Source of the DNA: a virus
IMG/VR virus record: IMGVR_UViG_3300013137_000026
Coordinates: 1 to 54,037 of that record
Length of the DNA: 54,037 nucleotides
Reading direction: 5' to 3' (one strand)
Positions 1-54,037 of the stretch are shown here, one piece after another (within the stretch, counting starts at the first letter, position 1; each line of letters opens with the position of its first letter). The translations under genes were made by a program, and so were the position numbers. The notes below the pieces were generated by a model. That model was not told the origin of the DNA. It was given only the letters and a program-made list of their open reading frames with translations, and searched no databases.

Positions 1-6
1 ATTATT

Positions 7-66
7 ATACGATTTCCCCAAATCGGGTGGGTCTTTTAATAAATATTTATGTAAGGGGAATCGTAT
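7..66 (+). promoter_or_regulatory. RBS-masking hairpin upstream of the LAGLIDADG endonuclease gene
   Basis: The left arm ATACGATTTCCCC (7-19) pairs with GGGGAATCGTAT (55-66): eight pairs, one bulged T, then four G-C pairs. The right arm contains the AAGGGG ribosome-binding site and the A and U of the start codon at 65. A late promoter word lies in the loop at 37-48, so a transcript starting there would lack the left arm and be free to translate. This matches the known I-TevI arrangement in T4; the regulatory role here is inferred. Confidence 0.6.
37..48 (+). promoter_or_regulatory. T4-like late promoter
   Basis: TAATAAATATTT resembles the T4 late promoter TATAAATA and recurs before many genes here. 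It lies inside the loop of the 7-66 hairpin, 17 nt before the start codon of the endonuclease gene. Confidence 0.6.
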
Positions 67-937
67 GAAACCTATTAGTAATCCTAGAATAAATCAAAAA
101 GTATTAACTAAAACTGGTTATAAAGTCTATAAACACCCAAAAGATAAATGGGATAAATGGGATCGATGGTATAATAGAAAATGTGGTTGGTGTAGTAATT
201 TACTTATTAGACGAGAAAATAAGAAAATGGTATTTTGCGATCATAATTGTAAACGAAAATATCACATGCAAAATAAAGATTCGGTAGGTTTTAATATTTT
301 AAACCAATCAAATAACACATTATTTTATTATTTGATTGGATTAATTTGTGCAGATGGTCATATTGCATATCCTAATAGTTCACCATCACAACGAGGTTAT
401 CAATGTTCTATCGAACTTCATAAAAAAGATAATTATCTCCTTAAAAATATAAAACAAACATTTGGTGGTAAATTTACATTAGTAGCATGTAAAAAATGGC
501 ATAATAGTATGTGGTCGATACATAATAAAGAGTTTGTTTTATATTTAAAAGATGTTGTCGGATTAACACACAATAAATCTTTTAATCTTAATGTAACATA
601 TTGGTTTAATTTGTTAACTGAAGAAAATAAACAATCTTTTATTCGTGGTGTTTTTGATGGTGATGGAAGCGTATATTGTTCAAAATCAAAAGGAGCATAT
701 ATTTGTTCATGTTCTATAAAATTTATTGAAATGATACATAATTATTTTATTTCAAAAAATATGAAATGTCACTTATACTCACCTCAAGATATACATGATA
801 CATATAAAACAATGTTTCATTGTAAATATGCTTTACAATTATACAATTTAATGTATAATAATTATGAAAATTTATTTCTAGTTAGAAAACTAGCCAAATT
901 TAAACAAATAGAAGAATATTATAAGGAGAAATTATGA
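65..937 (+). CDS. Free-standing LAGLIDADG homing endonuclease
   Basis: This is probably a site-specific DNA endonuclease that spreads its own gene by cutting alleles that lack it. Two LAGLIDADG helices are visible: LIGLICADG at residues 90-98 and IRGVFDGDG at 193-201, each ending in the acidic metal-binding residue expected of a two-repeat single-chain enzyme. An N-terminal Cys cluster (C40, C43, C58, C62) looks like a zinc-binding DNA-recognition module. At 290 aa it is normal for the family plus this extra module. It stands alone, not inside an intron. Its TGA stop overlaps the ATG of the next gene at 934. The start at 65 follows AAGGGG, which is masked in a predicted hairpin. The family call is firm; the target site is unknown. 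Confidence 0.85.
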   Translation: MKPISNPRINQKVLTKTGYKVYKHPKDKWDKWDRWYNRKCGWCSNLLIRRENKKMVFCDHNCKRKYHMQNKDSVGFNILNQSNNTLFYYLIGLICADGHIAYPNSSPSQRGYQCSIELHKKDNYLLKNIKQTFGGKFTLVACKKWHNSMWSIHNKEFVLYLKDVVGLTHNKSFNLNVTYWFNLLTEENKQSFIRGVFDGDGSVYCSKSKGAYICSCSIKFIEMIHNYFISKNMKCHLYSPQDIHDTYKTMFHCKYALQLYNLMYNNYENLFLVRKLAKFKQIEEYYKEKL

Positions 938-1521
938 TAATTAATAATCATGAAAAATATGACGGTAAATTATTACATTCGCGGTTTGCATATAGATATT
1001 TTAAAGATAAGGTATTACCCACAGGTAATATTATTGCATTTAAAGCACCAATGCTTGTAGAAGCAGAAGGTATGATTGATTTAGAAGATGTAATGAATAA
1101 TGATTTTATTTATTCCGATCTGGCAATCAATTATTGCTGGGAAATACCGATTATAAATGATAAATATGGATCTGTTTTGTTTCAACGACTATTTTGTAAT
1201 AGCGTAGCAAATATATTAACTAAATATATTAAGGCCGAAATTGAAGTAGATGGTGACGATTTTTGGGTTTTAAAAGAACATAATCAAGGTGGTATTATAC
1301 AACAAAGAGGTAAAGCAAGTGTATCAATTGCTACAACCGTTGACAATTGTGCATTAGGACATCTTGGTATTAATGTTGTAGCTGGTAAGAAAGCACCAGC
1401 ATTCGCATATAGTACCAATTTAAACACAGAACAATGTGAACAATTTATGAGGGAAGTTGTTAATTGTTTCTACGGAATGAGCCATGATGTGTTTTTGGCA
1501 ACGACAAAACTGACTAAATAG
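934..1521 (+). CDS. DUF366 family protein
   Basis: The 195-residue protein matches what I recall of the DUF366 family, best known from archaea: an early YDGKLLHSRFAYRYF stretch, the core MIDLEDVMNNDFIYSD near residues 48-63, a middle FQRLF segment, then KASVSIATT and HLGINV near 127-147. The molecular function is not known to me. The four-base overlap with the upstream endonuclease suggests that the endonuclease inserted directly in front of this gene, or that the two are translated together. No membrane segment or signal peptide is visible. A role in nucleotide or base metabolism would suit a phage, but nothing in the sequence proves it. Confidence refers to the family. Confidence 0.65.
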   Translation: MIINNHEKYDGKLLHSRFAYRYFKDKVLPTGNIIAFKAPMLVEAEGMIDLEDVMNNDFIYSDLAINYCWEIPIINDKYGSVLFQRLFCNSVANILTKYIKAEIEVDGDDFWVLKEHNQGGIIQQRGKASVSIATTVDNCALGHLGINVVAGKKAPAFAYSTNLNTEQCEQFMREVVNCFYGMSHDVFLATTKLTK

Positions 1522-1530
1522 TAAATATTT
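1519..1530 (+). promoter_or_regulatory. T4-like late promoter
   Basis: TAGTAAATATTT, followed by the ribosome-binding site CAGAGG and the start codon at 1544. It begins at the stop codon of the DUF366 gene. Confidence 0.6.
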
Positions 1531-1543
1531 CAGAGGTATTGCC

Positions 1544-1846
1544 ATGAGTGATAAAGATACAGAACAATTACAAGAAAGTTATAGAAGAATCATAAGAGAA
1601 GCCTCTGTCAGAGGATACAAACTGGTTGTTCATGAAGTCGGGAAGAAAGTAGAATATACATATTTTGCAAAAGGTCTTACCAAAGATGAAGCAGTTGCTG
1701 ATTTCAACAAAACATTACCAACCTTAGGGTATAAAGTAGAGAATTTTGAAATTATTAATGTTATTCCTTTAGCTTACGACCCGCAACTTGAGATAGACTA
1801 TAATCATGATAGTTTTCGAAAAGGTGCGAAATATCATGGAGACTAA
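1544..1846 (+). CDS. Small late protein with a putative capsid-targeting tag
   Basis: I do not recognise the body of this 100-residue protein. Its N-terminus, MSDKDTEQLQESYRRI, belongs to a tag shared by at least ten proteins in this window. The tag contains LQE|S and, eight residues on, IRE|A; both fit the (L/I)xE rule of T4-type prohead proteases, so the protein may enter the head and be trimmed there. The rest is a compact mixed alpha/beta-looking sequence with no Cys pair and no membrane segment. The start is fixed by CAGAGG ten bases upstream, and a late promoter lies just before it. Packaging and cleavage are inferred. Confidence 0.6.
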   Translation: MSDKDTEQLQESYRRIIREASVRGYKLVVHEVGKKVEYTYFAKGLTKDEAVADFNKTLPTLGYKVENFEIINVIPLAYDPQLEIDYNHDSFRKGAKYHGD

Positions 1847-1937
1847 AGTATTTTCTTTTAGGAAATATTATAAAGAACATTTTAAAGAACACTATCCTGA
1901 TTGGGCCTATTATTGGTTCAAATTACACAGGGTCTAA
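1836..1937 (+). CDS. Possible 33-residue overlapping small protein
   Basis: An ATG at 1836, inside the end of the preceding gene, opens a 33-residue frame rich in aromatic and charged residues (METKVFSFRKYYKEHF...). AAGGTG lies about nine bases upstream and could serve as a ribosome-binding site, and the overlap would allow coupled translation. It carries no tag and I recognise no family. It could be a chance frame, so confidence is low. Confidence 0.3.
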   Translation: METKVFSFRKYYKEHFKEHYPDWAYYWFKLHRV

Positions 1938-2013
1938 ATATAAAGATCTCGAGTACAATATAATATAGGAAAAGTAAAAAGGAAAAGTATAAAGAAAAAA
2001 GAGAAAGAAGAAA

Positions 2014-2187
2014 ATGAAAGATACAGATACAATAATATTAGAAGAAGTATATGATAAGGTTTGTAAAAACAACTCAGTATTAATGCGTATTCTTAAAAAA
2101 GTAGCTGCCGGACAGATGACTATTGAAGAAGCAGAAACACAAATTAAAAAGCTTGGGGCTTCAGGTGTTTATGCGGGCGGCACTTAA
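2014..2187 (+). CDS. Short protein with the putative capsid-targeting tag
   Basis: This 57-residue protein begins MKDTDTIILEEVYDKV, a member of the window's shared N-terminal tag, with LEE|V at the expected site. A second site-like IEE|A occurs around residues 36-38. The remainder is a short helical segment (LKKVAAGQMTIEEAETQIKK) and a Gly-rich end. The upstream GAAAGAAG is a weak ribosome-binding site. No late promoter sits directly in front, so it probably reads through from 1519. Being very short, it could be a bare tag with little cargo, or a gene cut off from the following reading frame (2190-2330) by a frameshift. Confidence 0.5.
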   Translation: MKDTDTIILEEVYDKVCKNNSVLMRILKKVAAGQMTIEEAETQIKKLGASGVYAGGT

Positions 2188-2189
2188 CC

Positions 2190-2330
2190 ATAGCGGCCAC
2201 TAAAAATAATTGGAATTTTGGTACATTTAATACATTAACAAACGAAAAAATTCAATTAGAAGATCCGAACGAATTAGCGGAAGATGTTTGGAATGATGTG
2301 AACATTCGAGTATGGGTTGAAAAGAAATAG
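2190..2330 (+). pseudogene. Start-less open frame, possible frameshifted tail of the gene before it
   Basis: A frame shifted relative to the preceding gene reads as plausible protein (KNNWNFGTFNTLTNEK, then an acidic stretch ending VWVEKK) up to TAG at 2328-2330, just before the clamp-loader gene. It has no ATG, GTG or TTG start in frame with a ribosome-binding site. It may be the detached C-terminal part of the 2014 gene after an indel, the product of a programmed frameshift, or a remnant of a lost gene. The protein-like composition is the only evidence. Confidence 0.3.
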
Positions 2331-2332
2331 TT

Positions 2333-2740
2333 ATGCTTCTTTTTAATTTTTTAAAAGATATTATCTATAGGAAACAGGGTGATTTACTTGATAACCCAGA
2401 GAATGAAGTGGATTTTACTCCTTGGTTAATTCAGCGTTGGTTGTCCATGTATTCAGAAGATTCGGCTAAGATATTAAACAATACAACAAACCAATTGTAT
2501 CCTGTTTTTGAAACAAAGAGGGAATGGTACAAGATATTTCTATCTACCATACCAAAAACATACTTCAAGAAGATTAAATATATTAAGAAGATTAAGAAGG
2601 ACAAGATCGATAATATCAATGAAGTTTATAAGTTTATTGCGCAAAATAAACAAATGTCGGTTAGAGAAGTAAAAGAGTATATTAAAGAGTTTAATATCGA
2701 TACTAAGCAATTAGAAAAGATATTTAAGAAAGAGGGTTAA
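2333..2740 (+). CDS. 62: Clamp-loader small subunit, gp62-like
   Basis: Probable non-ATPase subunit of the phage sliding-clamp loader, partner of the gp44-like ATPase encoded at 26147. It shows the pattern I associate with gp62-type subunits of T4-like phages: an early LKDIIYRKQGDLL helix, an acidic stretch leading to DFTPWLIQRWLSM near residues 28-40, a middle Asn-rich region, and a C-terminal small helical domain (VREVKEYIKEFNID). At 135 aa it is shorter than T4 gp62 (187 aa) but similar to small versions in other T4-like phages. The clamp it loads should also support late transcription if the T4 mechanism holds. It sits 24 kb from its partner gene. Confidence 0.6.
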   Translation: MLLFNFLKDIIYRKQGDLLDNPENEVDFTPWLIQRWLSMYSEDSAKILNNTTNQLYPVFETKREWYKIFLSTIPKTYFKKIKYIKKIKKDKIDNINEVYKFIAQNKQMSVREVKEYIKEFNIDTKQLEKIFKKEG

Positions 2741-2741
2741 T

Positions 2742-3143
2742 ATGGGTGAAGAATTAAATGCTAGAGGTTTACCAGCAACTGTCCATGGTGTTGTACCATC
2801 ACTAAGTCTTGATACCTATCGGGGTTCAAGAATTCCAACAGATTGGGAGATTATCGGTGTAGCTGGTGATATAATACGAGCAGAGTTTATAGATTGTACT
2901 GGTGATGGAGATTACATTGATCGTGGTGGTATATTACTAGACAATAAAGTATCACAATATACTTGGCGCATTGCTAAAGTTATCAATGTAGGTCCTCAAT
3001 GTCATGATACTAAACCTGGCGATCTAATTATGTTCCCAAATGATAAGGGTATTCCAATGACTAACGTTGGTGGAAAAAATTACATTTTCTTAAATGAAGC
3101 AAGAATATTTGCTTTTGTAAAACCTAAGACTATCGAAACATAA
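2742..3143 (+). CDS. 31: GroES-like co-chaperonin, gp31-like
   Basis: Probable co-chaperonin that caps the host GroEL ring so that the large capsid protein (19482) can fold, as T4 gp31 does for gp23. The GroES beta-barrel signature spans about residues 40-130: IIRAEF early, RIAKVINVGP, KPGDLIMFPNDKG and the final NYIFLNEARIFAFVK strand pair. The segment around residues 58-75 would correspond to the GroEL-contacting mobile loop. The length (133 aa) is slightly longer than GroES and gp31. It starts one base after the clamp-loader stop, after AGAGGG. The fold is well supported; the GroEL partnership follows from the family. Confidence 0.7.
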   Translation: MGEELNARGLPATVHGVVPSLSLDTYRGSRIPTDWEIIGVAGDIIRAEFIDCTGDGDYIDRGGILLDNKVSQYTWRIAKVINVGPQCHDTKPGDLIMFPNDKGIPMTNVGGKNYIFLNEARIFAFVKPKTIET

Positions 3144-3535
3144 TGAAAGTAACCATTCCAACCTTAAAACGATTATTAGCAGGAAATGTTATAGAATTGC
3201 GATTCCTGCGACGTCGTCCTAAGTTAGGTTGGAATAATACTAGACATATGTTATGTACTAACAATTGGCAATTGCTTAATTCAATACCAGGTAAGACAGC
3301 ACTTAGGTTTAAACCACCACATCAACAACCAAAATATAATCCAGATCAATATGGGTTGATCTGTGCATGGGATATAATGTTTTGCGAATATCGCATGCTT
3401 AGTCCAGAAACGCACGAAATAGTTGCAGTTATGCCTATTAAAACACCTGAAGAGATTGATAGATTTTGGTTATATTTTGCCGAAATGTTACAAAAGATGA
3501 GCCCGAGCGAAAAAGTTGGTTTCATGAATAATTAG
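3143..3535 (+). CDS. Conserved phage protein, possible SH3-like barrel
   Basis: A 130-residue protein of a type I have seen in other large T4-like phages. The N-terminal third is basic, with VIELRFLRRRPKLGW and a TRHMLCTNN segment, followed by RFKPPHQQPKYNP and LICAWDIMFCEYRM. This resembles small SH3-barrel proteins (DUF2693-like), but I cannot align it with certainty. It begins in a TAATG overlap with the GroES-like gene, so the two are probably translated together. The Arg-rich stretch could bind nucleic acid; no function is claimed. Confidence 0.5.
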   Translation: MKVTIPTLKRLLAGNVIELRFLRRRPKLGWNNTRHMLCTNNWQLLNSIPGKTALRFKPPHQQPKYNPDQYGLICAWDIMFCEYRMLSPETHEIVAVMPIKTPEEIDRFWLYFAEMLQKMSPSEKVGFMNN

Positions 3536-3542
3536 GAGTTAA

Positions 3543-3896
3543 ATGACTATAACAGATACACCACTAGAAAATATTCTTAAAAGTCTTTTACAAAAGAATG
3601 TAAAATTCAATTTAGGTGAAAAGACAATAAAAAAAGGTAAATTCATGCTTTTCAAACAAAACAATTATTGTTTAGAAATTATGATACAAACTAAGGGGAA
3701 CAATCTTAAGAAATTTGAGATTCCTATTCCTTATTATTTTGAGAAATGGCCTGAAGATAAACTAATTTATTTTGATTATAGATTTTCATCTTTAGCACGA
3801 AATAAAGAATCACGTAGAAAATTGTTCGAAAGTATACCAAAAGTAGGGAACAACAAATTCTATAACACAATACTTGAAATTCAAATAGATTCATGA
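3543..3896 (+). CDS. Hypothetical protein
   Basis: Not recognised. The 117-residue product is lysine-rich, with alternating hydrophobic and charged segments that suggest a small alpha/beta fold (KKGKFMLFKQNNYCLEIMI, then FEIPIPYYFEKWP). No Cys motif, signal peptide or membrane helix is present. It begins seven bases after the previous stop, with GGAG upstream, and belongs to the same tightly packed operon. Confidence 0.55.
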   Translation: MTITDTPLENILKSLLQKNVKFNLGEKTIKKGKFMLFKQNNYCLEIMIQTKGNNLKKFEIPIPYYFEKWPEDKLIYFDYRFSSLARNKESRRKLFESIPKVGNNKFYNTILEIQIDS

Positions 3897-3913
3897 TATA
3901 ATAATTAGGAAAT

Positions 3914-4246
3914 ATGAACTTAAAATTATTTTTTAGTATGATATCTGGTGATTTGTATTATGTCGAAGAAGATGAAGTTAAGAATCTTGATAGTGCACAG
4001 ATTCCGTTAAAACAAAAACCAAGCACCTCTTGTAAAAAATGTTATGGAAGATTTCATATAGGTAAGTATTCTCAAATGCAAGAAGGTAAATGGCAACAAA
4101 AATATTATGCTATTTGTCCTAAATGCGCGCCTAAATGTATTGATTGGGATGCTGTTAATAAGAAGGAAGTTAAAGTAGAATTACCAAGAACTACAACCGA
4201 AATAGCATCAGATTCTTTTAATGATGCAATCAATTTGGTAAAATAA
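3914..4246 (+). CDS. Hypothetical zinc-ribbon protein
   Basis: Not assigned to a family. The 110-residue protein has two Cys pairs, CKKC near residues 40-43 and CPKC near 73-76, with a further Cys at 80, arranged as a zinc ribbon with about 30 residues between the knuckles. The ends of the protein are acidic and polar. It lies directly upstream of the helicase gene and overlaps its ATG (TAATG), so coupled expression and a possible functional link with the helicase are plausible. DNA or RNA binding is inferred from the ribbon only. Confidence 0.6.
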   Translation: MNLKLFFSMISGDLYYVEEDEVKNLDSAQIPLKQKPSTSCKKCYGRFHIGKYSQMQEGKWQQKYYAICPKCAPKCIDWDAVNKKEVKVELPRTTTEIASDSFNDAINLVK

Positions 4247-5880
4247 TGAAGATCCAAAATATTGAAGAATATTTTCCTAAGAACTATTCTCCTAGATCAA
4301 ATCAGGTAGATATATTAACACAAATCCAAGATGCTATTAATTCTGGGGTCAAGTTTATCATACTTGAAGGTCCAACAGGCTCCGGAAAATCCATGTTTTC
4401 CGCCACTTTAGCAAACTATACTCCAAATCCTTCAAAGGATTGGATTAAGCTTGTAGATGAGATGAAGATGTTTGAAAAGAATGTAACTGGAGAGTATAAT
4501 TACGAATATGAAGCAATGAAGGAACCAGCTTTTGGTACTTTTGTTTTGACTATTACTAAGACCTTACAGAATCAATATAGTAAACTCTTTGAAGATTGTA
4601 GTTTACTAAAAGGTAAATCTAATTATGAGTGTAACATTGATACAGATTTTGATGCTGATTTAGCACCATGCATGTTATCATCAAAATTATACAAACAATG
4701 TCAACTAAATAAAACTTGTGATTATTTAAACCGTCGCGATGAGTTAGTCAAATCAAAGTTTGGTGTAGTTAATTATAGTATGTTTCTTAGTTTACCAGAT
4801 CATGTTAAGAAGAGATCAATTATTGTTTGTGATGAAGCATCAGAGTTAGAAGATGAGTTAGTTGATCATTTTTCTGCAACGATTGAATATAGCAAGTTAA
4901 AATATCTAGGGCTATCTGTTAACAAACTCATTACAGAAGATATCGATAAAGCATTTTTATGGCTCACTGATATTACAACAAAACTAGATTCATATATAAA
5001 AGAAAAGTATAATAATTTATCCAAATCACAAAAGGTTAATAACATTGGTGATATGACAAAACTTCGTGTAGCTATAAATTTACACGAACGAGTTTTGGTT
5101 GTATTGGAAAATTGGAAATCTTGCGAGTATGTATTAGAACGAGATGCTACTAAAGCAACATTTGTTCCATTATATGTTGATGTATTATCTAACAATATAT
5201 TCAAATATGCCGATACGGTAGTATTAATGTCAGCAACGATCGTTGATCCGAAGACATTTACTAAAGCTTTAGGTATTACAGATTACAAGTATATACAAGC
5301 AGATTCTATGTTCGATCCTAAGAAGGCTCCAATATATTGTCCTGGAAGCTATAATCTCAATTATAGTAACATTGATAAGAATTTACCAAAGGTTGTTGAT
5401 CAAGCTTTATCTATTTGTGAGCATTATCAAGGTAAGCATGGTATCATACATACACATAGTTTTAAGATTACTGAGAGTGTTAAAGATAGATCTCGAAGAG
5501 ATAAAAGATTTTTGTTTAGGGAGGACGGAATCTCTAATGAACAAATACTTCAAGAACATTTTGCAAGAGAAGACGGAACAGTACTCGTATCACCTAGTTT
5601 AGGTTATGGTATCGATCTAATGGGTAAATATGGAGCCTTTCAAGTTATTATTAAGTTACCGTATCTTCCTTTAGGCTCAAAACGAATTAAGATATTGTTT
5701 GAAAAGAATAAGGATTGGTATCAAATGAAAATGCTTATTAATTTAATACAGATGTGTGGTAGAATAATTAGAAGTGAAGAAGATAAAGGTGATACTTTTA
5801 TTCTTGATGGCCAAGCGGTTGATACATTAAAGAGAGTATGGTCAAAATTACCAAAACATTTTCGTTCTCGATTAAAATAG
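4246..5880 (+). CDS. Superfamily 2 DNA helicase, XPD/DinG type with Fe-S cysteines
   Basis: Probable 5'-3' ATP-dependent DNA helicase used in replication, recombination or repair. Walker A is GPTGSGKS at residues 42-49; the Walker B box is DEAS at 196-199 (DEAH in relatives). Between them is the family hallmark LKGKSNYEC and a Cys cluster (C118, C129, C142, C152, C158), four of which should hold a 4Fe-4S cluster. MSATI (motif III) lies near residue 328 and motif VI reads QMCGRIIRSEEDKG near the C-terminus. The length of 544 aa suits compact phage members. Its start overlaps the stop of the zinc-ribbon gene. T4 uses other helicases (Dda, UvsW), so this is a different choice from T4. Confidence 0.85.
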   Translation: MKIQNIEEYFPKNYSPRSNQVDILTQIQDAINSGVKFIILEGPTGSGKSMFSATLANYTPNPSKDWIKLVDEMKMFEKNVTGEYNYEYEAMKEPAFGTFVLTITKTLQNQYSKLFEDCSLLKGKSNYECNIDTDFDADLAPCMLSSKLYKQCQLNKTCDYLNRRDELVKSKFGVVNYSMFLSLPDHVKKRSIIVCDEASELEDELVDHFSATIEYSKLKYLGLSVNKLITEDIDKAFLWLTDITTKLDSYIKEKYNNLSKSQKVNNIGDMTKLRVAINLHERVLVVLENWKSCEYVLERDATKATFVPLYVDVLSNNIFKYADTVVLMSATIVDPKTFTKALGITDYKYIQADSMFDPKKAPIYCPGSYNLNYSNIDKNLPKVVDQALSICEHYQGKHGIIHTHSFKITESVKDRSRRDKRFLFREDGISNEQILQEHFAREDGTVLVSPSLGYGIDLMGKYGAFQVIIKLPYLPLGSKRIKILFEKNKDWYQMKMLINLIQMCGRIIRSEEDKGDTFILDGQAVDTLKRVWSKLPKHFRSRLK

Positions 5881-5899
5881 TCCAGATTATGAAATAATT

Positions 5900-5973
5900 A
5901 TGTAAAGGAAGAAAATAATATTATAAAATTGTACGAAGAAGGGTATAGTACAAAAAGATTACACGGAGATTAA
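5900..5973 (+). pseudogene. Possible HTH remnant between helicase and kinase genes
   Basis: A short start-less frame ending in TAA at 5971-5973 reads NNIIKLYEEGYSTKRLHGD, which looks like the first helices of the homeodomain-like HTH found in phage homing endonucleases. There is no start codon or second recognition helix. It may be a scrap of a lost mobile nuclease; it is too short to be sure. Confidence 0.2.
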
Positions 5974-5984
5974 TAAAATTTTAT

Positions 5985-6494
5985 ATGCTAGCTCAATGTC
6001 ATACTAAGAAATACTCATATAAGTTTAATAAGAAGTTAATACTGATTGTGGGTAATATTGGGTCCGGAAAATCTACTTACAGTAAGAAATTAAAAAAAGA
6101 TTACGTAATAATATCTAGAGATGCTCTTAGATGCATATTAGGTAATGGGGATTATGTATTTTTAAATACATTTGAACCAGCAGTTCACCGAGCCGAAATG
6201 GCATTCTTTGAAGGATTATTAGAATCTGGGGTTAATCTTGTGGTGGATGAAACAAATTCATCTCTACGAGTTAGAGCGATGTATTTATGTTTAGCTAAAC
6301 TATACAAATACCATACTACAGCAATTGTTTTACCTAAATTGTCAAAAAAAGAGTGTGTTGACAGACGAATGAACGATTCTAGTAGGAATTATACTCGAAC
6401 CGATTGGGAAAAGGTTTGGGACATGTTTGACAGAATATATGAAGAACCAACCCGCAAGGAGGGATTTAATAGAATCATTAAGGTTAAACAATAA
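5985..6494 (+). CDS. P-loop polynucleotide kinase-like protein
   Basis: Probable 5'-OH polynucleotide kinase or related P-loop kinase, which in T4 helps repair cleaved tRNA and DNA ends. The Walker A motif GNIGSGKST is at residues 23-31; VIISRDALR (about 45-53) has the Asp-Arg pair expected for the phosphate acceptor site; NLVVDETNSS (about 94-103) matches the Walker B/DTN motif of PNK-type kinases; a lid with KKECVDRRMND follows. It lacks the C-terminal phosphatase domain of T4 Pnkp (169 aa against about 300). No RNA ligase is visible nearby, so a pathway cannot be assigned. A zeta-toxin-like kinase is the alternative. Confidence 0.7.
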   Translation: MLAQCHTKKYSYKFNKKLILIVGNIGSGKSTYSKKLKKDYVIISRDALRCILGNGDYVFLNTFEPAVHRAEMAFFEGLLESGVNLVVDETNSSLRVRAMYLCLAKLYKYHTTAIVLPKLSKKECVDRRMNDSSRNYTRTDWEKVWDMFDRIYEEPTRKEGFNRIIKVKQ

Positions 6495-6500
6495 ATATTG

Positions 6501-6511
6501 TATAAATATTT
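6501..6511 (+). promoter_or_regulatory. T4-like late promoter (with a second copy just upstream)
   Basis: TATAAATATTT, an exact match to the T4 late octamer TATAAATA at its start. A near-copy ATAAATATTG begins at 6491. It lies only a few bases before the ATG at 6515, so the leader would be extremely short; the start of transcription may come from the upstream copy. Confidence 0.6.
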
Positions 6512-6514
6512 AAA

Positions 6515-7726
6515 ATGAAAAAACAAAGTTTTTACTGGGAAATTAGAGATTTAGTTGCTCAGTTCACAGATGCTTTTAATGATATTGTCATTAACCGCTA
6601 TAATGAGAATAAAGTTCCAGAAGATCAATTGCATGTTAACTTCGTATATGCTCCAAAGTCCAGAGTTTTACATGATCTGGTAAATAAAGCCGGGCATATT
6701 AAGCCGCCCATTGTCTCTGTTTTTATATCTAACGTTAGAAGAGCCCCAAATCGAGTCTTTAATAAGATTGAAGGACCGTATTATACATTAAGTCACATTC
6801 AATCTGGGTATGAAAAGCTACTTCAACCAGTGCCAGTTGATATTACCTTGAACATGTCGATTGTTACTCGGTTCCAACAAGATTTAGACCAAATTTTAAG
6901 TAATTGGGCACCATGGAATGATCCATATGTTGTAGTAAGCTGGCAAATGCCAATTACAGAATTGGAAATTCGGAGTCATATCATATGGGATGGTAATATC
7001 AACATTAATACTCCCCATGATACAAATGCGACTGAGTTTTATCGTCAAACAGCTGATACGACATTCACGATTGAAGGTTGGCTATTTAAGAAACCCGATG
7101 ATCCAGTAGGTAAAATATACAAGATTACAACAACATTCAATGCCGTTTCAGATATTATGGATAATTTCGAATATCTAGAAAGTATGGCCGATCCATATAA
7201 TCCACTTAATACAGAGATTTTTGTTATTTCTGCCCGACCACAATTGTATGAATGTACTCCATATGCTACTTTACCATGTGTCTCTGGACGATATTTTACA
7301 CTTTATGGTAAGATGTTTGATTGGGTTACGAGTTTATATGCCTCTGGCGGTACCGGAGTTTATGATTTAGCACCTACTGGCTGGCCTGTATCCGCAGTAT
7401 CTGGAATTTATACAATGTTTTATGATCCAGCTAGTTCTAATGCAAGAATTTCAGCATATTATCCAGGATTTTCAGCAGTAGAAATTGCTACATGGAGTAA
7501 ATCAAGTGATACCGAAATACAATTTATGTTACCAGTGCCTGTAAGTGCTGGTTTTATTGATATTATAGCATTTAATGAAGCTGGGTATGGTTTATTAAGT
7601 CGAGATTCTGTTCGTACTACCTTTAATCCATATCCATCAACGGCACCAGAGTACAATACCTGGGTTTCTTGGCAACCACCGTACATTTCAGGTATTGAGG
7701 TTCTTCCAATATATGATTATTGTTAA
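6515..7726 (+). CDS. 15: Tail-end protein, gp15-like (tail sheath stabiliser), with an added Ig-like domain
   Basis: Probable protein that caps the tail and joins it to the neck, like T4 gp15. Residues 1-240 follow the gp15 pattern: an early aromatic helix, a FVYAPKSRVLHDL strand, the loop with APNRVFNK, PVPVDITLNMSIVTRFQQD, and the block IEGWLFKK, before the family end at NAVSDIMDNFEY. T4 gp15 is 272 aa. The extra part (about 245-403) reads as an Ig/IPT-like domain with YPGFSAVEIATW and IDIIAFNEAGYG, absent from T4 gp15. It precedes the portal gene and is under a late promoter. A gp3-like tail terminator is the alternative. Confidence 0.6.
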   Translation: MKKQSFYWEIRDLVAQFTDAFNDIVINRYNENKVPEDQLHVNFVYAPKSRVLHDLVNKAGHIKPPIVSVFISNVRRAPNRVFNKIEGPYYTLSHIQSGYEKLLQPVPVDITLNMSIVTRFQQDLDQILSNWAPWNDPYVVVSWQMPITELEIRSHIIWDGNININTPHDTNATEFYRQTADTTFTIEGWLFKKPDDPVGKIYKITTTFNAVSDIMDNFEYLESMADPYNPLNTEIFVISARPQLYECTPYATLPCVSGRYFTLYGKMFDWVTSLYASGGTGVYDLAPTGWPVSAVSGIYTMFYDPASSNARISAYYPGFSAVEIATWSKSSDTEIQFMLPVPVSAGFIDIIAFNEAGYGLLSRDSVRTTFNPYPSTAPEYNTWVSWQPPYISGIEVLPIYDYC

Positions 7727-7753
7727 TTTCATACCTTAATAAAACGAAAACCC

Positions 7754-7764
7754 GATAAATAATT
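7754..7764 (+). promoter_or_regulatory. T4-like late promoter
   Basis: GATAAATAATT, 17 nt before the portal start codon at 7781. Confidence 0.6.
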
Positions 7765-7780
7765 AAGAAAGATTTAGTTT

Positions 7781-9550
7781 ATGAACACAGATAGAAGTTT
7801 TGCGAGTGTATTATTAGCCAAAGTTCCATTCTCTTGGAGAATTATTGATTCGATCTCTCACCTTAATCCTAAATATGAAGCATTTCATGATTTAACTGCT
7901 AGAAAAGACGAGAGAATACTCCAACAATCTGTTGTACAATATAAATCTTCTGCAATTGATGATCCAGTCGGTGGTATGATCCAAATAAATAAGGATTACC
8001 ACAAGTATATGTACGCTGGTATCGATATGGATAAGATCCGTAGATTACAGGATTATCGTCGTATGGCAGCATATTCTGAGGTAGCTGAGGCTATTGATGA
8101 GATTTGCGATGAAACAATTGTCAAAGATGAGAACGACGAGATTCTAAAATTCCATTTACGTGGCGAATTTGAAAAAGAGATCCGAGAAGAAATAACTAAA
8201 GAATGGAATAATTACTCAACAGTGTATGATTTAGAGAATAGAGGTTGGGAATATTTTAGACAGTTTCTAACGGATGGGGAATTATATTTTGAAAATGTGG
8301 TATCTAAGAATAGACCAGATTATGGTATTTTAGGTGTTGTTAATATTCCGCCAGAACTTATTAATCCGATTTATGATAATGTTCAAAATGGGTTAATTAA
8401 GGGGTATTTGCTTCGTAGACCAATTCGTGATGCAAAGAAACAACATAACGAAAAAGAAGAACTTATTTTATTAGACAAAAATCAAATTTGTTATATTAAT
8501 TCTGGAATTTGGAATGAAGATAGATCTATTAGATTACCCTATATTGAGGCTTGTCGCAGAGCTTATAAACAACTATCCTTGATTGAAGATTCGATTGTTA
8601 TATATAGATTAGTAAGAGCACCAGAAAGATTAGCTTTTTATGTTGATGTTGGTAACATGCCGCCACCAAAAGCCGAAGCATATCTAAAGCGTTTGATGCA
8701 ACAATATTGGACTCGTCGAAGTTATGATGCTAATAGTTCAAGAGTAACTAATGTATATGATCCACAATCCATGTTAGATGCATTTTGGTTTGCCCGACGC
8801 GCTGGAGATCAGGGCACAAAGGTTGAAACTTTACCAGGCGGCGCCAATTTAGGTCAGCTTGATGACCTCAACTACTTCCTTAAGAAACTCTATAAAGCCC
8901 TTAAGATTCCAATTAGTCGGATGGATCCAGCTGATCCGTTCAAAGATGGTACGGAGATTACGCGAGAAGAATTAAAATTTGCTCGATTTGTAATGAGAAT
9001 TCAGCGTCAGTTTGCCATGGGTGTTAAAGATGGGTTTATGGTACATCTTAAACTCCGTAAATTGTGGGATCAATACAAACTTAAAGAATACAATTTCGAT
9101 CTAGAATTTAATACGCCAACTCAGTTCATGTTAATGCGTGAACAACAAGTTCAAGATCTGCGTTACAACAATTATAACAACATGACTTCAACAGAATTGG
9201 TATCTCATTCTTATGCTCAGAGGTATTATTTAAATTGGGCAGATGATCAAATGGCAGAAAATCGTGAGTGGTTAAGAAAAGATGCTGAACTAATGTGGGA
9301 AATTGAACAAATTAGAACAGCTGGTCCTAACTTCCGTGAACAGCAAGCGGCTGTTGGTCAAGCTATGTCAGAATTAGAAGGTAAAGGTGGCGGAGGCGGA
9401 TTACCACCAGCATTTGGGCCTGGTCCAGCACCAACCACCGGTGAAGAAACACCTCCAGGAGAAGCAGCTCCAGAAGCAGGTGCTCCAGCCACTCCTGGTG
9501 TTCCAGCCACTCCTGGTGCTCCAGCCACAACAACACCACCTGCAGCATAA
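7781..9550 (+). CDS. 20: Portal protein, gp20-like
   Basis: Forms the dodecameric ring at the head vertex through which DNA is packaged and ejected, and starts prohead assembly. T4-type portal signatures are clear: RMAAYSEVAEAIDEICDE at residues 94-111, the wing/stem stretch DGELYFE at 165-171, and a C-terminal part with RITREELKFARF-type helices (here EITREELKFARFVMRIQRQF near 400-420). At 589 aa it is a little longer than T4 gp20 (524 aa) because of a Gly/Pro/Ala-rich, probably disordered tail from about residue 536, including an 18-nt repeat. It lies under its own late promoter. Confidence 0.92.
   Translation: MNTDRSFASVLLAKVPFSWRIIDSISHLNPKYEAFHDLTARKDERILQQSVVQYKSSAIDDPVGGMIQINKDYHKYMYAGIDMDKIRRLQDYRRMAAYSEVAEAIDEICDETIVKDENDEILKFHLRGEFEKEIREEITKEWNNYSTVYDLENRGWEYFRQFLTDGELYFENVVSKNRPDYGILGVVNIPPELINPIYDNVQNGLIKGYLLRRPIRDAKKQHNEKEELILLDKNQICYINSGIWNEDRSIRLPYIEACRRAYKQLSLIEDSIVIYRLVRAPERLAFYVDVGNMPPPKAEAYLKRLMQQYWTRRSYDANSSRVTNVYDPQSMLDAFWFARRAGDQGTKVETLPGGANLGQLDDLNYFLKKLYKALKIPISRMDPADPFKDGTEITREELKFARFVMRIQRQFAMGVKDGFMVHLKLRKLWDQYKLKEYNFDLEFNTPTQFMLMREQQVQDLRYNNYNNMTSTELVSHSYAQRYYLNWADDQMAENREWLRKDAELMWEIEQIRTAGPNFREQQAAVGQAMSELEGKGGGGGLPPAFGPGPAPTTGEETPPGEAAPEAGAPATPGVPATPGAPATTTPPAA
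9483..9532 (+). repeat. 18-nt tandem repeat encoding an APATPG-type tail in the portal
   Basis: Almost three copies of CTCCAGCCACTCCTGGTG start at 9483, 9501 and 9519, encoding six-residue Ala/Pro/Thr/Gly units at the end of the portal protein. The copies differ by one base. The repeat may expand or contract by slippage. Confidence 0.8.
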
Positions 9551-9567
9551 TAAAGCTCGATATTTTT

Positions 9568-9578
9568 GATAAATAATT
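9568..9578 (+). promoter_or_regulatory. T4-like late promoter
   Basis: GATAAATAATT, 23 nt before nrdG. A late promoter in front of a nucleotide-metabolism gene is unexpected. Confidence 0.55.
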
Positions 9579-9590
9579 TAAAATTTATCT

Positions 9591-10100
9591 ATGAGCAACA
9601 ATTCCATTCGAGTAGCAAATATTACAACAGGTTTTGTCGACGTTCCTGGCCAGATTTCTTTGAATATATACATGCAAGGATGCAAGAAAAACTGCTTAGG
9701 TTGCCACAATCCAAATTTACAATCATTTAATGGTGGCAAAGAGATAAATATTGATATTATGAAAGATATACTTAAGGGGCATTCTATGCCAACGTGGATT
9801 TGTTGGCTCGGTGGTGACGCAGTATATCAAGAAGAAGGCTTCACATTTTTCAATAAGTTTTTCAAAACAATAGGATATAAAATCTGTTTATATACCGGAA
9901 TGTATTTTGATGAAGTTTGTTTAATGCTTGATGATGTTGATTTGGTAATAGATGGTCCATGGAATGGTATACCAATAACAGATTCGGTTACAAATCAGAA
10001 CGTATATTTAAAACAACACAATGTCTGGAATCATATTAGATTTAGTGATTTAAAGCAGTTATTAAAGGAGACCAAAAATGTTGATTCGCCAATCATTTGA
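9591..10100 (+). CDS. nrdG: Anaerobic ribonucleotide reductase activase (radical SAM)
   Basis: Activates the class III reductase by installing a glycyl radical, using S-adenosylmethionine and a 4Fe-4S cluster. The radical-SAM motif CxxxCxxC is seen as CKKNCLGC at C31, C35 and C38, preceded by IYMQG and followed by HNP as in NrdG. WICWLGGDA near residues 62-70 corresponds to the GGE/GGD motif that binds the SAM amino group. The length of 169 aa is typical. The end overlaps the start of nrdD by 23 bases, so the two are made together. The enzyme works only without oxygen. Confidence 0.9.
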   Translation: MSNNSIRVANITTGFVDVPGQISLNIYMQGCKKNCLGCHNPNLQSFNGGKEINIDIMKDILKGHSMPTWICWLGGDAVYQEEGFTFFNKFFKTIGYKICLYTGMYFDEVCLMLDDVDLVIDGPWNGIPITDSVTNQNVYLKQHNVWNHIRFSDLKQLLKETKNVDSPII

Positions 10101-11973
10101 CCAACGGTTTGTAGATAAGTTAAAGGAGTTAGAAGCAAAATATGGCACCCAAATGTTTGATTTAGATGGTATAGGTGCAAAACATTTAGATGTAAATCAA
10201 TTTGCTAAAGATTTTTTTAAAACAAATGTTATGGCAAATATATCTACAGATGCTAATGCAAATGTTGATGATCATTCTGTTCTTTCGTTCGAATATGAAT
10301 TTGGTAAAACAATTCAAAAACTAAATGGGTATTATATTGTATGGAAAAAAATTGCAGAAGATCCAAATTTAGGCATCAAAAGAGCACATAGAATTTTGGA
10401 TTTATGTATTAATGGTTCCCTTAAAATACATGACCAACATCATATACTTCGGCCTTACTGTTATGCCTTTTCTCTTACACAATTAGTCCAACACGGTCTA
10501 CCATATATCAAGAAAATTAAAATAGGACCACCAAAACACTTTTCGTCTTTTATTAATTTGATTATTCAGTTCACCGCATACGCAAGCAATCAAATAGCTG
10601 GTGCAGCCGCATTTCCAGATCTGTTCATTTATATGGATTGGTTTGCAAGAAAAGATTTTGGAGAAGATTACTTATCCAACCCAAAGAATGTAGATTTAAT
10701 AAAACAAGATATCCAATCTTTAGTATATTCATGGAATTATCCATTTCGGGGGTCGCAAAGTTCATTCACGAATGTTAATCTATATGATGATTACTTTTTA
10801 AAGGATCTTTTTTCGAATACGATTTATCCAGATGTATCACGTCCCAATTTTGAGAGTATTAAAAAATTACAAACATTTTATGCGGAATGGTTTGTAGAAG
10901 AATCTAAGCAACAGTTGTTTACTTTCCCTATCAATACCGCAACGTTTTACAAAGATGAAAGCAATGATATTAAGGATACAGAGTTCATTGATCTTATCTC
11001 CAGACTCAATAGCATTAACGGAACATTCAATATCTATACTGGACCACTATCAAGTTTAAGTTCATGTTGCCGATTAAGATCTAATATCAGCAAGATTAAA
11101 GAATACACAAACTCGTTTGGCGCAGGAGGAACTACAATTGGATCACATAGAGTGGTAACATTAAACCTACCTAGGATTGCTTATGAGTCTGAAGATAATA
11201 TCGAGTTTATGAAGAAGCTTGAGTATAATATCAAAGCAGCTCAAGATATACTAGACGTACACAGGAAGATCATTGCTGATAATATTTCAAAAAATAAGCT
11301 GCCATTATATACTCATGGATTTATGCATCTTAGTAGACAATTTTCTACTATTGGATTTATTGGTATTAATGAAGCTTGTGAAATTCAGGGGCAAGATATT
11401 TTAAACGAACCAGGTTCAAAATTTGCAAAAAACATTCTTGATAAGATTAACGAACTAAATGAACAGAGAACTAAGATTGATGGGTTTATTCGTAACATAG
11501 AACAAGTACCTGGTGAATCTGCAGCAATAATGTTTGCTAAGAAAGATAAACTATTTTTCAACAATCAAAATTATAAACTCTATGCCAATCAATATATTCC
11601 GTTGTGGAAAAATGTTGACGTAGAAACACGAATTAAAGCACAGGGCATGTTTGATAGTTTATGCGGCGGTGGAGCAATTTGTCATTTGAATGTTACTGAT
11701 AGTTTGGAACCTGAACAAATGAAGATTCTCATCATCAATGCCGCAAAACAAGGTGTTATTTATTTTGCGGTAAACATGAACCAAGCTAAATGTTCTTCTT
11801 GTGGTAAAGTGTTTATAGGAAAATTTGATAAATCTCCATGTCATAATGCCCATGTTACTAACTATCTTAGAATTGTTGGTTTTCTTACCGCTGTAGATAA
11901 TTGGATACCAGAACGAAGAGAAGAGTATACAGAACGACAATTTTACGGTAAAGGTGATTTTATTAAGACCTAG
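10078..11973 (+). CDS. nrdD: Anaerobic ribonucleoside-triphosphate reductase, class III
   Basis: Reduces ribonucleoside triphosphates to deoxyribonucleotides with formate as reductant, feeding phage DNA synthesis under anaerobic growth. Active-site cysteines are seen in SLSSCCRLRSN (C330/C331). The glycyl-radical site is RIVGFLTAVDNW with G601. The C-terminal zinc site has C572 and C575 (CSSC) and C588, but the expected fourth Cys is absent and reads HNAH, so a His may replace it. There is no N-terminal ATP-cone; 631 aa is close to T4 NrdD (605 aa). It begins after GGAGACC within nrdG. Confidence 0.92.
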   Translation: MLIRQSFDQRFVDKLKELEAKYGTQMFDLDGIGAKHLDVNQFAKDFFKTNVMANISTDANANVDDHSVLSFEYEFGKTIQKLNGYYIVWKKIAEDPNLGIKRAHRILDLCINGSLKIHDQHHILRPYCYAFSLTQLVQHGLPYIKKIKIGPPKHFSSFINLIIQFTAYASNQIAGAAAFPDLFIYMDWFARKDFGEDYLSNPKNVDLIKQDIQSLVYSWNYPFRGSQSSFTNVNLYDDYFLKDLFSNTIYPDVSRPNFESIKKLQTFYAEWFVEESKQQLFTFPINTATFYKDESNDIKDTEFIDLISRLNSINGTFNIYTGPLSSLSSCCRLRSNISKIKEYTNSFGAGGTTIGSHRVVTLNLPRIAYESEDNIEFMKKLEYNIKAAQDILDVHRKIIADNISKNKLPLYTHGFMHLSRQFSTIGFIGINEACEIQGQDILNEPGSKFAKNILDKINELNEQRTKIDGFIRNIEQVPGESAAIMFAKKDKLFFNNQNYKLYANQYIPLWKNVDVETRIKAQGMFDSLCGGGAICHLNVTDSLEPEQMKILIINAAKQGVIYFAVNMNQAKCSSCGKVFIGKFDKSPCHNAHVTNYLRIVGFLTAVDNWIPERREEYTERQFYGKGDFIKT

Positions 11974-11984
11974 AATACCTTTTA

Positions 11985-11995
11985 GATAAATAATT
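11985..11995 (+). promoter_or_regulatory. T4-like late promoter
   Basis: GATAAATAATT, followed by AAAGAGG and the neck-protein start at 12010. Confidence 0.6.
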
Positions 11996-12009
11996 TAAAG
12001 AGGTATTTT

Positions 12010-13449
12010 ATGGCTATATCGTTTAGTGTTCTACCCAGTCGGACACAAATATTTGCAGCTCCGTATGTTTCTATAACAGCAACAGACACTACAGATGCTG
12101 TTTCTGCTGTTTCGGCATGGAATTGGATTTTTAATAAGACATTAGTAAGTACCAATAGTGCTTGGTCCTATAGATTTTTTAGTTCTAACACAGTCGCAAC
12201 CTTATACTTATCAGCACAATCCCCATTTGGTAATGCTTATAGTAGTGCTGTTAACATTACAATATTAGATTATCCTAGTATAGCTTCTTTCGAGGTGTTA
12301 CCTGGCGTAGATTTAACAATTGGTGCTACTAGTCGAGCGGTAACAATCACTGCTCAAGATACGTCACCGGTGATATCTGGTATTTCTGCTTGGAACTGGA
12401 CTTTTAATGATGTTACAGTCAGCAATACCAATAATTGGATTTATACATTTTTTGATATTATTACTGGAGATATTGGATTAACAGTATCAGGACCATATGG
12501 TTCTACAACTCTAACAGATCAAGAATTTAGAATCACAGACGAGCGGGTAAATGCATGTATTAAAGAACCAGTATTACCAATAGGTATTAAAGGTAGTACA
12601 ACATTTAACCCATATATAACCAGTTACAATTTACTAGGTGATAGAATCAAGTTTCAGCTTGGATGGCCAGCGGTTAACATAGAGATATGCGACGATAACA
12701 TATATGATTTCATACATCAGGCCATTGAGTGGTATTCTAAATATGCTGGGTATACTGAAGAGTATTTAATGTTTGACGGTGCCAAGACCTATGAACCAGG
12801 TTTAGGGTTTAAAATAGATAATGCAATAAATGCCATTTATAAATGGCAAACTAATAGATGTCAAACATCAACATACAATCCAGCGGTAACAGCACAATAT
12901 TTTGATTGTGATTTAAACAATTATCGAAAAGTAATAGACGTATTTTCTCTAGATCCTGTTGAATTTACAGGTACCGATGTATTATTTACTCTTGATTATC
13001 TATTTGCTCAGCAAACATATTTTAGTTATCTATTAGGCAGTTTTGGATTTGATTTAATCACCTGGCATATCTTAAAAGATTGGTTAAAACTTAGAGAGAA
13101 GTTGTTTGCTACGAAACCATTAGTTCGGTTCGATCCAAGAACTCAATATTTACAAATGACACCAGAACCTAATTATCAGAACAATTTTTATGGGGTTATT
13201 GGATGTTACATAGAAAGACCAATTTCTCAGTTAGTTCAAGAGAGATGGGTGCAAAGGTACGCGTTGGCACTGACGATGATAGCGCTAGCTTTTATTCGCG
13301 GAAAATATGGTCAAGCGACGTTATTTGGTGGTGCCAACCTCCAATCAACAGATTTAATGACGATGGGTATTAAAGATAAAGAGTTACTAGAGAAGGAGTT
13401 AATGGAATCGTTTGGAGAGGTAACTCCACCCGCATTTTATCATGGATGA
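12010..13449 (+). CDS. 13: Neck protein, gp13-like, with two N-terminal Ig-like domains
   Basis: Probable neck component that closes the filled head and receives the tail. The conserved gp13-type core starts near residue 205: a LGWPAVNIEICDDNIYDFI helix-strand, AIEWYSKYAGYTEEYL, a middle beta region, then ERWVQRYALALT and a C-terminal helix ending with Pro-Pro-Ala-Phe, similar to the end of T4 gp13. Residues 1-180 are two tandem Ig/PKD-like domains of about 85 aa each, marked by VSAWNWIFN and ISAWNWTFN; they are absent from T4 gp13 (309 aa). The gp13 assignment comes from pattern recall and is moderately sure. Confidence 0.6.
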   Translation: MAISFSVLPSRTQIFAAPYVSITATDTTDAVSAVSAWNWIFNKTLVSTNSAWSYRFFSSNTVATLYLSAQSPFGNAYSSAVNITILDYPSIASFEVLPGVDLTIGATSRAVTITAQDTSPVISGISAWNWTFNDVTVSNTNNWIYTFFDIITGDIGLTVSGPYGSTTLTDQEFRITDERVNACIKEPVLPIGIKGSTTFNPYITSYNLLGDRIKFQLGWPAVNIEICDDNIYDFIHQAIEWYSKYAGYTEEYLMFDGAKTYEPGLGFKIDNAINAIYKWQTNRCQTSTYNPAVTAQYFDCDLNNYRKVIDVFSLDPVEFTGTDVLFTLDYLFAQQTYFSYLLGSFGFDLITWHILKDWLKLREKLFATKPLVRFDPRTQYLQMTPEPNYQNNFYGVIGCYIERPISQLVQERWVQRYALALTMIALAFIRGKYGQATLFGGANLQSTDLMTMGIKDKELLEKELMESFGEVTPPAFYHG

Positions 13450-13498
13450 TATCTCTTTCTATATCAACGATTTATATACATGTTATTTTTTGGTAAAG

Positions 13499-13532
13499 TA
13501 TCACCGATAATGATAATATTTATGAGGTGATA
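13499..13532 (+). promoter_or_regulatory. RBS-masking hairpin of the HTH gene, with a late-promoter-like loop
   Basis: TATCACC (13499-13505) pairs with GGTGATA (13526-13532), seven perfect pairs that cover the GAGGTGA ribosome-binding site of the start at 13534. The loop contains GATAATATTT at 13512-13521, a variant of the late promoter word. The plan is the same as at 7-66. Confidence 0.5.
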
Positions 13533-13533
13533 T

Positions 13534-13701
13534 ATGACCCATAAAGAAACAATTCAGCAATCAATAGATAAAATTAAGGATCTATACAATCAAGGTACCC
13601 CATTACAAAAAATCGCGAAAATAATTGAAGTTAATTCTGCAGTATTATATGATTATATTCACAAAAATCATACATTCGGCACTAAACAAAAAATTAGATA
13701 A
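13534..13701 (+). CDS. Small HTH protein, probable N-terminal part of a broken homing nuclease
   Basis: A 55-residue basic protein, MTHKETIQQSIDKIKDLY..., with a homeodomain/resolvase-like helix-turn-helix: IKDLYNQG, TPLQKIAKIIEV, NSAVLYDYIHKNH. Such HTH modules occur in phage homing endonucleases. Its stop is followed at once, in another frame, by the C-terminal part of a PD-(D/E)XK nuclease (13698-13874), so it was probably once one gene. It has a strong ribosome-binding site (GAGGTGA) that is masked in a hairpin. It may still be expressed as a small DNA-binding protein. Confidence 0.5.
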   Translation: MTHKETIQQSIDKIKDLYNQGTPLQKIAKIIEVNSAVLYDYIHKNHTFGTKQKIR

Positions 13702-13874
13702 AATTCCAACCCAAACTAAATCTTATTGTTGAGATTAAATCTGAATATATTTTAGAACAACAAGGCAAAGCAAACCAACTCCTCAAAGAACAAGCATGTA
13801 GAACCGCTGGTTATAATTACATTCTCATCCTTAACAACAACTTCACCCATTTTCGTTCATATTTTGATAAATAA
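13698..13874 (+). pseudogene. C-terminal relic of a PD-(D/E)XK (VSR-like) homing nuclease
   Basis: A start-less frame encodes PKLNLIVEIKSEY, where E-x-K is the catalytic pair of PD-(D/E)XK enzymes, followed by LLKEQACRTAGYNYI and a C-terminal NNNFTHF. It is closely similar to the minus-strand frame at 28600-28848. The upstream part with the catalytic Asp is missing and the frame is shifted relative to the HTH segment, so it is inactive. It ends FDK-stop, and GAT AAA TAA is itself the late promoter of the next gene. Confidence 0.6.
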
Positions 13875-13876
13875 TT
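13866..13876 (+). promoter_or_regulatory. T4-like late promoter
   Basis: GATAAATAATT before the lipoprotein gene (start 13889), with CAGAGG between. It overlaps the last codons of the nuclease relic. Confidence 0.6.
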
Positions 13877-13888
13877 CAGAGGCTTGAT

Positions 13889-14791
13889 ATGAAATCAATT
13901 AAAGTTATATTAGCAATATGTTTTTCAGTTTTAATGGGCGGTTGCGCCAGTTATAAAATTGTATTTGACCATGAAGAAGCTCGAGGAAATTACAAAGGGT
14001 GCTGTATGGTAAATACTAAATTTGGTCCTATAGCCAGTGTATATAATAATGATTCAAGACATAATAGTGAATTAATGGTTAATTGGGCAACAGTATATAA
14101 AGGTAGTCAAGAAACAATTGGTCAAGGTGTAGAATTTAATAATAAGGTTTATTTTCCTGCAGAAAACGGTAAAGGAATTGTTTTTGATGGTACAACAGCT
14201 CGTGGTACTGTTAGTTTAAGACATAGTTCGGCTGTTATTATCTATAAAGGAACGCCATGTTTTGTATCCTCTGAAGATAGTGGCGAATATGTCATTAATG
14301 CAGAATCAGGTGAAAAAATTCTTAAGCTTAATGTTGGAGCAAAGGTTGGTATTCCGTTTGCTGCAGCACAGTTGCCCAGTTCAGATGAATGGATTATTGC
14401 TTTAGCTGATAATAATGGAAATGAACAATTGGTTACTACCGACGGAAAAACAATATCACTTCCTAATGTAACTTCTGTAGCTAATTGGAATGGAACAATT
14501 ATTGCTGGAGCAGCTGGAGTTCTTTATAAGGTTGATGTTAATAAATCTTCTGTTAAGAAATATAAGAGTACAGGATCAGAAATTGTTAATAATTTATGGG
14601 TTGATGGCACTAAATTATGGGTTTCGTGTTCTGGTACTGATAAGTTACTTTATTACGACTCTTTTGGGATATCGCATAAGGTTGGTGAATTAAAAGATGA
14701 TGAAGGATCTGCATTGTTCGATACAAGAGTCACCAAGGATTGGTGGTATCGAGCTATTGGTTCAAGAGCACAATGGTATAGAGTAGAATAA
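13889..14791 (+). CDS. Phage-encoded lipoprotein with a beta-propeller-like body
   Basis: A predicted exported lipoprotein of unknown role. Residues 1-19 form a lipoprotein signal: a basic start, hydrophobic core (VILAICFSVL) and lipobox LMGGC with C19 as the lipidated residue. Ala at +2 favours the outer membrane in Gram-negative cells. The rest has regularly spaced beta-strand repeats (for example FVSSEDSGEYVINAESG, IIALADNNG, LWVDGTKLWVSCSG), suggesting a small beta-propeller. It is under a late promoter in the head-gene region. Known phage lipoproteins include superinfection-exclusion proteins and lysis inhibitors; either is possible, neither is shown. Confidence 0.7.
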   Translation: MKSIKVILAICFSVLMGGCASYKIVFDHEEARGNYKGCCMVNTKFGPIASVYNNDSRHNSELMVNWATVYKGSQETIGQGVEFNNKVYFPAENGKGIVFDGTTARGTVSLRHSSAVIIYKGTPCFVSSEDSGEYVINAESGEKILKLNVGAKVGIPFAAAQLPSSDEWIIALADNNGNEQLVTTDGKTISLPNVTSVANWNGTIIAGAAGVLYKVDVNKSSVKKYKSTGSEIVNNLWVDGTKLWVSCSGTDKLLYYDSFGISHKVGELKDDEGSALFDTRVTKDWWYRAIGSRAQWYRVE

Positions 14792-14802
14792 TGTTCTTAT
14801 TT

Positions 14803-14813
14803 AATAAATAATT
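14803..14813 (+). promoter_or_regulatory. T4-like late promoter
   Basis: AATAAATAATT, followed by CAGAGG and the start at 14827. It heads a run of four tagged genes. Confidence 0.6.
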
Positions 14814-14826
14814 CAGAGGTATATTA

Positions 14827-15141
14827 ATGAACAACAAAGATACTCGATTATTAGAAGAAGCATATGGCGGAATGATTAAATCAAAAATTCCTGGTGCTCG
14901 AAGAATGCATCCACCAGTAGCTAATACTCCATCCGAAATTGGTACAATCAAGAAAACTCTTAAGCTTAAGCCCACGGCACGTATAAAATTACAAATACGT
15001 AAAGAATTAAAATTTTCAGGAATATCACAAGATCGGGCTGAAGCAATAATGGGTATGATAGAAGATTTAGAGATGGAAGCAGAACATGATGGTTATATGG
15101 ATGGCAGTGATCCTGGGGAACCCGGTCCCGATCCAAGGTAA
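14827..15141 (+). CDS. Small late protein with the putative capsid-targeting tag
   Basis: A 104-residue protein not otherwise recognised. It begins MNNKDTRLLEEAYGGM with the predicted step LEE|A. The body is basic in the middle (KKTLKLKPTARIKLQIRKELKF), suited to DNA contact inside the head, then has an acidic helix (GMIEDLEMEAEHDGY) and a Gly/Pro-rich end. It is the first of four consecutive tagged genes directly upstream of the gp4/gp21/gp22/gp23 block. Late expression follows from the promoter at 14803. Confidence 0.6.
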   Translation: MNNKDTRLLEEAYGGMIKSKIPGARRMHPPVANTPSEIGTIKKTLKLKPTARIKLQIRKELKFSGISQDRAEAIMGMIEDLEMEAEHDGYMDGSDPGEPGPDPR

Positions 15142-15149
15142 TACAAATT

Positions 15150-15491
15150 ATGAATAAAAAAGACATACAAATACTAACTGAAGCATATTCACACATTCAT
15201 GAAGCTGAAGTGGGTACCATGCCAATTGATCCTAAATACAACATTGCTTCTGCAGAATCAGCACCAGGAATGGCCAAGGTTGATAAAGCGTTAGAGTTAA
15301 GTAATCCAAAAGATGTGGGCAAGAATGCTGAAAAGTCTACTAACAAAAAAATTATAAATGAATTAAAAGAACTTGTTAAATCATTACAAAATGCGAGACG
15401 TGGCTATAATAGTGGCGAATGGGGTGAAGGTTGGGAAGCTGGCATGACAAGTGCATCATATCAATTAGAAGAATTAATTTCTCAATTATAG
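15150..15491 (+). CDS. Small late protein with the putative capsid-targeting tag
   Basis: The 113-residue protein starts MNKKDIQILTEAYSHI. The shared tag gives LTE|A, and a second site, IHE|A, follows seven residues later, so stepwise trimming is possible. The body is polar, with a Lys-rich centre and a C-terminal helix containing a Gly/Trp-rich turn (SGEWGEGWEAG). No known domain is seen. AAGG upstream serves as ribosome-binding site; the gene lies eight bases after the previous stop. Confidence 0.6.
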   Translation: MNKKDIQILTEAYSHIHEAEVGTMPIDPKYNIASAESAPGMAKVDKALELSNPKDVGKNAEKSTNKKIINELKELVKSLQNARRGYNSGEWGEGWEAGMTSASYQLEELISQL

Positions 15492-15500
15492 GTCTGAAAC

Positions 15501-15806
15501 ATGAATAAAAAAGATATTAAACAATTAAATGAAGCCTACTCAAAAGTTAAACCCATCAATGAGGTACATTATGCCTATCCAGGTAATATGGCTCATTTAA
15601 TGACACATAAAAGTCTTCAATCGCCGGTATCTGAACCACGATTACCCATTAGTACTGATCAAATAGCTCACGAGGTGACAAGTAGAGTATGGGATCTTTT
15701 TGAAGATGCTGTAAATAATCAGAGAAGATTATCAGAACCATGTGTTAAACGTATAGTTCTAAGTATAATAGAGAAATATTTCAAAGATAGGGGACAACAT
15801 GAATAA
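15501..15806 (+). CDS. Small late protein with the putative capsid-targeting tag
   Basis: The 101-residue protein starts MNKKDIKQLNEAYSKV, almost identical in its first residues to the preceding gene (MNKKDI in both). LNE|A is the predicted site, with INE|V ten residues on. The remainder, with a long helix (IAHEVTSRVWDLFEDAVNNQ) and a basic end, is unrelated to the neighbours. Its end overlaps the next tagged gene at 15799. Confidence 0.6.
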   Translation: MNKKDIKQLNEAYSKVKPINEVHYAYPGNMAHLMTHKSLQSPVSEPRLPISTDQIAHEVTSRVWDLFEDAVNNQRRLSEPCVKRIVLSIIEKYFKDRGQHE

Positions 15807-16956
15807 AGACGATATCAGAATGATGACAGAGGTATATAACAAAATGCCTAACAGAAAAGAAACAGGGTTTATTCAAATCGAAACCCCTAATGATTATACA
15901 AATTTTATTAGATTACTTGGATATGATTCCCAGCAATTATTTGAAACTACTACTGGTGGAAGTTGGAAAACTTTAAAGGGTAAATGGATTGAGGTAACTA
16001 AAGCTGAGGTAATAAGTCATTTTAGTCAATCCCCCTATAAATCTGCCGAGAGTTTAAATGAAAACGATGATATCGTTGAACTTATTAATGGTAGATTAAT
16101 TATTGATAAGCCTAATAAGTATACACCAAAATCCTTTAAGGAGAGTAAAATGAAAGATAATGATTTAACTATGTTACAAGAGAAATATGCTAATATATAT
16201 TCTGGAAATGTGGACGATTCTGATGAGGATGAAGAGAGCGAAGAGAAGGAAGATAAAGAAGAAAATCATAAGAAACATGAAGATTCTGAATCAGAGGACG
16301 AAGAAAAAGAAGAACATGAATCCGATGAGGATGAAGATAAAGAGGAGAAACATGAAGATTCTGAATCAGAGGACGAAGAGAAGGAAGAACACGAAGACGA
16401 CTCCGAAGGAGACAACGCCGACGCCGACGAAGAGTCCGAATCTTCTAACGACGATAGTGAAGAATCTTCTGATGGAGAAGCAGCCCCAAGCAAAGAAGTC
16501 CAAAACAAGATTCAAGCTCTTAAGAAACAATATAACGACATATTAGTAAAAGCGTTTACAGATTACGCTCCTGAGTGTATTGAAATGGCTCTTGATGAAT
16601 CTGAAACGTCATTTGGCGAAAATGTAGAAAATATTCTTTCTGCAGCATTAGAACATCTTAAGACACGAATATTATCTGATTTTGGTTTAGGTAGTGAGTG
16701 TGGTTGTGAATTGGATAATGTTGGTACCGATCATGACGAAACAGATCTCGAAGGTGAAGTTGTACCAAAGTTAAATTCTAAAATAGGAACAATATTAAAG
16801 TTCGGAGAAGCTACAGATGAAGATGCTGAAGGCTTTGAAGCAACTAAATTTGGTGCCTCAGGACATTCTGAAGGACATGAAGCAACTAAATTTGGATCAG
16901 GTTTAAACAGAAAAAACAAAAAGAAGTCCAAAAAAGACAAGGCTAAAAATAAGTAA
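15799..16956 (+). CDS. Tagged protein with a highly acidic core and a second internal tagged start
   Basis: A 385-residue frame starting MNKDDIRMMTEVYNKM, a variant tag with MTE|V. Residues 1-115 are an ordinary small domain. A second tag, MKDNDLTMLQEKY, begins at residue 118 (nt 16150) after its own AAGGAG, so two products are likely. Residues 138-235 are almost entirely Asp, Glu, Ser and Lys, with a repeated 25-residue unit. A helical domain (235-320) has a CGC cluster, and two EATKFG motifs precede a Lys-rich tail. T4 gp67, an acidic prohead core protein at the same relative place, is a possible functional counterpart; homology is not shown. Confidence 0.6.
   Translation: MNKDDIRMMTEVYNKMPNRKETGFIQIETPNDYTNFIRLLGYDSQQLFETTTGGSWKTLKGKWIEVTKAEVISHFSQSPYKSAESLNENDDIVELINGRLIIDKPNKYTPKSFKESKMKDNDLTMLQEKYANIYSGNVDDSDEDEESEEKEDKEENHKKHEDSESEDEEKEEHESDEDEDKEEKHEDSESEDEEKEEHEDDSEGDNADADEESESSNDDSEESSDGEAAPSKEVQNKIQALKKQYNDILVKAFTDYAPECIEMALDESETSFGENVENILSAALEHLKTRILSDFGLGSECGCELDNVGTDHDETDLEGEVVPKLNSKIGTILKFGEATDEDAEGFEATKFGASGHSEGHEATKFGSGLNRKNKKKSKKDKAKNK
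16150..16956 (+). CDS. Internal-start product of the acidic gene, with its own tag
   Basis: ATG at 16150 is in frame with the larger gene and preceded by AAGGAG at a good distance (16138-16143). It would give a 268-residue protein starting MKDNDLTMLQEKYANI, again with the LxE site (LQE|K). Because the internal start reproduces the tag, it is unlikely to be accidental. It could reflect a fusion of two formerly separate tagged genes, with both starts kept. Confidence 0.5.
   Translation: MKDNDLTMLQEKYANIYSGNVDDSDEDEESEEKEDKEENHKKHEDSESEDEEKEEHESDEDEDKEEKHEDSESEDEEKEEHEDDSEGDNADADEESESSNDDSEESSDGEAAPSKEVQNKIQALKKQYNDILVKAFTDYAPECIEMALDESETSFGENVENILSAALEHLKTRILSDFGLGSECGCELDNVGTDHDETDLEGEVVPKLNSKIGTILKFGEATDEDAEGFEATKFGASGHSEGHEATKFGSGLNRKNKKKSKKDKAKNK
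16273..16379 (+). repeat. Two 32-nt identical copies, period 75 nt, in the acidic region
   Basis: The same 32 bases begin at 16273 and 16348 and encode KHEDSESEDEE. The 75-nt period keeps the frame (25 residues). It is a recent internal duplication in the acidic segment. Confidence 0.8.
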
Positions 16957-16978
16957 ATTTCATTAGAGAATGAGTTAA

Positions 16979-17425
16979 TTGAAAAGATATAAACAGGGGA
17001 TTTATCGACCTATACACCAAGAGAAGTATCGCGGATCCCAACCTATATGTTATCGCAGTTCTCTTGAACTTAGGTTCATGAGATTTTGTGACACCAATTC
17101 AAATATTATTACTTGGGGATCTGAGTCGGTAGTACTGCCATATATCCGTCCTACCGATGGTAAACTACATAGATATTTTGTTGACAACAATCTAGTTATC
17201 AAAGATAAAGAAGGAACATTACATAAATATCTAGTTGAAATTAAACCATATAAACAAACACTACCACCCAGCAGTATTAATAGAAAAAATAAAGGAACTT
17301 TACTAAAAGAACAATTTATGTATGCAATTAACATGGCCAAGTTTCAAGCTGCAAAACAATGGTGCGCTAAACAAGGTTGGAAATTCATGATTATTACCGA
17401 AAAGGATCTCAACAAATTAAAGTAA
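16979..17425 (+). CDS. 4: Head-completion nuclease, gp4-like (TnsA/PD-(D/E)XK fold)
   Basis: Probable head-completion protein that prepares the filled head for tail joining, like T4 gp4. Recognisable elements: YRSSLELRFMRFCD with the conserved Glu near residue 30, ITWGSESVVLPYIRP, HRYFVDNNLV with the catalytic Asp, and the E-x-K pair in YLVEIKPYKQT near residues 85-95, followed by a C-terminal WKFMIITEKDL strand. The length, 148 aa, equals T4 gp4 (about 150 aa). The start is a TTG after GAGAATGAG; no in-frame ATG precedes it. It lies between the acidic gene and the protease gene. Confidence 0.75.
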   Translation: MKRYKQGIYRPIHQEKYRGSQPICYRSSLELRFMRFCDTNSNIITWGSESVVLPYIRPTDGKLHRYFVDNNLVIKDKEGTLHKYLVEIKPYKQTLPPSSINRKNKGTLLKEQFMYAINMAKFQAAKQWCAKQGWKFMIITEKDLNKLK

Positions 17426-17428
17426 AGT

Positions 17429-17439
17429 GATAAATATTT
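17429..17439 (+). promoter_or_regulatory. T4-like late promoter
   Basis: GATAAATATTT before the prohead protease gene (start 17458), with GGAGG between. Confidence 0.6.
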
Positions 17440-17457
17440 ACGAATTATGGAGGAATT

Positions 17458-18138
17458 ATGACCTGCGCACTAGAAGGCTTAAAACTGCTTATCGAACATC
17501 CAAATTATGAAATAGAATACGTTCTAGAAGAAAAAAACACAAAAGAACCTTCTTCACTTTTTATCCACGGTCCATACTTAATGGCGGAACAAAAAAATAA
17601 AAATGGGCGCGTTTATAAATTAGATGAGATGCTCAAAGAGGTTACCAGGTATAATAAAGAAATGATTGAAACCAATAGATCAATCGGTGAACTCAATCAT
17701 CCGACTTCGGTTGAAATTAATCCAGAACGAGCTTGTCATAAACTAGTCTCTCTCAAACAAGAAGGTAATACATTTGTAGGAAAATCTAAAATCCTTAATA
17801 CTCCTATGGGTCATTTAGTACGCAATCTAATTTTAGATGGGGTTAAGCTTGGTATTTCAAGTAGAGCATTAGGAAAATTAAACCAAAATGGTGATCATAA
17901 TGATGTATCAGATTTTCGTTTAATTTGTTGCGATATTGTTCACGATCCATCGGTAGAAACGGCTTTTATTAATGGTATTTTGGAAAGTAAGGAATGGCTT
18001 GTAAAGTGTGATGGTACCATTTGCGAACTATATGATAAATTTGAAAAGAAAATAGAGTCAATTCCTAATAAAGATGCCGACGCATATCTAAGAGAACAGA
18101 TTCTGAACTTTATTCAATCATTAAAAACAAAAAAATAG
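17458..18138 (+). CDS. 21: Prohead core protease, gp21-like (S80 family)
   Basis: Cuts scaffold, capsid protein and internal proteins during head maturation, mostly after (L/I)xE. Family features: FIHGPYLMAEQKNKNGRVY at residues 35-53, the catalytic His in IGELNHP (H81), the catalytic Ser in LGISSRALG (S134 or S135), and VHDPSVETAF after it. At 226 aa it matches T4 gp21 (212 aa). GGAGG precedes the start. It is the enzyme expected to process the tagged small proteins encoded on both sides, the core protein and the capsid protein in this window. Confidence 0.9.
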   Translation: MTCALEGLKLLIEHPNYEIEYVLEEKNTKEPSSLFIHGPYLMAEQKNKNGRVYKLDEMLKEVTRYNKEMIETNRSIGELNHPTSVEINPERACHKLVSLKQEGNTFVGKSKILNTPMGHLVRNLILDGVKLGISSRALGKLNQNGDHNDVSDFRLICCDIVHDPSVETAFINGILESKEWLVKCDGTICELYDKFEKKIESIPNKDADAYLREQILNFIQSLKTKK

Positions 18139-18148
18139 ACCCAAAAAC

Positions 18149-18159
18149 TATAAATAATT
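18149..18159 (+). promoter_or_regulatory. T4-like late promoter
   Basis: TATAAATAATT, starting with the exact T4 octamer, before the core protein gene (start 18176). Confidence 0.65.
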
Positions 18160-18175
18160 AAGAGAGAGGTTCATT

Positions 18176-18559
18176 ATGCCAAAAGGAAGTAAGGTAGCTC
18201 ATTGCGTAAAGAAGGTTATGAAAAAAGGAAAAGACAAAGTTTCTGCTATTAAGATTTGCCAAACAAGTACAGGTCAATCTTATAAGACTGGCAAACCCTC
18301 TAAAACACAAAAAGAATCTGTTGAAAGTAATATTTCTGAAATGATTCGTGGAGTTTGTGACAAAGATTATTCTAATGCATTTAAGGCTCTTCAAGCAGCT
18401 GTTGAAGAAAAACTAAAGAATCGAATTCGTAATATTAGCGAAATGAACTCAAAGAAGACCGATAGCGTTCTTGAAGAGAAAAAGCCGTCTGACTTCAAGA
18501 AAAAGGAACCGAAAGAAAAGAAAATGAAGTCAGATAAAAAGTCCCAGGATTGTAAATAG
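18176..18559 (+). CDS. 68: Basic prohead core protein, gp68-like
   Basis: Probable small scaffold component inside the prohead. The 127-residue protein is very basic (many Lys, especially at both ends). The N-terminal segment MPKGSKVAHCVKKVMKKGK is common in large phages. A central helical motif, MIRGVCDKDYSNAFKALQ..., resembles the short motif of gp68-type core proteins. Two NISE|M sites flank this helix and VLEE|K follows, which suggests that the protease cuts it into peptides. Its place between gp21 and gp22 differs slightly from T4, where gp67 and gp68 precede gp21. Function is inferred from position and composition. Confidence 0.55.
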   Translation: MPKGSKVAHCVKKVMKKGKDKVSAIKICQTSTGQSYKTGKPSKTQKESVESNISEMIRGVCDKDYSNAFKALQAAVEEKLKNRIRNISEMNSKKTDSVLEEKKPSDFKKKEPKEKKMKSDKKSQDCK

Positions 18560-18568
18560 GAGAATAAT

Positions 18569-19468
18569 ATGAGTAAGATTAAGGAAATGTTAGAAAAGGT
18601 AGGTAAGGATGTTTTATCTGCTGAAACAAAGACTGTTTTAGCTGAAGCATTCGATACAGCCGTTAACGAATTAGTTACTGAGCGTGTTAAGCTCGAAGTT
18701 GATTCAGCGCTACAAAAATTAGATGAAGATCATACTCAAAAGCTCATAAAACTTTTAGAAGCTGTTGATTTAGATCACACAGAAAAATTGAAGAAGGTTG
18801 TTGCTAAGATCGATGAAGATCACGCAGGTAAACTTCAATCAGTTGTTGGCAAATATGAAGGTATGTTAAAAGAGGAAGCTGTAAAGTTCCGTGATGCTTT
18901 AGTAAGCGAAGTATCAAATTATATGGATCTTTATTTAGACAAGACCGTTCCAGCACGTCAAATTGCTGAAGCTTGCGAAGCTACCGCAGCCAAGAGAATG
19001 ATTAGCGATATTAAGAAGATTGTTTCTGTTGACGAGAGCTTTATTAATGATAATATTAAAGAAGCGCTTGAAGATGGTAAGCAACAAATAGATACACTTC
19101 GTGGTGAGTTGAACGAAGCTATTAAAGAGAATGTAAAGTTGAATCAAGATATCAAGTCTGCTAAAACAGAATTGATGCTCGAACAAAAAACCATAGCTTT
19201 CCCTAAAGAGAAGAAAGATTATGTAATGAGGGTACTCAAGGATAAGTCCCCTGACTATATTACGGAAAATTTCGACTACGCTGTTGAGATGTTCGTAAGG
19301 GATGAGAAGGATGCAGTTTCGATTATTACCGAACAGGCTAAGAAAGAAACAGCTACTTCCAAGGTCGATACACCGCCCGTTCAAATAAAAGAAACGGTAG
19401 ATCCCGAAACTGAAGAGGCACCAGTTAACGAATATCTAAGTGAGCTCAAACGACAAGATCGTCGTTAA
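18569..19468 (+). CDS. 22: Major prohead scaffold protein, gp22-like
   Basis: Forms the prohead core around which the capsid assembles and is then degraded by the protease. The 299-residue chain is almost all helical with heptad-like patterning, including three related segments of about 22 residues (KLDEDHTQKLIKLL, DLDHTEKLKKVV, KIDEDHAGKLQSVV at about residues 50-95). Several LxE/MxE steps (LAE|A, LLE|A, LNE|A, MLE|Q) offer cleavage points. VPARQIAEACEA and the C-terminal YVMRVLKDKSPDYI part match the gp22 family. Length and position between the core protein and gp23 agree with T4. Confidence 0.85.
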   Translation: MSKIKEMLEKVGKDVLSAETKTVLAEAFDTAVNELVTERVKLEVDSALQKLDEDHTQKLIKLLEAVDLDHTEKLKKVVAKIDEDHAGKLQSVVGKYEGMLKEEAVKFRDALVSEVSNYMDLYLDKTVPARQIAEACEATAAKRMISDIKKIVSVDESFINDNIKEALEDGKQQIDTLRGELNEAIKENVKLNQDIKSAKTELMLEQKTIAFPKEKKDYVMRVLKDKSPDYITENFDYAVEMFVRDEKDAVSIITEQAKKETATSKVDTPPVQIKETVDPETEEAPVNEYLSELKRQDRR

Positions 19469-19481
19469 ATGGAGACAGACA

Positions 19482-20951
19482 ATGAACAAACCCGGACCTA
19501 ACTTCATAACACCGGATAAAGCAACGCAACTTTTAGAGAAGTGGCAACCCATCTTGGATTACACATCTTCTAAGGTAGCAGCTATCGAGGATGATCATAC
19601 CAGATTGGCAACAGCTATTCTTTTGGAAAACCAAGAGAGGCATTGCATTTCTGAACAAAATGTAGGCGGCGGAACTAATGGTGCATTTAGTGCATATGCA
19701 GGCACAGCAGATGTCGGTGCGTATGGTGGAGCCTCTGGCCCAACCAACAACGACTTTTATGGTGCAGGTGACGCCCGTTTACCGAAAGTCCTTATTCCGA
19801 TGATTCGAAGAACATTCCCCGAATTGATTACTAACGAAATCGTTGGTGTTCAACCGATGAGTGGTCCTGTTGGTCTTGCTTTTGCTCTTCGTTATAGATA
19901 TGACTCAGCTGCTCTCGGTGCCGGTACTGCATGTAGTGATAGTGATAGTACTTGCAACCTTCCAGGGTGGCGATCAGGTCAGACTACTGACGACCAAGAA
20001 GTTGGTTGGAATAACTTAGACACTCGTTATACGGGTGCTTCTTCGCAATTCCTCAGCGGCTTAGGCTCAGGGTCTGATTTTGCGATATTGACAAGTGATC
20101 AAGGTGTAGCCAACATTTTGGCTAGCTTCGAATTTACTTCGAACATTCCGCAAATGACAATCCAATTCGAGAAGACAGCTGTTGAAGCTGGAACTCGTAG
20201 ATTGGCAGCTAAATGGTCAGTCGAACTCGAACAAGACATCAAAAACATGAATGGTATCGATATTGATGCCGAACTCACCAACGCAATGAGCTATGAAATT
20301 CAAGCGGAAATCGATCGTGAAATGATTATCCGAATGATTCAAGTAGCTTTGAACGCTGGTTCTGGCGTCGGATATTCATTCTGGTACGCAGCATGTGCTG
20401 ATGCCCGCTGGCTCGGTGAACGAACAAGAGATTTCTACGCTAAAGTTATCGTAGAAGCCAATAGGATTGCAATCCGTAACCGCAGAGGTACAGCTAATTT
20501 TATTGTAGCTACGCCTCGTGTCTGCGCTATGCTTGAAATGCTTCCAGAATTCAAGTTTATGCCAATGACAGGTAATGTTAATACTCAACCCGTAGGTATT
20601 GCTAAGGTTGGTAGCGTGGGAGGCCGTTTCACGGTTTACCGCGATACTCGTACTGATGCACAAAACCCATGGGCAGGAACGCCAAGTGGTCAACGTACCA
20701 CAGCGCTCGAGTATGCTTTACTAGGTTACAAAGGTGCTGAGTATTACGATACCGGTATAATTTATTGCCCATATATTCCAGTGATGATTCAAAGAACGAT
20801 CGGTCCTAATGACTTTGCTCCTAGAGTTGGTTTACTAACACGTTACGGTGTGGTAGATAATCTCTTTGGTGCAAGCCTTTATTACCACGTAATTATCGTC
20901 AAGGGATTGGGCGATTCATTCGTACCAGGTACTGCTCATACATATTTGTAA
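19482..20951 (+). CDS. 23: Major capsid protein precursor, gp23-like
   Basis: Forms the hexameric head lattice. The T4 gp23 pattern is seen throughout: the N-terminal LLEKWQPIL, ILLENQE, VPMIRRTFPELITNEIVGVQPM-type region (here LIPMIRRTFPELI, IVGVQPMSGPVGLAFALR), RLAAKWSVELEQD and the end RYGVVDNLF. The frame is open from 19440, but GGAG at 19471-19474 sets the start at 19482, giving 489 aa. By analogy with T4, where gp21 removes 65 residues, cleavage after E58 (CISE|Q, then NVGGG) would leave 431 residues. Codon use is more GC-rich than in its neighbours, as expected for the most abundant protein. Confidence 0.93.
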   Translation: MNKPGPNFITPDKATQLLEKWQPILDYTSSKVAAIEDDHTRLATAILLENQERHCISEQNVGGGTNGAFSAYAGTADVGAYGGASGPTNNDFYGAGDARLPKVLIPMIRRTFPELITNEIVGVQPMSGPVGLAFALRYRYDSAALGAGTACSDSDSTCNLPGWRSGQTTDDQEVGWNNLDTRYTGASSQFLSGLGSGSDFAILTSDQGVANILASFEFTSNIPQMTIQFEKTAVEAGTRRLAAKWSVELEQDIKNMNGIDIDAELTNAMSYEIQAEIDREMIIRMIQVALNAGSGVGYSFWYAACADARWLGERTRDFYAKVIVEANRIAIRNRRGTANFIVATPRVCAMLEMLPEFKFMPMTGNVNTQPVGIAKVGSVGGRFTVYRDTRTDAQNPWAGTPSGQRTTALEYALLGYKGAEYYDTGIIYCPYIPVMIQRTIGPNDFAPRVGLLTRYGVVDNLFGASLYYHVIIVKGLGDSFVPGTAHTYL

Positions 20952-20976
20952 ACTGTTGATATATATCAATAGTTTA
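20949..20976 (+). other. Hairpin overlapping the capsid gene stop codon
   Basis: TAAACTGTTGATA and TATCAATAGTTTA pair, with one G/T position in the middle. It begins with the stop codon of the capsid gene and has no U-run after it. It may protect the 3' end of the capsid mRNA; it is not a typical terminator. Confidence 0.45.
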
Positions 20977-21034
20977 TACATAAGTAAAAAGCAAATACTT
21001 AATTGGGAATGATTTAATAATCATTAGACCACAG

Positions 21035-21068
21035 ATTAAGGGAATTCGAAAGAATTCCCTTAATTTTT
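21035..21068 (+). terminator. Rho-independent terminator after the capsid gene
   Basis: ATTAAGGGAATTC pairs perfectly with GAATTCCCTTAAT around a GAAA tetraloop, followed by a run of T. This is the clearest terminator in the window and would end the head operon before the homing endonuclease gene. Confidence 0.85.
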
Positions 21069-21111
21069 GCTTTGATTACATATTATGATACTATCATGTA
21101 TAATTATTTAT

Positions 21112-22554
21112 ATGAAAATATGTGCGTGTGGTTGTGGTACGGAATTAAAAAATGAAAAGAACACTTTTATTCGAGGTCATAGTAATAGATCTGAATTGGT
21201 AAAGCAAAAGAAACGTCAAAAATGTCTTCAAAAATATGGAGTTACAAACCCAAGCCAATTAGATTCTGTTAAAGATAAAAAGAAAACTACATGTCTAGAG
21301 CATTACGGTTCAACCCATTATATGAAATCGCAGTTAGGAAAAGATGCGGTTAAAACAACAATTCAAGCAAGATATGGGGTTGATAATATTTTTCAACATG
21401 AAGAAACAAAAAAGAAAATACATGAGAAATGGATGAATAAGAAGGAGGATATTGTCAAGAAAATAGTCAATACCAACAAAAGACAATTTTATAACAATCT
21501 CATTAATGGTGTCAGACTAAATAATAAATTTATACCATTATTTACACAAAAAGAGTTTATTGGTGTAGGAAAAATTAAATATAGGTTTAGATGTTTAAAG
21601 TGTGGTTCGGTTTGCGATTCGGATTTAGATGATGGTAAATTGCCCCGCTGTCTTATTTGTCATCCTTTTATTACTTCTGGCGGTCAATCTAAGATTGAAT
21701 ATGATTTGATTTCATTTCTCAGAAAGTATGAACCAGATCTAATTGTTCATGATAGAAAGACTGTATATCCGTTAGAATTAGATATATTTATACCAAGTAA
21801 GAATTTAGCAATTGAATTAGATAGTTTATACTGGCACTCAGAATTAAACGGAAAACATAAAAATTACCACAAATATAAGACAGATATTTGTAAGAATAAG
21901 AACATTAGATTAATTCATATTTTTGATGATGAATGGCTTAATAAACCAAAGATTGTTAAAGCGAGATTAAAGTATATCTTAGGCAAAAATAAATATAAGT
22001 TCGGCGCCCGAGAGTGTGTAATTAAAGAAATTAGTACTGGTATTAAAAATCAGTTTCTTAATAAGTATCACATTCAGGGTAAAGACAGAAGTAGTATAAA
22101 ATTAGGAGCATATTATAAAAACAGATTAGTTTCTGTTATGACATTTGCACAGTTAAGAAAAGCTTTGGGAAGCAATACAAAATTAGATCATTACGAATTA
22201 TCAAGATTTTGTACCATTAAGAATTTTTCTATATCTGGTGTTGCTAACAAATTATTTAAGGTATTCTGTGAACAATATAAACCAATTGAAGTAATTACAT
22301 ATGCAGATTTACGGTGGAATACTGGTAATTTATATCAGAACTTGGGTTTTATGTTGAAACATGTAAGTAGACCAAGTTACTGGTATACGAAAGATTATAC
22401 TAACAGGATTCATAGGTTTAATTTCAGAAAGGATTTGTTAAGGGAAAAATTGGTTCAGTTCGATCCAAATCTTTCAGAGTGGAACAACATGAAGAATAAT
22501 GGATATGATCGAATTTGGGATTGTGGCAATCTTGTTTTTGTATATAAGTCATAG
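21112..22554 (+). CDS. VSR-like (EDxHD-type) homing endonuclease with zinc ribbon
   Basis: Probable mobile DNA endonuclease. From the ATG at 21112 (MKICACGCG; the frame also opens at 21085) it has an N-terminal Cys cluster, two related repeats (CLQKYGVTNPSQ and CLEHYGSTHYM, then ARYGVDNIFQ) typical of phage endonuclease recognition modules, a zinc ribbon (CLKC ... CLIC), and the nuclease core LELDIFIPSKNLAIELDSLYWHSE, then HKYKTDIC and IHIFDDEW, as in I-Bth0305I-like enzymes. A long C-terminal domain follows. It sits just after the capsid terminator, a usual place for such elements. No good ribosome-binding site is seen. Confidence 0.8.
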   Translation: MKICACGCGTELKNEKNTFIRGHSNRSELVKQKKRQKCLQKYGVTNPSQLDSVKDKKKTTCLEHYGSTHYMKSQLGKDAVKTTIQARYGVDNIFQHEETKKKIHEKWMNKKEDIVKKIVNTNKRQFYNNLINGVRLNNKFIPLFTQKEFIGVGKIKYRFRCLKCGSVCDSDLDDGKLPRCLICHPFITSGGQSKIEYDLISFLRKYEPDLIVHDRKTVYPLELDIFIPSKNLAIELDSLYWHSELNGKHKNYHKYKTDICKNKNIRLIHIFDDEWLNKPKIVKARLKYILGKNKYKFGARECVIKEISTGIKNQFLNKYHIQGKDRSSIKLGAYYKNRLVSVMTFAQLRKALGSNTKLDHYELSRFCTIKNFSISGVANKLFKVFCEQYKPIEVITYADLRWNTGNLYQNLGFMLKHVSRPSYWYTKDYTNRIHRFNFRKDLLREKLVQFDPNLSEWNNMKNNGYDRIWDCGNLVFVYKS

Positions 22555-22560
22555 TAAAAC

Positions 22561-22571
22561 AATAAATATTT
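22561..22571 (+). promoter_or_regulatory. T4-like late promoter
   Basis: AATAAATATTT eight bases after the endonuclease gene, before the tagged gene at 22584, with AAAGAGG between. Confidence 0.6.
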
Positions 22572-22583
22572 CAAAGAGGTCTT

Positions 22584-22898
22584 ATGGACAAAGATAACAT
22601 TTTACTCCAAGAAGCATACAAAAAAATTATAGTAGAAGCACTGTCACCAACAATGCGCAGACAAATGAACGTAGCTAAACCAAAATCACAGGATTTTCAA
22701 GTTGGTCAAGAAGTTATATACACAGATGGTGATGGTCAAGAGTATTGGACTGTAATAACATCAGTACAAAAAGACGGAACAGTTGGAATTGCAATTAAAA
22801 ATACAAATCCATTGTTTGTAAGATCAGCACAATACCATATTGGTACTCAGTTAGTAGTAAGTAAAGAAGAGTTAAGTTTACCAGAAGATGGTGAGTAA
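22584..22898 (+). CDS. Small late protein with the putative tag and a KOW/SH3-like body
   Basis: The 104-residue protein starts MDKDNILLQEAYKKI, the shared tag one residue shorter, with LQE|A and a second site IVE|A seven residues on. From about residue 35, FQVGQEVIYTDGDGQEYWTVITSV looks like a small SH3/KOW-type barrel. A barrel of this kind may bind nucleic acid or protein. It is the first gene of the second tagged cluster, downstream of the capsid gene. Confidence 0.6.
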   Translation: MDKDNILLQEAYKKIIVEALSPTMRRQMNVAKPKSQDFQVGQEVIYTDGDGQEYWTVITSVQKDGTVGIAIKNTNPLFVRSAQYHIGTQLVVSKEELSLPEDGE

Positions 22899-22910
22899 TT
22901 AGGGGGTGTT

Positions 22911-23126
22911 ATGATATTAATAGGATTAGAAAATTGCGAAGGATGTAAATTGATCCACGCCCGGCATATGGAATTAACCTATTTAGAGGTTCCAAGAAAT
23001 GCAACTCCTGAGAATAACAACATTAAGAAAATATTAGCAGAGTTAAATTTAAGTGAATATCCAATGTTGTTTGAAGATGATTTAAAAACATTGATACCGT
23101 TGAAAGTTATTGAACCAAATTTATAG
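22911..23126 (+). CDS. Glutaredoxin-like protein
   Basis: A 71-residue thioredoxin-fold protein with the redox pair C9-E-G-C12 after a first strand (MILIGLE), a second strand (LTYLEVPR) and the conserved cis-Pro loop in SEYPMLFEDD (P51). It is shorter than usual glutaredoxins (about 80-90 aa) but has the key elements. Phage glutaredoxins reduce ribonucleotide reductase; class III NrdD, present here, does not need one, so it may serve another reductase outside the window or the host. It is unusual in lying inside a cluster of late tagged genes and lacks the tag itself. The start follows AGGGGG. Confidence 0.65.
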   Translation: MILIGLENCEGCKLIHARHMELTYLEVPRNATPENNNIKKILAELNLSEYPMLFEDDLKTLIPLKVIEPNL

Positions 23127-23133
23127 GAGACAC

Positions 23134-23466
23134 ATGAACGATAAAGATACAAAGATATTACAAGAAGCATATGGTAAAATTAAGAAACCTCAAGTTCTTA
23201 AAGAACAATTAAGTCATAGACTTAATCCAGTATCTTATAAGGATTGGGATGAAGGTGATAAGATCATAGACGTATATGTAGGTGCTATCGGAGATCGTAT
23301 GGTCGTACGACTTACATTTGGTCATTCTTTTACGATAATGATGGAAATGAGCGAGTTTAGACAGTTCGTTCGTAAATTGATGATGACTGATAAAGAAGTT
23401 GCAGAAGCACTTCATTCAAAAATTCAATCACAATCACCAGATACTTATAAAAACTATTTGAAATAA
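23134..23466 (+). CDS. Small late protein with the putative capsid-targeting tag
   Basis: The 110-residue protein starts MNDKDTKILQEAYGKI, close to the consensus of the tag. LQE|A is the predicted step and LKE|Q follows 11 residues later. The frame is open from 23110, but TAGGAGA fixes the start at 23134. The body has a beta-rich segment (IIDVYVGAIGDRMVVRLTFG) and a C-terminal helical part. No family is recognised. Confidence 0.6.
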   Translation: MNDKDTKILQEAYGKIKKPQVLKEQLSHRLNPVSYKDWDEGDKIIDVYVGAIGDRMVVRLTFGHSFTIMMEMSEFRQFVRKLMMTDKEVAEALHSKIQSQSPDTYKNYLK

Positions 23467-23470
23467 TATC

Positions 23471-24133
23471 ATGAAAGATAAAGATACTAAATTGCTCAGT
23501 GAGGCATATTCAAAAATTTTCGAACGGGCTAATCAAACTAGATCTGAAAATACACCCACAAAGAAAATTCAACAACTAAAAGAATCAGAAATTGCTGGAG
23601 TTGCTACATTTTTTCAACAAAGACATAATCCAGAAAATGGTTTGTCTAAAATGCCGTTTTTAGATGCTATTCAAGCATATATAGTAGAACGAGGACTTTC
23701 TGGTAAAGATGAAACGAAATTTCTTCGCAATATAGTACGATTGACGAAATTATCACCAGAAATTAAATCAATCCTTAAAGACAGAATAAATTCAAATTTA
23801 ACACAACAACTTGAAAGTCATCAATCCACACAAAGTGATATTATTGATGAAGAAGTAACTTTATTGCAAGAAGATTTAGGTCGCATATTGGGTAATTTAT
23901 ACGTGGATCTTTTTAGATATTTTAAATGTAAACAAGGTGCTCAAACAGCCGGACCATGTCCTCAATCAAGGGATTTAGTTGCTAAATTAATTGGTTGGGC
24001 ACAAGTAAATAAACAGCATGAAGTAGCTCAAAAAATTAGTAATGTAATTAATGTCGGTAGAATTCAAAAAGCTTCAGAGGATGACATTATTACAACAATT
24101 TGGAATAAACTAAGACAATATTCTTCGCAGTAA
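23471..24133 (+). CDS. Late protein with the putative capsid-targeting tag
   Basis: At 220 residues this is among the largest tagged proteins. It starts MKDKDTKLLSEAYSKI, with LSE|A and then IFE|R. A tag-like echo, EEVTLLQEDLGRI, occurs near residue 127-139, again with LQE, and could be an internal cleavage site separating two halves of about 120 and 85 residues. The segments between are helical. It lies four bases after the previous tagged gene and ends one base from a convergent gene on the other strand. Confidence 0.6.
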   Translation: MKDKDTKLLSEAYSKIFERANQTRSENTPTKKIQQLKESEIAGVATFFQQRHNPENGLSKMPFLDAIQAYIVERGLSGKDETKFLRNIVRLTKLSPEIKSILKDRINSNLTQQLESHQSTQSDIIDEEVTLLQEDLGRILGNLYVDLFRYFKCKQGAQTAGPCPQSRDLVAKLIGWAQVNKQHEVAQKISNVINVGRIQKASEDDIITTIWNKLRQYSSQ

Positions 24134-24134
24134 A

Positions 24135-24551
24135 TTACCGTTTTGCATGCCAGTTAAAGATCTTAGGTGACAATCGTTCACATTGAGATTCTATACCTTC
24201 AGTACTGTTAATAAGGATACTACTGGTATGGCTTAGGTTATGAATACCAACCCAAAGTTTAGGTTGCACTTTGATTATTTTCCCATCTAGCCCGGATATA
24301 AAATATTGGTTGAACTTATAGTTGTTATTACCTTGGTCAGTGGCTATAACCAGTCTTAAATCACCATAAAGGCATGAGAAATAGTTGATGCAATCAGAAC
24401 TACAGAATCCTTCAATAGCACCAACCCAAAAACTTTTTACATTAAAGGTATTAGCTTTGTTGCATGAAAAGAAATTCGGTATATTTTTACCAATATCATC
24501 AGTATAACATTTTTCATAAATTACCTGTACGTCATCATTTGGGTTTTTCAT
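24135..24551 (-). CDS. Cupin protein resembling dTDP-sugar epimerase (RmlC-like)
   Basis: A 138-residue protein read from the ATG at 24551; the frame is open further upstream, but this start overlaps the end of the preceding gene in the usual way. The sequence follows the RmlC-type cupin: YGDLRLVIATD, a strand FNQYFISGLDGKIIKVQPKLWVGIHNLS where the His is in the place of the sheet-end loop, then SSILINSTEG and a final acidic/aromatic end, SPKIFNW. Some epimerase catalytic residues cannot be placed, so it may be a non-catalytic cupin. Phage genes of this kind can alter surface sugars. It is paired with the small terminase. Confidence 0.45.
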   Translation of the reverse strand: MKNPNDDVQVIYEKCYTDDIGKNIPNFFSCNKANTFNVKSFWVGAIEGFCSSDCINYFSCLYGDLRLVIATDQGNNNYKFNQYFISGLDGKIIKVQPKLWVGIHNLSHTSSILINSTEGIESQCERLSPKIFNWHAKR

Positions 24552-25026
24552 TTTCGGTTTCTTTAGACTTTGGTTCAAAAGCCGCCGTCGCGTCAATAAC
24601 TTCTTTACCTTTTTCAAGGAAGTGTTTGATTATTTCTTCTCTAGTTGCTACGAGAATATTAGTATTACCTTGTCTTTGTGGTAATTGCTTTTTAGCAGCA
24701 ATAACATATTCCTGCAGTTCTCGATTAGCTTTGATCTTTTTATTATTAATTTCGATTTTTGTTAAAGTATCTAATGCTCCGACCACCGCTTTAAACATTT
24801 CTGAATAGGCAGTAATTTCTTCAGCTTGTCCGCTGGTAAGCATTGCTTGTTTTAGAGCTTCTACAGAATCAACACCACCATCGATTAATACTTTAGTCTG
24901 ACTCAGAATATAGTCATTAACAGTTTCGTTGTTTATATTTGGTTCAGCAGATACTTGTGGTGCCAAGGTGGAATTTCCGTTTTTGAGTTGATCCAACAAC
25001 ACATCCAAATCTGGTTCTTCGTTCAT
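24535..25026 (-). CDS. 16: Small terminase subunit, gp16-like
   Basis: Probable DNA-recognition subunit of the packaging motor. The 163-residue protein has an acidic, flexible N-terminus, a central long coiled coil (about residues 70-115: EMFKAVVGALDTLTKIEINNKK...), and a C-terminal segment NTNILVATREEIIKHF that parallels the NIQNATVFMGSPTELMD region of T4 gp16. Length agrees with gp16 (164 aa). The large subunit is not in the window. It is on the minus strand, opposite to all other head genes here, with its own late promoter at 25039-25049. Confidence 0.65.
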   Translation of the reverse strand: MNEEPDLDVLLDQLKNGNSTLAPQVSAEPNINNETVNDYILSQTKVLIDGGVDSVEALKQAMLTSGQAEEITAYSEMFKAVVGALDTLTKIEINNKKIKANRELQEYVIAAKKQLPQRQGNTNILVATREEIIKHFLEKGKEVIDATAAFEPKSKETENEKPK

Positions 25027-25038
25027 AATAACTCTTTT

Positions 25039-25049
25039 AAATATTTACT
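25039..25049 (-). promoter_or_regulatory. T4-like late promoter (minus strand)
   Basis: Reads AGTAAATATTT on the minus strand, followed by AAAAGAG and the small terminase start at 25026. Confidence 0.6.
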
Positions 25050-25124
25050 TATTTGGTGTAATATCAACAAAAAATCTTGTCTTTTCTCAAATCTATCATA
25101 TATTATTAATCATTGGAGGTTGAT

Positions 25125-25358
25125 ATGAAGTTTGATAACGAACGAACGAAAGAATATTGTGAATTTGAGATGACTTTTACCAACGAAGAAGCACGAAGAC
25201 TTCGTGAATATGGATTGGCTCAAATAATGAATGATGATAATGAGTTGATTAATTACGCGGTTAATCATATACTTAAGGAAATGATTAATGGTTCTAAGAA
25301 AACCGGAAAAATACTTAAGTTAATTAAGAAGGAACAAAAAACACAAAAATGCAAATAA
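25125..25358 (+). CDS. Hypothetical small protein
   Basis: A 77-residue, charged, mostly helical protein (FEMTFTNEEARRLREYG, then a Lys-rich end). GGAGG at 25115-25119 fixes the ATG at 25125 over an upstream TTG. No family is recognised. It begins a plus-strand operon of DNA metabolism genes, so an early or middle role is more likely than a virion role; no late promoter word precedes it. Confidence 0.6.
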   Translation: MKFDNERTKEYCEFEMTFTNEEARRLREYGLAQIMNDDNELINYAVNHILKEMINGSKKTGKILKLIKKEQKTQKCK

Positions 25359-25525
25359 AAGTTATAGTAGATGGATACGGCGAATTTCAGATTGAAAACG
25401 ACAAAATTGGTGAACTAATTAACTGGTTGTCAAAGAATGAAGCTATTAAGGTTAAATCCCAGCCAGTTCGTGAAGTTGTCGATAATAACTTTACAGGTCG
25501 AACATTAATTACCGAACAAAAATGA
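25349..25525 (+). CDS. Hypothetical 58-residue protein
   Basis: Overlaps the end of the preceding gene by ten bases and shares ATGA with the dUTPase start. It begins MQIKVIVDGYGEFQIEN and looks like a two-strand, one-helix mini-domain. AAGAAGGAA upstream, within the preceding gene, can act as ribosome-binding site. No family is recognised. The tight overlaps on both sides support it as a real gene. Confidence 0.55.
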   Translation: MQIKVIVDGYGEFQIENDKIGELINWLSKNEAIKVKSQPVREVVDNNFTGRTLITEQK

Positions 25526-26004
25526 TTAAGTTTCTAAAAACACATCCTGACGCGGTATTACCAAAAAAAGCACATGATACTGATACCGGATATGATCTCA
25601 CTGCAGTAGAGGATATGCTTATACCTAGTAACGGTTTTAATGTTGTTCCTGTTGGTATTACGGTTGCTTTTATTTCACCAGGAATTTGGTTTAGAATAGA
25701 AGCTAGATCTGGTCTCGGTTTCAAACATAGTATTTTTCCCCATTTTGGTGTGATCGATAATTCTTATAGAGGCGATCTTGGCGTCAAACTATATAATTTC
25801 GGCGGCCATGATTATTGGGTTAAAAAGGGAGATAGAATAGCACAGATTGTAATTTATCCTTTATTAGATCATCCTGTGACCTGGACAACCAAGATTCGAG
25901 AAACCGATCGAGGGGAGAATGGATTTGGTAGTACAGATAAATCTATTATTCCACCCATACAGGGAACAAAAAGAGCTGGAATAGAAACCTATCGCAAACG
26001 TTAA
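25522..26004 (+). CDS. dut: dUTP diphosphatase
   Basis: Hydrolyses dUTP to dUMP and pyrophosphate, keeping uracil out of phage DNA and supplying dTMP synthesis. All five trimeric dUTPase motifs are present: AHDTDTGYDL (17-26), ARSGLGFK (about 60-67), GVIDNSYRGDLGV (about 75-87) with the catalytic Asp, GDRIAQIVI (about 107-115), and the P-loop-like RGENGFGSTDKS (about 131-142), where the usual GSTG reads GSTD. It is 160 aa, normal for the family plus a short tail. Confidence 0.92.
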   Translation: MIKFLKTHPDAVLPKKAHDTDTGYDLTAVEDMLIPSNGFNVVPVGITVAFISPGIWFRIEARSGLGFKHSIFPHFGVIDNSYRGDLGVKLYNFGGHDYWVKKGDRIAQIVIYPLLDHPVTWTTKIRETDRGENGFGSTDKSIIPPIQGTKRAGIETYRKR

Positions 26005-26146
26005 CAGAGTAAATACTGATAGTCGAGCATATTCATTATACTTCAGTAACAAAGAAAAACGCTACAATTTAACGGTATATTGGATAATATATCAAACATA
26101 TTTATGAAAAGAAAATATGATAAGTTTTTAAAAATAAAGAAATATT

Positions 26147-27112
26147 ATGAGTGATATATTTAATAATTTATGGGTTGAAAAGTATCGTCCAATTAAATTA
26201 GAAGATATGGTTTTATCTGATTCTGTCAGAGAGTACTTTGTTGATGCTAAACGCAAGCAAGAAATTCCCAATTTAATGTTTAGTGGTCAACCAGGTTCTG
26301 GAAAAAGTACACTTGCAAAGATTATCGTTAAAGATATTTTAGATTGTCAATATCTGTATATTAATGCTTCAGAAGAATCTGGTGTTGATACCATTAGATC
26401 TAAAGTAATTACTTTTGCACAAACCAAGTCTATCGATGGAAAGCTAAAAGTAGTAGTTTTAGATGAAGCCGATGGCGTCTCCAGTGTTACTGGAGGCTCT
26501 GGTCGTACTAGTGCGCAACAAGCCTTACGAAATGTAATGGAAGAATATACCAGTAATGTCAGGTTTATTCTTACTTGTAATTATCCCTATAAGATTATTC
26601 CAGCTTTACATTCAAGATGTCAAGAGTTTGATTTAATCCCACCATTTGACGCGTGTGTTCAACGATGTGTTAATATTCTAAAAACAGAAAATGTTAAAGT
26701 TGATGAAACCAATAAGAAGTTGTTGTTTGATTTAATCAAGGCTAAATACCCAGATCTAAGAAAGACAATTAATACCATTCAAAAGAATGTTATTAATGGA
26801 GAACTTAAGATTACTAATGTAGGATGTAACTTAGAGTTTGCCGAAGAGGTATTTAATTCGATTCAAATCAAAAAGAATATTAATGACATTCGGGAACACA
26901 CAATCCAAAATGAAGTACAATTTAGTAACGATTATCATCAATTATTAAAGGATTTGTTTGAAGTCGTCTATAAAAAGCCCATTGACTTCAATAAGAAGAG
27001 ATTAATTCTGTTATGTATTTCAAATGCAATGTATACACATCAGTTAGTTATGGACGCAGAGATTAACTATTTTGCTTGTATACTACAAATAACTGAGTTA
27101 ATGGAAAAATGA
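26147..27112 (+). CDS. 44: Clamp-loader ATPase subunit, gp44-like
   Basis: AAA+ ATPase that opens and loads the sliding clamp on DNA. Walker A GQPGSGKST is at residues 47-55, the Walker B box DEAD at 106-109, and the sensor/arginine-finger motif SRC at 156-158. VEKYRP at the N-terminus is the signature start of clamp loaders and RFC subunits. The length, 321 aa, equals T4 gp44 (319 aa). Its partner gp62-like gene is far away at 2333, whereas in T4 the two are adjacent. Confidence 0.9.
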   Translation: MSDIFNNLWVEKYRPIKLEDMVLSDSVREYFVDAKRKQEIPNLMFSGQPGSGKSTLAKIIVKDILDCQYLYINASEESGVDTIRSKVITFAQTKSIDGKLKVVVLDEADGVSSVTGGSGRTSAQQALRNVMEEYTSNVRFILTCNYPYKIIPALHSRCQEFDLIPPFDACVQRCVNILKTENVKVDETNKKLLFDLIKAKYPDLRKTINTIQKNVINGELKITNVGCNLEFAEEVFNSIQIKKNINDIREHTIQNEVQFSNDYHQLLKDLFEVVYKKPIDFNKKRLILLCISNAMYTHQLVMDAEINYFACILQITELMEK

Positions 27113-27741
27113 AGCTAATCATTCAATGTGCTGGTAGAAAAAATCCAATTGCTGGTTCATTTGCAAACGTGCATTTTGTAGCTCATCCAGAATTTATCAA
27201 TAAGCCGGGATACTATAATCCTGATGATTGTATTCCTAATTCTCAGGTTACTTGGCGAGAATATGTAGATCAATATAATCATCGACAAGGTATATTTGCT
27301 GTTGGTATTGATAATAATCCATATAAGTTTCTACCGGCTGCATTGTTATACAAGCCACAAGTATATCAACATGCAATAAATTGGTTTGGTATTGGTAATA
27401 TTCTAATACTTTCAGCGGGATGGGGACTGGTTAAAGGCGAGTTCTATTTACCACCTTATGACATAACTTTTTCTAGTACAGCTGATAAAGCTAATAGACG
27501 AAAACATCACGAGATTTATAAAGATTTTAATCACTCATATGTTCTGGCTGGCGAAGAAACTCATGTATTTTGCGGAAAAGAATATTTACCGTTGTTGTAT
27601 AAGCTTACAGAAGACATCAAAGATAAGAACATTGTAATACACCATGCTACCGATATAGAAAAACATCCCGGATATTCATATATTAAATATCCAAGATGTT
27701 TTACAAATTGGCAATATCAAGCTTTAAAAGACTTTATCTAG
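27109..27741 (+). CDS. YaaA/DUF6884-like protein
   Basis: A 210-residue protein whose N-terminus IIQCAGRKN and central ILSAGWGLVKGEFYLPPYDITFS match the pattern of YaaA/DUF6884-type proteins (CxxRK start; LSAxxGL...PYD.TF). YaaA in bacteria binds DNA and limits oxidative damage; related domains occur in phages and near DNA-modification genes. The exact role is unknown. It overlaps the clamp-loader gene by four bases, so it is translated with it. Its stop codon interlocks with that of the converging gene (shared CTAG). Confidence 0.55.
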   Translation: MKLIIQCAGRKNPIAGSFANVHFVAHPEFINKPGYYNPDDCIPNSQVTWREYVDQYNHRQGIFAVGIDNNPYKFLPAALLYKPQVYQHAINWFGIGNILILSAGWGLVKGEFYLPPYDITFSSTADKANRRKHHEIYKDFNHSYVLAGEETHVFCGKEYLPLLYKLTEDIKDKNIVIHHATDIEKHPGYSYIKYPRCFTNWQYQALKDFI

Positions 27742-28637
27742 AATCTAGCACTCTCATCCCGAATTTTAAGAGCTATTTCTGGGGAGATTATTTCCATTTC
27801 TACCATTGCGGTAACAAGATCATTCCAATGACCAGCTTCAGGCCATACTGCTTCAACTATGTCAAACAGATGTTCTTGAATGTTATAATACTCGTCTTTC
27901 GATAATACTTTGTGAAATTTATCTAAATGATCTTTGATCATATCATCACAAAATTGAGAAATTTGATTGCGGCGCAAATCACCAGATTCTATATTTTCAC
28001 TAATCAGCTTTTCAGTTGATTTTGGTTGTTCCTTTTTAGGTGTTGGTTGCTTACATATCCCACGATACAGAGTCTCTAAAGCTAACTCATCATTTTCTTT
28101 ACTTTCGCGTTTAATTGGTTTATCAATCTGATCTCTTCCATCAGATACAGGCGAAGTAGTTGATATTTTAACATTCTTTTTTGGGTTTGTACGCCATTCA
28201 TCATTGGTAACAGCTTCCGCACCTTTAGTTTCTTCAGATTTTCTCTTAAGACTATCTGGCACTGGAGCCATATTAATTCCTGTATCATTAAGTTCAAGGA
28301 TTTCCATTGGTACTGTTATTGGGTTGCGCCATAATCCTGGTGCGTATTCTGTAACTATATCTATGTGAAAATCTGCAGCTGCATCAGTACCATAACCTGA
28401 ATAGTTTTGAGAGGTATTTGGTCTAATACTTTTAATAGCACTAACACGCAAATTCAAATCGGTTTCTATTGCATTTTTAAGTTGGGCTTTATAAGTTTCT
28501 GTCATTCCTTTAATTCGTGGATTATTTAAAGCATCTTTACGAATTTTAACGACGTCTCCAGGCATTAAACCACCACTTTGGAATCTGGTTACAACATCCT
28601 CATACAGAACGGAAAATTTGTTTTGAAATTTCTTCAT
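27738..28637 (-). CDS. Conserved T4-like phage protein of unknown function
   Basis: A 299-residue protein of a kind I have seen in other large T4-like phages, without a known role. Residues 1-120 are conserved-looking: FSVLYEDVVTRFQSGGLMPG, VKIRKDAL, then a beta-rich segment ending VPMEILELNDTGINMAPVPDSL. Residues 130-215 are polar and probably disordered; the C-terminus is a helical domain. The start MKKFQNKFSVLYED contains LYE|D near residue 13, so it could carry a different capsid tag. It has its own late promoter and AAGAGG, which supports a virion role. Confidence 0.55.
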   Translation of the reverse strand: MKKFQNKFSVLYEDVVTRFQSGGLMPGDVVKIRKDALNNPRIKGMTETYKAQLKNAIETDLNLRVSAIKSIRPNTSQNYSGYGTDAAADFHIDIVTEYAPGLWRNPITVPMEILELNDTGINMAPVPDSLKRKSEETKGAEAVTNDEWRTNPKKNVKISTTSPVSDGRDQIDKPIKRESKENDELALETLYRGICKQPTPKKEQPKSTEKLISENIESGDLRRNQISQFCDDMIKDHLDKFHKVLSKDEYYNIQEHLFDIVEAVWPEAGHWNDLVTAMVEMEIISPEIALKIRDESARF

Positions 28638-28848
28638 AATTCATACCTCTTAAATATTTATCGAATTCTTCGAAATTATTGTTTACAATTCTGATATACT
28701 TAAACCCATTGGTTCTGCATGTTTGTTCTTTAAGTAATAGGTTCTTGTCAAGCAACATAGTATAATACGACTTAACTTCTACAATTAAGTTTAGTTTTGG
28801 TATGTAAAAGTCGGTAAAAGATTTACTACAAATCGAACAAACATTCAT
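28600..28848 (-). pseudogene. PD-(D/E)XK (VSR-like) nuclease relic
   Basis: An 82-residue frame starting MNVCSICSKSFTDF, with a short zinc-knuckle, then YIPKLNLIVEVKSYYT (the E-x-K catalytic pair), LLLKEQTCRTNGFKYI and NNNFEEFDKYL. It corresponds to the end of a homing nuclease and is very similar to the relic at 13698-13874. It is too short to include the recognition domains. Its last codons run over the late promoter and the first 38 bases of the next minus-strand gene, so the original C-terminus is probably lost. It may be expressed as a small protein, but activity is unlikely. Confidence 0.5.
28652..28662 (-). promoter_or_regulatory. T4-like late promoter (minus strand)
   Basis: Reads GATAAATATTT on the minus strand, followed by AAGAGG and the ATG at 28637. 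It overlaps codons FDKYL of the nuclease relic. Confidence 0.6.
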
Positions 28849-28900
28849 TGGTATCCTCTTAAATATCTTAAAGGGGACAGTTGCTAGGTATCCAGCAATT

Positions 28901-28926
28901 TTACCAATAATTCCTGTTATTGGTAA
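28901..28926. terminator. Hairpin in the divergent region, possible two-way terminator
   Basis: TTACCAATAA pairs perfectly with TTATTGGTAA around a six-base loop. TTTT follows a few bases later on the plus strand (28932-28935), and AAAA is read on the other side only weakly. It lies between two opposing late promoters and could insulate them. Confidence 0.4.
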
Positions 28927-28935
28927 TTACCTTTT

Positions 28936-28946
28936 AAATATTTATT
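28936..28946 (-). promoter_or_regulatory. T4-like late promoter (minus strand)
   Basis: Reads AATAAATATTT on the minus strand, facing the nuclease relic at 28848. The hairpin at 28901-28926 lies just downstream in its leader. Confidence 0.45.
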
Positions 28947-28964
28947 TAATTACTGATACTTACT

Positions 28965-28975
28965 AGTAAATATTT
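28965..28975 (+). promoter_or_regulatory. T4-like late promoter
   Basis: AGTAAATATTT, followed by TGAGG and the gp25-like start at 28987. It begins the long baseplate operon. Confidence 0.6.
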
Positions 28976-28986
28976 ATGAGGATAAT

Positions 28987-29541
28987 ATGGGATCTATTAT
29001 ATTGCGAAATCTTAAAAGTACTACAAAAGTAAATAAGGCAACTTACATCGATCTACATTTGGATCTAGTGGAAGATGTTGTTCTTTCTAAAGGTATTGGT
29101 ACAAGTTTTCCTAGAGGAAGAGACATTCAGGTAAGTTATGATGAAGAAGCTATTAAGAATTCGCTTACCAATATATTTAATACTATTCCTGGCGAAAGAT
29201 TTTTAATTCCAGAATTTGGAGCAAATTTACGACAATATCTATTTAGACCTGTAACAGAATCAACAGCAAATCAAATCGGCAGAGTTGTATTAGATGCTGT
29301 TGAGCGTTGGGAACCAAGAGTAACCGTGGAGAATGTTAATGTCGTGGGAAAACCATTCGGTTCAACCTCTACTAAAGATACAGGAAGATATACAAATTTA
29401 GTAAGATCAACAATACCTAATACCGAAGATGAATATGATGTAACAATCATTATTAGTATTCCTGCATTGCGAAAACGAACAAAGCTGGAAGGTATTTTAA
29501 CTGAAGCTGGATTTGCAGAAATCCGCATAATGAGTATTTAA
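28987..29541 (+). CDS. 25: Baseplate wedge protein, gp25-like
   Basis: Wedge component that links the baseplate to the first sheath disc. The gp25/lysozyme-like fold is recognised from DIQVSYDEEAIKNSL, then NTIPGERFLIPEFGANLRQYLFRPV (about residues 59-83), and the conserved EPR of WEPRVTV (about 108-110). At 184 aa it is longer than T4 gp25 (132 aa), with an extra N-terminal strand and a loop near residues 125-140. It heads the baseplate operon, next to gp6 as in many contractile-tail systems. Confidence 0.88.
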   Translation: MGSIILRNLKSTTKVNKATYIDLHLDLVEDVVLSKGIGTSFPRGRDIQVSYDEEAIKNSLTNIFNTIPGERFLIPEFGANLRQYLFRPVTESTANQIGRVVLDAVERWEPRVTVENVNVVGKPFGSTSTKDTGRYTNLVRSTIPNTEDEYDVTIIISIPALRKRTKLEGILTEAGFAEIRIMSI

Positions 29542-29552
29542 GGAGATTAAAA

Positions 29553-29744
29553 ATGGATTTAAAATGCAAAATTTGCGGGTTTGAACCACAATTTTTAGAT
29601 CACACATTTCAAAACAAATTACTAAACGAGGCAGAAATTGATTATTCATCAAAACCTGTTAAATATATGTGTAATGAAGTAGAACATTATTATCATACTG
29701 AGCAATTAGATTCAAATGTTTTATTAAAAGAACAAGCATATTGA
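29553..29744 (+). CDS. Small zinc-finger-like protein
   Basis: A 63-residue protein with an N-terminal CKIC pair (C5, C8), a later Cys at about 41 and a His-rich segment (EVEHYYH), which could together bind zinc. AAGGAG precedes the start. It sits between gp25 and gp6. Its last residues, VLLKEQAY, resemble the LLKEQAC motif of the two nuclease relics here, so it may be a decayed nuclease; this is weak. Otherwise unassigned. Confidence 0.5.
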   Translation: MDLKCKICGFEPQFLDHTFQNKLLNEAEIDYSSKPVKYMCNEVEHYYHTEQLDSNVLLKEQAY

Positions 29745-29755
29745 GGAGTATTTAA

Positions 29756-31564
29756 ATGAGCGAATTGATTAAGAAAGATGGTTATTTGACATTTGACGCG
29801 CTTACATTAAAGCAACAAATTAAAGACATGTTAGTCCGTGGTGGTATTTTTACAGATGCTCAGTTTGAAGGTTCATATATCTCTACTCTTAATGACATTA
29901 TTTCCTATACCTTTAGTGTGTTAATGTATTATCTTAATAAAACATCAACCGAAGATATGTTTTCTGACGCACAAATTTACGAAAACATGAATCGAGTAGT
30001 AAAGCTATTAGATTATAAACCAATTGGTAATCAAGCGGCAACACTTTCGTTTTTAGCCTCTGCTGGTACTGGTGTTACTAATGATCCAGGCTTATATACT
30101 ATTCCTAGATATTCTTATATTAATGTGGATGGTATATTTTATTCGTTTAACGAAGATATTACTTTTGCTAAAACACTTTCTGCTCAATTGGAAGAATTAA
30201 CAGATATTTCTAATGAAAAATTGTTATATCAAGGACAATTTATTGAATATCCTATTTATGATGCAATAGGACAAGAAAACGAAATAGTATATTTAACACC
30301 AGGCCAAAATATAATTATTGACCATTATAACATATATTTGTTTGTTAAATCTTCTAATGGGGTATGGCAATCTTGGGATCGAACACCATCACTATATCTT
30401 GAAGATGCTAACGCTAAGAAATTTGAAATTAGATTTAACGAAAATAAAATATATGAAATTAAGTTTGGTAATGATATTAATGGTGTCAAATTACAACCAA
30501 ACGACAAAGTAGCTATTTATTATCTTCAATCAGATGGTTCAAATGGTGAAGTTGGTGTAGGAGTATTAGCAGGTAAATCAATGATTCCATATAATACCAC
30601 ACAATTTAATCAAATTATGACAGATGTGATTGCCGGACAATACGAATTCTTAAGCGATTTATCTACACTTTTATTTGACAATGATTCGGTATCTACATTT
30701 AGTAACGCAGAAGAAAGTGTTGATAGTATTAGGGTGAATGCACCAAGTACATTTAGATCACAGTATAGGCTAGTTACTACTAGTGATTATGAACAATATA
30801 TTAAAACAAATTTTGCTAATTTAATTCATGATGTTAAAGCTGTTAACAATTGGCAATATTTGTCAGAGATAATGAAGTATTATTTTGATTTAGGTTTAAC
30901 CAATCCAAACCAGATATCAAGAGTATTATATAATCAGGTTCTATTTGGTGATGCTTGTAATTTTAATAACGTTTATTTGATTACAGTACCTAAAACAGTC
31001 TCTAATATCAAGAGTCCAATGATAACATTAACACCATCACAAAAAGAGTTAATATTGTCGTCAATGAGAAGTGAAAAAACTCTTACTAGTGAAGTTATTG
31101 TTATGGATCCGGTTTATGTAGCAATTGATTTAGCAATGACTGGTACTACTATACCATCAGAAAATGATATAAGTCAAACAGGATTATTAGTTATTAAGGA
31201 TCCTAACTCTAGAAGAGATAATACATCAATCCAAAATGATATTACAAATGTATTTACCAATTATTTTAGTAGAAATTCTACAACTTTAGGCCAAATGATT
31301 GATGTCAAACAATTAACAGCAAATATTTTAGCTGTTCAGGGTGTTAAAACTTTTTATACCCAAAGGTTAGATGATACTAGTAATAGATTTGAAGGATTAT
31401 CTTTAATGGTTTGGAATCCTATATATTCGAACGATGTTAATATTACTGTTAAGAATCTCTTACTACCATATTTCAAATATCCATATTTAAACAATAAAGA
31501 TACTTTAAGTACGAGAATCATTATTCAATCTGAATCAAAGATTTTCGAAAATATAGAATACTAG
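29756..31564 (+). CDS. 6: Baseplate wedge protein, gp6-like
   Basis: Forms the inner ring of the baseplate (relative of phage J proteins). The family start is clear: LKQQIKDMLVRGGIFTDAQFEGSYISTLNDIISYTFSVLMYYLN, then MFSDAQIYENMNRVVKLLDYKPIG and TLSFLASAG near residues 95-105. The middle has beta-strands and RVNAPSTFRSQYRLVTTSDYEQYI (about 330-350), a conserved gp6/J segment. The length, 602 aa, is close to T4 gp6 (660 aa). GGAG precedes the start; the next gene starts one base after its stop. Confidence 0.88.
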   Translation: MSELIKKDGYLTFDALTLKQQIKDMLVRGGIFTDAQFEGSYISTLNDIISYTFSVLMYYLNKTSTEDMFSDAQIYENMNRVVKLLDYKPIGNQAATLSFLASAGTGVTNDPGLYTIPRYSYINVDGIFYSFNEDITFAKTLSAQLEELTDISNEKLLYQGQFIEYPIYDAIGQENEIVYLTPGQNIIIDHYNIYLFVKSSNGVWQSWDRTPSLYLEDANAKKFEIRFNENKIYEIKFGNDINGVKLQPNDKVAIYYLQSDGSNGEVGVGVLAGKSMIPYNTTQFNQIMTDVIAGQYEFLSDLSTLLFDNDSVSTFSNAEESVDSIRVNAPSTFRSQYRLVTTSDYEQYIKTNFANLIHDVKAVNNWQYLSEIMKYYFDLGLTNPNQISRVLYNQVLFGDACNFNNVYLITVPKTVSNIKSPMITLTPSQKELILSSMRSEKTLTSEVIVMDPVYVAIDLAMTGTTIPSENDISQTGLLVIKDPNSRRDNTSIQNDITNVFTNYFSRNSTTLGQMIDVKQLTANILAVQGVKTFYTQRLDDTSNRFEGLSLMVWNPIYSNDVNITVKNLLLPYFKYPYLNNKDTLSTRIIIQSESKIFENIEY

Positions 31565-31565
31565 A

Positions 31566-34500
31566 ATGACTACTCAATCATGGCAGAGACAATATGGTAA
31601 AGACCAGCAAGGTACTAATTATTCCGGTGGTACTTTAAATGGGATATCTCCGTATTGGACCTATACACTAAGTAGTATTAGTAGTGTACTTGTTCCGGTA
31701 TTGGTTTCTAGGGTTGGCGACGATTTAGGAAATACTTACCATTCTCAATATCAACCTATTGATGCAACAGCAGAGATTATTTCTTTAGATCATTATGGTT
31801 CAAAACGGTGGAGTATATCATGGAGCGGGTACGGGTTGGGCTGGCCATGGAATTTATCATTATCAAACGATTCTTCAACACTATATGCTGTTGCCTATGA
31901 TAGAGCATATAGTTTTGAAACAACAGCTCCAGTATCAGCTAATGGTAATTATGTGGGGTTTGAATATGTTTGGAACAATCCAATATGGGTAGATCCAGCT
32001 GGCGGGTTATATGCCTATAGTGATTGGACATTTACTGGGATGAATTATTGTGGATCCTATTTGAGAAAATTCGGATTAAATAGCGGAGTAGGAACAACCT
32101 ATTGGAGTTATTTTATTACTGGCCCTTATGCACTTATTTCTCCGCCATTTTCTAGTCCATGGGCTGCTAAAAGTTCAATGGTATTTAATCCTTCATTGTG
32201 TAGTGATGGTAATCAATATTATGAAATGTATTTTGCTTCTAATGAATCGGTGTCGCATGAAGCATTTCCTGGATCAATCAGGTATAAAAATTATTTAAAG
32301 AAATTTAAGGCATATACGAATAATGCGTTAACAATTTCACCAATTGGTTCTGTAACTTTTGAAGACGATGATTTAGTTGGTTGGACTACTCCACCTAATA
32401 ATGCATCAATGGGATTAGCTTATAGTGAAACATATGATCAAGTTTATGTAACAACTACTACTGGCGTTCAGGCATATGATACGACATTAGCAAATACCGC
32501 TTCCTATACTGGTGATTTACCAACTACGGGACCGGCGTTACTTGATAATACGTTGTATTATATTTCTAATACCGTTAATGGATGTTATCTTGTAGCATTA
32601 AATGTTCCTTCATTAACTCTAAAATGGAAAATTAATTCTGTTATGACAGTAAGTCATGATCCTGTCGTATATACTAAGAATGGTAATAAATGGATAGTAT
32701 TAGCAGGAGCTCAGGGTTCAGTATTATTTGAGGATCTTGGTGGATTTGCTACCTGGATGGCTTCATACGACAAACCAGCTTCAGGTGCCGCAAGCGAACA
32801 ACCAATAATGTCAAAAGATAGATTTTTCATCAATAACAATGCAGATATCTACGCATTAGGAACATCGCAGGGCGATTTGTTTAGAGACGCAGTTAACGGT
32901 GCTCCTGATTGTTCAATGCCGAGTGGGTGTGTAACAGCTGTTCCTATTGTACGAGGAACCTTTAATGTTTATATGACAGGTATGGCTCCAAGTGCTTTTG
33001 CTACAGTATTCACAGATAATTATTATGGTGTCTTAACAAGTATTTATACACCACTAGCAACCGGAACAGTTGATTATAACAGCGGATGTTGGACTCTTAA
33101 TCTAAGTCCTTCAACAGTTACTGACTGTTATTTAACAATATCACATCAAGCAATTGTTTCTCCAAGCGCCAATTTTGCTGTATTACCAGATCAAACATTT
33201 TATGTATTTCAAAGTGGTGGGTTTATTGATACCTCTACTTCAATTATATACCCAATTACTGGTTGGACTTGGGATTTTGGTGATGGCAATTCAAGTACAA
33301 CCCAACATCCGGTACATAAATATGGTAATACTGGTACTTATACTGTCGGGTTGACTGTTTGTAATGTTATTTCTTGCGCATCTGTTAGTAAAGATGTGGA
33401 TATCACATGGCCATTAAATGAATATATCCATTTTACTGAAATTCCAACTCCATCAGAAGCAACAAAACAAAACAAATATCCATTTACTGTTACCGTAAGT
33501 ATGATTTGTGCACAAGATGGAGGACATAATGTCCAATTATATTCTCAATATTCAAGGTCAAGACCATATCAGGACCCACAAAGTAAATGGGGTCATTTAT
33601 TACCACAGTGGAGATTCACAGACTTAAGTGGGAATGTTATTGAATCTGTTAATACTACAGATACTGCAGTATATGTTAGTAGTATTTATGTAGGTGTTAC
33701 TGGTGAAGCTCAATTTTATTATATAGATGACATGCCTACCCTAGAAGGTAATCCAGTCTTATTGTGGGGTACGTTAGAAACATCTGGAATTCCTGTAAGT
33801 TATGATAATGAAAAACAAGAACTACCAGGATATGCTAATAGCAAATTAATTGCAGTGACTCCATATGGTATCAATGGCGAAAATCCTGTTAAATTGGATA
33901 TTACTCGAAATGGTAAAGCACCAATATTATCTCCTAAATGGATTAATGTAGAATTTCCATTTGTTATTAGTCTTAAAGGAGATATTACTACAGTTTGCGA
34001 CGGAGACGAAATAACTATATTTGATTATCCAAGTAGCAATAATGTAACGTGGCCAATTCAGCGAGAAATTTCAGGAGTATCAAATACTAATGTACATTGG
34101 GTTCCTACAACTACATATTTTCAACAAACAGATGCTAACGGATTTAATATTGGTGGTTTTGCTCGTAATAGTGTGTACTCACACGTATCAGCATTAGATA
34201 CAAATATTTCTGCAGCCGTTGTAGCTCAACATACTGGATGGTTTAGAGATACTCCATTTGTTTGGGTATCAAATCCAGATAATAGAACAATTAATAGGAT
34301 CGAATATCCATCACCGTTACCATATTATGCGGTATCATCATTATTATTCCCAGCAGTAACTGCATTAACCAACATTTACCCAGTTCCATATGTTTCATCG
34401 CTTTATGATGCTATGAGTTTGTCAGGTTATGGTGGTATTTTTGGTATAGCTGTTGATCCATGTTATGATGTATGGTGTACAGAATCCGAATTAGACAGGC

Positions 34501-36329
34501 TTCTCAAATACAATAATAGGGGTACGTTATTGTCTTCAATTAATTTGAAACAAATACCAGCTATAACTGCATTAAACCCAAGTATGTCTGCAAGCGATTA
34601 TGCATTAACACCAGTAGGTATCGCATTAGATAGATCTGCTGGAATGTGGGTAACATTGTTTGATTCTGTATCAACGTTAAAATTTGATAAGTATGGAAAC
34701 TTCTTATTCGCTGTTGTTCCTTCAGGTGGCAACATATTAATTCCAGATACTGATAATTCTATTAAACCATCACAGGTAGATACAGATATTCAAAACTATG
34801 CATGGGTTACTTATACCTCTGATGTAAGTAGTATTCTAGCAAAATATGATTTAAGTGGGAACTTAGTAATTCAAATCGATCAATCACCAGATTATATGTC
34901 GCCAGTAGATATAATTGTTGGAAGAGATAATTCGTTTTGGGTATCTAATACCTATTCTTATCAATTAAGTGGAAGTATTCAACATTATACTTCAGCTGGT
35001 GCATTATTAGCCACGTGGGATTTATCATCCGGTTGGCCAACCTATCTAACTTTAGATAGAGATGGTAGACCGTGGTTTACTTATGGATATTACAACGTAG
35101 GATATATTGATCCCGTATCTGGCATGATTGGATTTGTGGTATCCGGCGGCAATATTGATTTAGGTAGTCTATGGTTTGACGCTAGTACGCGATTAGATGA
35201 ACAAATTCATGAAGGTATTGCTTGTGATGCCAAAAATAGAATATGGGTTATTAATTCTATTGAAAATATGGTTTATGTTATTTCATCAGGCCAAAATGTC
35301 TTTAATGAAGCAGCATTTGTATCATTCAAGATATGGCCCGACGATCAAATTAGTTGGTACAATGATAATAATACCAGTACACAATATACACTTACTAGTG
35401 AGTGGTATAAATGTGCTCAAGCGTATGGTGACTGGACAGGATATCGTTGGATTAACAAATATAACCCATATAATCCAAATATAACAATGACAGTTACTTT
35501 AACAGGTATAAGTAATGATTTTGATATTAAACCATTTATTAACGAATATGATATTCGTCGATTTAATGAGAGTTGGGATGCGACAACACAGATTCGAAGT
35601 TATGCTTTACCAGAACATATTTACAATAACTACAATTTCTGGGTTAATTATATTGGTCATGCAATTGGTGGTCTAGAAACAGATCAACAAGTGGGAAGAT
35701 TATCTTATGAGAAAATAGCAAACTTTGTCAAAAACCACGGAGATGTTGATACAGCAAATATTAGACAACTATATTCATTAGCAAATGAAGTAGATGTACC
35801 AATAGACGATTTCAATTTTGTATACCCAGTTAATCTCGGAAGAATAATGGATATTATATCAGTTGATCATCAAAAGTTATGGGGCGCGCATTGCAAATGT
35901 GATCAGAATTTCTATACATCATACATTTGTCCAAAATGCGGCCATTCACATGCATCAAACCTAGGAGACACACTTGATGTCTATACGTATATGGTTACTG
36001 CTGATACGCGATTTGTAGTTAAACCTAAGTTCGGAACGAACTATACATTAATTACACCAACAGTGTACAACTCATTAACAACATATCCTGCATCAGCAGC
36101 AGCCAACTTAACTTGGTTACCATCGGCTGATTATATTTCGTACAATTTTTATGCCCATATGCCGTCAGCATGTAACGTTCAAGTTGATGGTGTTATTAAT
36201 TGGTCAGATGGGTATACGACATTATCAGAAGGTAGTTCATCATTATCTGCTTGGTATGAAGATTTTCAAATAGTAGAAGAAATGCTTAACTATACTCTAC
36301 ATGCTGGATTAGATATGCAAAGGGATTAA
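31566..36329 (+). CDS. Giant baseplate protein (probable gp7 counterpart) with propellers and PKD domain
   Basis: A 1587-residue virion protein. Position after gp25 and gp6 suggests a wedge protein like T4 gp7. Visible modules: a PQQ/WD-like beta-propeller (about 20-440), a PKD domain with WDFGDGNSSTTQHPVHKY (about 530-620), a beta-rich middle, a second, NHL-like propeller of about six blades (955-1245; GIAVDPCYDVWCTE, GIALDRSAGMWVT, YLTLDRDGRPWFT, GIACDAKNRIWVI), and a C-terminal region containing a zinc ribbon (CKC ... CPKCGH, about 1441-1460). The C-terminal 350 residues are the likely wedge part. The gp7 role is inferred from gene order only. No clear ribosome-binding site; probably coupled to gp6. 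Confidence 0.6.
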   Translation: MTTQSWQRQYGKDQQGTNYSGGTLNGISPYWTYTLSSISSVLVPVLVSRVGDDLGNTYHSQYQPIDATAEIISLDHYGSKRWSISWSGYGLGWPWNLSLSNDSSTLYAVAYDRAYSFETTAPVSANGNYVGFEYVWNNPIWVDPAGGLYAYSDWTFTGMNYCGSYLRKFGLNSGVGTTYWSYFITGPYALISPPFSSPWAAKSSMVFNPSLCSDGNQYYEMYFASNESVSHEAFPGSIRYKNYLKKFKAYTNNALTISPIGSVTFEDDDLVGWTTPPNNASMGLAYSETYDQVYVTTTTGVQAYDTTLANTASYTGDLPTTGPALLDNTLYYISNTVNGCYLVALNVPSLTLKWKINSVMTVSHDPVVYTKNGNKWIVLAGAQGSVLFEDLGGFATWMASYDKPASGAASEQPIMSKDRFFINNNADIYALGTSQGDLFRDAVNGAPDCSMPSGCVTAVPIVRGTFNVYMTGMAPSAFATVFTDNYYGVLTSIYTPLATGTVDYNSGCWTLNLSPSTVTDCYLTISHQAIVSPSANFAVLPDQTFYVFQSGGFIDTSTSIIYPITGWTWDFGDGNSSTTQHPVHKYGNTGTYTVGLTVCNVISCASVSKDVDITWPLNEYIHFTEIPTPSEATKQNKYPFTVTVSMICAQDGGHNVQLYSQYSRSRPYQDPQSKWGHLLPQWRFTDLSGNVIESVNTTDTAVYVSSIYVGVTGEAQFYYIDDMPTLEGNPVLLWGTLETSGIPVSYDNEKQELPGYANSKLIAVTPYGINGENPVKLDITRNGKAPILSPKWINVEFPFVISLKGDITTVCDGDEITIFDYPSSNNVTWPIQREISGVSNTNVHWVPTTTYFQQTDANGFNIGGFARNSVYSHVSALDTNISAAVVAQHTGWFRDTPFVWVSNPDNRTINRIEYPSPLPYYAVSSLLFPAVTALTNIYPVPYVSSLYDAMSLSGYGGIFGIAVDPCYDVWCTESELDRLLKYNNRGTLLSSINLKQIPAITALNPSMSASDYALTPVGIALDRSAGMWVTLFDSVSTLKFDKYGNFLFAVVPSGGNILIPDTDNSIKPSQVDTDIQNYAWVTYTSDVSSILAKYDLSGNLVIQIDQSPDYMSPVDIIVGRDNSFWVSNTYSYQLSGSIQHYTSAGALLATWDLSSGWPTYLTLDRDGRPWFTYGYYNVGYIDPVSGMIGFVVSGGNIDLGSLWFDASTRLDEQIHEGIACDAKNRIWVINSIENMVYVISSGQNVFNEAAFVSFKIWPDDQISWYNDNNTSTQYTLTSEWYKCAQAYGDWTGYRWINKYNPYNPNITMTVTLTGISNDFDIKPFINEYDIRRFNESWDATTQIRSYALPEHIYNNYNFWVNYIGHAIGGLETDQQVGRLSYEKIANFVKNHGDVDTANIRQLYSLANEVDVPIDDFNFVYPVNLGRIMDIISVDHQKLWGAHCKCDQNFYTSYICPKCGHSHASNLGDTLDVYTYMVTADTRFVVKPKFGTNYTLITPTVYNSLTTYPASAAANLTWLPSADYISYNFYAHMPSACNVQVDGVINWSDGYTTLSEGSSSLSAWYEDFQIVEEMLNYTLHAGLDMQRD

Positions 36330-36330
36330 T

Positions 36331-39300
36331 ATGGCAAAGATTATTTCTAAATATTCGCAGGCAAAAAACTTACAAGTTGAGTATACTAATCAACAAGAGT
36401 ACATGGATGCTGTAGCAGCCCAACAAAATCCAAAGATTGCTGGTGATGTAACAACACCATATACTTTCTTAGAGTGGTATAAACGCAACGTTGGTATTAT
36501 TCCTGGAGAAGAGTTTAAACAATATAATGAATACCTTAAGAATTGGTATAGTAATAGGTATACCCCAGCTAATACTGTTACCAGCGTTCGAGCAGACTAC
36601 ATTTCATTGCTACAACAATTAGCTCTTATTCTCAAAGATGAAGACGATACTGCATGGATGGCAGATATTAACTATAATGATAACCTAGAACTAGAGGATG
36701 CTATTCCATTTTTCGCTAGAAAACTTAAAGAGATAGCAATTTATATTGTTAATAAGAGAGAAGCTCTTAAACGAGCAAAACTAAAGTACAATATGGTTGG
36801 TACTAGTAATGCGTTAGAGAAACTCTTTTATGAATATCTACTAAAAGCATTTACTCAAAAGGATTTCGTAGTTAATGTTCCAGAACAGGAAATGTGGGCT
36901 ACGTTCCCAGAACTATCAGCTGTTAAAAATGGATTTCAAATTAATATTCAAGAGTTGTATGATGATTCGAGTTACTTTGATAAAGATCCAACAATGCCGG
37001 CATCAGCATATTTTGATACAACAGATTTAACTTTAAGTGCATATTATGTTAATACTTTAACCTATCAAGAATCAGCAATTAATTGGCTATTTAGTACTGG
37101 TTTTGCTAATCTGTGCGCAGACAATCCATTAATATGGACGTTGTCAGATATGTTAAATGAATATGATGTTACCACAACAACTCAATTACCATTATCTGTA
37201 TTCGAAATGCCTGATAAGAAAACTTTAAATGTATATGACCAATTTAAACTACCAGAAAAATATTTGGGAGAGAATCAATATTTCTTATCTGGTGGATATT
37301 TTACTTTAAAGACAAAAGATTTCGTATATGATTTACAAGCTGGTAATACATGGTTTTATTGGCCGTCTGGCGAGTACTTTAGAGAAATTCCAGAAGAGAT
37401 CTACGACAGAATTTCATTATCATCAACAGCATTAATTGATAATGGAGCTACTGGTGGTTTAACATATCAGGATTCGGATAGAATATTTGTTCAAATGGGA
37501 AATGCAATATCAGGGGCATGGTTAAGATCTTCATTACTTAGCACAATTTTGCAAACCATGTCAGCTGTTATTCCTAATAGGCAACATTTAGTATTTAGAT
37601 TTCCATATCCCGGTTATGGTATAAGTGGTGAAGGATTGGACTGGACGGGAAAACAATTAAGTAATATTGATACAACATTCGTTTATTTAGATGATACTAC
37701 ACAAAAAGAAATACTTGATTTATATTGGTCTAATGTAACCCCAGTATCAACATTTAGTGATATCTCAATACATAATACCGCATTAATCGATAATGGTAGT
37801 ACTGCTTCTCAAACCTATAAAGATGCAGATAAAATTTCGGTCAGAGAATGTGCCAATGATGATAAATTACATGATCTTAATCCAAATAGTGTTTATAGTG
37901 ATGGATTTGATTATACTTGGTTGTATAAAATATTGAATACAGATTTACCAATAAAGACTAATCAAAATTACATTTATTGGCCATTATTAACCTATCAATT
38001 AGGAGAAACGTTCCCATTACAAATTCCAACAAGTCAATGTATACCAATATCGTTGTCAAGTATTAATGTCGAGAATACAATGATTGGTGCTAGGGCTGGA
38101 TATGGATTATATGATAGTGATATCATTTATAAGTTAGATTCTGCTACAGGGTATGCTTTAGCTTGTTCGTTTTTAAGTGGTGTTGATTTGAATACCTTGG
38201 TACCTAATGCCAGTGGTAAAATTCAACCATCATTTACATTAAAATGTAAACCTGGGGCCTATGAACAATTTGTATGGCAAGATAGTAATACACAAATTAA
38301 CAATACCACGATTACCCATAAGAATCATCAATTAGATTGCCCATATATTCAGGCAGAGCATGAATCAATTTTCAATTCATCTGGTAAAACCTTAGAAGAG
38401 TTGGGCAGAACTAATACTGGTATGAGTAATTATAAATTATGTAATTGCAAAGCAATATGGTATTCGCCATTAGGTCATCCAGGATCACGGTATGACGAAT
38501 ATGACGAAATGGCAGATATCATATTTACTGATACCCAGTTCCCAAGCGCATTCGATATTAATACATGGCGCGGTAGAGATAATCAACCATATTATCAAAG
38601 TCAAGATTTTGCTTGGTTCCAATTAACAGGAACTAATCTTGAACCGGATGTAGGTTGGGGTAATGGTATGTGGACTACGGGCGCAGGTACTTCAACATTT
38701 ACTCTATCTACTGGTGTAATCTATAAATATCTTCGAGCTAATTTAAGAAGAGCACCTGGAGAACTGTTTGTAGGTGCTGTACCGAATTTAATTATTAAGC
38801 AGCAACATTACAATACACCAAAAACAACATGGATGAAAGCAGCACTTCAGTCTGATGGTTCATGGGGTAAGACTAATGATGTAAGTGATATGGTATTAAC
38901 ACCAGGTGATTATTTACTATATGATCATATGGATTCTAATTGGTATTGTTTAACATCAATAGGTACATATGGTCAATCTTATGCCTATACAGCATCTGCA
39001 GTAGGAACAACACCATGGTCAAACTATACTTATGTAACTTCTGGACATGTATTAAAGTTTAATTGGCCGTCAACGTTTTATATAGATGGTCCATCTGCTG
39101 TACGGGCACAATTCCAAGCAATTACATGGTATGCACAAACACCAAGTGGTATCTATACTGCTAATAATATTAGTCCAGATACCATGTTTACAATATTAGC
39201 TGAGACCCCTGGTATATATACCATTACTGCTGTAGCAATAGATGTTAACAGTGGTAGTTATACCTATACTGATGTTCCAGCTGTTACTGTAGTCAATGAA

Positions 39301-41205
39301 GAATTAGGAATGTCACCTTCTGGATTCTTAGATATTACTACAATATATAATGACAGACTTAACTTCATTATTAACATTCCACTTAGTGGTTGGAATTATG
39401 GTACGCATTGTTATGATGGTATTTCTTATGGCGGTAGACCATTTTGGGCCAAAGCATATGATGACGATTCATCAGATACAAAACAAAAAGGTACTAATGT
39501 CTTCGGTGGAGGAATTAAATCTAACATTGATGACTATACACTTATTACTCAACCAACAATTGCTACAATACAATTAAGTAGTGATTGTGTTATTGATTAC
39601 AACAACGTAAGTAATGATGATATAACTTGGATTCAGCCTATTAATTTTACGACCAATATTAATAATCGACAATGGAACAAATTAATTATTAATACTAATG
39701 TAATTTCACCACTTAGTACATATTTGTTTAATATTAATGAAGAATTGATTGCTTCAGCAACTAATGAGTCATCTGATATTGTATTATATCAACATCCTGA
39801 TAGTACCTTTATTAACTATTGGGCAGTTAATCCATTTACTTGGACTCAAAATTTAACAGATTCAACAGTAGGCATTCCACCTACTGGTGGTTTATGGACT
39901 CCTGTTACTACCGGAGTTTTAGTCGAAACAATTGTACCATATGCGAATTTAACCAATAGACATTATCCTACAATTGCTAGTATGCCATATCTAACCAATC
40001 TATATTCAACGGAAGATAGTGGTGGATATTTTATACCTCGAATGTTAGGTATCAGTACTTACATTGGATCCAACTACGAAAATGTAATTGATTTATCTAA
40101 ACTTACGACTTCTGATAATAGAGGATTATCAGGCACCTTCCAAGATATTGCAAATTACACTTCTAGCAGAGGGTTAACCCAACGAACACAAGTCAATCCA
40201 GTATCAACTAATAGTATTGATTCAAGTTGGACTAAAGCAAATCTTACTGAAGGTAATAAAGCTGGTATGGTTGTAAAGAATACAGAGTATCAAGAATTTA
40301 TTCCGTATCAAACAAAGTATGAAAGTACTGGCAGAAATTTCAACGGATTAAGAACTCAAAATGATTCTTATGATCCATGGATTGGAACCATTGATAATAT
40401 TTGGGAAGATCCAACAAACTTCCCAGCCAATTTCAGAAATGAATATCCAATTGAAGCTTGGTATAATAATCAATTACCAACAGATAAGTTAATTTATCAA
40501 TGGAAGACAGACATATTTGGTAATCAATATGTATTACTAAAAGACAATAACAATAGAATTTATACTAAACGTTCAGCAACTGGTCAAATTTGGGTAAGAG
40601 ATCAAAACGGTAAAACATCCACCGCAAGTATGGCATTAAGTAACGTCTATGACAATCTTACAGTTATATCACCACAAGTAAGTGCAGATCTAACTAATAA
40701 TAAGATTAGTAACTTTGAGTTGTGGTTTGATACCTTAATGATTCAAACGACCGGTTATCTATTATTCAGTAAGTTAGAATTCGATTATGATACTAACACA
40801 ATTTATTCGATTGCTGATAATGTTAATATTATTAATCTATCAGCTGATTCAGGAGGATATTTTGCAGGTACATGGTTATTTGATGAATCGAAATTAGTTA
40901 CAATTTGTAATTTAGTATCAACCGCTACATCAATTTATCCAGAGTTGTACGTATTAAATCTTGATAGTAACAATTTAAGAAAAGAATATAGCCCGTTTAC
41001 CTCAATGCAAAATCAGATGTCGGCTTTACGATTAACAGCTATCGAAGACCCAGTATTTACTTATAACAATTCAACCAAGAATTACAAGTTAGCATTTATA
41101 GGTTATGGTTCGGGTTACGGGACAGGTATGGTAGTAAATGTAATGACAATTAATGGTTCTATACCAGGATATGATATTTCTGTAACTTCCATAATACCAA
41201 CTTGA
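36331..41205 (+). CDS. Giant virion structural protein, probable baseplate component
   Basis: At 1624 residues this is the largest protein in the window. The N-terminal 200 residues are helical (EWYKRNVGIIPGEEF, DAIPFFARKLKEIAIYIVNKRE), a type found in big structural proteins of other large T4-like phages. Two copies of an ALIDNG...TY.D.D+I.V motif (about residues 366 and 484) show internal duplication. An Ig/PKD-like domain lies at about 890-985 (ITWYAQTPSGIYTA, PGIYTITAVAIDV). The rest is beta-rich, Asn/Thr/Ser-heavy sequence. AAGGG precedes the start, one base after the previous stop. Function is inferred from position. Confidence 0.6.
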   Translation: MAKIISKYSQAKNLQVEYTNQQEYMDAVAAQQNPKIAGDVTTPYTFLEWYKRNVGIIPGEEFKQYNEYLKNWYSNRYTPANTVTSVRADYISLLQQLALILKDEDDTAWMADINYNDNLELEDAIPFFARKLKEIAIYIVNKREALKRAKLKYNMVGTSNALEKLFYEYLLKAFTQKDFVVNVPEQEMWATFPELSAVKNGFQINIQELYDDSSYFDKDPTMPASAYFDTTDLTLSAYYVNTLTYQESAINWLFSTGFANLCADNPLIWTLSDMLNEYDVTTTTQLPLSVFEMPDKKTLNVYDQFKLPEKYLGENQYFLSGGYFTLKTKDFVYDLQAGNTWFYWPSGEYFREIPEEIYDRISLSSTALIDNGATGGLTYQDSDRIFVQMGNAISGAWLRSSLLSTILQTMSAVIPNRQHLVFRFPYPGYGISGEGLDWTGKQLSNIDTTFVYLDDTTQKEILDLYWSNVTPVSTFSDISIHNTALIDNGSTASQTYKDADKISVRECANDDKLHDLNPNSVYSDGFDYTWLYKILNTDLPIKTNQNYIYWPLLTYQLGETFPLQIPTSQCIPISLSSINVENTMIGARAGYGLYDSDIIYKLDSATGYALACSFLSGVDLNTLVPNASGKIQPSFTLKCKPGAYEQFVWQDSNTQINNTTITHKNHQLDCPYIQAEHESIFNSSGKTLEELGRTNTGMSNYKLCNCKAIWYSPLGHPGSRYDEYDEMADIIFTDTQFPSAFDINTWRGRDNQPYYQSQDFAWFQLTGTNLEPDVGWGNGMWTTGAGTSTFTLSTGVIYKYLRANLRRAPGELFVGAVPNLIIKQQHYNTPKTTWMKAALQSDGSWGKTNDVSDMVLTPGDYLLYDHMDSNWYCLTSIGTYGQSYAYTASAVGTTPWSNYTYVTSGHVLKFNWPSTFYIDGPSAVRAQFQAITWYAQTPSGIYTANNISPDTMFTILAETPGIYTITAVAIDVNSGSYTYTDVPAVTVVNEELGMSPSGFLDITTIYNDRLNFIINIPLSGWNYGTHCYDGISYGGRPFWAKAYDDDSSDTKQKGTNVFGGGIKSNIDDYTLITQPTIATIQLSSDCVIDYNNVSNDDITWIQPINFTTNINNRQWNKLIINTNVISPLSTYLFNINEELIASATNESSDIVLYQHPDSTFINYWAVNPFTWTQNLTDSTVGIPPTGGLWTPVTTGVLVETIVPYANLTNRHYPTIASMPYLTNLYSTEDSGGYFIPRMLGISTYIGSNYENVIDLSKLTTSDNRGLSGTFQDIANYTSSRGLTQRTQVNPVSTNSIDSSWTKANLTEGNKAGMVVKNTEYQEFIPYQTKYESTGRNFNGLRTQNDSYDPWIGTIDNIWEDPTNFPANFRNEYPIEAWYNNQLPTDKLIYQWKTDIFGNQYVLLKDNNNRIYTKRSATGQIWVRDQNGKTSTASMALSNVYDNLTVISPQVSADLTNNKISNFELWFDTLMIQTTGYLLFSKLEFDYDTNTIYSIADNVNIINLSADSGGYFAGTWLFDESKLVTICNLVSTATSIYPELYVLNLDSNNLRKEYSPFTSMQNQMSALRLTAIEDPVFTYNNSTKNYKLAFIGYGSGYGTGMVVNVMTINGSIPGYDISVTSIIPT

Positions 41206-41221
41206 TAATCAGATACCCAAT

Positions 41222-41232
41222 ATTAAATAATT
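41222..41232 (+). promoter_or_regulatory. Weak T4-like late promoter
   Basis: ATTAAATAATT immediately before the start at 41236. It is only four bases from the ATG, so it could be an A/T-rich leader instead of a promoter. Confidence 0.35.
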
Positions 41233-41235
41233 AAA

Positions 41236-44200
41236 ATGAGCGCCTTTTTAACAGCACTAAATGTAACACCTTTAACAGGATTTATATCAAACGGTAACAA
41301 ATTTGATATTGAATGGTTCTATACTGGTGCTGGTCCAACATATTGGGAAATATTGCGACATGTTAGTCCGCTTACAGATATTGGTCCTACGATGTTAGAT
41401 GTATCAACATTTACTTCTTTAGCAACCACAGTTTCTTCAGTCATAACCTACGCTGATTATTTGAATGATGCAACAGATCCAGAAGGGATATATACTAATG
41501 CTGAGGTTATTGATCAGATAATACATACTCAACGTAAATTAACTTATTCTGTTCGTGGAGTAACAACGACGGAGACGACAGCAGCTAGCTGTTACATTAA
41601 TCCACCAGCATTTACCTTACCCTATGTAACAACTACACATAATAATGGTTGGTTGGTTAACTGGTCAGGAAAAACTCAAGTTGTTTTTAATACTTTACAT
41701 TTAGAGGGAGAACAAATTTGGGCTACAAAGTTAACTGCTTTAGGTGCGGGTTATCTTTCTCGAACGGCTGTTGATTCTAATTTTTATAGAAACAATTCAT
41801 TAAATGAAGGTACCGTATGGGTATCAGATAGAGGAGATGGTCCACATGGCGGAGGCGGATCTTCATATGTGTGGAGATTAGATGCACATACCGGTACGGT
41901 ACAACATATATATTCTTTACCAGGCACATCACAAACCTGCGGCCTGTGTGTTGATCCTCGAGATGGAAGTTGTTACGCTGGCGGTAATTCATCGGTTGTT
42001 TATAAATTAAAATTAGATAATACAGAACCGGTAGTTATTAGTATTCCTCGCAGCCCTTGGCCTTATGGTATTTATGGGATGGCATCTAATCCAGCTTTAC
42101 CAAAACAAGTAGGTATTGTTTATGGAAACGGTCTCAAGAGACATTGGGATGATCCGAATATGTTTATTGGAGATTGCGATACTGGTTATGCATATCCACT
42201 TAATGTTCAAGCATATAATGCCGCTTACGGTTCTGATAGTCAATTATGGATGATAAATGCTATGGATGGATATGTTCGAAGGTATGATGGAACCACCATT
42301 ACTGCATATTCTGTTTATCCAGATTCTCGACCTCATGAATATAGGGGTATTTGCATAGATAATTCAACTTCATCAACATCAAATTATAATGTATGGATTG
42401 GGGATACTAATGCATGGGAAATAAATAAATTTACATGGAATGGGACAACTTTAACACTTAATAAACGATATACAAGTCTGGCATATGCCCCAATGGGGAT
42501 TGGGTGTGATTCGGAAAATAATTTATGGACTGTAGAGGGGCACAATTGCCTTCATTTAGATAAAATCTATCAAACAACAAATGCATCATCTGCATACCCA
42601 TATGGTGGTGGTTGTAGATATCCAACAGGACCCTATAGTAGTTGGAGTGCTAGTACTGTTATTAACGACGCAGCAATAGAATATGTCTTAACGCGCGATC
42701 CGTCAACAATGGCTGCACCAACTTTAGCAGCATTTAATAATTTAATTGAAACAAATATTGGTACCTCAGAAACATTAACTTATAATGGTACAGATTATGA
42801 TCGATACACATGGGGTATTAAAATTAAAGGAAGTAATACACAAGAACAGCATAATAATGCGGTAGCCTTTATTGCTGCATATAGCGCAGATTTGACAGTT
42901 ACACAAGGTAGACGAATATATCCTAATTGCCCGGCATCAATTGATACCGTAATACGTTTTAGTTTCCCAACAACACCACCTGTTGGTGATTCTTATCAAT
43001 ATTCTGATTTTACTGGGTATATTGCATTTGCTGGAGATTTAAGTGCTAACAATTCAATTCCAATACAACCAGGTTCCTTAGTAACTACATCTTATAAGTT
43101 CCCAGATTATACTAATCCAAGTTTTATCGACATGTCATTATCAGGAATTTATTCATCACCAACATTAGAAGACGGAACCTATTGGCAAAATCAAATTAAT
43201 AATGCCAATACAATTGAAACCTCTGGATATGATGATTTAACAGTAAGATGTAAACCTGATATCTATGATGGTTCATTTGAATTATCTGGTATTAGGTATA
43301 ATTTTGGTGACAGAGATTATGATTTGGGTGTTACTGTTCCAAATAGTTATATAACACAAGTGATACCAGATTTACAACAAGATTATACTTATCATGACCC
43401 AAGTCAAAGTGGTAAACCCAATGCTAGATGGATCGGATATCCAGGTGAAGACAGTGGTACCTATTTTGTAAATGCTACAGCATATTATAATCATAATGTT
43501 TATCTTACAGGTACCAACCCCCAAACAACATCTAATACCGAACCAGGATCTGCAACAGTTTGGGAACGTTGGCCAACAGCACAATTTTATTTGACTCCGT
43601 TAGATACAACATCATTACGTTTATGGTTGTGGAGAGAATCGATTTATAGAGCTTATGGTGATAATGGTCTTACACCATGGTCGGCTAATAGAATTATATC
43701 CGGTACTGATCCTGTATCTGCATTGTTTAGTGATATGTCAATAGCTAGGACATGGGCTCTTTCAAGTTGGACTATTGATTTTGGAGATCATAATAATTAT
43801 CCAGCATTTTTCACTTCATTGGGTTATACTAATAGCGCATTTTTAGATACCGTGGACGCTAGTTATTCTCCAAAAGATGCAACAACACTTCATGCAAATT
43901 TAACCTCTCATTTATATTGTAGACCAGGTACTTATTATGCGACCTTATTTGTAAGAGCAATTAATACCGAAACTGAATCAGCAGAGTTAAATACAATGAA
44001 TATAGCGGCAACGCAAGAAGTTCGAGTTTATGAATTAGAACCATTTGCTAATTTCTTAACCTTAGCTGTTTCGACAGTATCAAGCAGTTATCATGATGAT
44101 GCAACAACACCAATATGGGGTCAATTATATGTTGATGAGCCTCCAGTATTAAATACAGTAAATCTAATTTCTGGATATGCACCAAATCTTACTATTACTT

Positions 44201-44997
44201 GGATGGAATGTTGCATGCCCCATTCTTATCCAATTAGTGGATATGATTGGAACTTTGGTGATTATTATAATGAGATTCAAAACCTTTCGTCAATCAGTGC
44301 TTTAAATGTAACGGTCGATTATCCTTGTTGGGAAACAGATCAATCATATCATCGAGTTATTCATACTTATGTAATGCCAGGAATATATAATGTAACACTT
44401 TGTGCTTCTGCTAGTACAACATCAACACAATCATGTTGTGCAAAAAATCTATATGTATACGTTGATGAATTATTACCTGAAGCTTGTTTTACTATTGGGG
44501 ATTCATTAACATCGTTCGGTGTAACTCCTTCTGGTGAAGCACCATTAACCGTTTATTTTAATCCGTCATGCACTATACCAGGATCGTTCCCAATTTGCAG
44601 AATGGATTGGGATTTTGGTGATGGAACAATGACTACTGTTACTAGACGCCCATCGACAGAAAACACTTACGGAATTTATCCATTCCCAAGCGATCTTAAT
44701 GATCCAAGAAATATTATTGTAAGTCATGAATTTACTAGAACATTAATATCTCAACCATCTACCTTTATCGTAACCATGTCTGCTTACGCATGTAATACCA
44801 ACACAATGGATTCTACCTCTGGTAGTTTTGTAACCGATTATAATGTAGGACCAATTACTGTTCCTGCAATAGATTTATCAGTTGGAAAGAGACATATTAT
44901 TGCAAGTCGATCTTACAATAATGAAGATGATTTATTATTAGTATTTGAGGGCGAAAATAAACCAGTAACCTATAGTGTTTTAATATCAGGAACTTAA
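41236..44997 (+). CDS. Giant virion protein with beta-propeller and multiple PKD/Ig-like domains
   Basis: A 1253-residue structural protein. Residues 1-130 are Ig-like; 180-450 form an NHL-type propeller (EGTVWVSDRGDG, GLCVDPRDGSCYAGG, GIGCDSENNLWTVEG). At least four PKD-like units follow, marked by a W/Y-x-FGD core: RYNFGDRDYD (about 683), TIDFGDHNNY (844), DWNFGDYYNE (999) and DWDFGDGTMT (1122). Such domains on virions often help adhesion to cell surfaces or glycans. No T4 counterpart is recognised. It is the only gene in the tail series with its own intergenic gap (30 bp). Confidence 0.6.
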   Translation: MSAFLTALNVTPLTGFISNGNKFDIEWFYTGAGPTYWEILRHVSPLTDIGPTMLDVSTFTSLATTVSSVITYADYLNDATDPEGIYTNAEVIDQIIHTQRKLTYSVRGVTTTETTAASCYINPPAFTLPYVTTTHNNGWLVNWSGKTQVVFNTLHLEGEQIWATKLTALGAGYLSRTAVDSNFYRNNSLNEGTVWVSDRGDGPHGGGGSSYVWRLDAHTGTVQHIYSLPGTSQTCGLCVDPRDGSCYAGGNSSVVYKLKLDNTEPVVISIPRSPWPYGIYGMASNPALPKQVGIVYGNGLKRHWDDPNMFIGDCDTGYAYPLNVQAYNAAYGSDSQLWMINAMDGYVRRYDGTTITAYSVYPDSRPHEYRGICIDNSTSSTSNYNVWIGDTNAWEINKFTWNGTTLTLNKRYTSLAYAPMGIGCDSENNLWTVEGHNCLHLDKIYQTTNASSAYPYGGGCRYPTGPYSSWSASTVINDAAIEYVLTRDPSTMAAPTLAAFNNLIETNIGTSETLTYNGTDYDRYTWGIKIKGSNTQEQHNNAVAFIAAYSADLTVTQGRRIYPNCPASIDTVIRFSFPTTPPVGDSYQYSDFTGYIAFAGDLSANNSIPIQPGSLVTTSYKFPDYTNPSFIDMSLSGIYSSPTLEDGTYWQNQINNANTIETSGYDDLTVRCKPDIYDGSFELSGIRYNFGDRDYDLGVTVPNSYITQVIPDLQQDYTYHDPSQSGKPNARWIGYPGEDSGTYFVNATAYYNHNVYLTGTNPQTTSNTEPGSATVWERWPTAQFYLTPLDTTSLRLWLWRESIYRAYGDNGLTPWSANRIISGTDPVSALFSDMSIARTWALSSWTIDFGDHNNYPAFFTSLGYTNSAFLDTVDASYSPKDATTLHANLTSHLYCRPGTYYATLFVRAINTETESAELNTMNIAATQEVRVYELEPFANFLTLAVSTVSSSYHDDATTPIWGQLYVDEPPVLNTVNLISGYAPNLTITWMECCMPHSYPISGYDWNFGDYYNEIQNLSSISALNVTVDYPCWETDQSYHRVIHTYVMPGIYNVTLCASASTTSTQSCCAKNLYVYVDELLPEACFTIGDSLTSFGVTPSGEAPLTVYFNPSCTIPGSFPICRMDWDFGDGTMTTVTRRPSTENTYGIYPFPSDLNDPRNIIVSHEFTRTLISQPSTFIVTMSAYACNTNTMDSTSGSFVTDYNVGPITVPAIDLSVGKRHIIASRSYNNEDDLLLVFEGENKPVTYSVLISGT

Positions 44998-44998
44998 T

Positions 44999-47900
44999 AT
45001 GAACAGTATATCAGTTAGTGCAGGTAATGTAATATCTCTATCAGCTATGTATCCATATGATACAAAGCTAGATTTACTATATAATATCCATGCTTTTGAT
45101 GATGGATATACTTTCTTGCACAATCCAATATTAGATGGAGCTAAGGATGTTAAATTTGGTAAAGATACCTTATTCTATATTTCTTCAGCATCAGAGTTTA
45201 TCAATTATATGCTTGATGTATCTAGAACAATCAATATTCTTGATCTAGCATTCTTTACTACATTCCAATTAGATAATGGTACCTATTTACTCAACACCAA
45301 TAATACGTTATATGTTTCTGCAGATGCAAGTCCGTTAGATGATATCAAATTTTTCAACATTGTTCGAAATATAGATGGTACTATTTCACTTTTTCAAAAT
45401 GGGTTATATGTTACTGTTAGCAGAACCGCTCCATATAATCTTACTTTAGAATCTCAATATAGTCCAGACGAATATAATCAACAAAAATTCAATTTTTATT
45501 TGGTAGGAAAGCATTTGTTAATTTCAACAGTATTCACTAACCCAACGATCTATGGCCCGACTATTATTCAACGATTCGTAAGTGATAGTCCATTAACACA
45601 CAATGCACGAGCTGTAGGATTAATTAGTGATGATGATTATTCCGGTAGTAATGATTACATGTTTAATGTAACCTTTTATGCTAGCGCGTTTAATACAGGA
45701 TTTAACAGTTCAATTAATTGGGTTAAGTACTTTAATGACTTTAACAACAAGCAACACAATAAAGATGTTAACATTGACAGATCGATTAATGATATCAGTC
45801 AGAACTATTTGATTAGTTTACCATACAAAACAAAGATAACAGGCAACACATCCGAAGTTAATATTAACAATTTAAAGAATATCGAGACTCCAGAATATGA
45901 ATTTGCTACAGCACCATATATTAGTGGTGGATTATCATTATCATCGGTAGATACACCAGAGGCTATTAAACGAAGAGAATATGAACAGATTTTTATGGGT
46001 ACTAATCAGGATGAAGGATATGACAATCCATTCTTAGAATTTAGTGCTTATACAAAAGCAATGACATTTGTAAAAGATGCATTAACATATTTTCATTATC
46101 CTATTACCGCTCCAAGAATTGCACTATCTGCTGCTGGGTTAGTTGAAGCTGGATCAATTCCGGGTACTTCACCTGTTAGGGCAGATAAGATTTGGAAGAA
46201 AATGGCTAATTACAGTAAGAATATCCAATGGGGTAATTCACAGCAATGGCAAAGAGGTACCTTCCTTTGTTCTTGGTTATCTGGATCCGAAGATTACAAT
46301 CCACATGTTAAGGGAGTATGGAAAGATAGATGGTATTACCCAGGTTATATTACTCCTGTTCAAGCAGGATCAGCTGTTGAGATGGTTTATTTTGGTCATA
46401 CTCCGGTAGTATGGGATGAAGATTCTTCAATGACGTTTGACCCTGGAGTATGGTACAAGTATTATCATAAGGGTGAAGACGGTAACCTAACTATTGTTAA
46501 ATCCTTAACAGGTAATGGAACAGCTTTAGGATTGTGGCTTGATGAATGGGCAGCTACAACCATAGATAAATCACCCAATGATAATGATGGTATTATTCAA
46601 CCAGAGTTCACTGATGATATGGTTGTTGGCGACAATTTAAAACTTAATGGTATAGATCAAGAGTGTTTTGTTCCTTATAATTCTACGTATAATACCAATG
46701 GAGAAATAACAGTATCATTTTGGGCTAAAGCAAATGATTGGAATAATGTTAAAGGTAATCATTTTGTTGATAACAATTTCCGTGGTGGTTGGAGTATAGG
46801 ATATTCGAATGGTTTCTTTACACCAATAGTCCCAACTTTTGATACTACTTATGGGCATGTTATTCTATCCAATAATGATAATAGTATTTTGACCGATACC
46901 TTAATTCCAATATCAGGTGCAGTATATGCAGATCCTGTAGCAATTCTTATTGATAAGAATTTATTTACATGGGTTTTAGATAATGGTGTCAATAAGAGTT
47001 TATATAAGCTTGATTACAATGGTAATATACTAAAGCAAATTCATTTTAGTAATATTACCCTACAAGATATGGTATTAGACCGAGATCAAAACATCTGGAT
47101 ATTAAATTCTAATCAATTATCAGCAATTAATACTTTTGGTTATTTAGTATCAACAGCAACCGGTACTGGTAATAGTATTGATGTTAATAAATCCAATACT
47201 ATTATCGTATCCGACTATTCAGATATTTGTGTTGATAATAGTAACAATGTTTGGGGCATTTCTGCTCAAAATGTTTACAAGAATAATCTGTTAATGTTAA
47301 GTGGTACTAATATTAGTCGCCTAGCTTGTGATAAGGATAACAACATTTGGTTACTTAATACAACGACAGATTTCATTAAGTTAAATAACATAGGAGCGTT
47401 TATTCTATCTGGATCCGTAACAAACAACCCAGTAGTTTCATCTCGTGCTATAGGATTTACTAACGAATATTCTGCAGGACAATATAAAGATTATGTATGG
47501 ATAGTACAAGGATCAGACCAGATTCTATATAAGTATGATATTGTAGGAAATTACGTTTCTGATAATGTAATCACTAATGGTATTGATTTAACTCAATATC
47601 TATCACACAAAAAATCAACAATACAATTTAATGCCAACGGAGATTTTACTGGATATGATTGGGATAGAAAGTTTAGATATTTAGTTTATGGTGGATCAGT
47701 AGTAGAAGCTAAGCTAACTTTAGGAAGTTTAATATCTTCACAAACATTAGTATTAACTCAACCAACATCAACCTTAAGTACCAATGATATACACCAATTT
47801 GTTATTACTTATGATACAGATGGAACTTATAAGTTCTATGTTGATAATGTACTAAGAGATTCAGAAAGTGTTGCTGTTGGTTCTTTAATTTATCATGAAT

Positions 47901-48301
47901 ATGAAAATGGATTAGTTATTGGTGGTAATATGGGTAGATCTGTCGATTTGGATACAGAACTAAAAACTAACAAATATCACTTTGAAGGTCAAATTAGCGA
48001 CGTAAGAATCTATGATTGGCCGTTAAATAATTCTGATATTGGACATCTATATTTTCTTAAATCTGAATTTAAGGATTTAGTTTGGAATATGCCAACTGGG
48101 GTCCAGAACTACTTAGAAGAGGTAGAGAGATTCTTTAAGCATAAGTTACCAGGATTAAAATCGCAATTTTACAATATTAAGTTGAATGGGTTACAAATAA
48201 CAGATACTAGTACAAGGAGTTTAATTGAAACCATAATTAGAAATACGGTTACAAAAGTAGCTCCAGCATATACAGAGTTATATCGAATAATTTGGGATTA
48301 A
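44999..48301 (+). CDS. Giant virion protein with a LamG domain split by a beta-propeller
   Basis: An 1100-residue structural protein. After a beta-rich N-terminus, a LamG/concanavalin-like domain starts near residue 566 (EITVSFWAKANDW, GWSIGYSNG at about 600) but is interrupted by an NHL-like propeller (about 615-865; LDRDQNIWILNSN, ICVDNSNNVWGIS, LACDKDNNIWLLN) and resumes near 879 (FRYLVYGG, HQFVITYDTDGTYKFYVD, GQISDVRIYDWPLNNSDI). The last 70 residues are helical. The arrangement suggests carbohydrate binding at the tail surface. TTAATATG links it to the preceding stop, with AGGA upstream. Confidence 0.6.
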   Translation: MNSISVSAGNVISLSAMYPYDTKLDLLYNIHAFDDGYTFLHNPILDGAKDVKFGKDTLFYISSASEFINYMLDVSRTINILDLAFFTTFQLDNGTYLLNTNNTLYVSADASPLDDIKFFNIVRNIDGTISLFQNGLYVTVSRTAPYNLTLESQYSPDEYNQQKFNFYLVGKHLLISTVFTNPTIYGPTIIQRFVSDSPLTHNARAVGLISDDDYSGSNDYMFNVTFYASAFNTGFNSSINWVKYFNDFNNKQHNKDVNIDRSINDISQNYLISLPYKTKITGNTSEVNINNLKNIETPEYEFATAPYISGGLSLSSVDTPEAIKRREYEQIFMGTNQDEGYDNPFLEFSAYTKAMTFVKDALTYFHYPITAPRIALSAAGLVEAGSIPGTSPVRADKIWKKMANYSKNIQWGNSQQWQRGTFLCSWLSGSEDYNPHVKGVWKDRWYYPGYITPVQAGSAVEMVYFGHTPVVWDEDSSMTFDPGVWYKYYHKGEDGNLTIVKSLTGNGTALGLWLDEWAATTIDKSPNDNDGIIQPEFTDDMVVGDNLKLNGIDQECFVPYNSTYNTNGEITVSFWAKANDWNNVKGNHFVDNNFRGGWSIGYSNGFFTPIVPTFDTTYGHVILSNNDNSILTDTLIPISGAVYADPVAILIDKNLFTWVLDNGVNKSLYKLDYNGNILKQIHFSNITLQDMVLDRDQNIWILNSNQLSAINTFGYLVSTATGTGNSIDVNKSNTIIVSDYSDICVDNSNNVWGISAQNVYKNNLLMLSGTNISRLACDKDNNIWLLNTTTDFIKLNNIGAFILSGSVTNNPVVSSRAIGFTNEYSAGQYKDYVWIVQGSDQILYKYDIVGNYVSDNVITNGIDLTQYLSHKKSTIQFNANGDFTGYDWDRKFRYLVYGGSVVEAKLTLGSLISSQTLVLTQPTSTLSTNDIHQFVITYDTDGTYKFYVDNVLRDSESVAVGSLIYHEYENGLVIGGNMGRSVDLDTELKTNKYHFEGQISDVRIYDWPLNNSDIGHLYFLKSEFKDLVWNMPTGVQNYLEEVERFFKHKLPGLKSQFYNIKLNGLQITDTSTRSLIETIIRNTVTKVAPAYTELYRIIWD

Positions 48302-48302
48302 T

Positions 48303-51300
48303 ATGTCTATAAACATTACAGAAATTAATAAGACAGATTTATCAGTTGCTGTAAATGCTGCCTCAGACGTCGATACAGTTGATTATAATATCTCATGGTT
48401 TTGGGAATCTTCGGGAATAACAGCATGGAGTACTAACTTAGCATCTTGGTATACTGCTAGTACTTCTGATTTAATGAGCAATTTAAGTTCAATGGTATTT
48501 TTAGCTAATAGTGATTATTTAACATCTACCATTACCGTTTCTTGTGGATCTGATGGAATTATATTAAATTCTTATGATTTCTACTCACAACATCTTTACG
48601 TATTACCAATATCTTCAACTGTTTATAATATTGAACTAAATGTAGTATTACAAGAAACATCTACTAGTGCAATATCATCACTTTCACCTCTATCAACAGT
48701 GATATGGTCAACCTTCGGAAATATTGCAGCCATGTGGATTAATGGGGCTTCAGCTGGTCAAGTATTTCCCCTTTCAGCAACATTGTCTGGTTTTGTTGTA
48801 TCTGGAATTGATTATCTAGATATGTTTACTCCACAAACAGCTGATCTTGAAATTAATTATCCGTTTTATGCATACGTTACTGATTCAAATCGAACAACAG
48901 GAACGTACGTTTTTACAGTTAATAGTAAAGATATTAAACTATCACCTTATATGTATGATACTGCTGATTACACAGCCACAGCCGTATCAGTAGAATTACA
49001 AGGATATGATACCTTTGCATTAGATACAACAGCAATGGTTGCTTGGAACATATCTTCAACTCCAGGATTAACAGTTAAAGCAGTCGATGATAGTGTTTAT
49101 ACAATGTATACAATTGATACCTATGATAATTTAAGTGCTATCCAATTAGAGTATACGAATATTGATACTTCTTATACTATTGGTACTACTGCATATAATT
49201 TAACACTTCCAACAACATCTGGTTATACAACATTGACTGGGTCAGTAGTATATACACCACAATTGGAACCAACATCAATAACAATTAGTGCTATTAATTT
49301 TAATAATTTACCATTTATTCGAAGTTCGCAATTTAAAGTAAAGGGATATAGACCAGGTTATGGATATCATGATGTAGGAGATCAATATAACGTTAGATGG
49401 ATTATGTCTCAACCTGATTTAGATAGTTTTTGGGCCTATGATAACAATCACAGCCTTTATACCTTTGATATATCTAGTGGGGTTGGAGCTTCTGGGTTGG
49501 CTATTAACTTTGATACCTTATGGGCTTGTATTACTACCAATACTTTTACTGCAGCTCCAAAACTATGTAGTTATGCATTAACAGCTGAATATATTAATAG
49601 TACTGGGACAATACTTTTAACCTCTTATAGTTTTACTATAGATGAATTTCCAGCTCCTTCAATCTTTGATGTTAACTTTAAGCTTAACAATGAAGACACA
49701 GCGTATACGCATAATATGTTTAGAGCTAATAGTGCCTATAATGTTACACCGGTTATTGGAACCAATACGTCAAACATTCCTGGATTTGTATTAGGAACTT
49801 ATTATTGGAACTCTGGTGGATCAATTGGAACAGGTACACCAATTTCGTTATATTCAAGCAATTTAAACAATGACAGCACTGTTACTATTACAATGACAGC
49901 CTATAGTGTTTTAGCAGCTGGATGGTTATTACCTCATAGTGATGCCAATTACATTAATTTACGTTTTGGAGATTTACTATCAGCTGATTTTGCAGTAGCT
50001 CCTACCTATGCTTGGAATACTAGTGCTTCTAGGATTTTAGTTGGATCGGAATCTGTTTTAGCACTATCGCCTGGTGCATCTTCATATGGTGAAGGGCATA
50101 CTGAGGCATTTATTTTAAGCGCAAGAACATTAGACGGAACCAGTTATAATTGGCTTATTAATACTGTTCCTTATACAGGACGTGTAGCATCAATCAATGT
50201 AGGGTCAGTACCTAATGATACATTTAATGCAACTGGTACTGCAGTAGGTCTTACAGTATACAATAATGATTTTCCATCAACAATGAGCTTATATCATACT
50301 GCAGATTCTGGTGTAGCAGAATATTATCCTAATTTTAAATGGACCACTACTAGCAACAGTAATAAGCTTTTTCAAAACATAAGAGTATTTCCATACGAAA
50401 ATGTTATTGCATCAATGGGTCCATATACCAATGAAATTATTACTCTCACAAGTATGGATTTAACTGCTATTAAGAATTTAGGATTTGGACCAGTTAGTCC
50501 AGTAAGAGTTAGTACCGATGCATCATTGTGGGTATTATCAAGTGCTAAATGGAGTTCATCAATTACTACTAATACTACTAATTTCAATTTTACTCTCACT
50601 TCTGGTAACGGTGTAACTCCTGGTACAATTAGTCAATATGATAGTGCGATTGTATTTACACTTAGCGTATCTGGAACAATTGGTAAAGATATTCCAGATT
50701 CATTATATTCTCCACCATATGATTGGCAAACAATTTCTGAAACCTATACTATTGCACCAATAACAATGACTGCGATTAATTTACCAGAGTTGAGATTGTT
50801 TACTACAACACCTTATGTATTAACAGGTCAAAATGTTACATTTACCAATGGAACAACACCTAATGGTAATATAGCAACGTTTACGTTTAATAACGGTAAT
50901 GGTCAAACTACAACAGTAGCAGATTATAGATCCTTTACTACATCCTATACAGCTGTTGGGGTTTATTCAGTAACATTATCAGCTACTACCAATACCGGAT
51001 TTTCATATGCCAGTACTTATCATGATGCTGTTCATGTAGTCGCTGGCTATCTCCCATTTAATAGTAATATTACCCGAGTCTATGGTGAAGTATTGTCATT
51101 ACCATATTCACTAGGTGAAACATTGATTCCACCAAACGAATGGGTTACACATGATAATATTAATGCGGCATTTGATAAGTTAAATGATAATTTATCATAT
51201 ATAGAAGAAAAATCTCACGTGTACGTACAACCACCAATCAATTACTTAGGTTGGTTAGGTACCGCTATTGCTGATAGTAATCTTCATTGGAGATTGGGAA

Positions 51301-52454
51301 GCTCAGTAAGTGCGGTTGCCGGTACGCTATCAGATGCTAGAGATATTGCAGTAAAGAATAATATGCTTTATGTTATTAATGATACTACGGTATATGTATT
51401 ATCTTCTGATTATAATGCCACTATTGCAGGTTCTAGAACCTATAAGACTATAGGAGAATCATTTGTTAATCCAATAGCTATTGATGTTGATTCAAGATCA
51501 AGAATCTATGTATTGGATTCAACTAAGAATAAAGTTATGGTATTTTCATTAGATACTACTTTAGCAGATCCTTGGAGACTATTATATGAGTGGGGTGGAT
51601 TAGGCGGAGCCTCAGCTAGAACAAAATTCCAAAGTCCTACTGATCTCTATGTAGATTCAAACGATCATGTTTGGGTAGCTGATGCGGGTAATGGTGTAAT
51701 TAAGCAATATAGTGGTTCCGGTGGTTGGTTACAAACAATAGCAAGCCCATATATGGCTAACATAATAAGTGTAGCTGTTGATAGTGATCATAATCTTCAT
51801 GTGTTAACTAGTACTAATATTGTTAAATTAACCAATGCTGGATCTTTACTCAAGATCTATAACTATCCTAATACTAGTGGGGCTTTACCAAAGAGGATTA
51901 TACCTTCTTATGACGGCGGATTTGTATACGTATGCTTTGCTGATAAAATTATCAAGATTGCTACCGATGGTACCAACGCATCGATATTTGCAGACGGTAT
52001 TAGTAATACCTATAGTGGTATCTATCATGATTCAAATAGAAACTTTTATATTGCTAACAAAATAGATATTCTAAAATACTATGATACATTAGTAACCCTA
52101 TCAATCAAATTAGATACAGATAGTTTGGTTTGGAATATAAATGATATTAATATCGATAAGGATGAGTTTATCCAAGATTGGGTTTACAATAGAAGTTTGT
52201 CAAGATTGTGGGACAATATAGAAATAATAAAGAGATCGATTATTGGAACAATAATTTCGACTAAATCAAGTACAGGTGGAACCATTCTTACCATTGGTGG
52301 ATTTACCCCAGAAGAATATATTTCAGCCACTGGTACCGCAGCAAAATCCAATGTATTTGTTGGTGTTAATGAATTTGTTACAGCACCAGTTGTTAATAGA
52401 TGTTTAACCCAATTATACGATATGGAAGAAAAGATTTTAGAGTTAATAAGTTAG
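48303..52454 (+). CDS. Giant virion protein with Ig/PKD domains and a C-terminal beta-propeller
   Basis: A 1383-residue structural protein. Residues 1-950 are a chain of Ig-like units with repeated aromatic/Gly patterns, including a PKD-like one with FTFNNGNGQTTT (about 855-870) and TAVGVYSVTLSATTN. An NHL-type propeller of about five or six blades covers 1005-1260 (DIAVKNNMLYVIND, IDVDSRSRIYVLDST, LYVDSNDHVWVADAG). The C-terminal 120 residues are helical (WDNIEIIKRSIIGTI, YDMEEKILELIS) and probably anchor it to the baseplate or to a fibre. It is the last gene before the tail-fibre gene. Confidence 0.6.
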   Translation: MSINITEINKTDLSVAVNAASDVDTVDYNISWFWESSGITAWSTNLASWYTASTSDLMSNLSSMVFLANSDYLTSTITVSCGSDGIILNSYDFYSQHLYVLPISSTVYNIELNVVLQETSTSAISSLSPLSTVIWSTFGNIAAMWINGASAGQVFPLSATLSGFVVSGIDYLDMFTPQTADLEINYPFYAYVTDSNRTTGTYVFTVNSKDIKLSPYMYDTADYTATAVSVELQGYDTFALDTTAMVAWNISSTPGLTVKAVDDSVYTMYTIDTYDNLSAIQLEYTNIDTSYTIGTTAYNLTLPTTSGYTTLTGSVVYTPQLEPTSITISAINFNNLPFIRSSQFKVKGYRPGYGYHDVGDQYNVRWIMSQPDLDSFWAYDNNHSLYTFDISSGVGASGLAINFDTLWACITTNTFTAAPKLCSYALTAEYINSTGTILLTSYSFTIDEFPAPSIFDVNFKLNNEDTAYTHNMFRANSAYNVTPVIGTNTSNIPGFVLGTYYWNSGGSIGTGTPISLYSSNLNNDSTVTITMTAYSVLAAGWLLPHSDANYINLRFGDLLSADFAVAPTYAWNTSASRILVGSESVLALSPGASSYGEGHTEAFILSARTLDGTSYNWLINTVPYTGRVASINVGSVPNDTFNATGTAVGLTVYNNDFPSTMSLYHTADSGVAEYYPNFKWTTTSNSNKLFQNIRVFPYENVIASMGPYTNEIITLTSMDLTAIKNLGFGPVSPVRVSTDASLWVLSSAKWSSSITTNTTNFNFTLTSGNGVTPGTISQYDSAIVFTLSVSGTIGKDIPDSLYSPPYDWQTISETYTIAPITMTAINLPELRLFTTTPYVLTGQNVTFTNGTTPNGNIATFTFNNGNGQTTTVADYRSFTTSYTAVGVYSVTLSATTNTGFSYASTYHDAVHVVAGYLPFNSNITRVYGEVLSLPYSLGETLIPPNEWVTHDNINAAFDKLNDNLSYIEEKSHVYVQPPINYLGWLGTAIADSNLHWRLGSSVSAVAGTLSDARDIAVKNNMLYVINDTTVYVLSSDYNATIAGSRTYKTIGESFVNPIAIDVDSRSRIYVLDSTKNKVMVFSLDTTLADPWRLLYEWGGLGGASARTKFQSPTDLYVDSNDHVWVADAGNGVIKQYSGSGGWLQTIASPYMANIISVAVDSDHNLHVLTSTNIVKLTNAGSLLKIYNYPNTSGALPKRIIPSYDGGFVYVCFADKIIKIATDGTNASIFADGISNTYSGIYHDSNRNFYIANKIDILKYYDTLVTLSIKLDTDSLVWNINDINIDKDEFIQDWVYNRSLSRLWDNIEIIKRSIIGTIISTKSSTGGTILTIGGFTPEEYISATGTAAKSNVFVGVNEFVTAPVVNRCLTQLYDMEEKILELIS

Positions 52455-52523
52455 TGAATACTGTAAGAATAATGGTTCTTTTTAACTATATTTGTTATTT
52501 TCGAACGAAGTTTTATATCTAAC

Positions 52524-52534
52524 AATAAATATTT
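52524..52534 (+). promoter_or_regulatory. T4-like late promoter
   Basis: AATAAATATTT in the 147-bp gap before the tail-fibre gene. Unlike the others it leaves a leader of about 65 nt, which contains a possible CACAC/GTGTG stem before the AAAGGAG ribosome-binding site. Confidence 0.55.
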
Positions 52535-52601
52535 CCGAGCCTATTAGTGCACACCAAGATATAAAAGTGTGACCGAATTTCGGGCCTAAAAGGAGTAATA
52601 A

Positions 52602-54037
52602 ATGTCTTCAGGAAGATTCCATTCGAAATGGCACAGGGGATCACATCACAGTTACACACATGTAAACGAACCAGATAGCGCCCATGATCCTATTGCATCC
52701 CAAGCACTTCCATTCAGGGGAGAGTTTGTTATCAATGGTCAATTAAGTGCAATGGCACTCTCTGCCGCCGTTGGTATATTTACCAGTCCTGGTGCTATAG
52801 CACTCGATTTAATTGGTCCTTCTTATACCATTAATAATGATTCTGATTTTAGGTCATCCCAGTTAAGTGTTAGAGGTAATGGATTAGCTAAATTTGAAAA
52901 TCTTACTGCTACATCAATATGGACTGATAGTCTTTCTGCTCACCATGCAGAAATTGAGATTATTGATGTTACTATTCGAGAAACAAGTGGATTTGTTGTA
53001 ATGGGTGACATGCCACCAGAATTAGGTATTCCAATCTATGCTAATGGTGATAATGTCTTCTTAAGTGGTGCTGCTCTTTCTGGTAACTCGTGGGGATCTT
53101 TTGATGGTGATTTATTAACTAAACGAGATTTGTTTGTAAGTGGTTCTGCTCATATTGGTGGTGGATTATCACTAGTTGGATGCTTAACAACCGATTGCAT
53201 TATGTCATGGCCGGGAGCTAGTTCTATTAATGTATGGAACAGCTTTGATATGCATGGTTATTCTATTTCTGGTATTGGTAATGACTCTTTAGTATTTGAT
53301 TCTGGAGCCAAAATTCAAAGTGATCCTGATAAACGTATTAGAGTAAATTCTTATAGTTATGCAGAATCAATTGTATCTGGTACTTCAGCATTAGGACAAT
53401 ATTCCCACGCTGAAGGCGAGCAGACTATAGCATCAGGTAAAGCAGCACATGCTGAAGGTGGTAGCATTGAGGCATCTGGTGACTATTCCCATACAGAAGG
53501 TAATTTAACTAACGCTGTTGGTACTAATTCCCATGCTGAAGGATATTCAACAAGAGCTCAAGGTACTAATTCCCATGCTGAAGGTGAAAATACAATTGCG
53601 TGGTCTACTGGAACACATGCTGAAGGATATTTAACCAACGCAAATGGCGAATATTCCCATGCTGAAGGTGATGCTACAATAGCACTTGGAGTAAATTCTC
53701 ATGCCGCCGGTACACATGCACAAGCAACACATGATAGATCATTTATTTGGAGTTCAGCGACAACCCCAGTATCAACAACTAACACTGATCAATTTATGGT
53801 TTGTGCAATAAGTGGTGTAGTATTAGGACAGAACTTATTTGTTTTGGGTGAAATTACAGCCGACGGTGGCAATAGTAATCAATGGAATTCTGTTTATAGC
53901 AGTGTTGCTAATACTAGTGCAAATTGGGATTCGGTTTATAGCAGTGTTGCTAATACCAGTGCAAATTGGGATTCGGTTTATGGATCAGTTAATAATCTGA
54001 GTGCGTCATGGGTATCAGATTATACCACAATGAATAA
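52602..54037 (+). CDS. Tail-fibre protein (partial, cut by window end)
   Basis: The first 478 codons of a probable trimeric fibre. It starts after AAAGGAG (MSSGRFHSKWHRGSHH...). Residues 1-260 are beta-rich with SGAALSG/SGSAHIGGGL-type repeats. Residues about 264-371 hold a run of G-x-x-S-H-A-E-G units, the head-type repeat of YadA-like trimeric adhesins. From residue 428 a 14-residue repeat, W-N/D-S-V-Y-S-S-V-A-N-T-S-A-N, continues to the window edge and probably forms a trimeric stalk. The receptor-binding tip lies beyond the window. No stop codon is reached. Confidence 0.8.
   Translation, partial: MSSGRFHSKWHRGSHHSYTHVNEPDSAHDPIASQALPFRGEFVINGQLSAMALSAAVGIFTSPGAIALDLIGPSYTINNDSDFRSSQLSVRGNGLAKFENLTATSIWTDSLSAHHAEIEIIDVTIRETSGFVVMGDMPPELGIPIYANGDNVFLSGAALSGNSWGSFDGDLLTKRDLFVSGSAHIGGGLSLVGCLTTDCIMSWPGASSINVWNSFDMHGYSISGIGNDSLVFDSGAKIQSDPDKRIRVNSYSYAESIVSGTSALGQYSHAEGEQTIASGKAAHAEGGSIEASGDYSHTEGNLTNAVGTNSHAEGYSTRAQGTNSHAEGENTIAWSTGTHAEGYLTNANGEYSHAEGDATIALGVNSHAAGTHAQATHDRSFIWSSATTPVSTTNTDQFMVCAISGVVLGQNLFVLGEITADGGNSNQWNSVYSSVANTSANWDSVYSSVANTSANWDSVYGSVNNLSASWVSDYTTMN
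53393..53712 (+). repeat. SHAEG-type coding repeats (YadA-head-like)
   Basis: About nine imperfect units of roughly 14 codons with SHAEG, THAEG or AHAEG at each turn (tcccatgctgaagg and close variants). They form the left-handed parallel beta-roll in trimeric adhesins. Confidence 0.8.
53883..54037 (+). repeat. 42-nt tandem repeat in the fibre gene
   Basis: Trp codons at 53883, 53925, 53967 and 54009 mark an exact 42-nt period. The first two full copies are nearly identical, the third is diverged, and the array runs out of the window. Confidence 0.85.

Follow-up and report, generated by a model that had tools for sequence, protein, structure and literature searches.

A long N-terminal tag on unrelated small proteins of uncultured T4-like phages as a probable capsid-targeting propeptide

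Ten gene starts in an uncultured T4-like virus of bacteria (IMGVR_UViG_3300013137_000026, positions 1 to 54,037; this whole stretch of 54,037 nt is referred to as the window) code for variants of the N-terminal sequence M-x-x-K-D-x-x-x-L-x-E-A-Y (ORF translations), here called the long tag. It is probably a T4-like capsid-targeting propeptide that has gained a further N-terminal half, and the proteins that carry it would be loaded into the head, cut and injected. The long tag is common in environmental phages. Somewhat less certain, though still favoured, is the broader reading that it represents an unrecognised large class of capsid-targeting tag, a general loading code across uncultured T4-like phages through which phages pack and inject dozens of enzymes of unrelated kinds (ADP-ribosyltransferase-like, NUDIX, tRNA-repair nucleotidyltransferase, acetyltransferases, nucleotide pyrophosphatases); N-termini alone would then predict a phage's injected set, mostly of unknown function.

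Tagged genes of the window

All ten starts listed in the initial annotation were recovered (Table 1), and the tag family far outranks all other ORF N-termini of the window in an unbiased all-pairs comparison. The strict DNA pattern of the tag occurs five times in the window and 0 times in 100 dinucleotide shuffles. As had been claimed, the bodies behind the tags are mutually unrelated (best cross-hit E = 0.06). Searches of Pfam and PHROGs returned no family above threshold for any of the ten (the SHOCT-like match of 2014 lies just below the cut-off) and no family match to a T4 internal protein (IPI/IPII/IPIII), and a search for related loci found no relatives of the bodies of 23471 and 1544. 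The tagged genes surround those of gp21, gp22 and gp23 type, with the gp21-type protease mid-set; this protease passes the PF03420 gathering score (89.7 bits, cut-off 27). The gp22-type scaffold candidate, assigned by length and by its position between gp21 and the major capsid protein (MCP), had no family match in the PHROG search.

The ORF at 15799 bears two tags in the same frame. Since the homologue of the acidic C-terminal part in L002 begins at the equivalent of 16150, translation may really start there, or 16150 may be a further tag within the frame. The C-terminal part (16150–16956) is kept in relatives of the gp21 lineage (L002-L006, L008-L011 and L013, E 2e-26 to 1e-9). Position 16150 had been included in the cargo set, and a tag is indeed present there, but it belongs to a small prohead-core-like protein that is no obvious cargo. 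The presence of such a protein among the tag carriers was counted for the capsid reading.

A late-promoter-like motif, [AG]TAAATA[AT]TT, is found 20 times in the window (6.3 expected), and 14 of these sites lie 13-28 bp upstream of a gene, including those for portal, neck and gp21 and all three tagged clusters. The motif is common to tagged operons and head genes, in agreement with the earlier remark that placement near gp21-gp22-gp23 and late promoters fits a head function. Another candidate late promoter, TATAAATA, showed no association, unlike the phage's own motif.

Table 1. Tagged genes, head genes and late-promoter-like sites of the window; a slash marks a proposed cut
Feature	Position (nt)	Strand	Tag or motif	Remarks
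Late-promoter-like site	1521–1530	+	GTAAATATTT	23 bp upstream of 1544
Tagged protein, 100 aa	1544–1846	+	MSDKDTEQLQESYRRI	MSDKDTEQLQESYRRIIRE/AS; second site IRE/A
Tagged protein, 57 aa	2014–2187	+	MKDTDTIILEEVYDKV	Tag followed by SHOCT-like domain (PF22746 E=2.6e-5, under the Pfam cut-off); second site absent
Portal, gp20 type	7781–9550	+		phrog_213 E=6.8e-109
Late-promoter-like site	14804–14813	+	ATAAATAATT	Upstream of 14827
Tagged protein, 104 aa	14827–15141	+	MNNKDTRLLEEAYGGM	Opens 14827-16956 cluster
Tagged protein, 113 aa	15150–15491	+	MNKKDIQILTEAYSHI	Second site IHE/AE
Tagged protein, 101 aa	15501–15806	+	MNKKDIKQLNEAYSKV	Second site INE/V
Two-tag ORF	15799–16956	+	MNKDDIRMMTEVYNKM	MNKDDIRMMTEVYNKM at start, MKDNDLTMLQEKYANI at 16150
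Tagged acidic prohead-core-like protein	16150–16956	+	MKDNDLTMLQEKYANI	Between portal and gp21, position of T4 gp67/gp68
Head-closure/gp4-type protein	16979–17425	+		phrog_218 E=4e-50
Late-promoter-like site	17430–17439	+	ATAAATATTT	Upstream of gp21
gp21-type prohead protease (Peptidase_S77)	17458–18138	+		PF03420 E=2.2e-25; phrog_207 E=1.7e-57; proposed processing enzyme
gp22-type scaffold candidate	18569–19468	+		Proposed docking partner
gp23-type major head protein	19440–20951	+		phrog_138; likelier start ATG at 19482; own gp21 site proposed from sequence, LLENQERHCISE/Q
Late-promoter-like site	22562–22571	+	ATAAATATTT	Upstream of 22584
Tagged protein, 104 aa	22584–22898	+	MDKDNILLQEAYKKI	Tag shorter by one residue; opens 22584-24133 cluster; second site IVE/AL
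Tagged protein, 110 aa	23134–23466	+	MNDKDTKILQEAYGKI	Second site LKE/Q
Tagged protein, 220 aa	23471–24133	+	MKDKDTKLLSEAYSKI	Largest cargo; helical model, low confidence (AlphaFold, pLDDT 61)

Anatomy of the tag and its probable cleavage site

The motif first described exists as stated, but a comparison of 160 tags showed that the conserved part is longer, reaching to about Y+6. The full tag reads M-x-x-K-D-x-x-L-L-x-E-A-Y-x-x-[VI]-[LY]-x-(x)-E, probably a single amphipathic helix. Y is present in 160/160 tags and in all ten of the window; Y+3 is hydrophobic (mostly V/I) in 85% and Y+4 in 71%, neither position having been searched for. A hydrophobic-x-E follows at Y+5 to Y+8 in 93/160 tags (58%), compared with 14-22/160 (about 10%) in windows from Y+17 on (93 vs 16, p=7e-21), and this enrichment was replicated in 38 unseen proteins (18 vs 3). 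The second site occurs in six of the ten window tags, once at Y+11, and another LxE precedes Y; about 40% of tagged proteins are without the second site, including the other four of the window. The first E is displaced by one (LLENLY type) in 35/160 tags.

The segment Y-x-x-[VI]-[LY]-x-E aligns with the T4 targeting sequence MKT-Y-Q-E-F-I-A-E/A, in which, according to the mutational data in the available text of PMC9026906, Y4 and F7 serve targeting and I8 and E10 processing. Tag residues Y12, V15, L/Y16 and E18 are in register with T4 residues 4, 7, 8 and 10. The earlier description of a tag sequence different from that of T4 does not hold as worded, since the tag contains this T4-like core. 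The cut had also been placed at LxE/AY; given the enrichment at Y+5 to Y+8 and the shifted first E, the scissile site is probably the second hydrophobic-x-E, after Y, with LxE/AY as a possible site.

Spread, cargo and association with gp21

The tag motif was found in at least 120 stretches of viral contigs; an equally specific scrambled pattern gave 7. With a tighter form, viral contigs gave at least 119 matches and 257 Gb of bacterial genomes gave 5. Among the matches listed, 129 of 134 occurrences stand at the beginning of an ORF with at least 50 aa. The long tag was not found in T4, Syn9, HTVC008M or phage 9g, and no description of it was found in the literature searched, mostly papers outside subscription; tblastn with a 20-aa consensus tag, a query that is too short, gave no matches. 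Long and T4-type tags coexist in genomes, in one case (G018) on adjacent genes. Overall, the two kinds of gene do not lie significantly close together (8 vs 4.5 expected, p=0.10), though their placement in G018 and G004 is suggestive. G001, the closest long relative of the window, carries T4-type tags and few long ones, which counts against the capsid-targeting reading.

The 156 tagged bodies formed 97 clusters, 82 of them singletons. About 100 unrelated bodies carry the tag as a module, which bears out the idea of a general cargo set. Domains behind it include ART-like, NUDIX, tRNA-nucleotidyltransferase, GNAT, dUTPase_2, GP88 and AAA; an ART/PARP-like tagged protein is encoded in a related contig (L099:2862-3332), its Pfam match lying below the curated cut-off.

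The co-occurrence of the tag with the gp21-type protease was examined in contigs of 50 kb or more. T4-type gp21 (E<1e-20) was detected in 16/26 tagged and 1/18 random contigs (p=1.4e-4); of the tagged contigs longer than 200 kb, 5/5 had it. Counting weak matches in giant phages reduces the contrast to 16/26 vs 5/18 (p=0.03). PF03420 was not detected in 10 of the 26 tagged contigs; three of these exceed 100 kb, and they are possibly fragments.

The cultured relative S-CREM2, in which only the T4-type core motif is found, was compared with its virion proteome in the available text of the published report. The pattern [YF]xxF[ILMVF]xE lies within the first 32 residues of six ORFs, five of which are in the virion proteome (p=0.003), and had 0 matches in four control windows. 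The virion proteins picked in this way include four non-structural enzymes, which shows that the T4-type core motif already predicts packaged enzymes beyond the T4 group. The long tag itself was absent from the S-CREM2 proteome. Two looser matches to it are not among the virion proteins reported in that text, and gp111, a virion protein there, has only short modules in common with tagged bodies.

Alternative readings and comparison with known systems

The closest alternative, possible though clearly less favoured, keeps the same loading and moves the cut to the first LxE, with Y-x-x-[VI]-[LY] retained after maturation, or with the downstream site as a backup. Each of the ten window tags contains L/I/M-x-E, and four of them lack the second site. 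E stands at Y-2 or Y-3 in 160/160 tags, a regularity that is in part a product of selection, E10 having been a fixed position of the search pattern; T4-like proteases can also cut a single propeptide at several sites, according to the accessible parts of PMC9026906 and PMC10052503. However, the T4 targeting residues precede the cut and are removed, whereas Y12 and V15, the most conserved here, would stay on the cargo, and 26 of the 35 tags with E at Y-3 retain the second site. An uncut helix that docks onto the core of the prohead or onto some other late structure is unlikely: L8-Y12-V15-L16 suits an amphipathic helix, the model of 23471 shows one at residues 2-22 (very low confidence) and some tags lack the second site, but the enrichment of hydrophobic-x-E at a fixed spacing and the co-occurrence with gp21 speak against it.

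The same co-occurrence weighs against a non-head address (tail, membrane, replication compartment) or a regulatory leader without packaging, as do the prohead-core-like carrier, the in-register match to the T4 sequence and the success of the related short motif in predicting S-CREM2 virion proteins (the last two as far as the available sources extend); although tagged genes are distant from head genes in several genomes, this reading is very improbable. Leftover homology from recent duplication within a gene family, functionless in itself, can almost be dismissed, for while tagged genes stand in tandem (14827-16956, 22584-24133), conservation is limited to the first 16-19 residues and the bodies are unrelated within and between genomes, known enzyme folds included. 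The proposal of a capsid-targeting tag is well supported by gp21 co-occurrence, modularity, late-promoter-like sites and the match to T4 residues, its cut having probably been misplaced.

For the capsid-targeting propeptide, we infer the following course of docking, cleavage, packaging and injection. Late in infection, tagged proteins would be made alongside head proteins and would dock via the tag helix (L8, Y12, V/I15, L/Y16) onto the prohead gp21/gp22 core. The gp21-type protease would cut after hydrophobic-x-E, most likely 5-8 residues past Y12 and perhaps after E10 as well. The bodies released in this way would remain in the head, have DNA packed around them and pass into the next host along with the genome. 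As a general loading module, the tag would have had unrelated bodies placed behind it, and several of these are enzymes that could plausibly act in takeover or counter-defence. If this is true, a code of 16-19 residues marks proteins injected before any phage gene is expressed, the stage when host defences must be disarmed, and hundreds of 'hypothetical proteins' of environmental phages become testable early-takeover or counter-defence factors. The tag could then also serve as a second, portable address label with which proteins of choice are directed into T4-like capsids.

Many head proteins of phiKZ and SPN3US have N-terminal propeptides that are removed by a protease cutting after Glu, but the available accounts place that protease on a distant branch with another cleavage motif and describe no short common tag of the long-tag kind. 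Closer are the T4-type motifs of cyanophages (e.g., MKNFSSFLTEA of the S-CREM2 cytidylyltransferase gp154), with the core [YF]xxF[IL]xE and enzyme cargo found in virions; gp154 lacks the KD..LxEA half, and the available text of the paper reporting the proteome does not call its motif a targeting tag. T4 Alt is a packaged ADP-ribosyltransferase. The tagged ART/PARP-like body has the idea of ART loading in common with Alt, although the tag differs and the Pfam assignment is below cut-off. Compared with the capsid-targeting sequence of T4 IPI, IPII and IPIII, the long tag adds about eight residues (MxxKDxxLLxEA) ahead of Y, has V/I where T4 has F at i+3, varies by one or two residues in the distance to the second E, and is found on many more carriers per genome with a far wider range of bodies. 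Like the T4 sequence, it is a short N-terminal peptide common to otherwise unrelated small proteins, with an aromatic residue at i, hydrophobic residues at i+3 and i+4 and, in part of the tags, Glu at i+6 within hydrophobic-x-E, in a genome with a gp21-type protease and with probable late expression, to which the late-promoter-like sites point.

Tagged genes and their setting in the window

The tag (variants of M-x-x-K-D-x-x-x-L-x-E-A-Y, often running on as Y-x-x-[VI]-[LY]-x-E) is present at all ten starts reported in the initial annotation of this 54-kb IMG/VR fragment of a T4-like phage, and came out top by a wide margin when the N-termini of every ORF in the window were compared without bias. 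Its strict DNA form occurs five times, against none in 100 shuffles, and the proteins were correctly described as unrelated behind the tag (no mutual similarity, best E = 0.06). One carrier is an acidic core-like protein, encoded between portal and gp21, most relatives of which lack the tag. In ORF 15799-16956 a second tag lies in frame, 117 codons beyond the first. If the cleavage model is right, protease action could yield two proteins from this single polypeptide; alternatively, 16150 could serve as a second start.

The window contains 20 copies of the motif [AG]TAAATA[AT]TT, where 6.3 are expected; 14 of them lie 13-28 bp upstream of a gene start. The motif precedes the genes for portal, neck and gp21, the one that follows gp21, a gp25-like gene, and each tagged cluster at its first gene (1544, 14827, 22584). 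The classical TATAAATA was considered as late promoter and showed no association with gene starts in the window.

Features of the window, and domains found on tagged proteins (L-numbers are other contigs)
Feature	Location	Remark
Portal	7781	T4-like head gene
Head-closure	16979	T4-like head gene
gp21-type protease	17458	PF03420, 89.7 bits
Major head protein	19440	T4-like head gene
GroES-like co-chaperonin	2742-3143	phrog_3188; near two tagged genes; possible analogue of T4 gp31
Homing-endonuclease-like ORF	65-937	judged by eye
Homing-endonuclease-like ORF	21085-22554	judged by eye; between major head protein gene and tagged cluster
Glutaredoxin-like small protein	22911-23126	untagged, inside tagged cluster; L003 has a look-alike at the equivalent position (11271)
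Five very large tail or baseplate genes	31566-52454	1100-1624 aa each; seemingly rich in PKD- and NHL-like repeats
PARP/ART-like domain	L099:2862-3332	tagged; match under Pfam cut-off
NUDIX domain	L121	tagged
Poly(A)-polymerase/CCA-type nucleotidyltransferase with HD	L164	tagged
PGDYG domain	L116	tagged
GNAT acetyltransferases, dUTPase_2, GP88, MoxR-type AAA domain		tagged

Distribution and association with gp21

The tag DNA pattern was found in at least 120 stretches of the viral contigs scanned, compared with 7 for the same codons in scrambled order, and an ORF of at least 50 aa starts at 129 of 134 occurrences. A tighter pattern gave at least 119 viral stretches versus 5 in bacterial/archaeal genomes (257 billion bases); an ORF starts at three of these five, and none is clearly recognisable as a tagged phage gene. 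Contig L155 carries about seven tags, L164 eleven, and L085 four that flank gp21. Outside the window, 156 non-redundant tagged bodies form 97 clusters, 82 of them singletons, and only a minority of the 143 searched has a recognisable domain.

The initial annotation had proposed comparing the tag with gp21-type proteases across phage genomes. Of 26 tagged contigs of at least 50 kb, 16 contain a T4-type gp21 (E < 1e-20), compared with 1 of 18 random contigs chosen through an arbitrary 16-mer (p = 1.4e-4), in line with the proposed association. All five tagged contigs over 200 kb have it, while four of five random contigs of that size show only weak, distant S77 matches; counting such matches narrows the contrast to 16/26 versus 5/18 (p = 0.03). 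The protease was undetected in three tagged contigs over 100 kb, which may be fragments.

Tag anatomy and probable cut site

Two positions left free by the search are conserved among 160 tags: Y+3 is hydrophobic, mostly V or I, in 85% and Y+4 in 71%. A second hydrophobic-x-E lies at Y+5 to Y+8 in 93/160, against 14-22/160 in distal windows, which was replicated in 38 unseen proteins (18 versus 3). Six of the ten window tags have such a second site, counting one at Y+11 (1544, 15150, 15501, 22584, 23134, 23471). In T4 IPIII the first ten residues, MKTYQEFIAE, suffice, with residues 4 and 7 governing targeting and 8 and 10 processing (PMC9026906). Aligned on Y, T4 residues Y4, F7, I8 and E10 correspond to Y12, V/I15, L/Y16 and E18 of the tag. 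Because of these conserved positions, the second site and the matching register, the tag is best interpreted as a T4-type targeting sequence extended at the N-terminal end. The targeting role originally proposed is probable; the description as a different tag is not supported in that form. Cleavage at LxE|AY, as first suggested, appears less likely than a cut after the second Glu, given the enrichment at Y+5 to Y+8 and its retention in 26 of the 35 tags whose first Glu is one position off (LLENLY, LLEQAY).

Short T4-type motifs and virion proteins

No phage with both the long tag and a virion proteome was found. For the cultured cyanophage S-CREM2 (OR473000), 52 virion proteins are published (PMC10665884). 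A start-anchored form of the T4-type motif, set in advance, matched five ORFs, four encoding virion proteins (p = 0.012); [YF]xxF[ILMVF]xE within the first 32 residues, a form picked post hoc, matched 6 of 219 ORFs, five encoding virion proteins (p = 0.003), and had zero matches in four control windows. Proteins with this core include the SAM hydrolase gp6, Cas9-like gp12, kinase gp14 and cytidylyltransferase gp154, all non-structural virion enzymes; the part of PMC10665884 consulted contains no mention of such motifs on them. The result supports a general rule for the short motif, and not the long tag directly.

Genes with long tags and genes with T4-type tags share genomes and are adjacent in genome G018, although overall they do not lie significantly closer together than expected (p = 0.10). 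G001, the closest long relative of the window, has T4-type tags, e.g. MKRTFEQFIYEA. A small-gene cluster at G020:C1:195589-199008 carries the T4-type tags MSFKQFFTES, MYFNQLVLEE and MYFDRLIKEA, 2-3 kb away from long-tag genes. A short module, KPDYLDADGDGDKKEPMKKAL, recurs in tagged proteins of L172, L439 and L483 and in S-CREM2 virion protein gp111.

Overall, the tag probably functions as a capsid-targeting propeptide, and we infer that its carriers would be packaged and injected. As a novel form of the T4 targeting system, it stands out by its breadth and range of cargo.
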